DNA from: Anas platyrhynchos
Taxonomy: Eukaryota > Chordata > Aves > Anseriformes > Anatidae
NCBI RefSeq assembly: GCF_047663525.1
Contig: NC_092603.1
Coordinates: 1,942,001-2,006,000 of the forward strand
DNA: 64,000 nt
Direction of reading: 5' to 3'
A program made the translations under genes and the position numbers. Of this stretch, positions 1 to 64,000 are shown piece after piece; positions within the stretch are counted from its first letter, which is position 1; every line of letters starts with the position of its first letter. The notes under the pieces are model-generated. The model was not told the DNA's origin. It searched no databases and was given only the letters and a program-made list of their open reading frames with translations.

Positions 1-161
1 GTTAGGGGTGAGAGTGGCTCCTTGAAGCGTCCAGTCCCTGAGCCCCTGGGGACATGGCTTGTCTGTGCTGTGTCTGGCATGGGAGCAGATGGGGTCTTTG
101 CCTTGGAACTGAATTCCTCCCCAAGTCAAGCCCCAAACACGCGCTCTTACCCCAGCCACAG

Positions 162-2551
162 GCACTGACCCCCACCTCTCCCTGGGGGGCTACGAGGCCG
201 GAGGCGTCCGGGTGCTGTGTCGATCGGCCGGCTGGTACCCGCTGCCGCAGCTGCTGTGGAGGGATGCTCGCGGGCAGCACCTGCCCTCGGTCTCCCAGAC
301 ACATTCCCAGGACCAGGAGGGGCTCTTTGAAATCGAAGGCACCGTCATCGTGACCGGGAGCGTGGAGGGGCCCTTGTCCTGCGTGGTCAGGAACAGCTGC
401 CTCGAGGAGGAAAAGGAATCATCCCTGCACATTGCAGGTACAAATGGCACAGCCAGGGTGAGGTGTTCCTGGCCCCTGCACTTGTCCTGAGCTGCGAGAA
501 GTCTGGGTCTTGCTCTTCCATCCATGGACATGTAAACACAGCCCTTTTCCTGGTGCCTTTTCTCAGTTCCCTTCTTCCACAACACCCAGCCCTGGATGGT
601 GGCTCTGGCTCTGGTCCTCGTGCTTTTGGCTGTGTCCATTGGCCTCAGTGTTTATCTCTTCCGAAAGCAAGGTAAGCTGGCAGCGCAGGGATGGAGCGCA
701 GGGAGGTGTTCTGCGGGGACCCTTCTTGGGTCTGGAGCAGGGCTGAGCCCTGGCCCAGGGAGATGCGTAGAAGGAGGAAGGGAATGTTCTCCTGGGGATG
801 CCAAAGGCCTTAGGATGGTCTTGGGCCTTTGTCTTGGGCAAGGAAGGCAGGGGAGAAGGCAAGGGGCCTTGGGTGGGAGGCCAGGGAGCATGGCTGCAGC
901 ATGGGGCTGGTGGCAAGGTGCAGCCCCCCTGCACTTGTTCCCACCCAACAACCAAGCTGCTCTGCTCACCACCTGTTCCTCCGCCTTTGCTTTTCAGCGG
1001 CACAGAGCCGAGAGCTGGGAGAGTCCTTGCAGTCCCTGCCCCCAGCCCCTGGGAAGTGGTGTTGTCCCTGTGGGAGGGCCTGGTCTGGGTGGGCTCTGAG
1101 GGCTTGTGTGCTGGTGGCTCGGGGGTGCTGGAGGAGCAGCTGGAGCCTGGGGTGGGAGTGGGGAGTGCTGGGGCTGGGGCTGCCCTGGGCATGGGGCACG
1201 GCCAGGATGGCTGAAAGGAACGGGGATCAAGGTGGGGACGGGGAGCGAGCTGCGGGGCTGCCCCGCTCTGCAATGACGCTTCTGGGACAGGAACGGAATA
1301 TCCTCCAACAATCTTTTTTTCATTTCGGTAATGTCTACGGTACCACTGGGATATAATCTGCACAAGTGTCTGTGTTTCCAGATGCACTAAGAGCATTGTT
1401 CATAGCTGGACCACTATGTTTTTGGTCCCACCTTGGAACAAGGCTGTATTATCCCAGTCATGGGATGTGTTCAGGGTCTAACATAGGCTGAACAACTCTC
1501 CCTCTGATCATGCATTACTTTCACTTTCCTTTTCAGAGAAACAAGCTGCAGAGCTGGGTGAGTGTCCTGGTGCTTCGACACATGGCTATGCCAAGGCAAT
1601 GTGAGGGAGGGTGGGCAGCTGGGACAGAGCAGCCCAGGGCTGGCCCCTCACCCTGCCCACACTCACTGGGCACCAGCCATGGGCTGTGATCAGCTCTCCC
1701 CTCTCCTTCCAGCATGGAGACGGTGTCTACTGCCTCATAATAGAGGTAGGTGTGCATTGGGTAGCCCTCTGAAGTGCTTCTCCTGCCCCTGGTGGGGCAT
1801 GTTCAGGAGCCAAGAGGTGCCCCATCTCCTGCCCCGTGGGACAGCTCCTGGCCCCGAGCTGGGGAAAGCCTGCCCAGGGCTGAGCTCTGCCCCTGATGGC
1901 CTGGCTCCTTCTGTCCCTGCAGTGAAGGTGACCCTGGATCCACACACGGCTCATCCCTGGCTTGTGGTGTCTCAGGACAACAGCAGTGTGAGATGCGGAA
2001 GTGAACGGCAGCAGGTCCCTGACACACCAGAGAGATTTGACTGTCAGTGCTGCCTGCTGGGCTGTGAGGAGTTCAGAGAGGGGAGACACTGCTGGTTGGT
2101 GGAGGTGGAGGGAGAGCGGCTAAAGTATTCACGGTGGGCTGTGGGGGTGGCCAGGGCTTCTGTGGAGAGAAAGAAGTGGATCAACATAATCCCTGAAGAA
2201 GGGATCTGGGCTCTGCAGTACTATGAGGGGCAGCTCAAGTCTCTCACATGGCCTCCCACTCCCGTGTCCCTGTCCCATGTTCCCACAAGGATTTGGGTCT
2301 GTCTGGACTGTACCCAGGGACAGGTGTCTTTTATCAATGCTGACAATGGGGTCCAGATCTTCACTTTCAGAGCAGCCTCCTTCAATGGGGAGACCATCCA
2401 CCCCTGGTTCCTGTTGTGGACACGGGGAATTCAGCTGTGCCTGAGAGACAGCACACTACCGACCCCATCCCGAGGCCTTGGGACCTCCTGCCCTTCTCCA
2501 GACACTCCTGCATCACCTCTCCTTGATCCTGCAGGAGCAGCAAAGGAATGA
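162..2551 (+). CDS. BTN-1: butyrophilin-like gene, 3' part (IgC to B30.2)
   Basis: Left-truncated by the window edge. Exons seen: IgC 162-437, transmembrane 567-671, heptad exons 998-1018 and 1537-1557, a 33-nt exon 1713-1745 and B30.2/SPRY 1923-2551; all are phase 1 and open. The IgC exon has the paired cysteines (RVLC and PLSC) and the CRSAGWYP motif typical of butyrophilins. The membrane exon reads PWMVALALVLVLLAVSIGL followed by a basic stop-transfer stretch. The B30.2 exon shows VTLDP, the HCWLVEVEG block, [13 protein letters not shown] and RIWVCLDC. The first heptad exon ends in GA instead of GT, so it is probably skipped, which keeps frame. A polyadenylation signal lies at 2961-2966. 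Family role (known): BTN/BG proteins are membrane proteins that regulate T cells; the ligand of this one cannot be inferred. Confidence 0.85.
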
Positions 2552-3039
2552 GGGGCAGGGGTTCCCTGCATTCCTCCCTGCTGCTGGTGGAGGGCTGGGA
2601 TGCTGCAAGCAGGAACCAGGCCCCTTGCAGCCCCTGGGCTCTGCCCTACCCAGGACTCCTGGACTGGGGCACAAGCCCTGCTGGCACCCACGGGTCTCAC
2701 CCTGCCTCTGAGCCCCAGCAGGCAGCACAGGGGCTGCAGCAGCTCTCCACGCTCCTCTCCCCTCTGCTTGCACTGCTTGCAGACCCCAGGGCAAGGGATG
2801 TGGTCACCGTGTGCTGCCGGCCATTGCAGGCCACCTTTGCCTCCTAGGTTGGGGTTGATCCATGCTCTGTGCCTGGTGCTGAGCATGAGCAGCCTGTGGG
2901 GGCTCTTTGTTCCCTCCTCTGGAGCACATCTATGCAAGATGCAGCAGCAGGACTGTGTCAAATAAAGTTTTGTACAGGAAGATGGAGTCTGGCAGTGGCA
3001 TTTCCTGGGTGCTTTGTGTCCTGAGGCCTTGCTGCCTGG

Positions 3040-3300
3040 GAAGGCGTCTTGCAGCAGACCGTCTCCTCACACGCCTTGCCCTGCAGAGCCTTCGCCGTCC
3101 TCGTAGCCCTCCCTTGGAGGCTCTCGCACAGTTTCACGCCCTTCGTCTGCTGCGGTGCCCACAGCTGCACGCAGTGCTCGAGGCGAGGCCGCAGCAGGCC
3201 GAGCAGAGCGGGATGATCCCTTCCCTCGGCCGGCCAACAGTGCCGTGCCTGAGGCACCCCAGGGCACGCTTTGCCCTTTGGGGTCCCATGCCATGGCCCC
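3040..3300 (-). mobile_element. Old CR1 fragment (ORF2 C-terminal region)
   Basis: Read on the minus strand this translates to LEHCVQLWAPQQTKGVKLCE followed by SLQGRATRTAKALQGK, matching the C-terminal part of the CR1 reverse-transcriptase ORF (LEYCVQFWAPQ...[13 protein letters not shown]...GLEGK in typical CR1). It sits between the convergent 3' ends of BTN-1 and DMB-1 and recurs at the same place behind BTN-3, BTN-4, BTN-6 and, shortened, BTN-7. It therefore predates the array duplication and is more diverged than the other CR1 pieces. Confidence 0.75.
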
Positions 3301-3384
3301 CCCACACCCGCTAATCTTGGTGAGACACTGTAGGAGTGCGTGACCCTCTGCCCTGTGCCCAGAACTCTTCACAGACACCAGTGG

Positions 3385-4173
3385 GGCTTGTGGAGCATCT
3401 TTATTGTCAGCACCATGACATTGGGTCTGAGATGGGGCCAACCGGGAGCCACCGGTGCCAGGAGGTGTCCGTCTGGGGGTCCTCAGATGCTGCCTGGGGA
3501 AGGGGGGGACACACAGGGTGAGAGATGGGGAAATTTGCCCCTCACTGATGTGGACGGGGATGGGGACACCGTTACCTGCGGGGTAGTTGTCTCCAGGGAG
3601 GGGGGTGTAACCTGCGGGGGAGAGAAGAGGAGTGAGCAGAGTCCTCGACGCCCTTGACCACGGCCCCGGTTCTCCCCGGACACTCACCCGGGGCGGGAGG
3701 ACTGGCCCTGAAGCGGTAGATGCCGGCGAGAAATAAGCCAAGTCCCAGCACCATCAGCACGGTGGCCACCGCCACCAGTATCATCACCTCCGGCATCAGT
3801 CCGGGACCTGTGGGGACACGGCCGGGTGAGTGGCAGCAAGGTGCCAAGACCGCCGGCCTCCGGGTGCGGTCCTGCGCCTCTCCACTCACTCCAGTCCTCC
3901 AGGAGAGGCTCCTGCAGGCTGACGTGCTGCACCGAGCACATGTAGGTGTCGCCTGCCACCGGGGCCACCAGCAGGGACACCTTGCTCTGGTAGCTCCAGT
4001 CGCCATTGGGGATGGCGGAGATGGGGTTGTAGTCGTCGGGCTCCACGATGTCCCCGTTGTGCAGCCAGATGACGGTCACCTCGGGGGGTAGAAGCCCCAG
4101 ATGTGGCAGCTGAGGCAGACGGGCACACGGGCGTTCCCCATCTCCGCGGGGATGATGCGGACTTGGGGCTGCA
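3385..4173 (-). pseudogene. DMB: DMB-1: MHC class II DM-beta 3' fragment
   Basis: Minus-strand exons: beta-2 Ig domain 3890-4173, connecting/transmembrane 3688-3807, tail 3576-3611 and the end of the last exon 3483-3493 (stop 3483-3485); polyadenylation signal at 3400-3405. The beta-2 exon carries HIWGFYPPEVTVIWLHNGD-like sequence, PNGDW and the paired cysteines. The tail exon encodes YTPLPGDNY, the tyrosine-based endosomal sorting motif of DM-beta, which separates it from classical class II beta. The beta-2 exon is 284 nt against 285 in sister copies: one G is missing from the G-run near 4083-4088, so its start is out of frame. No leader or beta-1 exon is found upstream (4174-7400); a minisatellite and CR1 lie there instead. 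A fragment pseudogene convergent with BTN-1. Confidence 0.85.
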
Positions 4174-4199
4174 CTGGAGCAGGGATGGGGATGGGGGTC

Positions 4200-4945
4200 A
4201 GTGGTGGGCGAGCCCCTTTTCCCTGCCCTATGCAACGTCCTCACGCAATGTTGTGCAATGCTCTCGTGCAAAGCTCCACACAACTTCCCCATGCCACTTC
4301 CCCATGCAACGCCCTGTGCAAGCTCTAGGCCTTGTCCTGTGTGATATCACGTGTGATATCCCCATGCGATGCCCTGTGCAACACCCCTGTGCCACACCCT
4401 GCAAGAGGCATTGCTCTGTGCAACATCCCCTTGCAATGCCCAATGCAATGTGCTGTGCAGTGCTCCGTGCAACATCCCCCTGTGATGTTCTCACGCAGCG
4501 TGCTCTGCAACATCCCCATGCAATGCCCGGTGCAACATCTCCTTGCAACATGCTCTACAACACCTCTGGGTAACTACTGGGGCAGCAGATTGGGGGCTGC
4601 GCTGGAGCAGGGATGGGGATGGGGTCAGTGGTGGGCGAGCCCCTTTTTCCTGCTCTGTACAATGTCCCCACGGAATGTTCCGTGCAACGCTCCCATGCAA
4701 CACTCCTGTACAAAGCTCTAGGCATTATCCCACGCGATGTCAGGTGTGACATACCCATGCGATGCCCTGTGCAACGCCCTTGTGCCACACCCTGCAAGAG
4801 GCATGGCTATCTGCAACATCCCCTTGCAAAGGGCAATGTAATGCGCTGTGCAGTGCTGTGTGCAACATCCCCCTGCGACATCCTCACGCAGTGTGCTCTG
4901 CAACACCCCCATGCAATGCCTGGTGCAAGTGCAACATCTTGCCGA
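4200..4945. repeat. TGCAA-rich minisatellite, duplicated block
   Basis: Imperfect repeats of about 10-12 nt built on CCCATGCAATGCC / CCTGTGCAACA variants fill this interval. It starts just upstream (in gene sense) of the DMB beta-2 exon. The array occurs twice: the stretch beginning with the exon-3 splice junction and GGAGCAGGGATGGGGATGGG at about 4172 recurs at about 4595, a tandem duplication with a spacing of about 424 bp that is absent from the other units. Confidence 0.75.
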
Positions 4946-5285
4946 GGTGATCAGCTCCAGAGCAAACCCTTTCTGCAGCAGAGCAGGGGATCGGACAGGC
5001 AGGGCTATATTTTTCTAGCATCAAGCCCACTTGTGGGAGATGCCAGGACCCAGCAGCCCTTACCACAGAGGATGACAAGGCTTTGGCAGAGCCAGCAGGG
5101 CCCCCTCCTTGGCAGTTCAAAAGCTGCCCCTGGGGAGCAAGACAACCAGGAACGCAGCGATCCGGGAGGGCAAACAGGGCATGGCGCATCAGAAGGGAGT
5201 GGGAGGCAATTCATGCAGGCAGGGCAAGAAGGGAGGGCAGAGCGTTCCCCCCCGGACCATATGAACAACTCCTCTAAAGGCGGTC
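4946..5285. other. Conserved unit spacer, unassigned
   Basis: About 340 bp conserved in every unit (also about 20786-21090, 30131-30461, 48116-48458 and 61111-61448), from the end of the minisatellite to the recognisable CR1. It has no convincing coding potential. It may be the 5' untranslated part of the CR1 element, because it is always directly followed by CR1 ORF1 sequence, but I cannot confirm that by eye. Confidence 0.4.
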
Positions 5286-6152
5286 TACCACTAGCTAGGC
5301 TGCAATGGTCTCCACCAGGCACAGTGCTCTCTCTAGCAAGTCTATACACACCCAGACTGACTGCCCGCTCAAAAATGCACCAGTTCAGGTCTCTGGGTGC
5401 AGGGAGCGTCTGAGCCTCTTGCTGCCATCTGCGGGAGGCAGAGAGACTGTGTGTGTGTGAGGTGTGAGCAGGTGGATGACCTGGTCCACCTGGTGGCAGA
5501 ACTCAAGGAGGAGGTGGAGAGGTTGAGGGCTATCAGGGAGTGTGAGCGGGAGATAGAGTGGTGGGGCAACTCCCTGCGGGGCCTGAAGGAGAAGTACCGG
5601 GGTGAGACACCCCAAATGGGGGTGGACCCCCTCCCCTGTCACTCTTGGGCAGAGGGAGGGGACCTAGGAGTTGAGGAAGAATGGAGACAGGTCCCTGCTC
5701 GACATCACAGGCGATGCCCTCCCCAAAAGGCCCCACCTTCCCAGGTGCCCTTCCACAACAGGTTTGGAGCTCTGGAGCTTGAGGGACCGGTAGCTGAGGA
5801 AGAGGTAGAAAGTGTAGCCAGGAGGATGCCTAGGGTGAGGAAGTCAACTCCATGCCTCAGGACTGCCTCCACCAGGACAGAAAGAAGGGAGATTGTTGTA
5901 GGCGACTCCCTTCTCAGGGGAACAAAGGGCCCTAATTGTCAGCCTGACCCTAGCTGTAGGGAAATCTGCTTCCTCCCAGGTGCCAGGGTCAAGGAAATTG
6001 CCAGAAAACTTCCCAACCTGGTTTGCCCCTCTGACCTACTATCCCCTTTGATAGTCCAGGCTGGCAGTGATGTCATTGAAGAGAGAAGCCTGAAGGCTAT
6101 CAAACGGGACGTTAGGGGACTGGGGCGGTTAGTGGATGGAGCGGGAGTACAG
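5286..6152 (+). mobile_element. CR1 LINE, 5' end and ORF1 (chimera 1, part A)
   Basis: The plus strand encodes a CR1 ORF1-like protein from about 5397: a coiled-coil start (VDDLVHLVAELKEEVERLRA) and then the ORF1 hydrolase-like motif VVGDSLLRGTKGPN with PGARVKEIARKLP and GSDVIEERSLKAIKRD. Homology to CR1 ends near 6152 (GAGVQV), where an LTR-derived segment begins. Most of the endonuclease and reverse-transcriptase region is absent. The same breakpoint occurs in all five chimeras of the window. Confidence 0.85.
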
Positions 6153-6466
6153 GTGGAGCAGATCTCCACACTGCAGCCCATGGAGGAGCCCCCAGTGCAG
6201 GAGGTGGATGGGGCCTGGAGGAGGCTGTGGCCCATGGAGAGCCCCCACAAGAGCAGGCCCCAGGCCAGAGCCACAGCCCATGGAGAGGAGCCCACGCAGG
6301 ATCAGGAGGTCTGGGGGGAGCTGCCACCCATGGGTTACCCAGATTGGAACAGTTTGCTCCTGACAGATGTACCTCATACTACAGACCCATACTGGGGCAG
6401 TTGTTGGAGAGCTGCTGCCTATGGGAAGCCCATGTAGGATCAGTTTGGGAATGATGGCATCCCATG
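6153..6466 (+). mobile_element. LTR-derived segment inside the CR1 (chimera 1, part B)
   Basis: This interval (GCAGCCCATGGAGGAG-type imperfect repeats, then GAGCTGCTGCCTATGGGAAG) matches the internal repeat region of the solo LTR at 35044-36103, read in that LTR's own sense. It joins CR1 ORF1 to the CR1 ORF2 end. A fossil LTR fragment, duplicated with the array. Confidence 0.7.
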
Positions 6467-6932
6467 GGAGGAGTTGTTGACTCGGCTGAGGGTGGAAAGC
6501 CCTTGCAGGGAGATCTGGACAGATTGGAGGGCTGGACAATCACCAACCACATGAAGTTTAACAAAGGCAAGTGCCGGGTCCTGCACCTGGGACACAGTAA
6601 CCCTGGCTATACGTGCAGACTGGGGGATGAGACACTGGAGAGCAGCCCTGCAGAGAGGGATCTGGGAGTTGTGGTTGACAGCAAGCTGCACATGAGCCAG
6701 CAGTGTGCCCTAGCAGCCAGGAGGGCCAACCGTATCCTGGGGTGCATCGAGCACAGCATCACTAGTTGGTCAAGGGAGGTGATTGTCCCACTCTGCTCTG
6801 AGCTCTTCGGCCTGACCTCGAGGACTCTGTGCAGTTCTGGCCACCACAGCACAAGAAGGACGTGAAACTATTGGAGAGTGTCCAGAGAAGGGCCACAGAG
6901 ATGGTAAAGGGCCTTGAGGGGAAGATGTATGC
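6467..6932 (+). mobile_element. CR1 LINE, ORF2 C-terminal part (chimera 1, part C)
   Basis: Encodes the CR1 reverse-transcriptase C-terminal region: [51 protein letters not shown] and [17 protein letters not shown], then [20 protein letters not shown] in another frame. Homology stops near 6932, where an inverted CR1 piece begins. There is no CR1 3' tail. Confidence 0.85.
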
Positions 6933-7440
6933 ATTCAGCCAGATCTCTTCATACTCTGGGATGAATCCCATCAGGCCCTATAGTCTTGTATGAATTCATC
7001 TGGAGCAGAAAATCCCACACAAATTCAGGGTTGTTGAGACTTTATCGTTCCTGCAGTCACTGTCCTCCAGCTAGGGCACCTGGAGTCACACAGCCCAGTA
7101 TCAGTGTTGAAGGCAAAGGCAAAGAAAGCAATAAACATTTCTGTGAATGACCCTGTCTGACCACCCCCATCAAGTAACAGACCAATGCTTTCTCTCACCC
7201 TACTTTTCCTGTTAAGATAGTTTAAGAAAAAAAAAAAAAAAAAAAAAAAGCATTTTATTTCCCCTCACAGTACTGTCCAGCTTCAACTCAAATTGAGCTT
7301 TGGCCATAGGAATTTTCTCCATACAAAAGCAAACAGTACCTCTGTAGTCCTTCCATGTTGCCTGACTTCTCTTCCAGCAAACAGGAACTTTCCTCATCCA
7401 CCTAAAATCTAGAAGAATGTCCCTGCCTATCTGAGACAAT
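6933..7440 (-). mobile_element. Inverted CR1 reverse-transcriptase fragment
   Basis: The minus strand reads TWKDYRGTVCFC, MAKAQFELKLDSTV, a poly-F stretch from a 20-plus-nt A/T homopolymer (plus strand about 7228-7249), and then, weakly, the start of the CR1 RT domain with GPDGIHPRV-like sequence. It is inverted relative to the chimera on its left, so the two are separate insertions or an inversion. The homopolymer is a local expansion inside former coding sequence, not a retroposon tail. Confidence 0.75.
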
Positions 7441-7966
7441 CTTATGCTATGCCTGCTTTACTGGAGCTGGGAGAGGCACTGGCACTTTGCCTTCAGCACC
7501 CTGGGCAAAGGTGGCAGCTCTGGGCTCGACACCCAGCTGTGTCCCATTCCCTGCAGCCTCCGATCATGCTCAGCTCTTCACTGCCATCTCTCCACATTTT
7601 CCCATTGCTCACAGTTTGATTCCTCCTTGCATGCGTGGAGATGAACGACCTTAGCCAGTGGCTTTCCCTGGAGGTCTGGAGAGGCCCCTGCTGGGGACAA
7701 GCACCTCGTGCTTACTAAAGGCAGTGGACTGGGCACCCAGCTGCAATGGGATGGTGGTGCCAGCCCTGCAGAGCTCCCCAGACATTGCCCCAGGGGCAGA
7801 GCTGTTCCAGCAGGGTTATTGCAGCCAGGAACAGGGCAAAGGTTGGGAAAGTTGGGCGGAGCCTTGTACCTTCTGCGGCTCTGCTGAGTGCTGTGAAGGG
7901 CATCTACCTGGACTAGGAGAAAAACACCTGGGGGGCCCCCTGTCCCCTGGGGGACCTCTCTCTCAC
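7441..7966 (+). promoter_or_regulatory. 5' flank of BTN-2
   Basis: A conserved upstream segment shared with the flanks before 23777, 32979 and 51148 and at the right window edge. A GC-box-like GGGCGG lies at 7854-7859, about 110 bp before the ATG. No TATA box is obvious. The last 15 bases before the ATG end in a pyrimidine-rich stretch, in other copies CTCTCTCTCAG, so a further 5' untranslated exon is possible. Confidence 0.4.
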
Positions 7967-8816
7967 ATGGTGCTACCCTGGGGCTGCAGCCACCCCAGCT
8001 TCACCGGCCATGCCAGGGGCCTCCTGACTTCCCTTGTCACTCTGCTCCTCCTCCGCCTGGGCTCAGGTAGGATCCTGAGAGGCTGCTGGGGGCTCTCCCC
8101 CCTGTGCATGCAGACTTGCTGCTGTGGGGCAGGGGAGAGGCTGTGGGACAGGGGGGACCCGAGCCCACAGCTCGCCCACGCTGGGTTTCACTTTCACTTT
8201 GGTTCACGCAATATGGCTGCTGCCTTGCCTGCCCTTTCTGTGTCTCCTTCACCCGCCCAAATGCTGCAGAGAGGGCTCCCACTCCCAGCACACCTCCTTC
8301 TCCTGCACGTCCTCCCTCTCCCTCTCCTGTTTCCCTGGTGGTTTCCCACAATACACAGGGGACGCAGCACGCACCAACTCATACACAGCTCGCTTTTTGT
8401 CACTCACTGACCCTAAATTTATGATAGCAAAATCTCACCACCTCTTTGTGCCCTTCTCCATTGCCCAGCCCAGCTCAGAGTGGAGGGACCAGGACACCCT
8501 CTCACTGCCACCGTGGGGCAGGATGTCGTGCTGTCCTGCCACTTGTCCCCTCAACGCGATGCTCGCACCTTGGAGGTCAGGTGGATCCAGGACCATATCT
8601 CTGAGACAGTGCACCACTACCACAATGGAGAGGACCTGTACAGGGAGCAGATGGAGGCATATGCCGGGAGGACAGAGTTGGTCAGAGACGGTCTCTCTGC
8701 TGGAAGCCTGGACTTGCGAATCACAGGACTGAGACCCTCTGATGATGGCCAGTACTTCTGCACTTTGGGAGATGCTGATGCTTATGCTGAAGCTATTGTG
8801 GATCTGGAGGTGTCAG
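7967..8816 (+). pseudogene. BTN-2: butyrophilin-like fragment (leader + IgV)
   Basis: Leader exon 7967-8066 (ATG; hydrophobic core TSLVTLLLLRLGSG; GT donor) and IgV exon 8469-8816, both intact and phase 1. IgV features: VVLSCHLSP (first Cys), VRWI, DGLSAGSLDLRITGL and DDGQYFC (second Cys). The intron continues to about 9416, where the sequence leaves the BTN unit just before the expected IgC exon and rejoins the 5' flank of the next copy (about 9541). IgC, membrane, heptad and B30.2 exons are therefore missing. It could at most encode a secreted IgV-only product; more likely it is a deletion remnant. Confidence 0.85.
8186..8200 (-). promoter_or_regulatory. ISRE/IRF-like element in intron 1
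   Basis: The minus strand reads AAAGTGAAAGTGAAA, two GAAA-type half-sites in IRF spacing, about 120 bp after the leader exon of BTN-2. The element is present at the corresponding place in every BTN copy. Function is inferred from the motif only. Confidence 0.4.
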
Positions 8817-9415
8817 GTTAGTGGCTGGGGTGATGCTGCCAGGGCAGAGTTTACGTGTCCTTTGAATGTTTCAGCTGTTTCACAGCATGGAGCATGCCCA
8901 TGGATGTGGAGGTAATATCTGGGGAGAGAGCTGCCTGTATAGTTTTGTCAGTTTTCACTGGTGTCATTGAAGACAATAATTATAATATTGTGAGGGCACT
9001 GGGCACAGGCTGCTGAGCAGCACCTTCAGCTGTGTCAGCAATGGGACTAAACAGCACACAGGGAGAATTGCAGAATCCTCTGAGCAGCTGGACGTCTGCT
9101 TTACTTTTGCTTTCTGTGCTGGGGGAGACCTGAGACATTGCCTGGAAGTCTTGGGGCTTCTTGAACCAGCACAGCTTGGTGCAGAGATGCTGCCTGGAGG
9201 TGCTGAAGCTCAGCACTTGGTTTTTCTGGGCAATTTCAAGCCACTGGAATTGTGCAGCCTTGCTCTCTGGGTCCGGTACATAGGAGGGTGTTTTTGGGTG
9301 AGGGTGGGTCCATGTAGCACCCAGTCCCAGAGACCCTTGGACCATGACTGGTCTGGGCTGTGTCTGACATGGGAGCAGATGGGGTCTTTGCCTTGGAACT
9401 GAATCCCTCCCCAAG

Positions 9416-9856
9416 TCAGTCCCCAGGGACATTTTTATTGACCTTCTTGGTAACTGGGGCAACGTTTGACTGCTTAAATTTAAAGACCAAAGAACCCTTG
9501 AGATAGAATTTGGAAAGGTCTCGACATGACATTATGCAGCTCTGCATTGTCCCAATGCTCACTGTTTGATTCCTCCTTAGATGGGTGGAGATGAATGAGC
9601 CTAGACAGTGGCTTTCACTCGAGCTCTGGAGAGGCCCCTGTTGGGGACAAGCCCCTCTTACTTGCTGAAGGTGTTTGACTGGGCACGCAGCTGCAGTGGA
9701 ATGGTGGTGCTGACACACAGAAAAGACTCCACAACCATAAGGTTTTAAAGTAGGTATACATTTTTGCGGTACACCAGGCACATTGGGAATTGATTCCCTC
9801 AAAAAGAGCACTGTTACATATTACATGAGCTCTAATACATATTCATTATTTTCCCC
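9416..9856. other. Unassigned join between BTN-2 and BTN-3 flank
   Basis: 9416-9540 and 9716-9856 do not match the BTN unit or any repeat I recognise. 9541-9715 does match the BTN 5' flank (compare about 7600-7770). This is a rearranged junction where the rest of BTN-2 was lost. No gene is seen. Confidence 0.4.
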
Positions 9857-10422
9857 TGTCCTGGTTTCAGATAGGCTAGAGTTAATTTTCCTCCTAGTAG
9901 CTGGTAGGGTGCTATGTTTTCTATTAGGATGTGAAGAGTGCTGATAACATGCTGATGTTTTAATTGTTGCAGAGCAGTGCTTACACCAAGCCAAGGATGT
10001 TTCAGCTTCTCGCTCTGTCCTGCCAGAGTGCAGGCTAGGGGTGCATCAGGAGCTGGGAGGGGACAGACCCAGGACAGATAACCCCAACTGGTCAAAGGGG
10101 TATTCCGTATCATTTCGGATCATGCTAAACAATCTGTAGGGGTGGCTAGCTGGGGGGGGTGGGAGCAGACTGCTCGGGGTTAGGCTGGGCATCGGTCAGT
10201 GGGTGGTGAGCATTGTGCATCATTTGTTTCATACACACTGTTAGTAGTAGTACTATTATTATTCTTGTTGTTGTTACTATTATTTTCCTGTCTTAATAAA
10301 CTGCCTTTATCTCAATCCACAGGCTTCACTTCACGGTTCTCTCCGTGATCCCAGAGAAGGAGGGTGGAGAATGAGCAAACGGCTGTGTGGTGTTTAGCTG
10401 CCAGCCAGGTTAAACCACAACA
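9857..10422 (+). mobile_element. Solo LTR (neoavian ERV LTR, ERVK/ERVL type)
   Basis: Begins TGTCCTGGTTTCAGATAGG and ends GGTTAAACCACAACA, with a polyadenylation-like TTAATAAA near 10293. The ends and body match a common neoavian LTR as I recall it; the exact family needs a Repbase comparison. No internal viral sequence adjoins it. No clear target-site duplication is visible, and it lies at a rearranged junction. Confidence 0.75.
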
Positions 10423-10815
10423 TCTCGGAAAAGGCGGACCTCTTCCAAGTGCTCATTTCCATAATATTACCTTTGTTGGACAGTATTGAGGAGTTTTATG
10501 CTTAACTTTGCCTTCCTTCCTGCCAACAAGTTGTTCATCCCTCCCTAACAACATGTTTGTCCTTCCCTCACCGTTGGCCTTGAGCTATATCTTCCTTTTT
10601 ACGTCTGTTTCTCATAAGGTTCTCATCTCCATCCCCGACAATTGGGATATTTTAAGGTTCTCTACAGCATCCCCAATATTCAGGATATTTTGCCATATAT
10701 GTAGCTAAATATTAATTCAGATCACTTTTAGCATCTTCCGCATCTCAGTGCCAGGCATGCAGAACTCAACAGACACTTGTCCCCACTGCTTCAGGACCAC
10801 AGCTCCTCCTAGACG
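10423..10815. other. Unassigned AT-rich stretch
   Basis: No gene, tRNA or recognisable repeat. The BTN proximal 5' flank resumes at about 10816 (TTACTGCAACCAGGATGCAGG). Confidence 0.3.
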
Positions 10816-10979
10816 ATTACTGCAACCAGGATGCAGGAAAAGGCTTGGGAAGTTGGGCGTAGCCCTGTGTTTCCTGCAGCATGGCTGGGTGCTGTGAGGG
10901 ACCTCTCTCTTTTGGTGGGGCTCCCTTGGAGAAGAACACCTGCAGGGGCCATCTGCCCCCTGGAAAACCTCTCACTCAG

Positions 10980-13900
10980 ATGGGGCTCCCCTGGGGCTGC
11001 GGCACCCCCAGTCTCACCAGGCATGCCAGGAGCCTCCTGACTTCCCTCATCACTCTGCTCCTCCTACAGCTGGGCTCAGGTAGGATCCTGCAGGGCTGCT
11101 GGGGGCTCACCCCTTTGTCTTATAGACGTGCTGCTGTGGGGCAGGGGAGCGGCTGTGGGGCAGGGGGGACCCGAGCCCACAGCTCGCCCGTGCTGGGTTT
11201 CTCTTTCACTTTGGTTCGTTCACACAATATGGCTGCTGCCTTGCCTGCCCTTTCTGTGTCTCCTTCACCCGCCCGAATGCTGCAGAGAGGGCTCCCACTC
11301 CCAGCACACCTCCTTCTCCTATACATCCTCCCTCTCCCTCTCCTGTTTCCCCGCTGGTTTCCCATGGGACACGGGGGATGCATCATGCACCAACTCACGC
11401 ACAGCTTGACCTTTGACACTCACTTCCCCTAAATTTACAATGGCAAAATCTTACCTCCTCTCTGTGCCCTTCTCCATTGCCCTGTGTGAGAAACATCTCA
11501 AATAATTTTCTTCAGACAGAATCTTCTCTGAAGCTATTTTATTCACAATTGCAATGGTCCCATCAATCAGGAGCACATTTTGGTAAACAAATCCTAACCT
11601 TTTATTCCCTATTACCCGACGCCTGATCACCTCCCCTGTTTCCTCTTTGGCTGAGTACTACAGGTTCACAAGCTACTCGACGATCCTCTATACCATATAG
11701 GTACGATTTTTCTTTTCTTTTCTTTTTTTTTTTTACAACCCTTTAATTTCTCCTTTCTTACGTTTTGAGAACTTTTGATCTTTATTCTCCTGTTCTTGCA
11801 ATGCTCATCCTGTTTTCCTCAAGCTTCCACCTTATTTTGGAACAGTGACGCCTTCTACGGTCCACTTATCTACTTAGCATTTCTCCTTATTATGACTACA
11901 CAATTACCTTGGAATACAGAAAAATAATTCTCTGCTGCAAAAATAGAACTTTGTTTCTCACAGTTCCCGCCTCTTCTTTTCTTACTCCTATTGTTGTTTT
12001 TGCACTTCTTCACATACCACACTCAACTTTTTCCAACATTAAGGTGCAATAGTCTTCTTCAGATGTCACGGGGGATGATACATATACAATGTCATTATTT
12101 TACAATAACAACAAATAGTTGTTTGAGCCAATTCCATGCAGCCAATCATGAAATTAGTTTCTCCCAAATGTTTCTAAATCCCCAGGAAATGTCATTTTGA
12201 GTTACTCTATGTAGGATCTTGTGTTTTTTTGTTTGTTTGTTTGTTTGCTTGTTTTGGTTTGTTTTGGTTTTGGTTTTCCCAAATAATTTTTTCGATCAGT
12301 GAAATTCATCCCATTTGATCTACATATATACATAAACTAGTATTAATTACAGGGCATGTTCCTCCTTATGAGGATATTAATAAATCTAATACTATTTGAT
12401 TCTAGAGTACTATTTTTGCAAACTTTATCTTATTTTCTAGATCTTCAATATTTTTACAATATTTTTGTGTTTTGAGATGTTTACAATAGCTTTTTCTAAT
12501 TCACTCACCCTTAACCAAGGCAAAAAAACACCTTGCAAAACTGTAAAATGCTAGGGAGTTTTACTAAAGGATTATCTGGAGTCCACTTAATTCTGCATGT
12601 GGTCTCAAGGGGGCTTTGGCTTTGTGGGTCTTCAATAATAGTTACATTTGGAATTATTGCCTCCAGGGTGCAAGCTCCCTTCCATCCTAGGGGCAACACC
12701 TTCCTAGCTTTATTGCCATACAGCCAGTACCACCCTTTGCCATTCAGGACAGGCCATCTGCTTACAGGATTCTCATGTTGCATCTGGTGTACATTATGCA
12801 TATTAGCATTCCCGTTGTTACTATATTTGGTACAGTACGGATGATTCCCTACTTCATGGATATTTCCACACACAGGGTCAGTACTATTGCCCCCTGAGTT
12901 TCTACCAATATTGTTTAAAAGGCACCTTTGGTAACACAGCATATTGTAGCCAGGGTTACATGTAGGGAACTCAACTTCAAAATCTATTCCTTCCCAGGAC
13001 TGTGTATGATCTGTCCCTTTTAGAAATCTAGAGATTCCAGACACAGTTGCTGCTGGAAATAGTAATCAGGGACAAGGCCTTTCCAGTCTTTCTAGGCATC
13101 TGGGTGCAAATCCAACAATTATTTTGAGATGGAACTCAAGAGATGTTCTGGATTAATTGGGAATGCTGATTTTTCCCTCCATACTATCACTAATCCATTG
13201 AGAATAGCTATTACTAAGATAAACTCAAAATACATCATTACTATGTATATATACACACCCCTAAAATAATAAAGAAATAATAAGTAAGAAAAACAATAGA
13301 AATCACATACTAATAAGGATTCTTCTGGTGGGGATTAAATACCCTTCTTTCTCCTACTTCCAGGGAGTGTTCCCTGGAAACACTCCAATTCTGTGTAATT
13401 CAATCCCTTTTACTCATTAATTCATTACGAATTCTTCTAAGGAGAAGTTAAAGATTTACAATAAACAGTTTCAACAGTTTTAACCTGGAAAGTCTTTGTT
13501 AATGCAGTCTCTCTGGTATCAGAGTTAACTGATGCTTTTACCCAGATATGAGTCCACCCTTTCTCAGGTGTTCTTACTGTCATTTCAATAGTCAGGAGCA
13601 CTTGGAACAGTCCATCCCACTCAGGTTGCAGTTTCAGTTCTCTCCATATTCACATCAGAACCCAAGCTCCTTCTCAAAATGGTTGGATCGGAGCTTCCAA
13701 GGGTAGGGCTTGAGCTAACAGTCCACGGCTTCCAGAAAGAAGAAGGATGCCAAGGAATGTGAAATTTCCAGTTAATTCCTACAGTCCATATTAGCCCTTG
13801 CAATATTTCTGACATAAAGTGATTTCCTTGATCAGAGTCAATATTTTCAACAATTCCATACCTGGGAGTTATTTGTTCCAGAATTACTTTAGTTACTATG

Positions 13901-16900
13901 TTCACAGTAGCAGATACTTTAGGGAAAGCTTCCACCCACCCTGACAAATGATCTACCAAGACTAGTAATATCTACCTGCTCTAAGGAGTTCTGTAAAATC
14001 CTCCTGTACATTTTGGAAGCATTGAACTCCCGGTTCTTGCCCCTTCGGGCTGACTCTTTTAAATTCCTATTTCCCTAATAGTTGTTCAGCCAGAGTATAT
14101 GTATTCCTACAAATAATTATTTCCATAGCACAGCGCCACATATTCCTTGAATTCCCCAATGACATTCTTGATATAAAACAGTTAATATTTGCCTCAATAG
14201 CACTTTATTCAGCATTTCGCTCCCATCAGGGAGTTTCTGTTTTCCTTTGGACTTCGTGACTCCTATTTCCTTAAAAACCTCTTTCTCTTAAAACGGTTCA
14301 GTTTGGGGTAGCTTAACAACTCCCTCAATCCTCTCTGGAGTTATTTTTCATTCCCCCTCAGACACTAGATGCCCTAAATATTTGACTTCTCTTTCTACAA
14401 ATTTTAATTTATTTTCCATTACTTTCAAGCCCTGTTTTCCCAGAAAGTTGAATAGCTTGTTAGGGGCTTCCTTCACAACTGTTTCTCCTGTCCTGACAAT
14501 AAAAGATCATCCACATAACACCTTCTTCGGAGGTTGGAAGTACTCTGGAATTTCTTCTAGAACTTGCCCAAATAAATTGGTGGCCCTGTAAACCCGTGAG
14601 GTAAGATTGTCTCTCTGTATTGCTGCTTCTGCCCCATTTCAGAGTCTTTCTACTCAAAGTCAAACATATCTTTGCTCTCAGGGTATGAGAGCATCCCCAT
14701 AATAATACCATTATTCCAGTCTAACAATTTACTATTTGAATGCCCAATTTCATGATCAAATTCTTTCCCAACAAGTTAGTCCCTGCCTCAGGTGCATACA
14801 ATAGTTGCCCCTGTGAAAAGAATTCAGCAGCTGCCCCAAGCTAGATAAGGGCCAGTTTCAGCAGGCTCCAAAGGGGCTTCCTCTGCCCAGAGCCAAGCCA
14901 CGAGCAATGCAGTTTAAATCTCTATGAGAGCACACCCAAGAAAAGGAAAAAAAAAAACTGCTGCACAACAGCAGCTGGGAGAGTGAGGAGTGAGAAACCT
15001 CGCTGCAGACACCAAGGTCAGTACAGAGGAGGGGGAGTGCAGTACAGAGGTCCTTGTCTCCACTCATCTGGGTGCTGTGAGGGACCTCTGTCTTTTGCGG
15101 TAGCTCCCTTGAAGAAGAACCCTTCAGGGACCGCCTGCCCCCTGAGGGACCTCCATCTGAGATGGGGCTCCCCTGGGGCTGCGGCTACCCCAGCCTCACC
15201 GCCAAGCCAGGGGCCTCCTGACTTCTCTCGTCACTCTGCTCCTCCTCCGGCTGGGCTCAGGTAGGATCCTGTGGGGTTGCTGGGGGCTCTCCCCCCTGTG
15301 CATGCAGACTTGCTGCTGTGGGGCAGGGGAGTGGCCCTGGGGAAGAGGAGACCCAAGCCACCAGCTCAGCCTATGCTGGGATTCACTTTCACTTTGGTTC
15401 TTTCACACAACACAGGCGCGGTCTTGGCTTCCCTTTCTGGCTCTTCTTCTCCTGCCTGAATGCTGCAAAGAGGGCTCCCACTCCCAGCACACCTCCTTCT
15501 CCTGCACGTTCTCCCTCACCCTCTCCTCTTTCCCTGGTGGTTTCCCATGGGACACGGGGGACGGAGCACGCACCAACTCATGCACAGCTCGCCCTTTATC
15601 AATCACTGCACATAAAATTACGATTCCAAAATCTCACCTCCTCTCTGTGCCCTTCTCCATTGCCCAGCCCAGCTCACAGTGGTGGGACCAGGACACCCTC
15701 TCACTGCCACCGTGGGGCAGGATGTCGTGCTGCCCTGCCACTTGTCCCCTCTCCGGGATGCTCACAGCTTGGAGGTCAGGTGGATTCGGCACAGGTTATC
15801 TGAGACAGTGCACCACTACCACAATGGAGAGGACCTGTATGGAGAACAGATGGGGGCATATGCCGGGAGGACAGAGTTGGTCAGAGATGGTCTCTCTGCT
15901 GGAAGCCTGGACTTGCGAATCACGGGGCTGAGACCCTCTGATGATGGCCAGTACTTTTGCACTGTGGAAGATGCTGATGCTTATGCCGAAGCTATTGTGG
16001 ATCTGGAGGTGTCAGGTTAGTGGCTGGGGTGATGCTGCCAGGGCAAAGTTTATGTGTCCTTTGAATGTTTCAGCTGTTTCACAGCATGGAGCATGCCCAT
16101 GGATGTGGAGGTAATATTTGGGGAGAGAGCTCCCTGGAGACTTTTGTCAGTTTTCACTGGTGTCCTTGAAGACAATAATCATAATATTGTGAGGGCACTG
16201 GGCACAGGCTGCTGAGCAGCACCTTCAGCTGTGTCAGCAATGGGATCAAACAGCACATAGGGAGTCACAGAGTCCTCTGAGCAGGCAGACGTCTGCTTTA
16301 CTTTTGCTTTCAGCGCTGGGGGAGAACTGAGACGTTGTCAGGAAGTCTTGGGGCTTCTTGACCCAGCACGGCTTGGTGCAGAGATGCTGTCTGGAGGTGC
16401 TGAAGTTCAGCACCTGGGTTTCGTGGGCAATTTGGAACCACTGGCTTTATGCAGCCCTGCTCTCTGGATTTTGCATCTCGTCCTTCAGCCCCTGGGGCCG
16501 TTGCTGTGATGGACTGTGTCTGGCATGGGAGCAGATGGGGTCTTTGCCTTGGAACTGAATCCCTCCCCAAGGCAAGCCCCAGCCACACGCTCTTCCCCCA
16601 GCCACAGGCGCTGACCCCCACCTCTCCCTGGGTGGCTACGAGGCCGGAGGCGTCCGGGTGCTGTGTCGATCGGCCGGCTGGTACCCGCTGCCGCAGCTGC
16701 TGTGGAGGGATGCTCGCGGGCAGCACCTGCCCTCAGTCTCCCAGACACATTCCCAGGACCAGGAGGGGCTCTTTGAAATCGAAGGTGCCGTCATCGTGAT
16801 CGGGAGCGTGGAGGGGCCCTTGACCTGCGTGGTCAGGAACAGCCGCATCCAGCAGGAGTGGGAATCATCCCTGCACATCGCAGGTACAAATGGCACAGCC

Positions 16901-19052
16901 AGGGTGAGGTGTTCCTGGCCCCTGCACTTGTCCCAACCCAGGAGAAGTCTGGGTCTTGCTCTTCCACCTGCGCACATGGAAATGCAGCCCCTTTCCTGCT
17001 GCCTTTTCTCAGCTCCCTTCTTCCACAACGCCCAGCCCTGGATGGTGGCTCTGTCTCTGGTCCTGGTGCTTTTGGCTGTGTCCATTGGCCTCGGTGTTTA
17101 TCTCTTTCGAAAGCAAGGTAAGCTGGCAGCGCAGGGATGGAGCGGAGGGAGGTGTTCTGCAGGGTCCCCCCTGGGTCTGGAGTGGGGCTGAGCCCTGGCC
17201 CAGGGAGGTGCATAGGAGGAGGAAGGGAATGTTCTCCTGGGGATGCCAAAGGCCTTAGGATGCTCTTGGGTGGGAGGCCAGGGAGCATGGCTGCAGCGTG
17301 GGGCTGGTGGCAAGGCGCAGCCCCCCTCCACATGCTCCCACCCAGCAACCAAGCTGCTCTGCTCACCACCTCTTCCTCCGCCTTTGCTTTTCAGCAGCAC
17401 AGAGCCAAGAGCTGGGTGAGTCCTTGCAGTCCCTGCCCCCAGCCCCTGGGGAAGTGGTGTCTGTGTGGGAGGGCCTGGGCTGGGTGGGCTCTGGGGGCTT
17501 GTGTGCTGGTGGCTTGGGGGTGCTGGAGGAGCAGCTGGAGCCTGGGGTGGGAGTGGGGAGTGCTGGGGCTGGGGCTGCCCTGGGCACGGGACACGGCCGG
17601 GATGGCTGAAAGGAACGGGGATCAAGGTGAGGACAGGGAGCGAGCTGCGGGGCTGCCCCGCTCTGCACTGATGCTTCTGGGACAGGGACGTCCTCCACCC
17701 GTCCCCATTCACTTCCCCTTGTGTTTTGGTGGCACGGTGCAGAGAGCTGCACAAGTGTCTGTCCTTACTGCTACAAGTCTTGCAAAAAGCTGGGCCTAGT
17801 TCTTTGTTAATCTGGTCCCTCTCAATCTGAGAGCAAGACTGTCTGTGCCCACTCACAAGGGCAAAGAGATTTGGGGTAAAGCCATAGAAATAACCAAGGA
17901 ATTTGAAGCACTCCTCTCTGAACATGCATTGCTTTTGCTTTCCTTTTCTAGTGAGAAAAGACGCAATGATCGGTAAGATTCCCTTCATAAACCCAAGGAC
18001 TTGGCACCTTTCCATGGCAGCAGCCATGGGCTGAGCAGCTCCCACTCTCATCATGCCTTGCTTTACTCTTCCTTTACCAGTGGAACAAGCTGCAGAGCTG
18101 GGTGAGTGTCACAGAGCCTGGCCTGCATGATATCTCAGGGCTGGCCCCTCACCCTGCCCACACCCACTGGCCACCAGCCGTGGGCTGTGACCAGCTCTCC
18201 CCTCTCCTTCCAGCATGGAGAAAGTTCCTGCTGCCTGAAAATACAGGTAGGTGTGCACTGGGTTGCCCTCTGAGGTGCTTCTCCTGCCCCTGGTGGGGCA
18301 TGTTCAGGAGCCAAGAGGTGCCCCATCTCCTGCCCCGTGGGGCAGCTCCTTGCCCCGAGCTGGGGAAAGCCTGCCCAGGGCTGAGCTCTGCCCCTGATGG
18401 CCTGGCTCCTTCTGTCCCTGCAGCGAAGGTGACCCTGGATCCACACACAGCTCATCCCCTGCTTGTTGTGTCTCAGGACAACAGCAGTGTGAGACGGGAA
18501 AGTGAACGGCAGCAGGTTCCTGACACACCAGAGAGATTTGACACTAGTTTCTGTGTGCTGGGCCATAAGGACTTCAGAGAGGGGAGGCACTGCTGGTTGG
18601 TAGAGGTGGAGGGAAAGCGGCTAAAGGATTCTTGGTGGGCTGTGGGGGTGACCAGGGCATCTGTGGAGAGGAAGGGGAAAATTAACATGAGCCCTAGAGA
18701 AGGGATCTGGGCTGTGGAATACTATAATGATCATCTCAAGTCTCTCACATCTCCTCCCACCCCCTTGTCCCTGTCCCCTGTCCCCACAAGGATCTGGGTC
18801 TGTCTGGACTGTACCCAGGGGCAGGTGACTTTTATCAACGCTGACAACGGGGTCCAGATCTTCACTTTCACAGCAGTCTTCTTCAATGGGGAGAGCATCC
18901 GCCCCTGGTTCCTGTTGTGGACACGGGAAATTCAGCTGTGCCTGAGGGACAGCACACCACCAACCCCAAAACGAGCCCTGGGGACATCCTGCCCTTCTCC
19001 AGACACTCCTGCATCACCTATCCTTGGTTCTGCAGGAGCAGCACAGGAATGA
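10980..19052 (+). CDS. BTN-3: butyrophilin-like gene with fossil-bearing intron 1
   Basis: Proposed exons: leader 10980-11079, IgV 15668-16015, IgC 16608-16883, transmembrane 17013-17117, heptads 17395-17415, 17952-17972 and 18081-18101, 33-nt exon 18214-18246 and B30.2 18424-19052; polyadenylation signal 19466-19471. All boundaries are phase 1 with AG/GT sites, giving about 517 residues. The nearer leader-like exon (15162-15260) is dead, so the intact leader at 10980 is assumed to splice across a retroviral fossil of about 3.4 kb; this is inference. IgV has VVLPCHLSP and DDGQYFC; IgC has VLCRSAGWYP; B30.2 has [34 protein letters not shown] and RIWVCLDC. The neck has only three heptads. Type I membrane protein; immune-regulatory role by family. 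Confidence 0.75.
11198..11212 (-). promoter_or_regulatory. ISRE/IRF-like element in BTN-3 intron 1
   Basis: AAAGTGAAAGAGAAA on the minus strand, about 120 bp after the intact leader exon. Same position as in the other copies, with one base different in the second half-site. Confidence 0.4.
11485..14849 (-). mobile_element. ERV fossil A (class I/gamma-like), minus strand
   Basis: The LTR at 11485-11962 has 10-bp inverted ends (TGTGAGAAAC / GTTTCTCACA). A polypurine tract adjoins it on the minus strand, marking it as the 3' LTR. Then come envelope-like sequence (about 12511-13044), integrase-like (about 13621-13990) and reverse-transcriptase-like (about 14380-14720) sequence, all minus strand. 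The far end is lost and is followed by a fragment of another LTR family. Broken, with numerous disabling changes. Shares one origin with fossil B (51660-55283) and the solo LTR at 24288-24763, so it is older than the array duplication. Confidence 0.8.
14850..15055 (+). mobile_element. LTR fragment (same family as 35044-36103)
   Basis: Central part of the LTR family seen whole at 35044-36103: GGGCCAGTTTCAGC, GAGCAATGCAG, then GAGTGAGAAACCTCGCTGC and CACCAAGGTCAGT. It caps the truncated end of fossil A, and the same join occurs at 55284-55495. Confidence 0.65.
15162..15260 (+). pseudogene. Dead leader exon before BTN-3 IgV
   Basis: Matches the BTN leader exon but is 99 nt instead of 100: one base is missing within ACCGCCAAGCC, so the ATG at 15162 runs into a stop (GCCTCCTGA) and the hydrophobic core (LLTSLVTLLLLRLGSG) lies in a frame without a start. 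The GT donor is intact. If spliced in, it could add untranslated or out-of-frame sequence. Confidence 0.75.
15381..15395 (-). promoter_or_regulatory. ISRE/IRF-like element near BTN-3 IgV
   Basis: AAAGTGAAAGTGAAT on the minus strand, about 120 bp after the dead leader exon; conserved with the other copies. Confidence 0.35.
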
Positions 19053-19549
19053 GGGGCAGTGGGGTCAGGGGCTCTCCTTTATTCCTCCCTGCTGCTGGGG
19101 GAAGGCTGGGATTCTAAAACCAGGGGCCAGGCCCCTTGCAGCCCCTGGGCTCTGCCCTGCACGTGGCTCCTGTGCTGGGGCACAAGCTCTGCTGGCACCC
19201 ACGGGTCTCCCCCTGCCTCTGAGCCCCAGCGGGCAGCACAGGGACTGCAGCAGCTCTCCACGCTCCTCTCCCCTCTGCTTGCAGTCCCCAGGGCAAGGGA
19301 TGTCGTCACCGTGTGTTGCGGGCCATTGCAGGCCACCTTTGCCTCCTAGGTTGGGGTTGATCCTTGCTCTGTGCCTGGTGCTGAGCATGAGCAGCCTGTG
19401 GGGGCTCTGTGTTCCCTCTTCTGGAGTATATGTACCCAAGGCCCAGCAGCAGCAGGACTGTGGCAAATAAAGTTTTTGCACAGGAAGATGGAGTCTGGCA
19501 GTGGCATTTCCTGGGTGCTTTGTGTCCTGAGGCCTTGCTGCCTGGGAAG

Positions 19550-19795
19550 GTGTCTTGCAGAAGACCGTCTCCTCACACGCCTTGCCCTGCAGAGCCTTCG
19601 CCGTCCTCGTAGCCCTCCGTTGGAGGCTCTCGCACAGTTTCACGCCCTTCGTCTGCTGCGGTGCACACAGCTGCATGCAGTGCTCGAGGCGAGGCCGCAG
19701 CAAGCTGGGCAGAGTGGGACGATCCCTTCCCTCGGCCGGCCAGCAGTGCCGTGCCTGAGGCACCCCAGGGCGCGCTTGGCCCTTTGGGGTCCCAA
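19550..19795 (-). mobile_element. Old CR1 fragment between BTN-3 and DMB-2
   Basis: Same element and position as 3040-3300: the minus strand gives LEHCMQLCAPQQTKGVKLCE and then SLQRRATRTAKALQGK, CR1 ORF2 C-terminal sequence. Confidence 0.7.
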
Positions 19796-19889
19796 GCCAT
19801 GGCCCCCACACACCCGCTCCTCTTGGTGAGACACCGTAGGACTGTGTGAGCCTCTGCCATCTTCCCAGAACACTGCAGAGACACCAGCA

Positions 19890-20680
19890 GGGCTTGTGGA
19901 GCATCTTTATTGTCAGCACCACGACATCGGGTCTGAGATGGGGCCAACCGGGAGTCGCCGGTGCCAGGAGGTGTCCGTCTGGGGGTCCTCAGATGCTGCC
20001 TAGAGAAAGGGGGGACACAAAGGGGAAAAGATGGGATGATTTGCCCCTTGCCAATGGGGACGGGGATAGGGACACTGTTAACTGCAGGGTAGTTGTCTAA
20101 AGGGAGGGGAGTGTAACCTGCGGAGGGGGGAAGAGGAGTGAGCAGAGTCCTCGTCACCCTTGACCAGGGCCCCAGCTCTCCCCAGACACTCACACGGGGC
20201 AGGAGGCCTGGCCCTGAAGCGGTAGACACAGGCGAGAAAGAAGCCAAGTCCCAGCACGATCAGCATGGTGGCCACCACCACCAGTATCGTCACCTCTGGC
20301 ATCAGTCCGGGACCTGCGGAGACACGGCCGGGTGAGTGGCAGCAAGGAGCCAAGACCGCCGGCCTCCGAGTGCGGTCCTGCACCTCTCCACTCACTCCAG
20401 TCCTCCAGGAGAGGCTCCTGCAGGCTGACGTGCTGCACCGAGCATGTGTAGGTGTCGCCTGCCACCAGGGCCACCAGCAGGGACAGCTGCGTCTGGTAGC
20501 TCCAGTCGCCATTGGGGATGGAGGAGATGGGGTTGTAGTCGTCGGGCTCCATGATGTCCCCGTTGTGCAGCCAGATGACGGTCACCTCAGGGGAGTAGAA
20601 GCCCCAGATGTGGCAGCTGAGGCGGACGGGCACACGGGCGTTCCCCGTCTCCGCGGGGATGATGCAGACTTGGGGCTGCA
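19890..20680 (-). pseudogene. DMB: DMB-2: MHC class II DM-beta 3' fragment
   Basis: Minus-strand exons: beta-2 20396-20680 (285 nt, open), membrane 20194-20313 (120 nt, open), tail about 20070-20111 and last exon end 19989-19999; polyadenylation signal 19906-19911. Beta-2 has VPVRLSCHIWGFYSPEVTV, PNGDWSYQT and GDTYTCSVQH. The tail exon keeps YTPL (YTPLPLDNYPA), but its donor has G changed to T, so the normal join to the last exon is lost. No leader or beta-1 exon precedes it; the upstream sequence goes directly to a short minisatellite and then CR1. Convergent with BTN-3. Confidence 0.85.
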
Positions 20681-20729
20681 CTGGAGCAGGGATGGGGATG
20701 GGGTCAGTGGTGGGCGAGCCCCTTTTCCC

Positions 20730-20785
20730 TGCCCTGTGCAATGTCCCCACGCAATGTTCTGTGCAACACTCCAGTGCAAGGCTTT
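20730..20785. repeat. Short TGCAA minisatellite remnant
   Basis: Three to four copies of the TGCAATGTCCC / TGCAACACTCC motif, far shorter than in the other units. Confidence 0.5.
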
Positions 20786-21090
20786 CTACAGCAGAGCAGA
20801 GGATTGGACAGGCAGGGCTATGTTTTTTCGTTATCGAGCCCACTTGAGGGAGCCACCAGGACCTGGCAGCCTTCGCCATGGAGGCTGACGAGGCTTACGT
20901 GAAGCCAGCATGGACCCCTCCCTGAAGGTTCAGAAACAGCACCTGGGGAGTGCAAAGACGAGGAAAGCGGCGACCAGGGCGGGCAAACACAGCATGGCGC
21001 ATCAGAAGGGAGTGGCACGGCAGTCCATGCAGGCACGGTGAGCAGGGAGGGCAGAGCGTTCCCCCCCCGCCCATACGAACACCTCCTCTA

Positions 21091-21969
21091 ACGGCAGTCT
21101 ACCACTAGCTAGGCTGCAATGGTCTCCACCAGGCACAGTGCTCTCTCTAGCAAGTCTGTACACACCCAGACTGACTGCCTGCTCAAAAATGCACCAGTTC
21201 AGGTCTCTGGGTGCAGGGAGCGTCTGAGCCTCTTGCTGCCATCTGCAGGAGGCAGAGAGACTGTGTGTGTGTGAGGTGTGAGCAGGTGGATGACCTGGTC
21301 CACCTGGTGGCAGAACTCAAGGAGGAGGTGGAGAGGTTGAGGGCTATCAGGGAGTGTGAGCGGGAGACAGAGTGGTGGGGCAACTCCCTGCGGATCCTGA
21401 AGGAGAGGTACCAGGGTGAGACACCCCAAATGGGGGTGGACCCCCTCCCCTGTCGATTTTGGGCATAGGTAGGGGACCTAGGAGTTGAGGAGGAATGGAG
21501 ACAGGTCACTGCTCGACATCGCAGGCGATGCCACCCTCTGCCGGCCCCACCTTCCCAGGTGCCCTTCCACAACAGGTTTGAGGCCCTGGAGCTTGAGAGA
21601 CCAGTAGCTGAGGAAGAGGTAGAAAGTGTAGCCAGGAGGATGCCTAGGGTGAGGAAGTCAAATCCACGCCTCAGGACTGCCTCCACCAGGACAGAAAGAA
21701 GGGTGATTGTTGTAGGCGACTCCCTTCTCAGGGGAACAAAGGGCCCTAATTGTCAGCCTGACCCTACCCATAAAGAAGTGTGCTGCCTCCCTGGGACCAG
21801 GGTCAGAGACATTGCCAGAAAGCTTCCCAAACTCTTTGCCCCTCTGATTGCTATCCTCTTTTGACAGTGCAGGCTGGCAGTGATGACACTGAAGAGAGAA
21901 GCCTGAAGGCTGTCAAACAGGGCGTTAGGGGACTGTGCAGTTAGTGGATGGAGCGGGAGTACAGGTGGA
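21091..21969 (+). mobile_element. CR1 5' end and ORF1 (chimera 2, part A)
   Basis: Same structure as 5286-6152: LVAELKEEVERLRAIREC, VVGDSLLRGTKGPN and PGTRVRDIARKLP. Small frame breaks are present. Confidence 0.8.
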
Positions 21970-22282
21970 GCAGATCTCCATGCAGCAGCCCGTGGAGGAG
22001 CCCCCAGTGCAGGAGGAGGAAGGGGCCTGGAGGAGGCTGTGGCCCATGGAGAGCCCCACAAATCCAGGCCCCAGGCAGGAGCTGCAGCCCATGGAGAGGA
22101 GCCCCCGCAGGATCAGGAGGTCTGGGGGGAGCTACCACCCGTGGGGGACCCAGACTGGAACAGTTTCCTCCTGACAGATGTACCTCATACTACAAACCCA
22201 TACTGGGGCAGTTGTTGGAGAGCTGCTGCCTGTGGGAAACACATATAGGATCAGTTTTGGAAGGACGGCATCCCATGGGAGG
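21970..22282 (+). mobile_element. LTR-derived segment (chimera 2, part B)
   Basis: Counterpart of 6153-6466, with the same junctions on both sides. Confidence 0.65.
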
Positions 22283-22743
22283 AGTTGTGCACTCGGCTGA
22301 GGGTGGAGAGGCCTTGCAAGGAGATCTGGACAGATTGGAGAGCTGGGCAATCACCAACTGCATGAAGTTTAACAAAGGCAAGTACTGGGTCCTGCACCTG
22401 GGATGGGGCAACCCTGGCTATATGTGCAGACTGGGGGATGAGACACTGGAGATCAGCCCTGCAGAGAGAGATCTGGGGGTTGTGGTTGACAGCAAGCTGA
22501 ACATGAGCCAGCAGTGTACCCTAGCAGCCAGGAGGGCCAACTGTATCCTGGGGTGCATCGAGCACGGCATTGCTAGTTGGCCCAGGGAGGTGATTGTCCC
22601 ACTCTACTCTGCGCTCTGCGGCCTCACCTCGAGGACTCTGTGCAGTTCTGGGCACCACAGTACAAGAAGGACGTGAAACTATTGGAGAGTGTCCATAGAA
22701 AAGCCCCAGAGATGGTGAAGGGCCTAGAGGGGAAGATGTATGC
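22283..22743 (+). mobile_element. CR1 ORF2 C-terminal part (chimera 2, part C)
   Basis: [39 protein letters not shown] and [17 protein letters not shown] identify the CR1 RT C-terminal region. Confidence 0.8.
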
Positions 22744-23245
22744 CTTCAGCCAGTTCTCTTAGTACTCTGGGATGAATCCCATCAGGCCCTGTAGTCTTGT
22801 ATGCATTCATCTGGAGCAGCAAATCCCACACAAATTCGGGGTTTCTTGGGACTTTATCATTCCTGCAGTCACTGTCCTCCAGCTCAGGGCACCTGGGGTC
22901 CCACAGCCCAGCATCAGTGTTGAGGCAAAGAAAGCAATAGACATCTCTGTGAATGATCCTGTCTGACCATCCCCATCAAGTAACAGACCAATGCTTTCTC
23001 TCATCCTACTTTTGCTGTTAAGAGAGATTAAGGAAAAAAAAAAAAAAAAAAAAAAAAAGGATTTTATTTCCCTTCACAGTACTGTCCAGATTCAACTCAA
23101 ATTAAGCTTTGGCCATATGAATTTTCTCCTTACAAAGGCAAACAGTACCTCTGTAGTCTTTCCATGTTGACTCTCTTCCCTTCCAGCAAACAGGAACTTT
23201 CCTCATCCACCTAAGCTCTAGAAGAAGGTCTCTGCCCATCTGAGC
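22744..23245 (-). mobile_element. Inverted CR1 RT fragment 2
   Basis: Counterpart of 6933-7440, with an A-homopolymer of about 25 nt at about 23034-23058. Confidence 0.7.
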
Positions 23246-23776
23246 AAACCTTCTGCCATGGCTGCTTTAATGAAGATGGGATCAGGGCTGGCACTTTGCC
23301 TTCAGCACCCTGGGCAAAGGGTGGCAGCTCTGGGCTCGACACCCAGCTGCGCCCGATTCCCTGCAGCTTCCGATCCTGCTCAGCTCTTCACTGCCATCTC
23401 TCCACATTTTCCAATTGCTCACAGTTTGATTCCTTCTTGCATACATGGAGATGAACGAACATAGCAAGTGGCTTTCCCTGGAGGTCTGGAGAGGCCCCCA
23501 CTGGGGTCAAGCACCTCGTGCTTGCTAAAGGCAGTGGACTGGGCACCCAGCTGCAATGGGATGGTGGTGCCAGCCCTGCAGAGCTCCCCAGACATTGCCC
23601 CAGGGGCAGAGCTGCTCCAGGAGGGTTATTGCAGCCAGGAACTGGGCAAAGGTTGGGAAAGTTGGGCGGAGCCTTGTACTTTCTGCAGCTCTGCTGGGTG
23701 CCGTGAGGGAGATCTAACTTGGCTTGGAGAAAAACCTCTGGGGGGCCACCTGTCCCCTGGGGGACCTCTCTCTCAG
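23246..23776 (+). promoter_or_regulatory. 5' flank of BTN-4
   Basis: Conserved BTN upstream segment, with a GC-box-like GGGCGG about 110 bp before the ATG and CTCTCTCTCAG directly before it. Confidence 0.4.
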
Positions 23777-23995
23777 ATGGGGCTCCCCTGGGCCTGCGGC
23801 CACCACAGCCTCACCTGCCATGCCAGGGGCCTCCTGACTTCCCTTGTCACTCTGCTCCTCCTCCGCCTGGGCTCAGGTAGGATCCTGCGGGGCTGCTGGG
23901 GGCTCTCCCCCCTGTACATGCAGACTTGCTACTGCGGGACAGGGGAGCGGCCATGGGAAAGAGGGGACTGGAGCCCACAGCTCGCCCGTGCTGGG

Positions 23996-24010
23996 TTTCA
24001 CTTTCACTTT
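23996..24010 (-). promoter_or_regulatory. ISRE/IRF-like element in BTN-4 intron 1
   Basis: AAAGTGAAAGTGAAA on the minus strand, about 120 bp after the leader exon. Confidence 0.4.
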
Positions 24011-24287
24011 GGTTCTTTCACGCAATATGGCTGCTGCCTTGCCTGCCCTTTCTGTGTCTCCTTCACCCGCCCGAATGCTGCAGAGAGGGCTCCCACTCCC
24101 AGCACACCTCCTTCTCCTGCACGTCCTCCCTCTCTCCCTCTCCTGTTTCCCCGGTCATATCCCATGGGACACGGGGGACACAGCACGCACCAACTCACAC
24201 ACCAACTCACGCCCTTTGTCACTCACTGACCCTAAATTTACGATGGCAAAATCTTACCTCCTCTCTGTGCCCTTCTCCATTGCCCAG

Positions 24288-24763
24288 TGTCAGAAACATC
24301 TCAAATAGTTTTCTTCAGACAGGAACTTCTGTGACGCTCTTTTATTCACGATTGCAATGGTCCTGCCAATCAGGAGCACATTTTAGTAAACAAATCCGAA
24401 CCTTTTATTCCCCATTACCCAACACCTGATCACCTCCCCTGTTTCCTCATTGGATGAGCCCTAAAGGTTCACAAGACACAATATATGGTCTTCTATACCA
24501 TATATGTATAATTTTTCTTTCTTTCTTTCTTTTTTTCAACACTTTAATTATTCCTTTCTCATATTTTGAGAACTTGTGATCTTTGCTTTCCTGTTCTCAC
24601 ACTGCTCATCCTCTTTTTCTCAAGCTTCTACCTTATTTTGGAACAGTGAGACCTTCTACGGTCCACTTAGCTTCTTAGCATTTCTCCTTATTATGACTAC
24701 ACAATTACCTTGGAATGCAGAAAAATAATTCTCTGCTGCAAAAACACAACATTGTTTCTCACA
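24288..24763 (-). mobile_element. Solo LTR of the ERV A/B family, abutting the IgV exon
   Basis: A 476-bp LTR (TGTCAGAAAC ... GTTTCTCACA) flanked by a 4-bp direct repeat CCAG (24284-24287 and 24764-24767), as expected for a class I ERV. It lies exactly at the intron 1/IgV boundary, and the duplicated CCAG supplies the AG before the IgV exon. The left flank is the same as that of fossil B. No internal region is present. Confidence 0.85.
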
Positions 24764-27700
24764 CCAGCCCAGCTCAGAGTGGAGGGACCAGGCCAGCCTG
24801 TCACTGCCGCCGTGGGACAGGATGTCGTGCTGCCCTGCCACTTGTCCCCTCAACGCGATGCTCGCAGCTTGGAGGTCAGGTGGATCCGGGACAAGTTCTC
24901 TGAGACAGTGCACCACTACCGCAATGGAGAGGACCTGTACGGGGAGCAGATGGGGGCATATGTTGGGAGGACAGAGTTGGCCAGGGATGGTCTCTCTGCT
25001 GGAAGCCTGGACTTGCGAATCACGGGGCTGAGACCCTCTGATGATGGCCAGTACATCTGCACTGTGGAAGATGCTGATACTTATGCTGAAGCCATTGTGG
25101 AGCTGGAGGTGTCAGGTTAGTGTCTGGGTTGAGGCATTCAAGGGATGGTGCAGGTGTCCCCGGGTTTGTGTGTCCCACCCAGGACCCGGTCCCATCCTCA
25201 TGGCCATCTACGTGGCCTTTCGAACAGTACAGTGTGATGGGGCTTCTCCTCTGTCAGTGAGCACTTGTACAGGAAGAAGTAGACCTGTGTCCTTGCAGGC
25301 TTTTTATTGAGAGAGAGATGCATGAATGCAATGATTTAATTCAATCTCAGGGACCCTCATTGAACTCCATTCCCATGCTGTTGTGTGGGCAGTGGGCACA
25401 GGTTGCTGAGCAGGTCCTTCAGCTGTGCCAACAACACGTGTGGGTTAGGGGTGAGAGTGGATCCTTGAAGTGTCCAGTCCCTGAGCCCCTGGGGACATGG
25501 CTGGTCTGTGCTGTGTCTGGCATGGGAGCAGATGGGGTCTTTGCCTTGAAACTGAATCCCTCCCCAAGTCAAGCCCCAGACACACGCTCTTCCCCCAGCC
25601 ACAGGCGCTGATCCCCACCTCTCCCTGGGGGGCTACGAGGCCGGGGGCGTCCGGGTGCTGTGTCGATCGGCCGGCTGGTACCCGCTGCCGCAGCTGCTGT
25701 GGAGGGATGCTCGCGGGCAGCACCTGCCCTCGGTCTCCCAGACACATTCCCAGGACCAGGAGGGGCTCTTTGAAATCGAAGGTGCCGTCATCGTGACCGG
25801 GAGCGTGGAGGGGTCCTTGTCTTGCGTGGTCAGGAACAGCCGCATCCAGCAGGAGAGGGAATTTTCCCTGCACATCGCAGGTACAAATGGCACAGCCAGG
25901 ACGAGGTGTTCCTGGCCCCTGCACTTCTCCTGAGCCAGGAGAAGTCTGGGTCTTGCTCTTCCATCTGCGCACATGGAAATGCAGCCCCTTTCCTGCTGCC
26001 TTTTCTCAGCTTCATTCTTCCACAACGCCCAACTCTGGATGGTGGCTCTGGCTCTGGTCCTCGTGCTTTTGGCTGTGTCCATTGGCCTCGGTGTTTATCT
26101 CTTTGTAAAGAAAAGTAAGTTAGCAGCGCAGGAATGGAGCAGAGCCGGGTGTTCTGCAGGGACCCGCGTGGGTCTGGAGCAAGGGGCCTTGGGTGGGAGG
26201 CCAGGGAGCATGGCTACAGCGTGGGGATGGTGGCAAGGCGCAGCCCCTCTGCAGATATTCCCACCCAGCAACCAAGCTGCTCTGCTCACCACCTGTTCCT
26301 CCGCCTTTGCTTTTCAGCGGCACAGAGCCGAGAGCTGGGTGAGTCCTTGCAGTCCCTGCCCCCAGCCCCCGGGGAAGTGGTGTCCCTGCGGGAGGGACTG
26401 GTCTGGGTGGGCTCTGGGGGCTTGTGTGCTGGTGGCTCGGGGGTGCTGGAGGAGCAGCTGGAGCCTGGGGTGGGAGTGGGGAGTGCTGGGGCTGGGGCTG
26501 CCCTGGGCACAAAACACGGCCGGGATGGCTGAAAGGAAAGGGAATCAAGGTGGGGACAGGGAGTGAGCTGTGGGGCTGCCCCTCTCTGCACTGATGCTTC
26601 TGGGACAGGGACGTCCTCCAGCTATCCCCATTCACTTCCACTTGTGTTTTGGTGGCACGGTGCAGAGAGCTGCACAAGTGTCTGTCCTTAATGCTACAAG
26701 TCTTGCAAAATGCTGGGCCTCGGTCCTCGTTAGTCTGGTCACTACAAGTCTGGGAGCAGGTTGGTCTGTGCACATACATGACAGCAAAAGAATTTGGGGT
26801 CTAGCCATCTAGCCATGGAAGCAGCAATGTGGTGAGTCTCTCCACTCTGACCAGTCATTCCTTTTGCTTTCCTATATCAGCCAAAAAGGATGCAAAGCTG
26901 GGGAAGTCTCCTTCCCCAAGGAGAATTCATTTGGTGTCTTCCCATGGGCATACTCCCCTCTGACCGTACATTGCTTCTCTTTTTCTTTTCCAGTGCAACA
27001 AGCTGCAGAGATAGGTGAGTATCCATCCATGAACTGAAAGAATTTGTGGTATAGACATGGGATGAGAAGTTTTTCCCTCTGATCATGTATTCCTTATGCT
27101 TTTCCAGAAGAAAAAGCTGAAAGACTGGGTGAGTCTCTCTTTCCCTGCACCCTCCCCCCAGGACTGAAGGAACTGGGGGGCATTCCTTTATAGCAGCCCC
27201 TTGATAAGAACCCGATTCCTCTCATCGATGCATTGCTCTTATTTTCCTTTTCAGAGGAACAAGCTGCAGAGCTGGGTGAGTGTCCCCATCCTTGAGCCCC
27301 AGGGCAACACCAAGGCGATGTGCAGGGGAGGGTGGGCAGCTGGGACAGAGCAGCCCAGGGCTGGCCCCTCACCCTGCCCACACCCACTGGCCACCAGCCA
27401 TGGGCTGTGACCAGCTCTCCCCTCTCCTTCCAGCATGGAGAAGGTCTGTCCTGCCTCATAATAGAGGTATGTGTGCATTGGGTTGCCCTCTGAGGTGCTT
27501 CTCCTGCCCTTGCTGGGGCATGTTCAGGAGCCAAGAGGTGCCCCATCTCCTGCCCCGTGGGGCAGCTCCTGGCCCCGAGCCGGGGAAAGCCTGCCCAGGG
27601 CTGAGCTCTGCCCCTGATGGCCTGGCTCCTTCTGTCCCTGCAGTGAAGGTGACCCTGGATCCAGACACGGCTCATCCCCAGCTTGTTGTGTCTCAGGACA

Positions 27701-28759
27701 AGAGCAGTGTGAGACGGGAAAGTGAATGGCAGCAGGTTCCTGACACACCAGAGAGATTTATCTATTTGTGCTGCGTGCTGGGCCGTGAGGAGTTCAGAGA
27801 GCGGAAGCACTGCTGGTTGGTGGAGGTGGAGGGAGAGTGGCTAAGGATTCATGGTGGGCTGTGGGGGTGGCCAGGGCATCTGTGAAGAGAAAGAAGTGGA
27901 TCAACATGAGCCCTGAAGAAGGGATCTTGGCTGTGCAGTACTATCAGGGGCAGCTCGAGTCTCTCACATCTCCTCCCACTCCCTTGTCCCTGTCCCCTGT
28001 CCCAACAAGGATCTGGGTCTGTCTGGACTGTACCCAGGAGCGGGTGTCGTTTATCAATGCTGACAATGGGGTCGAGATCTTCACTTTCACAGCAGCCTCC
28101 TTCAATGGCGAGACCATCCGCCCCTGGTTCCTGTTGTGGACATGGGAAATTCAGCTGTGCCTGAGGGACAGCACCCCCCAGACCCCGTCCCCAGCCCTGG
28201 GGAGCTCCAGCCCTTCTCCAGACACTCCTGCATCACCTCTCCTTGGTTCTGCAGGAGCAGCACAGAAATGAAGGGCAGTGGGGTCAGGGGCTGCCCGGTG
28301 TTCCTCCCTGCTGCTGGAGGAGGGCTGGGATGCTGCAAGCAGGGGCCAGGCCCCTTGCAGCCCCTGGGCTCTGCCCTGCACGTGGCTCCTGTGCTGGGGC
28401 ACAAGCCCTGCTGGCACCCACGGGTCTCCCCCTGCCTCTGAGCCCCAGCGGGCAGCACAGGGGCTGCAGCAGCTCTCCACGCTCCTCTCCCCTCTGCTTG
28501 CAGACCCCAGGGCAAGGGATGTGGTCACTGTGTGCTGCTGGCCAGTGCAGGCCACCTTTGCCTCCTAGGTTGGGGTTGATCCTTGCTCTGTGCCTGGTGC
28601 TGAGCATGAGCAGCCTGTGGGGGCTCTTTGTTCCCTCCTCTGGAGCACATCAAGGCCCAGCAGCAGCAGGACTGTGGCAAATAAAGTTTTGTACAGGAAG
28701 ATGGAGTCTGGCAGTGGCATTTCCTGGGTGCTTTGTGTCCTGAGGCCTTGCTGCCTGGG

Positions 28760-28945
28760 AAGGCGTCTTGCAGCAGACCGTCTCCTCAGACACCTTGCCC
28801 TGCAGAGCCTTCGCCGTCCTCGTAGCCCTCCCTTGGAGGCTCTCGCACAGTTTCACGCCCTTCGTCTGCTGAGGTGCCCACAGCTGCATGCAGTGCTCGA
28901 GGCGAGGCCGCAGCAGGCCAAGCAGAGCAGGACGATCCCTTCCCT
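28760..28945 (-). mobile_element. Old CR1 fragment between BTN-4 and DMB-3
   Basis: Counterpart of 3040-3300, shorter at its right side. Confidence 0.65.
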
Positions 28946-29049
28946 TTGGGGTCCCATGCCATGTCCCCCACAACCTCGTTCCTCTTGGTAACACACTGTA
29001 GGAGTGTGTGAGCCTCTGCCCAGTGCACAGAACACTGCAGATACACCAG

Positions 29050-29731
29050 CGGGGCTTGTGGAGCATCTTTATTGTCAGCACCACGGCATCGGGTCTGAGA
29101 TGGGGCCAAACGGGAGCCACCGGTGCCGGGAGGTGTCCGTCTGGGGGTCCTCAGATGCTGCCTGGGGAAGGGGGGGACACACAGGGCGAGAGATGGGGTG
29201 ATTTGCCCCTTGCCAATGGGGACGGGGATGGAGACACCGTTACCTGTGGGGTCGTTGCCTGGCCCTGAAGCGGTAGACGCCAGCGAGAAAGAAGCCAAGT
29301 CCCAGCACCATCAGCACAGTGGCCACCACCACCAGTATCGTCACCTCTGGCATCAGTCCGGGACCTGTGGGGACACGGCCGGGTGAGTGGCAGCAAGGAG
29401 CCAAGACCGCCGGCATCCGGCTGCGGTCCTGCACCTCTCCACTCACTCCAGTCCTCCAGGAGAGGCTCCTGCAGGCTGACGTGCTGCACCGAGCACGTGT
29501 AGGTGTCGCCTGCCACCGGGGCCACCAGCAGGGACACCTGCGTCTGGTAGCTCCAGTCGCCATTGGGGATGGCGGAGATGGGGTTGTAGTCATTGGGCTC
29601 CACAATGTCCCCGTTGTGCAGCCAGATGACGGTCACCTCAGGGGGGTAGAAGCCCCAGATGTGGCAGCTGAGGCGCACGGGCACACTGGCGTTCCCCGTC
29701 GCCGCGGGGATGATGCAGACTTGGGGCTGCG
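29050..29731 (-). pseudogene. DMB: DMB-3: MHC class II DM-beta 3' fragment
   Basis: Minus-strand exons: beta-2 29447-29731 (285 nt, open), a fused membrane/tail exon 29244-29364 and last exon end 29151-29161; polyadenylation signal 29068-29073. Beta-2 keeps VRLSCHIWGFYPPEVTVIW, PNGDWSYQTQ and GDTYTCSVQH. A deletion joins the end of the membrane exon (YRFRAR) to the end of the tail exon, removing the intron between them and the YTPL sorting motif. No leader or beta-1 exon lies upstream. Convergent with BTN-4. Confidence 0.85.
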
Positions 29732-29779
29732 CTGGAGCAGGGATGGGGATGGTGTCAGTGGTGGGAGAGCCCCTTTCCC

Positions 29780-30130
29780 TGCCCTGTGCAACGTCTCCAC
29801 GCAATGTTCCTTGCAACGCTCCCATGCAATGCCCTGTGCAAAGCTCCACGCAACTTCCCCATGCCTCTTCCCCATGAAACGCCCTGTGCAAGTTCTAGGC
29901 ATTGTCCCATGCAATGTCATACGCGACATCCCCATGCGATGCTCACAAGATGCCCTGTGCAACGCTCCTGTGCCACACCCTGCAAGAGGCATTGCTCTGT
30001 GCAACATCCCCTTGCAAAGGGCAATGCAATGAGCTGTTCAGTGCTGCATGTAACATCCCCCTGTGACGTCCTCACGCAGCATGCTCTGCAACACCCCCAT
30101 GCAATGTCCGTTGCAACATCTTGCCAAAGC
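29780..30130. repeat. TGCAA-rich minisatellite
   Basis: About 350 bp of imperfect CCCATGCAATGCC / TGTGCAACGCTCC repeats between DMB-3 and the unit spacer. Confidence 0.7.
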
Positions 30131-30461
30131 AATTAGCTGCAGGGCAGATTCTTTCTGCAGCAGAGCAGGGGATCCGATGGGCAGGGTTATTTTCTTCCAG
30201 CATCGAGCCCACTTGAGGGAGACACCAGGACCCAGCAGCCCTTTCGAGGGAGGCTAACAAGGCGTAGGCAGAGCCAGCAAGGCCCCGTGCCTGGCCGTTC
30301 AAAAGCAACCCCTGAGAAGTCCGACGACAAGGAATGCAGCGACCAAGGTGGGCAAACAGGGCATGGCGCATCAGAAGGGAGTGGCAGGCAGTTCATGCAG
30401 GGAGGGTGAGCAGGGAGGGCAGAGCATTCCTCCCCGCCCATATGAACAACTCCTCTAACGG

Positions 30462-31162
30462 TGGTCTACTTCTAGCTAGGCTGCAATGGTCTCCACCAGG
30501 CACAGTGCTCTCTGTAGCAAGTCTGTACACACCCAGACTGACTGCCCGCTCAAAAATGCACCAGTTCAGGTCTCTGGGTGCAGGGAGCGTCTGAGCCTCT
30601 TGCTGCCATCTGCGGCAGGAAGAGAGACTGTGTGTGCGTGAGGTGTGAGCAGGTGGATGACCTGGTCCACCTGGTGGCAGAACTCAAGGAGGAGGTGGAG
30701 AGGTTGAGGGCTATCAGGGAGTGAGAGCGGGAGATAGAGTGGTGGGGAACTCCCTGCAGGGCCAGAAGGAGAGGTACCAGGGTGAGACACCCCAAATGGG
30801 GGTGGACCCCCTCCCCTGTCGCTGTCGGGCAGAGGGACGGCACCTGGGAGTTGAGGAGGAATGGAGACAGGTCCCTGCTCGACATCGCAGGTGATCCCCT
30901 CCCCAAAAGGCCCCACCTTCCCAGGTGCCCTTCCACAACAGGTTTGAGGCCCTGGAGCTTGAGGGACCGGGAGCTGAGGAAGAGGTAGAAAGTGTAGCCA
31001 GGAGGATGCCTACACTCAGGAAGTCGACTCCACGCCTCAGGACTGCTCTCCTCTTTTGATAGTCCAGGCTGGCAGTGATGACAATGAAGAGAGAAGCCTG
31101 AAGGCTATCAAATGGGACGTTAGGGGACTGAGGCGGTTAGTGGATGGAGCGGGAGTACAGGT
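30462..31162 (+). mobile_element. CR1 5' end and ORF1 (chimera 3, part A)
   Basis: As 5286-6152 but with about 180 bp of the VVGDSLLRG region missing at about 31047. ORF1 is also frame-broken. Confidence 0.8.
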
Positions 31163-31478
31163 GGAGCAGATCTCCACACTGCAGCCCATGGAGGAGCCCC
31201 CGGTGCAGGAGGTGGAAGGGGCCTGGAGGAGGCTGCAGCCCATGGAGAGCTGCAGGAGCAGGCCCCAGGCCAGAGCCACAGCCCATGGAGAGGAGCCCCC
31301 GCAGGATCAGGAGGTCTGGGGGGACCTGCAACCTATGGGTTATCCAGATTGGAACAGTTTGCTCCTGACAGATGTACCTCATACTACAGACCCATACTGG
31401 GGCAGTTGCTGGAGAGCTGCTGCCTGTGGGAAGCCCATGTAGGATCAGTTTTGGAAGGACGGCATCCCATGGGAGGAG
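31163..31478 (+). mobile_element. LTR-derived segment (chimera 3, part B)
   Basis: Counterpart of 6153-6466. Confidence 0.65.
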
Positions 31479-31939
31479 TTGTTGACTCGGCTGAGGGTGG
31501 AAAGCTCTTGCAGAGAGATCTGGACAGACTGGAGACTGGGCAATCACCAACTGCATGAAGTTTAACAAAGGCAAGTGCCAGGTCCTGCACCTGGGACACA
31601 GCAACCCTGGCTATACGTGCAGACTGGGGGATGAGACACTGGAGAGCAGCCCTGCAGAGAGAGATCTGGGGGTTGTGGTTGACAGCAAGCTGAACATGAG
31701 CCAGCAGTGTGCCCGAGCAGCCAGGAGGGCCAACTGTATCCTGGGGTGCATCGAGCACGGCATTGCTAGTCGGTCAAGGGAGGTGATTGTCCTGCTCTGC
31801 TCTGCGCTCTGCAGCCTCACCTCGAGGACTCTATGCAGTTCTGGCCACCACAGTACAAGAAGGACGTGAAACTATTGGAGAGTGTCCAGAGAAAGGCCAC
31901 AGACATGGTGAAGGAAAGGACCTTGAGGGGAAGATGTAT
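31479..31939 (+). mobile_element. CR1 ORF2 C-terminal part (chimera 3, part C)
   Basis: [34 protein letters not shown] and [17 protein letters not shown]. Confidence 0.8.
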
Positions 31940-32445
31940 GCATTCAGCCAGATCTCTTTGTACTCTGGGATGAATCCCATCAGGCCCTATAGTATTGTAT
32001 GCATTCATCTGGAGCAGCAAATCCCACACAAATTCGGGGTTGTTGGGAATATATCGTTCCTTCATTTGCTGTCCTCCAGCTCAAGGCACCTGGGGTCCCA
32101 CAGCCCAGCATCAGTGTTGAAGACAAAGGCAAAGAAAGCATCAAACATCTCTGTGAATGACCCCGTCTGACCATCCCCATCAAGTAACAGACCGATGCTT
32201 TCTCTCATCCTACTTTTGCTGTTAAGAGAGTTAAAGGAAAAAAAAAAAAAAAAAAAAAAAGCATTTTATTTCCCTTCACAGTACTGTCCAGATTCAACTC
32301 AAATTGAGCTTTGGCCATATGACTTTTCTCCCTACAAAAGCAAACAGTACCTCTGTAGTCTTTCCATGTTGCCTGACTTCCCTTCCAGCAAACAGGAGTT
32401 TTCCTTATCCACCTAAGCTCTTGAAGAAGGTCCCTGCCCATCTGA
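31940..32445 (-). mobile_element. Inverted CR1 RT fragment 3
   Basis: Counterpart of 6933-7440, with an A-homopolymer at about 32238-32260. Confidence 0.7.
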
Positions 32446-32978
32446 GCCAACCTTCTGCCACAGTTGCTTTACTGGAGCCGGGAGAGGCACTGGCACTTTG
32501 CCTTCAGCACCCTGGGCAAAGGGTGGCACCTCTGGGCTCAGCACCCTGCTGTGCCCCATTCCCTGCAGCCTCCGATTCTGCTCAGCTCTTCACTGCCATC
32601 TCTCCACATTTTCCCATTGCTCACAGTTTGATTCCTCCTTGCATGCATGGAGATGAACAACCTTAGCCACTGGCTTTCCCTGGAGGTCTGGAGAGGCCCC
32701 CACTGGGGTCAAGCAACTCGTGCTTGCTAAAGGCAGTGGACTGGACACCCAGCTGCAATGGGATGGTGGTGCCAGCCCTGCAGAGCTCCCCAGACGTTCC
32801 CCTAGGGGCAGAGCTGCTCCAGGAGGGTTATTGCAGCCAGGAACTGGGCAAAGGTTGGGAAAGTTGGGTGGAGCCTTGTACTTTCTGCAGCTCTGCTGGG
32901 TGCCGTGAGGGACATCTCTCTTGGCTTGGAAAAAAACCCCTGGGGGGCCAACTGCCCCCTGGGGGACTTCTCTCTCAG
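32446..32978 (+). promoter_or_regulatory. 5' flank of BTN-5
   Basis: Conserved BTN upstream segment. The GC-box-like site of BTN-2 and BTN-4 reads GGGTGG here. Confidence 0.4.
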
Positions 32979-33197
32979 ATGGGGCTCCCCTGGGGCTGGG
33001 GCTGCCCCAGCCACACCGGCCATGCCAGGGGCCTCCTGATTTTCCTCATCACTCTGCTCCTCCTCCAGCTCGGCTCTGGTAGGATACAGCGGGGCTGCTG
33101 GGGACTCTCCCCATTGTGCATGCAGACTTGCTGCTGTGGGACAGGGGAGCAGCTTTGGGAAAGGGGGGACTGGAGCCCACAGCTTGCCCGTGCTGGG

Positions 33198-33212
33198 TTT
33201 CACTTTCCCTTT
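33198..33212 (-). promoter_or_regulatory. ISRE/IRF-like element in BTN-5 intron 1
   Basis: AAAGGGAAAGTGAAA on the minus strand. One half-site differs by one base from the BTN-2 and BTN-4 version. Confidence 0.35.
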
Positions 33213-35043
33213 GGTTCTTTCACACAATATGCCTGCTGCCTTGCCTGCCCTTTCTGTGTCCTTCACCCGCCCGAATGCTGCAGAGAGGGCTCCCACTCCC
33301 AGCACACCTCCTTCTCCTGCACGTCCTCCCTCTCCCTCTCCCTCTCTTGTTTACCCGGTGGTTTCCCATGGGACACAGGGGATGCAGCAAGCACCAACTC
33401 AGACACAGCTCACCCTTTCTCACTCACTGACCCTAAATTTACTGTCGCAAAATCTCACCTCCTCTCTGTGCCCTTCTCCATTGCCCAGCCCAGCTCAGAG
33501 TGGAGGGACCAGGACACCCTCTCACTGCCACCGTGGGGCAGGATGTCGTGCTGCCCTGCCACTTGTCCCCTCAACGCGATGCTCACAGCTTGGAGGTCAG
33601 GTGGATCCGGGACCAAATCTCTGAGACAGTGCACCACTACCGCAATGGAGAGGACCTGTACGGGGAGCAGATGGAGGCATATGCTGCGAGGACAGAGTTG
33701 GTCAGAGATGGTCTCTCTGCTGGAAGCCTGGACTTGCGAATCATGGGGCTGAGACCCTCTGATGATGGCCAGTACTTCTGCATTGTGGGAGATGGTCATG
33801 CTTATGACGAAGCCATTGTGGAGCTGGAGGTGTCAGGTTAGTGGCTGGGGTGATGCTGCCAGGGCAGAGTTTACATGTCCTTTGAATGTTTCAGCTGTTT
33901 CACAGCATGGAGCATGCCCATGGATGTGGAGGTAATATTTGTGGAGAGAGCTCCCTGGAGAGTTTTGTCAGTTTTCACTGGTGTCTTTGAAGACAATAAT
34001 CATAATATTGTGAGGGCACTGGGCACAGGCTGCTAAGCAGCACCTTCAGCTGTGTCAGCAATGGGACCAAACAGCACACAGGGAGAATTGCAGAGTCCTC
34101 TGAGCAGCCGGATGTCTGCCTTACTTTTGCTTTCTATGCTGGGAGAGACATGAGACATTGCCTGGATATCTTGGGGTTTTTGAACCAGGATGGCTTGGTG
34201 CAGAGATGCTGCCTGGAGGTCCTGGAACTCGGTACCTGGGTTTTCTGTGTGATTTGGGGCCACTGGCATTGTGCAGCCCTGCTCTCTGGGTCCTGCAACA
34301 GCTGGAGTGGTTTTGGGCTGAGGGTGAGTGCATGAAGTGTCCAGTCAGAGAGTCCCTGGGGCCGTGTTTGGCCTGGCTGTGTCTGGCATGGGAGCAGATG
34401 GGGTCTTTGCCTTGGAACTCAATCCCTCCCCAAGTCAAGCCCCAGCCACTCTCCTTTCCCCAGCCACAGGCGCTGACCCCCACCTCTCCCTGGGGGGCTA
34501 CGAGGACGGAGGCGTCTGGGTGCTGTGTTGATCGGCCGGCTGGTACCCGCTGCCGCAGCTGCTGTGGAAGGATGCTCGCGGGCAGCACCTGCCCTCAGTC
34601 TCCCAGACACATTCCCAGGACCAGGAGGGGTTCTTTGAAATCGAAGGCGCCGTCATCGTGATTGGGAGCGTGGAGGGGCCTTTGTCCTGCGTGGTCAGGA
34701 GCAGCCGCCTCCAGCAGGAGCGGGAATCATCCCTGCACATCGCAGGTACAAATGGCACAGGCAGGGTGAGGCCCATGTACTTGTCCTGACCCGGGAGAAG
34801 TCTGGGTCTTCCTCTTCCAGCAACGTGCATGTAAACACACCCCTTTTCCTGGTGTCTTTTCTCAGCTCCCTTCTTCCACTACGCCCAGCCCTGGATGGTG
34901 GCTCTGGCTCTGGTCCTCGTGCTTTTGGCTGTGTCCATTGGCCTCGGTGTTTATCTCTTTCGAAAGCAAGGTAAGCTGGCAGCGCAGGGATGGAGCGGAG
35001 GGAGGTGTTCTGCAGGGACCCCCTGGGTCTGGAGCAAGGGGCC

Positions 35044-36103
35044 TGTCGTGGTTCCGCTCGAGTGGGCAGCCGAGCTCCACCACAGCCGCTCTCTCACTCC
35101 CCCTCCTCAAAGAGGAATGGGGAGAAAATATGTGAAAGGGGCTCAAGGATTGAGATAAGGACGAGAAAATCACGCAATAATTAGTGTAACGGGCAAACCA
35201 GACTCAGCATAAGAAGACAGATAGTAAGATTTATTGCTCATTACTAACAAGCTAGAGAAGTGAGAAACAAATGAAAAAAAAACAAAAGCACCTCTCCCCC
35301 CATCCACCCTCTTCCACCTCCTCCCCCCGAGCGGCAAAGTGGAACGGGGAAATGGGGGTTATGGTCAGTCTACAGCACTTCTTCTCTGCCGCTCCTTCTC
35401 GGTCACTCTCGTCCCCTGTGCTGTGGGGTCCCACCCACGGGATGCAGTCCTTGATGAACTGATCCGGCGTGGGCTTCCCACAGGCAGCAGCTCTTGCAGA
35501 ACTGCTCCAGATATGGGTCCGTACCACGGGCTGAATCCCTCAGGATCAAACTGCTCCAACCTGGCTCCCCTACGGGCAGCAGCTCCTGCCAGATCACCTG
35601 CTCCTGTGTGGTCTCCTCTCCACGGGCTACACGTCCGGCCTGGAATCTGCTCCGGCAGGGGTCTTCCACAGGCGGCAGCCTCCGTCGGTGCAGGGCCACC
35701 TGCTCCACCGTGGTCTCCTCCACGGGCTGCAGCGCGGAACCCTGCTCCACCGTGGTACTCCATGGGCTGCAGGGGGACATCCTGCTTCACCATGGTCCTC
35801 ACCACAGGCCGCAGGGGACTTCTGCTCCGGCGCCTGGAGCACCTCTCCCCCTCCTTCTACACTGACCCTGGCACCTGCAAGGCTGTTTCTCACTCCCTTG
35901 ACTCTCCCGGCTGCTGTGTGGCGCAGCATTTTTTCCCTGTCTTAAATATGCTCTCACAGAGGCGCAAAACAACATCGCTTATTGGCTCAGATTTGGAAAA
36001 CAATGGGGCCCTTCCCAAACAAGGGGCAGCTTCTAGATCTTTCTCACAGAAACCACCCCTATGACCCCCTGCTACCAAAACCTTGCCACGTAAACCCACT
36101 ACA
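35044..36103 (-). mobile_element. Solo LTR (common neoavian ERV family)
   Basis: On the minus strand it starts TGTAGTGGGTTTACG and ends AACCACGACA, about 1,060 bp, flanked by 5-bp direct repeats GGGCC (35039-35043 and 36104-36108). Other copies show the uninterrupted site GGGGCCTTGGG. The middle holds GC-rich imperfect repeats (CCACGGGCTGCAG type). It is also the source family of the LTR segments in the CR1 chimeras and at 14850 and 55284. A fossil; absent from all other units, so younger than the duplication. Confidence 0.85.
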
Positions 36104-38798
36104 GGGCCTTGGGTGGGAGGCCAGGGAGCATGGCTGCAGCGTGGGGCTGGTGGCAAGGCGCAGCCCCCCTGCACATGTTCCCACCCAGCAACCAAGCTGC
36201 TCTGCTCACCACCTGTTCCTCTGCCTTTGCTTTTCAGCGGCATAGAGCCGAGAGCTGGGAGAGTCCTTGCAGTCCCTGCCCCCAGCCCCTGGGGAAGTGG
36301 TGTCTGTGTGGGAGGGCCTGGTCTGGGTGGGCTCTGGGGGCTTGTGTGCTGGTGGCTCGGGGGTGCTGGAGGAGCAGCTGGAGCCTGGGGTGGGAGTGGG
36401 GAGTGCTGGGGCTGGGGCTGCCCTGGGCACAGGATATGGCTGGGATGTCTGAAAGGAACGGGGATCAAGGTGGAGATGGGGAGCGAGCTTTGTGGCTGTC
36501 CCACTCTGCACTGACACTTCTGGGACAGGGACGTCCTCCACCCATCCCCATTCACTTCCCCTTGTGTTTTGGTAGCATGGTGCAGAGAGCTGCACAAGAG
36601 TCTGTCCTTACTGCTACAAGTCTTGCAAAAAGCTGGGCCTCCGTCTTTGTTAGACTGATTGCATCAAGTCTGGGAGCAGGTTGGTCTGTGCACATACATG
36701 ACAGCAAAAAAAATTTGGGGTCTAGCCATCTAGCCATGGAAGAAGCAATGTGGTGAAAGTCTTTCCACTCTGACCATTCATTCCTTTTGCTTTCCTATAT
36801 CAGCCAAAAAGGATGCAAAGCTGGGGAAGTCTCCTTCCCCAAGGAGAATTCATTTGGTGTCTTCCCATGGGCATACTCCCCTCTGACCGTACATTGCTTT
36901 TCTCTTTCTTTTCCAGTGCAACAAGCTGCAGAGATAGGTGAGTATCCATCCATGAACTGAAAGAATTTGTGGTATAGACATGGGATGAGATTTTCCCTCT
37001 GATCATGTATTCCTTATGCTTTTCCAGAAGAAAAAGCTGAAAGACTGGGTGAGTCTCTCTTTTCCTGCCCCCTACCCCCAGGACTGAAGGAACTGGGGGT
37101 CATTCCTTTGTAGGAGCCACTTGATAAGTACCTGATTCCTCTCATAAATGCATTGCTCTTATTTTCCTTTTCAGAGGAACAAGCTGCAGAGCTGGGTGAG
37201 TGTCCCCGTCCTTGAGCCCCAGGGCAACACCAAGCGATGTGCAGGGGAGGGTGGGCAGCTGGGACAGAGCAGCCCAGGGCTGGCCTCTCACCCTGCCCAC
37301 ACCCACTGGGCACCAGCCGTTGGCTGTGACCAGCTCTCCCCTCTCCTTACAGAACGGAGAAGGTCTGTCCTGCCTCATAGTAGAGGTAGGTGTGCATTGG
37401 GTTGCCCTCTGCATTGCTTCTCCTGCCCTTGCTTTGGCATGTTCCGCAGCCAAGAGGTGCCCCATCTCCTGCCCCGTGAGGCGGCTCCTGGCCCCGAGCT
37501 GGGGAAAGCCTGCCCAGGGCTGAGCTCTGCCCCTGATGGCCTGGCTCCTTCTGTCCCTGCAGTGAAGGTAACCCTGGATCCAGACACGGCTCATCCCGGG
37601 CTTGTTGTGTCTCAAGACAAAAGCAGTGTGAGATGCGGAAGTGAACAGCAGCAGGTTCCTGACACACCAGAGAGATTTGACTATTGGTGCTGTGTGCTGG
37701 GCCGTGAGGAGTTCAGAGAGCGGAAGCACTGCTGGTTGGTCGAGTTGGAGGGAGAGCAGCTAAAGGATTCTTGGTGGGCTGTGGGGGTGGCCAGGGCTTC
37801 TGTGGAGAGAAAGGGGTGGATCGACATGAGCCCTGAAGAAGGGATCTGGGCTGTAATGTACATTAACGGGCAGCTCGTGTCTCTCACATCTGATACCACT
37901 GACTTGCCCCTGTCCCCTCTCCCCATGAGGATCTGGGTATGTCTGGACTGTACCCAGCAGCAGGTGTCTTTCTTCAACGCTGACAATGGGGTCCAGATCG
38001 TCACTTCAGCAGTCTCCTTCAATGGGGAGAGCCTCCGCCCCTGGTTCTGGATAAGGACACTGGGAATTCAGCTGTGCCTGAGAGACAGCACCCCCAAGAC
38101 CTTGTCCCCAGCCCTGGGGGGTTCCTGCCCTTCTACAGACACTCCTGCATCACATCTCCTTCATCCTGCAGGAGCACTGCAGGAATGAGGGGCAGTGGGG
38201 CCAGGAACTCTTCCGTGTTCCTCCCTGCTGCTGGAGGAGGGCTGGGATGCTGCAAGCAGGGGACAGGCCCCTTGCAGCCCCTGGGCTCTGCCCTGCACAC
38301 GGCTCCTGTGCTGGGGCACAAGCCCTGCTGGCACCCACGGGTCTCACCCTGCCTCTGAGCCCCAGCGGGCAGCACAGGGGCTGCAGCAGCTCTCCACACT
38401 CCTCTCCCCTCTGCTTGCACTGCTTGCAGACCCCAGGGCAAGGGATGTGGTCACCGTGTGCTGCCGGCCATTGCAGGCCACCTTTGCCTCCTAGTTTGGG
38501 GTTGATCTTTGCTCTGTGCCTGGTGCTGAGCATGAGCAGCCTGTGGGGGCTCTTTGTTCCCTCCTCTGGAGCACATCCATGCAAGACACAGCAGCAGCAG
38601 GACTGTGTCAAATAAAGTTTTGTATAGGAAGATGGAGTCTGGCAGTGGCATTTCTTGGGTGCTTTCTTTCCTGAGCCTTTGCTGCCTGGGAAGGCGTCTT
38701 GCAGCAGACCTCTCCTTGGTGTTGGTCCTGAGAGTCAGAGCCAGGAGGAACCAAAGCGCCAACTGCCCCTTGGTTCTCCATCTGTTCCCTGGCACCCC

Positions 38799-38862
38799 CT
38801 TGTCCCAGCTGGGTCATTACCATGCCATGAGCTAGACAAGGTAATGACCCATCTGGGACAAG
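38799..38862. repeat. Inverted repeat / hairpin
   Basis: The arms 38799-38821 and 38840-38862 are complementary over 23 bp with one mismatch (TGGGTCATTACC in the left arm, GGTAATGACCCA in the right), with an 18-nt loop. It lies next to the TRIM relic. Confidence 0.7.
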
Positions 38863-38867
38863 TGGAT

Positions 38868-38996
38868 CATCAAGAGCTTCCATCCTCCCATCACAAAGGC
38901 TCGGCATAGGCTGTGGCTGTGGGGGTGCATCACCAGCTTTTTGAAGTCCTCCAAGAAGAGGCAGCAGGTGGCGTCAACCTTAAAGCTGTCCGTCAG
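38868..38996 (-). pseudogene. TRIM-type RING finger relic
   Basis: The minus strand reads SFKVDATCCLFLEDFKKLVM and then HPHSHSLCRAFVMGGW. Its spacing matches the TRIM RING pattern (VEATCSICLEYFKDPV..CGHNFCRACI..W), but several zinc ligands are lost (Cys to Phe, Cys to Pro). It lies in the segment that interrupts the array after BTN-5. TRIM genes neighbour BG/BTN genes in the chicken B locus (known), so the location fits. No B-box or further TRIM exons are seen. Confidence 0.55.
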
Positions 38997-39540
38997 GTCC
39001 TTTCAAGCCATCTCCATGTCCCATATTTCCCTTCCACCACCCAAGTTGTTCCCGTGGCTGTTTTATTTTCCACTGCTCAGGGCAGGGTTCAGCCAGAAAT
39101 GGGCTTGCAGGAGCCATGGGGCCAGCTTCACCAACCCTCAGCAATTAGTAACAATCCTGCACTCCCAGAAAACCAGTGCCACTTTTTGCACCTTGTTTAA
39201 AAGCAAGCAGGGAAACAAGCTGACATTCTCGAGCCAAATTCATTGCAGCATGTTTTAAACCTCGCAGCATTAAAATCAGGAGCAGACACAGTGCAGAAAC
39301 AGGGGAAGGAAATGCGTTCGGAAGACACTGCATCCAATAGAAGCAGGTGATCCAAACAGACCAAACCTCAGTGAGAGGGAGCCTCCGTGGCTGCAGGACT
39401 CCCTTGGCCTCTTTGAAGGTTTAACTATATGAAGGTGGGAAGCTAAGAATAGGTTTTGAACCCAGCTACACAATGAGGAGACACAGATGCTCTCCTCCAT
39501 CTGGTTCTCAATGCCAAGCTGAGTGGTCTCCACACCCAAC
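38997..39540. other. Unassigned non-array sequence
   Basis: No gene, RNA or familiar repeat recognised. It belongs to the roughly 1.8-kb block (about 38713-40475) not found in other units. Confidence 0.3.
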
Positions 39541-39559
39541 CACCCATCTTCATGCACGT

Positions 39560-39880
39560 GGGGTCTCGCCATCCTAAAATCCCATCATCCTTCATCCCAT
39601 TGAGATCCCGCCATCCTCACACCCCATCCTCTTTAATCCCAGCAGGGTCCTACCATCACAAAACCTCATTGTCCTCCACTCCAGTGGGGATCCACCACCA
39701 CAAACCCCATCCACCTTCACCCCAGTGGGGTCTCATCATCTCCAATACCCCATCATCCTCCATTCCACTGGGCTCTCACCAACCCCAAACCTCAAAACCC
39801 TCCACCCACTGCAGGCCTACCATCCTCTCAGCCAATTATCCTACATCCCACTGGGCTCCCACCATCCCCAAAGCCATCCC
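39560..39880. repeat. Degenerate minisatellite
   Basis: Repeats of about 30-35 bp built on CATCCTCCATCCCACTGGG / CCAGTGGGGTCTCA. It has no coding signal. Confidence 0.6.
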
Positions 39881-39984
39881 AGGGCCAGGGACTGACTGAC
39901 CACCACATTCCCTAAGCGCTACGAGAAGCTATGCCATGACCAACAGCTGCATGCCTGGTCCTCCTCAATTCACAGATGTAATCT

Positions 39985-40260
39985 TCAGAGGGTTGTTTGG
40001 GAAGAACAGTAAAAGTTAGGCTCCACATGGCTTTTCTGGTGGAGGAGGAGGGCTGAGGGTACAGTGAAGCCCATCCTGCAGTCAGGGCACTGATGGGGTT
40101 TCCCTACCAAGTGCTTTTTCCAATGTTGGTTGAACGCCGAGCTTTCAGAGAAGGCTTCCCCGCAGTCGGAGCAGGGATAAGGGGGTTGTCCCCAGTGAGT
40201 CCTGAGATGGGCTACGTAGACTGAATTCTCTTCAAGGCTATACTGCACTGGGAACATTTA
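39985..40260 (-). pseudogene. C2H2 zinc-finger gene, 3' fragment
   Basis: The minus strand encodes two complete C2H2 fingers: CSDCGEAFSESSAFNQHWKK then H, and CPDCRMGFTVPSALLLHQKS then H. Each has C-x2-C-x12-H-x3-H spacing and is preceded by a linker-like GQPPYP or VGKPHQ. Before them is a partial finger ending AHLRTH. A stop follows about 15 residues after the last finger, so this is the C-terminal end of a KZNF-type transcription factor. Upstream exons are cut off by an LTR fragment at 40270. Zinc-finger genes also occur near BG genes in chicken. Likely a relic. Confidence 0.7.
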
Positions 40261-40269
40261 TAGGTCCCC

Positions 40270-40450
40270 CAGCCTGCCCGCTGGCAGGACAGAGCAAGAA
40301 GCTGAAAAGTCCTTGGCTTGGTGTAAGCACTGCTCTGCAACAATTGAAACATCAGCGTGTTATCAGCACTCTGCTCATCCTAAGCCAAAACATAGCATTC
40401 TACCAGCTACTAGGAGGAAAATTAACTCTATCCTAATTGAAACCAGGACA
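40270..40450 (-). mobile_element. LTR fragment (family of 9857-10422)
   Basis: On the minus strand it begins TGTCCTGGTTTCAATTAGG and contains TAGTAGCTGGTAG and GAGCAGTGCTTACACC. This is the 5' part of the same LTR family as 9857-10422; the remainder is missing. Confidence 0.75.
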
Positions 40451-40469
40451 GGATTTCATGATGACATCA

Positions 40470-40815
40470 GCCAGTTTTCTTGGTACTCTGGGATGAATCC
40501 CATCAGGCCCTATAGTCTCCACCTGTAGGAGCAAATTGCATGCTAATTCAGTATTTGCTGGGAGTTTATCATTCCTGCTCTCACGGTCCTCCAGCTCAGG
40601 GCAACTGGGGTCCCAGAGCCAGAGTCAGTGTTGAAGACAACGGCAAAAAAAGCATTAAACATGTCCCTGTTTGTGAGGAGACCATCCCCATCAAGTAAAG
40701 GACCACTGTTTTCTCCGGTTCTACTTTTGCTCTTTAGATATCTTATAAAACTCAGTTTTATTTCCCCCAACAGTTCTGTCAAGCTTCAACTCAAATTGAG
40801 CTTTAGCCATATGAA
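40470..40815 (-). mobile_element. CR1 RT fragment, minus strand
   Basis: The minus strand shows AQFELKLDRTV-like sequence, GPLLDGDGLL, MFNAFFAVVFNTDSG and GPDGIHPRV. Same part of CR1 as the inverted fragments of the units, but without the A-homopolymer and extending further at its left end (LADVI), so it is the least rearranged copy. Confidence 0.7.
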
Positions 40816-41465
40816 TTCACCCTGATAAGGACTAGGGCAGCAGATTCTGAGCCATCGCATAGTTCCTTAAAGAACAGTTCATCCATGTCATCATCCTAGC
40901 TGCATGCAGAAGCTGTCCCTCTGGTCCTTGGAAGCCATTTCCACACCAAAGTCTCCACCGTGCTGCAGAAGGGCTTTGCTTGCCAGAGGGCAAAAGGTCT
41001 GCCCATTTCTGCCTCCACTGGGATGGACAGAGCCGGGAGTGGGGCTGGCTCTTTGTCCCCACCACCCTGGGAAAAGGGTGGCACTGAGATGCTCAGCAGC
41101 CAGCTGTGCCTCTTTCCCTGCAGCCTCCGATGTCGCTCTGCCCTGCAGCATCTTGCACCCATCCCCCAAGGGTCAGGGCTCCTCCCAGATGTTTACTGCA
41201 GGCAAGAGCTGAGCACAAGTCGGTGAAGTCACGTGTAGCCTTCTAGTTCCTGCAGCTATGGTGGGTGCTGTGAGGGACGACTATTTTGGTGAGACTGCCT
41301 TGGAGAAGAACACCTGGGGCTGCCTTCTGTGTCCCCCACTCCATGATAAGCGCAGGCTCAGTGCCCTGCCCAAGGCGCTGCTGGCCGTGGCTCCCTGTGC
41401 CCAGGCCTGCAGCCCCTCAGTACCTTACTCTTCTACCCCCAGATCCTGCTCCCGCTGCAGCACAG
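40816..41465 (+). promoter_or_regulatory. Divergent 5' flank of BTN-6
   Basis: Only patchily similar to the other BTN flanks (CCTGGGAAAAGGGTGGCA; GGGACGACTATTTTGGTGAG), with extra sequence at about 41315-41460. BTN-6 may therefore be regulated differently. Confidence 0.4.
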
Positions 41466-44400
41466 ATGGGGCTCTACAGGTTCTGCGGCCGCCCCAGCCT
41501 CACCGGCCATGCCAGAGGCTTCCTGACTTCCCTCCTCACTCTGCACCTTCTCCAGCTGGGCTCAGGTAGGATCCTGCGGGGCTGCTGGGGGCTCTCCTCT
41601 CTGTGCATGCAGATGTGCTGCCATAGGGCAGGGGAGCGGCTCCAGGGTAGGGGGACCAGAGCCCACAGCTCGGTCCCTGCTGGGTTTCACTTTCCCTTTG
41701 GTTCTTTCACACAATATGGGCGCTGCCTTGACTGCCATTTTTGGCATCTTCTTCTCCTGCCCGAATGCTGCAGAGAGGGCTCCCACTCCCAGCACACCTC
41801 CTTCTCCTGCACGTCCTCCCTCTCCCTCTCCTGTTTCCCGGGTGGTTTCCCATGAGACACGGGGGACGCAGCACGCACCAACTCACGCCCTTTGTCACTC
41901 ACTGCCCCTAAATTTACAATGGCAAAATCTCACCACCTCTCTGTGCCCTTCTCCATTGCCCAGCCCAGCTCAGATTGGTGGGACCAGGACACCCTGTCAC
42001 TGCCACCGTGGGGCAGGATGTTGTGCTGCCCTGCCACTTGTCCCCTCAACGCGATGCTCGCAGCTTGGACGTCAGGTGGATCCGGGCCAAGTTCTCTGAG
42101 ACAGTGCACCACTACCGCAATGGAGAGGACCTGTATGGGGAGCAGATGGGGGCATATGCCGGGAGGACAGAGCTGGTCAGAGATGGTCTCTCTGCTGGAA
42201 GCCTGGACTTGAAAATCACGGGGCTGAGACCCTCTGATGATGGCCAGTACTTCTGCACTGTGGGAGATGCTGATACTTATGACGAAGCAACGGTGCATCT
42301 GGAGGTGTCAGGTTAGTGGCTGGGGTGATACATCCAAGGGGTGGTGCAGGTGTCCCCGGGTCTGTGTGTCCCACCCAGGACCCGGTCCCATATTCATGGC
42401 CATCTACGAGGCCCTGGAAACAGTAGAGTGTGATGAGGCTTCTCCTCTGTAAGTGAGCACTTGTCCACCAAGAAGTACACCTGTGTCCTTGCAGGCTTTT
42501 TATTGAGAGAAAGCTGCATGAATGCAATGATTTAATTCAGTCTCAGGGACGCTATTTGAACTCCATCCCCATGGTGTTGTGTGGACAATGGGCACAGGTT
42601 GCTGAGCAGGTCCTTCAGCTGTGCCAACAATAGGTGTGGGTTAGGGGTGAGAGTGGCTCCGTGGAGAGCCCGGTCCCTGAGCCCCTGTGACCATGGCTGT
42701 CCTGGGCTGTGTCTGGCATGGGAGCAGATGGGGTCTTTGCCTTGAAATGAATCCCTCCCCAAGTCAAGCCCCAGCCACGCGCTCTTCCCCCAGCTACAGG
42801 CGCTGACCCCCACCTCTCCCTGGGGGGCTACGAGGACAGAGGCGTCCGGGTGCTGTGTCGATCGGCCGGCTGGTACCCGCTGCCGCAGCTGCTGTGGAGG
42901 GATGCTCGCGAGCAGCACCTGTCCTCGGTCTCCCAGACGCATTCCCAGGACCAGGAGGGGCTCTTTGAAATCAAAGGTGCCGTCATCGTGACCGGGAGCG
43001 TGGAGGGGCCCTTGTCCTGCGTGGTCAGGAGCAGCCGCCTCCAGCAGGAGCGGGAATCATCCCTGCACATCGCAGGTACAAATGGCCAGGGTGAGGTGTT
43101 CCTGGCCCCTGCACTTCTCCTGACCCAGGAGAAGTTTGGGTCTTGCTCTTCTAATCCCAGGCATGTAAACACAGCCCTTTTCATGCTGCCTTCTCTCAGC
43201 TCCCTTCTTCCACAACGCCCAGCCCTGGATGGTGGCTCTGGCTCTGGTCCTCGTGCTTTTGGCTGTGTCCATTGGCCTCGGTGTTTATCTCTTTCGAAAG
43301 CAAGGTAAGCTGGCAGCGCAGGGATGGAGCAGAGGGAGGTGTTCTGCAGGGATCCCCCTGGGTGTGGAGCGGGGCTGAGCCCTGGCCCAGGGAGGTGCGT
43401 AGGAGGAGGAAGGGAATGTTCTCCTGGGGATGCCAAAGGCCTTAGGATGCTCTTGGGTGGGAGGCCAGGGAGCATGGCTGCAGTGTGGGGATGGTGGCGA
43501 GGCGCAGCCCCCCTGCACATGTTCCCACCCAGCAACCAAGCTGCTCTGCTCACCACCTCTTCCTCCGCCTTTGCTTTTCAGCGGCACAGAGGCGAGAGCT
43601 GGGTGAGTCCTTGCAGTCCCTGCCCCCAGCCCCTGGGGAAGTGGTGTCCGTGTGGGACGGCCTGGTCTGGGTGGGCTCTGGGGGCTTGTGTGCTGGTGGC
43701 TCGGGGGTGCTGGAGGAGCAGCTGGAGCCTGGGGTGGGAGTGGGGAGTGCTGGGGCTGGAGCTGCCCTGGGCACGGGACACGGCCAGGATGGCTGAAAGG
43801 AACGGGGATCAAGGTGGGGATGGGGAGCGAGCTGCAGGGCTGCCCCACTCTGCACTGACGTTTCTGGGACAGGGACGTCCTCCACCCGTCCCCATTCACT
43901 TCCCCTTGTGTTTTGGTGGGACGGTGCAGAGAGCTGCACAAGTGTCTGTCCTTAATGATACAAGACTTTCAAAATGCTGGGACCTGGTCCTTGTTAGTCT
44001 GGTTCCTGCAAGTCTGGGAGCAAGGTGGTCTGCAGCCCTGCATGAGAGCAAAAAAAAATTGGGGTCTAGCCATGGAAGCAATAATTTGGTATAAGTCTCT
44101 CCACTCTGACCTTTCATTCCTTTTGCTTTTCTATAGCAGCAAAAAAGGATGCAAAGCTGGGTAAGTCTCCTTCCCCAAAGAGAAGGCATTTGGTGTCTTT
44201 CCACGGGCATACTCCCCTCTGACTATACATTGCTTTTCTCTTTCCTTTTCTTTTCCAGGGAAACAAGCTGCAGAGATAGGTGAGTGTCCATCCCTGAACT
44301 GTAAGAATTTGCAATGTAGACAATAGATGAGAAGTTATTTCCTCTGATCATGCATTTCTTACGCTTTTCTTTTCCAGAGGAAAAAGATGTAAGACTGGGT

Positions 44401-46102
44401 GAGTCTTTATTCCTCCCCCCAACTGAAGGAATTAGGGGTCTTTGGTTTGTAGCAGTCATTGTTGAGAAACTGACTCCTCTCATCGATGCATTGCTTTTCT
44501 ATTTTGTTTGTAGATGAACAAGCTGCAGAGCTGGGTAAGTCTCACTCTCCAAACAAACAAACAAACAAACAAAAAGGCAAAAAAAAAAAAAAAAAAAAAG
44601 GCATCATACTGAGAATTATGCAATCAGAACCTGTGCTTTCTACTCATAATTTGCTTTCTCTTTACTTTGTAGAGAAACAAGCTGCAGAGATAGGTGAGTG
44701 TCCATCCCTGAACTGTAAGAATTTGCAGTGTAGACAATGGATGAGAATTTTTTCCTTCTGATCATGCATTCCTTTTGCTTTTCTTTTCCAGAGGAAAGAG
44801 TTGCAATACTGGGTGAGTCGCTCTTCCCCCCCCCACCCACAACTGAAGGAATTTGGGGTCTTTGGTTTGTAGCAGTCATTGATGAGAAGCAGACTCTATT
44901 CATCCATGCATTGCTTTTCTCTTTCGTTTGTAGATGAACAAGCTGGAGAGCTGGGTAAGTCTCGCTCTCCAAACAGAAAAGAAAAAAAAAAAAAAAAAGG
45001 AAAAAAAAAAAAAGCCATCATAGTGAGAGAATCAGAAACTGTGCCTTCTGCTTATATTTTCCTTTTCTCTTTCATTTGTAGAGAAACAAGCTGCAGAGCT
45101 GGGTAAGTCTCCTGGTGTTCAGACCCAAGGGCAACACCAAAGCGATGTGCAGGGGAGGGTGGGCAGCTGGGACAGAGCAGCCCAGGGCTGGCCTCTCACC
45201 CTGCCCACACCCACTGGGCACCAGCCGTGGGCTGTGACCAGCTCTCCTCTCTCCTTCCAGCATGGAGAAAGTTTCTGCTGCCTGAAAATACAGGTAGGTG
45301 TGCATTGGGTTGCCCTCTGAGGTGCTCCTCCTGCCCCTGGTGGGGCATGTTCAGGAGCCAAGAGGTGCCCCATCTCCTGCCCCGTGGGGCAGCTCCTGGC
45401 CCCGAGCTGGGGAAAGCCTGCCCAGGGCTGAGCTCTGCCCCTGATGGCCTGGCTCCTTCTGTCCCTGCAGTGAAGGTGACCCTGGATCCGGACACGGCTC
45501 ATCCCCAGCTTGTCCTGTCTCAGGACAACAGCAGTGTGAGACGAGAAAGTGAACGGCAGCAGGTTCCTGACACACCGGAGAGATTTGACCATTGGTGCTG
45601 TGTGCTGGGCCGTGAGGAGTTCAGAGAGGGGAGGCACTGCTGGTTGGTGGAGGTGGAGGGAGAGCAGCTACAGTATTCAGGATGGGGTGTGGGGGTGGCC
45701 AGGGCTTCTATGGAGAGAAAGAAGTGGATCAACATGAGACCTGAAGAAGGGATCTGGGCTGTGCTGTACTATAAGGGGAAGCTCAAGTCTCTCACATCTC
45801 CTCCCACCCCCTTGTCCCTGTCCCCTGACCCCACAAGGATCTGGGTCTGTCTGGACTGTACCCAGGGACAGGTGTCTTTTATCAACGCTGACAATGGGGT
45901 CGAGATCTTCACTTTCACAGCAGTCTCCTTCAATGGGGAGAAAATCCACCCCTGGTTCCTTCTGGTGACAAAGAGAATTCAGCTGTGCCTAAGGGACAAC
46001 ACCCCCCAGACCCTCTCCCCAGCCCTGGGGAGCTCCTGCCCTTCTCCAGACACTCCTGCATCACCTCTCCTTCATACTGCAGGAGCAGCACCACAGGAAT
46101 GA
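41466..46102 (+). CDS. BTN-6: complete butyrophilin-like gene
   Basis: All exons are open, phase 1, with AG/GT borders: leader 41466-41565, IgV 41964-42311, IgC 42800-43075, transmembrane 43200-43304, nine heptads (43582-43602, 44140-44160, 44259-44279, 44378-44398, 44514-44534, 44673-44693, 44792-44812, 44934-44954, 45082-45102), 33-nt exon 45261-45293, B30.2 45471-46102. The total is 1,683 nt, predicting 560 residues; polyadenylation signal 46520-46525. Order: signal peptide (core LTSLLTLHLLQLG), IgV (Cys in VVLPCHL and GQYFC), IgC (VLCRSAGWYP), membrane helix (about residues 247-268), a heptad neck of 63 residues, AWRKFLLPENT, then B30.2 ([30 protein letters not shown]) and a proline/serine-rich tail. 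Ectodomain BTN/BG-like; cytosolic B30.2 probably a ligand or state sensor. Confidence 0.9.
41685..41699 (-). promoter_or_regulatory. ISRE/IRF-like element in BTN-6 intron 1
   Basis: AAAGGGAAAGTGAAA on the minus strand, about 120 bp after the leader. Confidence 0.35.
44548..44600 (+). repeat. (AAAC)n and poly-A microsatellite in BTN-6 intron
   Basis: About six AAAC units, then A-rich sequence. A similar A-rich run is at about 44979-45014. Both lie after the paired DEQA-type heptad exons. Confidence 0.7.
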
Positions 46103-46599
46103 GGGGCAGTGGGGCCAGGGGCTGCCCCGCGCTCCTCCCTGCTGCTGGAGGAGGGCTGGGATGCTGCAAGCAGGAACCAGGCCCCTTGCAGCCCCTGGGC
46201 TCTGTCCTGCATGCGGCTCCTGTGCTGGGGCACAAGCCCTGCTGGCACCCATGGGTCTCACCCTGCCTCTGAGCCCCAGCGGGCAGCACAAGGGCTGCAG
46301 CAGCTCTCCACGCTCCTCTCCCCTCTGCTTGCACTGCTTGAAGACCCCAGGGCAAGGGATGTGGTCACCATATTCTGCCAGCCATTGCAGACCACCTTTG
46401 CCTCCTAGGTTGGGGTTGACCCTTGCTTTGTGCCTGGTGCTGAGCATGAGCAGCCTGTGGGGGCTCTTTGTTCCCTCCTCTGGAGCACATCAAGGCCCAG
46501 CAGCAACAGGACTGTGGCAAATAAAGTTTTGTACAGGAAGATGGAGTCTGGCAGTGGCATTTCCTGGGTGCTTTGTGTCCTGAGGCCTTGCTGCCTGGG

Positions 46600-46845
46600 A
46601 AGGCGTCTTGCAGCAGACCGTCTCCTCACACGCCTTGCCCTGCAGAGCCTTCGCCATCCTCGTAGCCCTCCCTTGGAGGCTCTCACACAGTTTCACGCCC
46701 TTCGTCTGCTGCAGTGCCCACAGCTGCACGCAGTGCTCGAGGCGAGGCCGCAGCAGGCCGAGCAGAGCGGGACGATCCCTTCCCTCGGCCGGCCAGCAGT
46801 GCCATGCCTGAGGCACCCCATGGCACACTTGGCACTTTGGGGTCC
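46600..46845 (-). mobile_element. Old CR1 fragment between BTN-6 and DMB-4
   Basis: Counterpart of 3040-3300 (LEHCVQLWALQQTKGVKLCE). Confidence 0.7.
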
Positions 46846-46949
46846 CATGCCATGGCCCCCGCACACCCGATACTCTTGGTGAGACACCGTAGGAGTGTGT
46901 GAGCCTCTGCCCTGTCCCCAGAACTCTGCACAGACACCAGCGGGGCTTG

Positions 46950-47714
46950 TGGAGCATTTTTATTGTAGGAGATGGGTCCTACCGGGAGCCGCCGTTGCCA
47001 GGAGGTGTCCGTCTGGGGGTCCTCAGATGCTGCCTGGGTAAGGGGGGGATACAAAGGGTGAGAGATGGGGTGATTCGCCCCTCGCCGTAGTGGACGGGGA
47101 TGGGGACACCTTTACCTGCGGGGTAGTTGTCTCCAGGGAGGGGAGTTTAACCTGCTGGGGGGAGAAGAGGAGTGAGCAGAGTCCTCGTCGCCCTTGACCA
47201 CGGCCCCGGCTCTCCCCGGACACTCACACGGGGCAGGAGGCCTGGCCCTGAAGCGGTAGATGCCCGTGAGAAATAAGCCAAGTCCCAGCACCATCAGCAC
47301 GGTGGCCACCGCCACCAGTATCGTCACATCTGGAATCAGTCCGGGACCTGTGGGGACACGGCTGGGTGAGTGGCAGCAAGGAGCCAAGGCCGCCGGCCTC
47401 CAGGTGAGGTGCTGCGCCTCTCCACTCACTCCAGTCCTCCAGGAGAGGCTCCTGCAGGCTGACGTGCTGCACCGAGCACGTGTAGGTGTCGCCTGCCACC
47501 GGGGCCACCAGCAGGGACACCTGCGTCTGGTAGGTCCAGTCGCCGTTGGGGATGGCAGAGATGGGGTTGTAGTCGTCGGGCTCCACGATGTCCCCGTTGT
47601 GCAGCCAGATGACGGTCACCTCGGGGGGGTAGAAGCCCCAGATGTGGCAGCTGAGGCGCACGGGCACACGGGCGTTCCCCGTCTCCGTGGGGATGATGCG
47701 GACTTGGGGCTGCG
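46950..47714 (-). pseudogene. DMB: DMB-4: MHC class II DM-beta 3' fragment
   Basis: Minus-strand exons: beta-2 47430-47714 (285 nt), membrane 47228-47347 (120 nt), tail 47116-47151 (36 nt), last exon end 47023-47033; polyadenylation signal 46959-46964. Splice sites are all conserved, and beta-2 and membrane exons are open (VRLSCHIWGFYPPEVTVIW; PNGDWTYQTQ; EVTILVAVATVLMV without change in character). The tail exon begins GT TAA, so the Tyr of YTPL is a stop codon and the sorting motif is lost. No leader or beta-1 exon is found upstream. Confidence 0.85.
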
Positions 47715-47764
47715 CTGGAGCAGGGATGGGGATGGGGTCAGTGGTGGGCGAGCCCCTTTTCCCT

Positions 47765-48115
47765 TCCCTGTGTGACGTCCCCACGCAATGTTCCATGCAA
47801 TGCTCCCGTGCAACGCTCCCATGCAACTCTCCCATGCAAAGCTCTAGGCATTGTCCCTTGCGATGTCTTGTGTGACATCCCCACGCGATGCCCTGTGTAA
47901 CGCCCCTGTGCCACACCCTGCAAGAGGCATTGATCTGTGCAATATCCCCTTGCAAATGGCAATGCAATGCGCTGTGCAGTGCTCCGTGCAACATCCCCCT
48001 GTGACATCCTCACGCAGTGTGCTCTGCAACACCCCCATGCAATGCCCGGTGCAAGATCTCCTTGCAACATGCTCTGAAACACCCCTGTGCAACATCCCCA
48101 TACAGTGCCTGGTGC
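47765..48115. repeat. TGCAA-rich minisatellite
   Basis: About 350 bp of TGCAATGCTCCC / TGTGCAACATCCCC repeats, as in the other units. Confidence 0.7.
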
Positions 48116-48458
48116 AAAATCTTGACGAGGCGATCAGCTCCAGGGCAGACTCTTTCTGCAGCGAAGCAGGGGATCAGTCAGGTAGGGCTATTTTTTTCCG
48201 CTATTGAGCTCACTTGTGGGAGCTGCCAGGACCCAGCAGCCCTTGCCAGGGAGGCTAACAAGGCATTGGCAGAGCCAGCAGGGTCCCCCTCCCCGGCCGT
48301 TCAAAAGCTGCTCCTGGGGAGGGTGACAACCAGGAATGCAGTGACCATGGTGGGCAAACAGGGCATGGCACATCAGAAGGGAGTGGCAGGCAGTTCGAGC
48401 AGGCAGGGCGAACAGGGAGGGCGGAGCGTTCCCCCCATGCCTATAAGAACAACTCATC

Positions 48459-49339
48459 TAACGGCGGTCTACCATTAGCTGGGCTACAATGTACTCCACC
48501 AGGCACAGTGCTCTCTCTAGCAAGTCTGTACTCACCCAGACTGACTGCCCGCTCAAAAATGCACCAGTTCAGGTCTCTGGGTGCAGGGAGCGTCTGAGCC
48601 TCTTGCTGCCATCTGCGGGAGGCTGAGAGACTGTGTGTGCGTGAGGTGCGAGCAGGTGGATGACCTGGTCCACCTGGTGGCAGAACTCAAGGAGGAGGTG
48701 GAGAGGTTGAGGGCTATCAGGGAGTGTGAGCGGGAGATAGAGTGGTGGGGCAAATCCCTGCAGATCCTGAAGAAGAGGTACCGGGGTGAGACACCCCAAA
48801 TGGGGGTGGACCCCCTCCCCTGTCGCTGTTGGACAGAGGGAGGGGACCTAGGAGTTGAGCAGGAATGGAGACAGGTCCCTGCTCGACATCACAGGCGATG
48901 ACACCCCCTGCCAGCCCCACCTTCCCAGGTGCCCTTCCACAACAGGTTTGGAGCTCTGGAGCTTGACGGACCGGTAGCTGAGGAAGAGGTAGAAAGTGTA
49001 GCCAGGAGGATGCTTACACTCAGGAAGTCGACTCCACGCCTCAGGACTGCCTCCACCAGGACAGAAAGAAGGGAGATTGTTGTAGGCGACTCCCTTCTCA
49101 GGGGAACAAAGGGCCCTAATTGTCAGCCTGACCCTAGCTGTAGGGAAGTCTGCTTCCTCCCTGGGGCCAGGGTCAAGGAAATTGCCAGAAAACTTCCCAA
49201 CCTGGTTTGCCCCTCTGACTACTACCCCCTTTGATAGTCCAGGCTGGCAGTGCTGACATTGAAGACAGAAGCCTGAAGGCTATCAAACGGGACGTTAGGG
49301 GACTGGGGCGGTTAGTGGATGGAGCGGGAGTACAGGTGG
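48459..49339 (+). mobile_element. CR1 5' end and ORF1 (chimera 4, part A)
   Basis: Counterpart of 5286-6152 (LVAELKEEVERLRA, VVGDSLLRGTKGPN, PGARVKEIARKLPNLV). Confidence 0.85.
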
Positions 49340-49655
49340 AGCAGATCTCCACACTGCAGCCCATGGAGGAGCCCCCGGTGCAGGAGGTGGATGGGGCCTG
49401 GAGGAGGCTGCAGCCCATGGAGAGCTGCAGGAGCAGGCCCCAGGCCAGAGCCACAGCCCATGGAGAGGAGCCCCCACAGGATCAGGAGGTCTGGGGGGAG
49501 CTGCAACCCATGGGTTACCCAGATTGGAACAGTTTGCTCCTGACGGATGTACCTCATACTACAGACCCACACTGGGGCAGTTGTTGGAGAGCTGCTGCCT
49601 GTGGGAAGCCCATGTAGGATCAGTTTTGGAAGGACGGCATCCCATGGGAGGAGTT
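49340..49655 (+). mobile_element. LTR-derived segment (chimera 4, part B)
   Basis: Counterpart of 6153-6466. Confidence 0.65.
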
Positions 49656-50114
49656 GTGCACTCGGCTGAGAGTGGAAAGCCCTTCCAAGGAGATCTGGAC
49701 AGATTGGAGAGTTGGACAATCACCAGCTGCATGAAGTTTAAAAAAGGACCTGTGTGCCAGGTCCTGCACCTGGGATGGGGCAACCCTGGCTATACGTACA
49801 GACTGGGGGATGAGACACTGGAGAGCAGCCCTGCAGAGAGGGATCTGGGGGTTGTGGTTGACAGCAAGCTGAACATGAGCCAGCAGTGTACCCTAGCAAC
49901 AAGGAGGGCCAACGGTATCCTGGGGTGCATCGAGCACAGCATGTCTAGTTGGTCGAGGGACGTGATTGTCCCACTCTACTCTGCGCTCTGCGGCCTCACC
50001 TCGAGGACTCTGTGCAGTTCTGGGTACCACAGTACAAGAAGGACGTGAAACTATTGGAGAGTGTCCAAATAAGAGCCACAGACATGGTGAAGGGCCTTGA
50101 GGGGAAGACGTATG
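49656..50114 (+). mobile_element. CR1 ORF2 C-terminal part (chimera 4, part C)
   Basis: [39 protein letters not shown] and KLLESVQ. Confidence 0.8.
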
Positions 50115-50625
50115 CATTCAGCCAGTTCTCTTAGTACTCTGGGATGAATCCCATCAGGCCCTATAGTCTTGTATGCATTCATCTGGAGCAGCAAATCCCA
50201 CACAAATTCAGGGTTTGTTGGGACTTTACCGTTCCTGCAGTCACTGTCCGCCAGCTCAGGGCACCTGGAGTTCCACAGCCCAGCATCAGTGTTGAAGGCA
50301 AAGAAAGCAATAAACATCTCTGTGAATGACCCTGTCTGACTATCCCCATCAAGTAACTGACCAATGCTTTCTCTCATCCTACTTTTGCTGTTAAGATAGT
50401 CTAAAAAAAAAAAAAAAAAACAAAACAAAACATTTTATTGCACCTCACATTGCTGTCCAGCTTCAACTCAAATTGAGCTTTGGCCATATGAATTTTCTCC
50501 CTACAAAAGCAAACAGTACCTCTGTAGTCCCTCCATATTGACTGACCTCGCCTCCAGCAAACAGGAACTTTCCTTATCCACCTAAGCTCTTGAAGAAGGT
50601 CCCTGCCCATCTGAGCAAACCTTCT
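50115..50625 (-). mobile_element. Inverted CR1 RT fragment 4
   Basis: Counterpart of 6933-7440, with an A-rich tract at about 50403-50430 partly broken by C (AAAAC). Confidence 0.7.
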
Positions 50626-51147
50626 GTCACGGCTGCTTTACTGGAGCCGGGAGAGGCACTGGCACTTTGCCTTCAGCACCCTGGGCAAAGGGTGGCAGCT
50701 CTGGGCTCGGCACCCAGCTGTGCCCCATTCCCTGCAGCCTCCGATCCTGATCAGCTCTTCACTGCCATCTCTCCACATTTTCCCATTGCTCACAGTTTGG
50801 TTCCTCCTTGCATGCATGGAGATGAACGACCTTAGCCACTGGCTTTCCCTGGAGGTCTGGAGAGGCCCCTGCTGGGAACAAGCCTCTCGTGCTTGCTAAA
50901 GGCAGTGGACTGGGCACCCAGCTGCAATGGGATGGTGGTGCCAGCCCTGCAGAGCTCCCCAGACATTCCCCTAGGGGCAGAGCTGCTCCAGGAGTGTTAT
51001 TGCAGCCAGGAACTGGGCAAAGGTTGGGAAAGTTGGGCGTAGCCTTGTCCTTTCTGCAGCTCTGCTGGGTGCCTCGAGGGAGATCTACCTTGGCTTGGAG
51101 AAGAACCCCTGGGGGGCCACCTGCCCCCTGGGGAATCTCTCTCTCAG
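50626..51147 (+). promoter_or_regulatory. 5' flank of BTN-7
   Basis: Conserved BTN upstream segment ending in CTCTCTCTCAG before the ATG at 51148. Confidence 0.4.
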
Positions 51148-54100
51148 ATGGGGCTCCCCTGGGGCTGTGGCCACCCCAGCCACACCAACCATGTCAGGAG
51201 CCTCCTGACTTCCCTCGTCACTCTGCTCCTCCTCCACCTAGGCTCAGGTAGGACCCTGAGAGGCTGCTGGGAGCTCTTCCCCCTGGGCCTGGCAGACAGG
51301 CTGCCGTGGGGCAGGGGAGCAGCTGTGGGGCAGGGGGGATGCAAGCCCACAACTCAGACCCTGTTGGGTTTGACTTTCCCTTTGGTTCTTTCACACAATA
51401 TGGGCGCTGCTTTGACTGTCCTTTCTGGCTCTTCTTCTCCTGCCCGAATACTGCAGAGAGGGCTCCCACTCCCAGCACACCTCCTTCTCCTGCACGTCCT
51501 CCCTCTCCGTCTCCTGTTTCCCCGGTGTTTTCCCTTGGGACATGGGGGATGCAGCACGCACCAACTCACGCATCCACTCATGACCCTTGGTCACTCACTG
51601 CCCCTAAATTTACAATGGCAAAATCTTACCTCCTCTCTGTGCCCTTCTCCATTGCCCAGTGTGAGAAACATCTCAAATAATTTTCTTCAGACTGGATCTT
51701 CTCTGAAGCTCTTTTATTCACAATTGCAACAGTCCTGTCAATCAGGAGCACATTTTAGGAAACAAATCCTAACCTTTTATTCCCCATTACCCGACGCCTG
51801 ATCACCTCCCCTGTTTCCTCATTGGATGAGTACTAAAGGTTCAAAAGCTACATGACACTCCTCTATGCCATATATGTGCAATTTTTCTTTTTTTTTTTTT
51901 AACCCTTTAATTTCTACTTTCTTATGTTTTGAGAACTTTTGATCTTTGTTCTCCTGTTCTCACACTGCTCATCCTGTTTTTCTCAAGTTTCTACCTTTTT
52001 TTGGAACAGTGTGGCCTTCTACGGTCCACTTATCTCCTTAGCATTTCTCCTTATTATGACTACACAATTACCTATAGAAAAATAATTCTCTGCTGCAAAA
52101 ATAGAACTTTGTTTCTCACAGTTCCCCCCTCTTCTTTTCTTACTCCTATTGTTGTTTTTACACTTCTTCACATACCTCACTCTTGAGTTTTTCCAAAATT
52201 AAGGTGCAATATTCTTCTTTGGATGTCACGGGGGATGATACATATACAATGCCATTATTTTACAATACCAACAAATAGTTGGTTGAGCCAATTCTATGCA
52301 GCCAATAAGAAAATTAGTTTCTCCCAAATGTTTCTAAATCCCCAGGAAGTGTCATCTTGAGTTACTCTATGTAGGATCTTGTGGTTTTTCATTTGGTTGG
52401 TTGTTTTGGTTTGATTTTGGTTTTGTTTTTCCCAAATAATTTTTTAGATCAGTGAAATTCATCCCATTTAATCTGCATATATACAGAAACTAGTATTATT
52501 TACAGGGCATGCTCCTCCTTTTGAGGTTATTAATAAATCTAATACTCTTTGATTCTAGAGTACTATTTTTGCAAACTTTATCTTATTTTCTAGATCTTCA
52601 ATATTTTTACAATATTTTTGTGTTTTGAGATATTTACGATAGCTTTTTCTAATTCACTCACCCTTAACCAAAAAACACCTTGCAAAACTGTAAAATGCTA
52701 GAGAGTTTTACTAAAGGATTATCTGGAGTCCACTTAATTCTGAGTGTGGTCTCAGGGGGGCTTTGGCTTTGTGGGTCTTCAATAATAGTTACATTTGGAA
52801 TTATTGCCTCCAGGGTGCAAGCTCCCTTCCATCCTAGGGGCAACACCTTCCTAGCTTTATTGCCATGTAGCCAATACCACCCCTTGCCATTCAGGACAAG
52901 CCATCTGCTTACAGGATTCTCATGTTGCATCTGGTGTGCATTATGCATATTAGCATTCCCGTGGTTACCATAGTTGGTACAGTACGGATGATTCCCTACT
53001 TCGTGGATATTTCCACACACAGGGTCAGTACTATTGCCCCCTGAGTTTCTATCAATATTGTTTAAAAGGCACCTTTGGTAACACAGTATATTGTAGCCAG
53101 GGTTACATGTAGGGAACTCAACTTCAAAATCTATTCCTTCCCGGGACTGTGTATGATCTGTCCTTTCTAGAAATCTAGAGATTCCAGACACAGTTGCTGC
53201 CAGAAATAGTAATCAGGGACAAGGCCTTTCCAGTCTTTCTAGGCATCTGGGTGCAAATCCAACAATTATTTCGAGATGGAACTCAAGAGATGTTCTGGAT
53301 TAATTGGGAATGCTGATTTTTCCCTCCATCCTATCACTAATCCATTGAGAATAGCTATTACTAAGATAAACTCAAAATACATCATTACTATGTATATATA
53401 CACACCCCTAAAATAATAAAGAAATAATAAGTAAGAAAAACAATAGGAATCACATACTAATAAGGATTCTTCTGGTGGGGATTAAATACCCTCCTTTCTC
53501 CTACTTCCAGGGAGTGTTCCCTGGAAACACTCCAATTCTGTGTAATTCAATCCCTCTTAATCATTAATTCTTTACGAATTCTTCTAAGGAGAAGTTAAAG
53601 ATTTACAATTAATAGTTTCAACAGCTTTAACCTGGAAAGTCTTTGTTAATGCAGTCTCTCTGGTATCAGAGTTAACTGATGCTTTTACCCAGATATGAGT
53701 CCACCCTTTCTCAGCTGTTCTTACTGTCATTTCAATAGTCAGGAGCACTTGGAACAGTCCGTCCCACTCAGGTTGCAGTTTCAATTCTCCCCATATTCGC
53801 ATCAGAACCCAAGCTCCTTCTCAAAATGGTTGGATCAGGGCTTCCAAGGGTGGGGTTTGAGCTAACAGTCCACGGCTCCTTGGAGATGAAAAGAGGATGA
53901 CAGCCCGAGTACATAGTTCTTAAGAAAAGCATCTTTTGTCTCAAATTGAGGTAATTCGTTCCCTTTGTCCATGTACAGCAATCCAAATAATATTTCATAT
54001 GGTGAAACTCCCACATCTTTTCTTGGTGCAGTTTGAATTCGGAGAAGTGCCAAAGGTAAGCACTTCTTTTGGGGAAGCTGAGTTTCCAGGACTTAGTCAA

Positions 54101-57100
54101 TTGCTTCTTTACTGTCTAATCTGTTCCACCCTTCCAGAAGAAGAAGGATGCCAAGGAATGTGAAATTTCCAGTTAATTCCTACAGTCCACGTTAGCCCTT
54201 GCAATATTTCTGACATAAAGTGATTTCCTTGATTAGAGTCAATACTTTCAAAAATTCCATACCTGGGAGTTATTTGTTCCAGAATTACTTTAGCTACTAT
54301 GTTCGCAGTAGCAGATACTGAAGGGAAAGCTTCCACCCACCCTGACAAATGATCTACCAAGACTAGTAAGCATTTAGATCTACCTACTTTAAGGAGTTCT
54401 GTGAAATCCTCCTGTACATTTTGGAAGCATTGAATTCCTGTTTCTTGCCCTCTTCGGGCTGACTCTTTTAAATTCCTATTACCCTTTTGACATACTACGC
54501 AACTCCGGCGTACTTGTTCAGCCAGAGTATATGTATTCCTACACATACTTATTTCCATAGCACAGCGTCACACGTTGCTTGAATTCCCCAATGACATTCT
54601 TGACATAAAACAGTTAATATTTGCCTCAATAGCACTTTATTCAGCATTTCGCTCCCATCAGGGAGTATCTGTTTTCCTTTGGACTTCGTGACTCCTAATT
54701 CCTTAAAAACCTCTTTCTCTTAAAACGGTTTAGTTTGGGGTAGCTCAACAATTCCCTGAATCCTCTCTGGATTTATTTTTCATTCCCCCTCAGACACTAG
54801 ATGCCCTAAATATTTGACTTCTCTTTCTACAAATTTTAATTTATTTTCCAATACTTTCAAGCCCTATTTTCCCAGAAAGTTGAATAGCTTGTTAGGGGCA
54901 TCCTTCACAACTGCTTTCTCCTGTCCTGACAATAAAAGATCACCTACATAACACCTTCTTCGGAGGTTGGAAGTACTCCAGAATTTCTTCTAGAACTTTC
55001 CCTAATTAATTAGTGACCCTGTAAACCCGTGAGGTAAGATTGTCTCTCTGTATTGCTGCTATTGCCCCATTTTAGAGTTTTTCTACTCAAAGTCAAACAT
55101 ATCTTTGTTCTCAGGGTGTGAGAGCACCACATTAATAACACCATTATTCCAGTCTAACAATTTACTATTTGAATGCCCAATTTCATGATCAAATCCTTTC
55201 CCAACAAGTTAGTCCCTGCCTCGGTTGCATACAATAGTTGCAGTGGTAGCCCCTGTGAAAAGAATTCAGCAGCAGCACCATGTTAGATAAGGGCCAGTTT
55301 CAGCCGGCTCCAAAGGGGCTTCCTCTGCCCAGAGCCAAACCATGACAATGCAGTTTAAATCTCTATGAGAGCACACGCAAGAAAAGGGAAAAAAACCCTG
55401 CTGCACAAGAGCAGCTGGGAGAGTGAGGAGTGAGAAACGTCGCTGCGGACACCAAGGTCAGTGCAGAGGAGGGGGAGTGCAGTACAGAGGTGCTCGTCTC
55501 CACTCAGCTGTGTGCTGTGAGGGACCTCTCTCTTTTGGTGGGGCTCCCTTGGAGAAGAACCCCTGGGGCACCGACCGCCAGCCCCCTGAGGGACCTCACT
55601 CTGAGTTGGGGCTCCCCTGCGGCTGTGGCTGCCCCAGCCTCACCGCCAAGCCAGGGGCCTCCTGACTTCCCTCATCACTCTGCTCCTCCTCCACCTGGGC
55701 TCAGGTAGGATCCTGAGAGGCTGCTAGGGGTTCTCCCCCCTGTACATGCAGACGTGCTGCTGCGGGACAGGGGAGTGGCTCTGTAGAAAGGGGGGAACCG
55801 AGCCACCAGCTCGGCCCATGCTGGGTTTCACTTTCACTTCTGTTCTTGCACACAACACAGGCGCTCCCTTGGCTGCCCTTTCTGGCTCTTCGTCTCCTGC
55901 CCGAATGCTGCAGAGAGGGCTCCCACTCCCAGCACACCTCCTTCTCCTGCACGTCCTCCCTCTCCCTCTCCTGTTTCCCTGGTGGTTTCCCATGGGACAC
56001 AGGGGATGCAGCATGTACCAACTCACGCACAGCTCACCCTTTATCACTCACTGACCCTAAATTTACTATCGCAAAAACTCACCTCCATTCTGTGCCCTTC
56101 TTCATCGCCCAGCCCAGCTCAATGTGGTGGGACCAGGCCAGACTCTCACTGCCACTGTGGGGCAGGATGTCGTGCTGCCCTGCCACTTGTCCCCTCAACG
56201 CGATGCTCGCACCTTGGATGTCAGGTGGATCCGGAATGATTTCTCTGAGACAGTGCACCACTACCGCAATGGAGAGGATCTGTACGGGGAGCAGATGGGA
56301 GGGTATGCCGGGAGGACAGAGTTGGTCAGAGATGGTCTCTCTGCTGGAAGCCTGCACTTGCAAATCACAGGGCTGAGACCCTCTGATGATGGCCGGTACT
56401 TCTGCACTGTGGAAGATGCTGATGCTTATGATGATGCCATTGTGGAGCTGGAGGTGTCAGGTTAGTGGCTGGGGTGATGCTGCCAGGGCAGAGTTTACGT
56501 GTCCTTTGAATGTTCCAGCTGTTTCACAGCATGGAGCATGCCCATGGATGTGGAGGTAATATTTGGGGAGAGAGCTGCCTGGATAGTTTTGTCAGTTTAC
56601 ACTGGTGTCTTTGAAGACAATAATCATAATATTGTGAGGGCACTGGGCACAGGCTCCTGAGCAGCACCTTCAGCTGTGTCAGCAATGGGACCAAAGAGCA
56701 CACAGCGAGAGTCACAGAGTCCTCTGAGCAGACGTCTGCTTTAATTTTGCTTTCTGTTCTGGGGTAGACCTGAGACGTTGTCAGGAACTTTCGGGGCTTC
56801 TTGAACCAGGATGGCTAGGTGCAGAGACGCTGTCTGGAGGTGCTGATGCTCATCACCTGGATATTGTGGGCAATTTGGGGACACAGGTTTTGTGCAGTCC
56901 TGTTCTCTGGGTCCGGCACCTATCGGGGTGGTTTTGTGGTGAGGGTGAGTGCGCGGAATGCCTAGTCCCTGAGTCCCTGTGGCCATTGCTGTACTAGGCT
57001 GTGTCTGCCATGGGAGCAGATGGGGTCTTTGCCTTGAAATGAATCCCTCCCCAAGTCATGCCCCAGACACATTCTCTTCCCCCAGCCACAGGCACTGACC

Positions 57101-59885
57101 CCCACCTCTCCCTGGAGGGCTACGAGGCCGGAGGCGTCCGGGTGCTGTGTCGATCGGCCAGCTGGTACCCGCAGCCGCAGCTGCTGTGGAGGGATGCTCA
57201 CGGGCAGCACCTGCCCTCGGACCCCCAGACACATTCCCAGGACCAGGCGGGGCTCTTTGAAATCGAAGGCGCCGTCATCGTGACCGGGAGCGTGGAGGAG
57301 CCTTTGTCCTGCATGGTCAGGAGCAGCCGCCTGCAGCAGGAACGGGAATCATCCCTGCACATCGCAGGTACAAATGGCACAGCCAGGGTGAGGTGTTCCT
57401 GGCCCCTGCACTTGTCCTGACCCAGGAGAAGTCTGGGTCTTGCTCTTTCACCCAAGGACATGGAAACACAGCCCTTTTCCTGGTGTCTTTTCTCAGCTCC
57501 CTTCTTCCACAACGCCCAGCCCTGGATGGTGGCTCTGTCTCTGGTCCTCGTGCTTTTCGCTGTGTCCATTGGCCTCGGTGTTTATCTCTTTCGAAAGCAA
57601 GGTAAGCTGGCAATGCAGGGATGGAGCAGAGGAAGGTGTTCTGCAGGGACCCGCGTGGGTCTGGAGCAAGGGGCCTTGGGTGGGAGGCCAGGGAGCATGG
57701 CTGCAGCGTGGGGATGGTAGCAAGGCGCAGCCCCTCTGCAGATATTCCCACCCAGCAACCAAGTTGCTCTGCTTACCACCTCTTCCTCCGCCTTTGCTTT
57801 TCAGCGGCACAGAGCCGAGAGCTGGGAGAGTCCTTGCAGTCCCTGCCCCCAGCCCCTGGGAAAGTGGTGTCTGTGCGGGAGGGCCTGGTGTGGGTGGGCT
57901 CTGGGGGCTTGTGTGCTGGTGGCTTGGGGGTGCTGGAGGAGCAGCTGGAGCCTGGGGTGGGAGTGGGGAGTGCTGGGGCTGGGGCTGCCCTGGGCATGGG
58001 ACACGGCCGGGATGGCTGAAAGGAACGGGGATCAAGGTGGGGACGGGGAGGGAGCTGCGGGGCTGCCCCGCTCTGCACTGACGCTTCTGGGACAGGGACG
58101 TCCTCCACCCATCCCCATTCACTTCCCCTTGTGTTTTGGTGGGACGGTGCAGAGAGCTGCACAAGTGTCTGTCCTTGCTGCTACAAATCTTGCAAAATGC
58201 TGGCCCTTGGTCTTGTTAGTCTGGTCGCTACAAGTCTGGGAGCAAGGTGGTCTGTGCACATGCTCAAGAGCAAAAATTTTGTGTTCTAGCCATCTAGCCA
58301 TGGAAGCAGTATTGTATTGAAAGTCTCTCCACTCTGACCATTCATTCCTTTTGCTTTATATAACAGCAGAAAAGGATGCAAAGCTGGGTAAGTCTCCTTC
58401 CCCAAAGAGAAGGCATTTGGTGTCTTCCCATGGGCATACTCCCATCTGACCGTACATTGCTTTTCTTTTTCTTTTCCAGTGGAACAAGCTGCAGAGATAG
58501 GTGAGTGTCCATCCATGAACTGGAGGAATTTGAAGTGTAGACAATGGATCAGAAGTTTTTCCCTCTGATCATATATTCCTTATGCTTTTATTTTCCAGAG
58601 GAAAAAGATGCAAGACTGGGTGAGTCACTCTTCCCCCCACAACTGAAGGAATTTGGGGTCTTTGGTTTGTAGCAGTCATTGCTGCGAAGCTGACTTCTCT
58701 CATCGTTTCATTGCTTTTGTCTTTCGTTTGTAGATGAACAAGCTGCAGAGCTGGGTAAGTCTCATTCTATAAAATGAAAAGAAAAAAAAAAAAGTCATCA
58801 TCGTGAGAGATATGGAAGTAGAACCTGTGCCTTCTTCTCATATTTTGCTTTACTCTTACATTTGTAGTGAAACAAGCTGCAGAGCTGGGTAAGTCTCCTG
58901 GTGTTCAGACCCCAGGGGAAACACAACCTTGATGTGCAGGGGAAGGTGTGCAGCCGGGACAGAGAAGCCCAGGGCTGGCCCCTCACCCTGCCCACACTCA
59001 CTGGGCACCAGCCATGGGCTGTGACCAGCTCTCCCCTCTCCTTCCAGCATGGAGAAAGTTTCTGCTGCCTCAAAATAGAGGTAGGTGTGCATTGGGTTGC
59101 CCTCTGCGGTGCTTCTCCTGCCCTTGCTGGGGCATCTTCAGGAGCCAAGAGGTGCCCCATCTCCTCCACGTGGGGCAGCTCCTGGCCCCGAGCTGGGGAA
59201 AGCCTGCCCAGGGCTGAGCTCTGCCCCTGATGGCCTGGCTCCTTCTGTCCCTGCAGTGAAGGTGACCCTTGATCCACGCACGGCTCATCCCCAGCTTGTT
59301 GTGTCTCAGGACAACAGCAGTGTGAGATGCGAAAGTGAATGGCAGCAGGTTCCTGACACACCAGAGAGATTTGACGATAGTTGCTGCGTGCTGGGCCGTG
59401 AGGAGTTCAGAGAGGGGAGGCACTGCTGGATGGTGGTGGTGGAGGTAGAGCGGCTAAAGTATTCACGGTGGGCTGTGGGGGTGGCCAAGGCATCTGTGGA
59501 GAGGAAGGGGTATTTCAAAAGGAGCTCTGAAGAAGGGATCTGGGCTGTGGAGTACAATGAGGGGCAGCTCAAGTCTCTCACATGTCCTCGCACCCCCTTG
59601 TCCCTGTCCCATGTCCCCACAAGGATCTGGGTCTGTCTGGACTGTACCCAGGGGCAGGTGTCTTTTATCAACGCTGACAATGGGGTCCAGATCTTCACTT
59701 TCACAGCAGCCTCCTTCAGTGGTGAGAGCCTCCGCCCTTGGTTCTGGGTGGAGACTCTGGGAATTCAGCTGTGCCTGAGGGACAGCACCCCCCAGACCCT
59801 GTCCCCAGCCCTGGGGACCTCCTGCCCTTCTCCAACCACTCCTGCATCACCTCTACTTGATCCTGCAGGAGCAGCAGAGGTATGA
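51148..59885 (+). CDS. BTN-7: butyrophilin-like gene with fossil-bearing intron 1
   Basis: Proposed exons: leader 51148-51247, IgV 56113-56460, IgC 57092-57367, transmembrane 57497-57601, heptads 57805-57825, 58367-58387, 58480-58500, 58599-58619, 58734-58754 and 58868-58888, 33-nt exon 59048-59080, B30.2 59257-59885; polyadenylation signal 60292-60297. All are open and phase 1, predicting about 538 residues, or 531 if the first heptad, whose donor is GA, is skipped. The nearer leader-like exon (55606-55704) has TTG for ATG and a 1-nt loss, so the intact leader at 51148 is assumed to splice over the ERV fossil, as in BTN-3. IgV VVLPCHLSP/DDGRYFC, IgC VLCRSASWYP, B30.2 VTLDPR, HCWMVVVEV and RIWVCLDC. 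The HCWMVVVEVE stretch differs from the LVEVEGE of the sisters. Confidence 0.75.
51369..51383 (-). promoter_or_regulatory. ISRE/IRF-like element in BTN-7 intron 1 (first)
   Basis: AAAGGGAAAGTCAAA on the minus strand, about 120 bp after the intact leader; a weaker match. Confidence 0.3.
51660..55283 (-). mobile_element. ERV fossil B (class I/gamma-like), minus strand
   Basis: Same element as fossil A: 3' LTR 51660-52120 with inverted ends TGTGAGAAAC / GTTTCTCACA, a polypurine tract next to it, envelope-like (about 52664-53191), integrase-like (about 54109-54558) and RT-like (about 54850-55100) sequence on the minus strand. The left flank GCCCAG equals that of the solo LTR at 24288, so this is one insertion copied with the array. 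Its distal end is lost and joins an LTR fragment of another family. Broken, with numerous disabling changes. Confidence 0.8.
55284..55495 (+). mobile_element. LTR fragment (family of 35044-36103)
   Basis: Counterpart of 14850-15055, with the same junction to the ERV fossil and to the BTN flank. Confidence 0.65.
55606..55704 (+). pseudogene. Dead leader exon before BTN-7 IgV
   Basis: Leader-exon homolog with TTG in place of ATG, plus the same missing base as the dead exon at 15162-15260; GT donor intact. The shared lesion shows it was dead before the segment was duplicated. Confidence 0.75.
55826..55840 (-). promoter_or_regulatory. ISRE/IRF-like element in BTN-7 intron 1 (second)
   Basis: GAAGTGAAAGTGAAA on the minus strand, about 120 bp after the dead leader exon. 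Confidence 0.35.
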
Positions 59886-60379
59886 GGGGCAGTGGGGCTG
59901 GGGGCTGCCCTGCTTTCCTCCCTGCTGCTGGAAGAGGGCTGGGATGCTGCAAGCAGGGGCCAGGCCCCTTGCAGCCCCTGGGCTCTGCCCTGCACGCGGC
60001 TCCTGTGCTGGGGCACAAGCCCTGCTGGCACCCACGGGTCTCACCCTGCCTCTGAGCCCAGCAGGCAGCACAGGGGCTGCAGCAGCTCTCCACGCTCCTC
60101 TCCCCTCTGCTTGCAGACCCCAGGGCAAGGGATGTGGTCACCGTGTGATGCCGGCCAGTGCAGGCCACCTTTGCCTCCTAGTTTGGGGTTGATCCTTGCT
60201 CTGTGCCTGGTGCTGATCATGAGCAGCCTGTGGGGGCTCTTTGTTCTCTCCTCTGGAGCACATCAAGGCCCACAGCAACAGGACTGTGTCAAATAAAGTT
60301 TTGTACAGGAAGATGGAGTCTGGCAGTGGCATTTCCTGGGTGCTTTGTGTCCTGAGGCCTTGCTGCCTGGGAAGGCGTC

Positions 60380-60455
60380 TTGCAGCAGACCGTCTCCTCA
60401 CACGCCTTGCCCTGCAGAGCCTTCGCCGTCCTCGTAGCCCTCCCTTGGAGGCCAA
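60380..60455 (-). mobile_element. Old CR1 fragment, shortened
   Basis: Only the first part of the element seen at 3040-3300 remains. It is cut by the deletion that also removed the DMB-5 3' exons (join at about 60452-60465). Confidence 0.6.
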
Positions 60456-60497
60456 GGTTGCCCGCCTCCGGGTGCGGTCCTGCGCCTCTCCACTCAC

Positions 60498-60781
60498 TCC
60501 AGTCCTCCAGGAGAGGCTCCTGCAGGCTGACGTGCTGCACCGAGCACGTGTAGGTGTCGCCTGCCACCGGGGCCACCAGCACGGACACCTGCGTCTGGTA
60601 GCTCCAGTCACCGTTGGGGATGGCGGAGATGGGGTTGTAGTCATCGGGCTCCACGATGTCCCGTTGTGCAGCCAGATGACGGTCACCTCGGGGGGGTAGA
60701 AGCCCCAGATGTGGCAGCTGAGGCACACGGGCATACGGTCATTCCCCATCTCTGCAGGGATTATGCGGACTTGGGGCTGCA
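60498..60781 (-). pseudogene. DMB: DMB-5: DM-beta beta-2 exon only
   Basis: Only the beta-2 exon survives (284 nt; GDTYTCSVQH and LLEDWS are recognisable). One C is missing in GATGTCCCGTTG compared with the sisters, breaking the frame near 60660. Membrane, tail and last exons and the polyadenylation signal were removed by a deletion joining DMB intron 3 to the BTN-7 3' region. No leader or beta-1 exon. Confidence 0.85.
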
Positions 60782-60829
60782 CTGGATCAGGGATGGGGAT
60801 GGGGTCAGTGGTGGGCAAGCCCCTTTCCC

Positions 60830-61110
60830 TGCCCTGTGCAACGTCCCCACACAACGTTCCATGCAACGCTCCCATGAAATGCTCCCATTCAAAGCTCTAG
60901 GCATTATCCCATGCAATGTCACGTATGACATCCCCATGCAATGCCCTGTGTAACGCCCCTGTGCCACACCCTGCAAGAGGCAATGCTCTGTACAACATCC
61001 TCTTGCAAAGGGCAATGCAATGTGCTGTGCAGTGCTCCGTGCAACATCCCCCTGAGACGTCCTCACACAGTGTGCTCTACAACACCCCCATGCAATGCCC
61101 AGTGCATCAT
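60830..61110. repeat. TGCAA-rich minisatellite
   Basis: TGCAACGTCCCC / CCATGCAATGCCC repeats between DMB-5 and the spacer. Confidence 0.7.
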
Positions 61111-61448
61111 CTTGCCGAGGCGATCAGCTCCAGGGCAGACTCTTCCTGCAGTGGAGTAGGGGATCTGACAGGCAGGGCTATTTTTTTCCAGCATTAGGCC
61201 ACTTGAGGGAGCCGACAGGACCCAGCAGCCCTTGCGAGGGAGGCTAACAAGGCGTAGGCAGAGCCAGAAAGGCCCCGTGCTTGGCTCTTCAAAAGCTGCC
61301 CCTGGGAAGCAAGACAACCAGGAACAAGGTGACCAGGATGGGCAAACAGGACATGGCGCATCAGAAGGGAGTGGCAGGCAATTCATGCAGGCAGGGCGAG
61401 AAGGGAGGGCAGAGCGTTCCTCCCCCAGACCATATGAACAACTCCTCT

Positions 61449-62328
61449 AACGGCGGTCTACCACTAGCTAGGCTGCAATGGTCTCCACCAGGCACAGTGC
61501 TCTCTCTAGCAAGTCTGTACTCACCCAGACTGACTGCCCGCTCAAAAATGCACCAGTTCACGTCTCTGGGTGCAGGGAGTGTCTGAGCCTCTTGCTGCCC
61601 TCTGCGGGAGGCAGAGAGACTGTGTGTGTGTGAGGTGCGAGCAGGTGGATGACCTGGTCCGCATGGTGGCAGAACTCAAGGAGGAGGTGGAGAGGTTGAG
61701 GGCTATCAGGGAGTGTGAGCGGGAATTAGAGTGGTGGGGCAAGTCCCTGTGGGGCCTGAAGGAGAGGTACCGGGGTGAGACACCCCAAATGGGGGTGGAC
61801 CCCCTCCCCTGTCGATGTTGGACAGAGGGAGGGGACCTAGGAGTTGAGGAGGAATGGAGACAGGTCCCTGCTCGACATCGCAGGCGATGCCCTCCCCAAA
61901 AGGCCCCACCTTCCCAGGTGCCCTTACACAACAGGTTTGGAGCTCTGGAGCTTGAGAGACCGGGAGCTGAGGAAGAGGTAGAAAGTGTAGCCAGGAGGAT
62001 GCCTAGGGTGAGGAAGTCGACTCCACGCCTCAGGACTGCCTCCACCAGGACAGAAAGAAGGGAGATTGTTGTAGGCGACTCACTTCTCAGGGGAACAAAA
62101 GGCCCTAATTGTCAGCCTGACCCTAGCTGTAGGGAAGTCTGCTTCCTCCCTGGGGCCAGGGTCAAGGAAATTGCCAGAAAAATTCCCAACCTCGTTTGCC
62201 CCTCTGTCTACTATCCCCTTTGATAGTGCAGGCTGGCAGTGCTGACATTGAAGAGAGAAGCCTGAAGGCTATCAAACTGGACGTTAGGGGACTGTGGCAG
62301 TTAGTGGATGGAGCGGGAGTACAGGTGG
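61449..62328 (+). mobile_element. CR1 5' end and ORF1 (chimera 5, part A)
   Basis: Counterpart of 5286-6152. The ORF1 reading frame is open over about 217 codons (61570-62223), one of the best preserved of the five. Confidence 0.85.
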
Positions 62329-62644
62329 AGCAGATCTCCACACTGCAGCCCATGGAGGAGCCCCCGGTGCAGGAGGTGGAAGGGGCCTGGAGGAGGCTGC
62401 AGCCCATGGAGAACCCCCACAGAAGCAGGCCCCAGGCCAGAGCCACAGCCCATGGAGAGGAGCCCCCGCAGGATCAGGAGCTCTGGAGGAGAGTTGTCAT
62501 GCATGCACGACCCAGATTGGAACAGTTTGCTCCTGACAGATGTACTCCATACTACAGACCCATACTGGGACAGTTGCTGGAGAGCTGCTGCCTGTGGGAA
62601 GCCCATGTAGGATAATTTGGGGAAGGATGGCATCCCATGGGAGG
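62329..62644 (+). mobile_element. LTR-derived segment (chimera 5, part B)
   Basis: Counterpart of 6153-6466. Confidence 0.65.
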
Positions 62645-63103
62645 AGTTGTTGACTCGGATGAGGGTGGAAAGCCCTTGCAGGGAGATCTGGACAGATTGG
62701 AGAGCTGGACAATCACCAACTGCATGAAGTTTAACAAAGGCAAGTACCAGGTGCTGCACCTGGGACACAGCAACCCTGGCTATACGTACAGACTGGGGGA
62801 TGAGACGCTGGAGAGCAGCCCTGCAGAGAGGGATCTGGGGGTTGTGGCTGACAGCAAGATGAACATGAGGCAGCAGTGTGCCCTAGCAGCCAGGATGGCC
62901 AACCGTATCCTGGGGTGCATCGAGCACGGCATTGCTAGTCAGTCAAGGGTAGTGATTGTCCCTCTCTGCTCTGCATAGTGTAACCTCACCTTGAGGACTC
63001 TGTGCAGTTCTGGCCACCACAGCACAAGAAGGACGTGAAACTATTGGAGAGTGTCCAGAGAAGGGCCACAGAGATGGTGAAGGGCCTTGAGGGGAAGATG
63101 TAT
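62645..63103 (+). mobile_element. CR1 ORF2 C-terminal part (chimera 5, part C)
   Basis: [39 protein letters not shown] and [17 protein letters not shown]. Confidence 0.8.
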
Positions 63104-63600
63104 GCCTTCAGCCAGTTCTCTTCGTACTCTGGGATGAATCCCATCAGGCCCTATAGTCTTGTATGCATTCATCTGGAGCAGCAAATCCCACACAAATTCG
63201 GGATTTGTTGGGACTATATCGTTCCTGCAGTCACTGTCCTCCAGCTCAGGGCACCTGGAGTCCCACAGCCCAGCATCAGTGTTGAAGGCAAAGAAAGCAA
63301 TAAACATCTCTGTGAATGACCCTGTCTGACTATCCCCATCAAGTAACAGACCAATGCTTTCTTTCATCCTACTTTTGCTGTTAAGATAGTCTAAAAAAAC
63401 AAAAACAAAAACAAAAACATTTTATTGCCCCTCACATTACTGTCCAGCTTCCACTCAAATTGAGCTTTGGCCATATGAATTTTCTCCCTACAAAAGCAAA
63501 CAGTACCATTGTAGTCCTTCCATATTGACTGACCTCACCTCCAGCAAACAAGATACTTTCCTTATCCACCTAAGCTCTAGAAGAAGGTCCCTGCCCATCT
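63104..63600 (-). mobile_element. Inverted CR1 RT fragment 5
   Basis: Counterpart of 6933-7440. The homopolymer is replaced by (AAAAAC)n at about 63394-63418. Confidence 0.7.
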
Positions 63601-64000
63601 GAGCAAACCTTATGCCACGGCTGCTTTACTGGAACCGGGAGAGGCACTGGCACTTTGCCTTCAGCAACCTGGGAAAAGGGTGGCAGCTCTGGGCTCGACA
63701 CCCAGCTGTGCCCCGTTCCCTGCAGCCTCCGATCCTGATCAGCTCTTCACTGCCATCTCTCCACATTTTCCCATTGCTCACAGTTTGATTCCTTCTGGCA
63801 TGCACAGAGATGAACGAGCTTAGCCAGTGGCTTTCCCTGGAGGTCTGGAGAGGCCCCTGCTGGGAACAAGCACCTCGTGCTTGCTAAAGGCAGTGGACTG
63901 GGCACCCAGCTGCAATGGGATGGTGGTGCCAGCCCTGCAGAGTTCCCCAGACATTGCCCTAGGGGCAGAGCTGCTCCAGGAGGGTTATTGCAGCCAGGAA
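63601..64000 (+). promoter_or_regulatory. 5' flank of a further BTN copy (right edge)
   Basis: Matches the BTN 5' flank (compare 7441-7850), ending within GGTTATTGCAGCCAGGAA about 150 bp before the expected ATG. The array therefore continues beyond the window. Confidence 0.6.

Follow-up and report, generated by a model that had tools for sequence, protein, structure and literature searches.

A head-to-tail array of butyrophilin genes and convergent DMB 3' halves resembling the BTN-DMB expansion of the duck MHC

The closest described system is the BTN-DMB expansion of the duck MHC, for which 43 BTN and 15 DMB genes are reported, 13 of the latter being fragmental DMB2, BTN and DMB having been duplicated together between MHCI and MHCII (PMC10845735). 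The window, by which we mean the whole 64-kb stretch of DNA analysed here, shares with it the co-duplicated BTN and DMB, the fragmental DMB and the waterfowl affinity, with duck proteins as the nearest; no MHCI or MHCII genes were found in the portions of the window that were scanned. The first-pass annotation knew of no such interleaving in chicken; that the arrangement would be unreported is not supported, given the duck paper. The kind of feature is already known in duck, and the anatomy of the unit is the addition made here: one-to-one alternation, convergent orientation, a common truncation and the repeat content are unstated in the available text of PMC10845735, and are described here from the window, the common truncation as its simplest reading. 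A bird survey with strict length filters reports at most two DMB copies per species (PMC8893315), which counts against the proposed expansion.

The chicken BG array is similar in being made of butyrophilin-family tandem genes in one orientation with a heptad-repeat tail, and it grows and shrinks through recombination or deletion (PMC4046983). In the accessible part of that paper, however, BG genes have one IgV without IgC or PRY-SPRY and DMB pieces are unmentioned, whereas the BTN genes of the window carry all three domains; with IgC and PRY-SPRY present, we reject membership of the window genes in the chicken BG group. Human BTN2A/BTN3A share the IgV-IgC-TM-PRY-SPRY architecture (the best PDB match is BTN3A3, E 2.2e-105) but differ in their small, fixed gene number. 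They also have fewer heptad exons. HLA-DMB resembles one DMB half of the window (D2 below) in its DM-type beta-2 domain and differs in that beta-1 was not found for any of the five window copies.

Layout of the array and its butyrophilin genes

Six plus-strand BTN genes lie head to tail across the 64 kb, all in one direction (self-BLAST, tblastn). Self-BLAST gives a plus-plus array whose 20 longest matches measure 2.0-4.0 kb at 86-92% identity, and tblastn, plus Pfam on one unit, places six BTN bodies (C2-set_3, TM, PRY-SPRY), six V-set exons, one of them an orphan, and five DMB beta-2 exons, all on the minus strand. A convergent DMB half follows five of the six BTN genes, and behind the remaining gene (34-38 kb) a C2H2 zinc-finger fragment on the minus strand stands in its place; the earlier statement that a plus-strand BTN-like gene is followed five times by a minus-strand DMB 3' half is thus borne out by tblastn, Pfam and self-BLAST. 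The repeat search of the window listed no inverted repeats of at least 200 bp; BLAST returned a few short inverted matches between repeat-element pieces, for example 332 bp at 74%.

1 to 2551, plus strand: 3' portion of BTN copy A with IgC, TM, heptad exon and PRY-SPRY, open up to the window edge, IgV beyond the window
7967 to 8818, plus strand: orphan 5' end of a BTN gene, limited to leader and IgV; unit homology ends at about 9430
15162 to 19052, plus strand: BTN copy B, 1-bp frameshift in the leader, remaining main exons open
23777 to 28163, plus strand: BTN copy C, SPRY frameshift, solo LTR at the IgV acceptor
32979 to 38188, plus strand: BTN copy D, IgC exon interrupted by an in-frame stop, SPRY short by one codon
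40063 to 40179, minus strand: C2H2 zinc-finger fragment, in the sole spacer without DMB
41466 to 46102, plus strand: BTN copy E, intact; gene model of 15 exons and 562 aa
55606 to 59885, plus strand: BTN copy F, leader with TTG for ATG and frameshifted, remaining main exons open

The defining domains of a butyrophilin, namely IgV, IgC (C2-set_3), TM and PRY-SPRY, are present, and at least one copy, E, has a full reading frame with its splice sites; four of the five other copies carry visible damage. Copy E has nine 21-bp heptad exons, the exon size of the chicken BG heptads, and 14 GT-AG introns, every one in phase 1. Among the matches listed, 119 of 120 relatives of copy E are waterfowl, and copies A and E are only about 84-86% identical overall to the annotated proteins listed, which makes the species assignment less firm; taken by domain, copy E reaches 95-96%. 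A simple consensus scan for the class II promoter motifs X1, X2 and Y gave a single Y-box-like match, inside the solo LTR. In duck, FIMO found S-X-Y modules in 16 of 43 BTN genes, as given in the available text of PMC10845735.

Divergence between copies is 5.5-12.3% in six of seven segments and 9.0-15.9% in the BTN 5' flank, and each copy has private frameshifts, deletions or other indels, and LTR states. The closest copy changes from segment to segment of the unit; thus, gene conversion may have shaped parts of the array.

DMB halves and repeat elements of the unit

47114 to 47709 and four other minus-strand intervals hold what is left of DMB:

3574 to 4168, minus strand: D1, beta-2 exon (1-bp frameshift), TM and YTPL exons
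20083 to 20675, minus strand: D2, beta-2, TM and YTPL exons open, donor following the YTPL exon altered
29240 to 29726, minus strand: D3, beta-2 open; a deletion truncates the TM exon, fusing it to tail sequence; YTPL lost
47114 to 47709, minus strand: D5, beta-2 and TM open, a stop replacing the YTPL tyrosine codon
60496 to 60776, minus strand: D6, beta-2 exon with a frameshift; deletion of the TM and tail exons

The beta-2 exon is retained in all five halves, with its splice acceptor and donor intact in each, TM in four and YTPL in three, one of these with the stop; the YTPL motif is intact in D1 and D2, stopped in D5 and missing from D3 and D6. All three exons are open in D2 only, and the beta-2 exon is frameshifted in two of the five. 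The D6 deletion, at 60451, took the TM exon, the tail exons and most of the neighbouring relic. For D2, the only half compared with PDB, the nearest entries are DM beta chains (1.8e-24), followed by class-I-related fusion entries (6.8e-21); outside DM, the best class II beta chain stands at 9.8e-15.

Near the five halves, neither Pfam on minus-strand frames nor tblastn found a beta-1 domain (0/5); the best tblastn E-value with four bird beta-1 domains and one partial duck beta-1 was 0.07, against controls of 1e-60 for beta-2 and, in Pfam, 2.9e-22 for human DMB beta-1. A displaced or diverged beta-1 exon is rejected, as no match was placed or shaped like one; a 27-residue match to a human beta-1 segment (E 0.023) is on the plus strand inside a CR1-like block and is likewise rejected.

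The units also carry repeat elements:

4172 to 4990, no strand assigned: segment with the minisatellite, 11 units, upstream of the beta-2 exon of D1
4990 to 6880, plus strand: CR1-like block, from DMB half to BTN flank
11482 to 15067, minus strand: degraded remnant of an endogenous retrovirus at the BTN IgV acceptor
24288 to 24763, no strand assigned: solo LTR with 4-bp target-site duplication CCAG; empty site in copy D
51660 to 55502, minus strand: second copy of the retrovirus remnant, a DNA match to 11482-15067

Counted by a loose 13-mer match that gave zero in two control stretches, the minisatellite has 8 units at 29730-30160, 6 at 47713-48165 and 7 at 60780-61154, and is down to 2 at D2 (20679-20800) versus 6-11 at the other halves. 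Approximate counterparts of the CR1-like block lie at 20.8-22.7, 30.2-31.9, 48.2-50.1 and 61.2-63.1 kb. We presume these blocks to be CR1 from ORF motifs only; Pfam gave no match on two plus-strand CR1-like pieces and the minus-strand relic, and a doubled 3' CR1 octamer was looked for and not found. The order CR1-like relic, DMB, minisatellite, CR1-like block, BTN flank, described earlier as fixed, is complete in D1, D3 and D5 and departs from this through the reduced minisatellite of D2 and the deletion in D6. The integrase core piece of the 11482-15067 remnant passes the Pfam cut-off, and its env piece is a weak match below it (E 0.0085). One LTR/retrovirus insertion site at the BTN IgV acceptor is common to three units (11482-15067, 24288 and 51660), which suggests that the insertion predates unit duplication.

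Divergence of the beta-2 exon

The beta-2 exon is 5.1% diverged and the sequence on both sides about 10%, with 23 of 279 columns variable versus 102 of 527 in adjoining noncoding sequence. Flank rates predict 55.9 changes and 32 are seen: nonsynonymous changes are half of expected (19 versus 38.5, P about 4e-4) and synonymous changes number 13 versus 17.4. The synonymous/nonsynonymous split by itself is not significant (P = 0.16), variable columns at codon positions 1, 2 and 3 number 12, 7 and 13, with little third-position excess, and runs of variable and invariant sites alternate along the exon. Such slowness is not as expected of pure passengers.

We consider two explanations in the following: First, the exon may have been slowed by gene conversion, with a full-length DMB at another place in the MHC as donor, and not by selection on the halves. 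The low divergence relative to both sides, the deficit of changes and the alternating runs speak for it; conversion would lower both site classes, yet synonymous changes are not clearly reduced, and we hold this explanation to be possible but unlikely. Second, the halves may be retained because they encode a beta-2 protein that lacks beta-1, is anchored in the membrane, carries an endosomal YTPL tail and interferes with DM or class II function. To our knowledge, there is no source of a signal peptide for it. The intact beta-2 splice sites, the nonsynonymous deficit and the few variable columns are in its favour, and interference has been put forward for the duck fragmental DMB2; against it stand the two frameshifts, the YTPL exon lost or stopped in three halves, the non-significant split with its codon positions, and the low expression of DMB2 in duck (PMC10845735, in the text available). 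We judge such retention improbable, and slightly more doubtful still that some halves are kept as short beta-2 proteins, anchored in the membrane and bearing the endosomal tail, that tune class II loading; if they were, BTN dose and DM dose would shift jointly with copy number.

An assembly artefact, suggested by the ready misassembly of repeat-rich MHC regions, is rejected as highly improbable, because the copies differ by at least 5.5% (5.5-15.9%), with frameshifts, deletions and LTR states private to each, and because the Anas annotation too has DMB pieces adjoining BTN-unit sequence.

Origin of the array and the duck annotation

We propose that the window very probably belongs to the BTN-DMB expansion of a waterfowl MHC, that of a duck and probably of Anas, in which a BTN unit bearing a truncated DMB was amplified head to tail, with DMB mostly a decaying passenger. 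The compound unit, of about 9 kb, would comprise a BTN gene, the opposite-strand DMB 3' half, the CR1-like block and the promoter of the next BTN. A single truncation of DMB would have come first and amplification of the unit head to tail afterwards, probably driven by unequal crossing-over between BTN units, as proposed for the chicken BG genes. Selection most likely acts on the BTN receptors, and the DMB halves would mostly be carried along.

Self-comparison gives the opposite of what would count against a common unit: all five halves have the same sequence upstream of their beta-2 exon. Considering that context together with the beta-1 domain not found, the simplest course of events is a single truncation of DMB that preceded amplification of the unit. 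The first-pass view of a broken DMB captured and copied as a passenger therefore stands as regards one truncated DMB copied with the BTN unit; that the halves are passengers is likely.

Both the BTN and the fragmental DMB sequences of the window resemble those annotated in ducks. D5 matches the annotated Anas platyrhynchos protein P0130 at 123 of 123 residues (47796-47428) and then at 94% of the next 84, a match that takes in translated non-exon sequence. Among 65 annotated DMB-like bird proteins, 11, all from A. platyrhynchos, contain antisense BTN 3' flank or relic, 11 (Anas) contain antisense CR1-like block and 25 contain minisatellite or intron, with the caveat that three match the plus strand as well and that two 5'-flank matches come from roller and nightjar. 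A match to the CR1-like block alone need not imply the same unit. As annotated duck DMB-like proteins run into antisense BTN-unit sequence, the layout recurs in the duck (Anas) annotation. Among the proteins listed, none of the DMB-half type comes from Anser, Cygnus or Cairina, which is weak evidence, as annotation may be missing there.

These results carry a warning for annotation, as in many duck DMB-like models the beta-2 exon is joined to intron or to BTN-unit sequence read in antisense. They also suggest that many of the fragmental DMB genes of duck are explained by one truncated gene and the amplification of BTN, and not by many independent losses.

Layout of the array

The first-pass annotation had described butyrophilin (BTN)-like genes alternating in fixed order with convergent 3' halves of the MHC class II DM-beta gene (DMB), the latter seemingly copied as a passenger. 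This array is real, old and was correctly seen, with six BTN bodies, five DMB halves and 5.5-15.9% divergence. The full tally is six plus-strand BTN bodies (copies A to F), one orphan leader with IgV, and five minus-strand DMB halves (D1, D2, D3, D5 and D6), in sequence of 54.9% GC with zero N. Self-BLAST of the window gives 94 matches of at least 300 bp, and among the 80 listed the 20 longest (2.0-4.0 kb, 86-92% identity) are all plus-plus. The repeat search of the window found no inverted repeats of at least 200 bp; short inverted BLAST matches exist between repeat-element pieces, the longest of about 330 bp at 74% identity. Separately, 9855-10041 and 40266-40452 form an inverted match at 90%.

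Relative to the reference unit at 24764-33484, homologous segments keep one order across the window. In this unit, Pfam recognises V-set, C2-set_3, PRY and SPRY on the plus strand and C1-set on the minus strand. The full element order is found in D1, D3 and D5; D2 has 2 minisatellite units against 6-11 at the other halves, and D6 is missing most of its CR1-like relic. Two further features belong to the layout:

40063-40179, minus strand: C2H2 zinc-finger fragment, in the DMB position of the sole DMB-free spacer, after the only BTN that lacks a DMB half
9711-10747: insertion of 1037 bp in a BTN 5' flank, starting with TG and ending with CA, with GTGC on either side

The ends and flanking GTGC of the insertion make it look like another solo LTR. 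As for zinc fingers, a passage of PMC10845735 places ZNF and BTN genes in tandem in the duck MHC.

The DMB halves and the search for a beta-1 domain

The best PDB matches of the D2 beta-2 exon are solved DM beta chains (1.8e-24), against 6.8e-21 for class-I-related fusion entries and 9.8e-15 for the highest-ranking class II beta chain other than DM. In D2, beta-2, TM and YTPL are all open and the donor 3' of the YTPL exon is altered. D1 and D6 carry a 1-bp frameshift in beta-2, D3 has lost its tail through deletion, in D5 the YTPL tyrosine is replaced by a stop, and D6 is also without TM and tail.

Pfam scans (E up to 0.1 or 1, the region around D6 reaching only to the window end) found no beta-1 domain around the five halves, with human DMB beta-1 scoring 2.9e-22 as positive control. 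In tblastn, beta-1 queries (four bird domains plus a partial one from duck) reached E 0.07 at best, with the beta-2 control at 1e-60; human beta-1 matched 27 residues once, on the plus strand (E 0.023) and inside a CR1-like block. Upstream CR1-like segments are present in all five units with a DMB half, and the window holds no further full-length copy of them, with only pieces at 73-79% in 35-41 kb. Because beta-1 was found near none of the halves and the upstream segments are common to all, the simplest reading is that DMB was truncated one time and amplified afterwards.

In D1, D2, D3 and D5, variable columns number 23/279 in beta-2, 15/107 in the TM exon and 102/527 in the pooled 5' flank, first intron and 3' flank. 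With expectations computed from flank rates, beta-2 shows 32 changes versus 55.9 expected, comprising 19 nonsynonymous or stop changes versus 38.5 (Poisson P ~4e-4) and 13 synonymous changes versus 17.4 (not significant). The synonymous/nonsynonymous split by itself gives P = 0.16, and variable columns fall at codon positions 1, 2 and 3 in numbers of 12, 7 and 13, showing little excess at the third. The pN/pS ratios, pooled across non-independent pairs, are 0.44 for beta-2 (five copies), 0.64 for IgV and 0.75 for IgC (six copies each), and 0.79 for SPRY (four of six copies; C and D excluded for frameshift and codon deletion). It is possible that residual constraint or gene conversion acts on beta-2.

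BTN copies and duck annotation

Copy E yields a gene model of 15 exons and 562 aa with every intron GT-AG. It contains nine 21-bp heptad exons (11 raw matches minus two starting directly after a listed exon), a run resembling the heptad tails seen in chicken BG genes; the other copies have 1 to 6 raw matches. Part of the heptad run at 43582-45102 comes from tandem duplication within copy E, at a period of 414 bp. Copy A reads open over its visible part, the leader frame is shifted in B and F (F also has TTG in place of ATG). In C, a solo LTR sits at the IgV acceptor and SPRY is frameshifted; the IgC exon of D contains a stop.

Among the best 120 of at least 1519 relatives of the copy E protein, 119 come from Anas, Aythya, Anser, Cygnus or Cairina; the sole other, third by score, comes from an owl and is 954 aa long, with 56% identity over 64% of copy E. 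None of the matches listed is identical to copy A or E, and copy E shares 95-96% with its annotated relative P0006 in both IgV and SPRY. The 65 DMB-like proteins found (P0121-P0185) come from Anas, Aythya, magpie goose (Anseranas, full length) and other birds, with none from Anser, Cygnus or Cairina. D5 is identical to one of them, P0130 of Anas platyrhynchos, over 123/123 residues, translated non-exon sequence included, and the next 84 match at 94%. Taken together, the protein matches point to a duck, probably Anas.

We compared the non-DMB-exon parts of these 65 proteins with the minus-strand unit sequence, in overlapping classes. The minisatellite or intron is matched in 25 (some matches extend into the beta-2 exon). 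Eleven proteins, from A. platyrhynchos and A. zonorhyncha, match the CR1-like block, and 11, every one A. platyrhynchos, match the BTN 3' flank or relic; the BTN 5' flank is matched in five, and the BTN leader or its intron in two. The 5'-flank matches are P0126 and P0127 (A. platyrhynchos), P0134 (A. acuta), whose matching stretch has a motif like that of CR1 reverse transcriptase, and P0143 (roller) and P0146 (nightjar), which may be chance. For twelve DMB-like proteins there are minus-strand matches beyond the five units, and for three (P0162, P0172 and P0179) there are plus-strand matches. Judged from these matches, DMB pieces in duck annotation lie next to antisense BTN-unit sequence, as in the window, with good support in A. 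platyrhynchos and thinner support in other Anas. In many of the duck proteins, a beta-2 exon is fused with antisense sequence from BTN flank, CR1-like or minisatellite stretches, and thus both the N and the C terminus are probably misannotated.

Age of the array and comparison with published bird MHCs

With strict filters, PMC8893315 counts no more than 2 copies of DMA and DMB in birds; for the ancestral bird MHC, it locates the DM genes between classes I and II. According to a passage of PMC8813856, the chicken BF/BL region has one authentic butyrophilin, at its edge, and chicken BG arrays are described in part of PMC4046983 as shaped through unequal crossing-over or deletion. The array is already reported in outline for duck. 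The main text of PMC10845735 has no terms starting with 'convergent' or 'interspers', and no other description of a BTN-DMB unit was recognised from titles and abstract openings, which is not proof of absence. Our additions are the unit anatomy, the single shared truncation, as the simplest reading, and the exon chimeras in duck annotation.

Divergence between copies is 5.5-12.3% in six of seven segments and 9.0-15.9% in the BTN 5' flank. With copies 5.5-15.9% apart and differing in LTR state, a recent duplication made in assembly is in practice excluded. One retroviral LTR site is common to three units. It holds a solo LTR flanked by the target-site duplication CCAG at 24288-24763, and larger decayed remnants at 11482-15067 and 51660-55502. 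In another unit, this site is empty. The LTR insertion is probably older than some of the duplications; the alternative would be conversion between units. The shared site is a marker for duplication order in this array.
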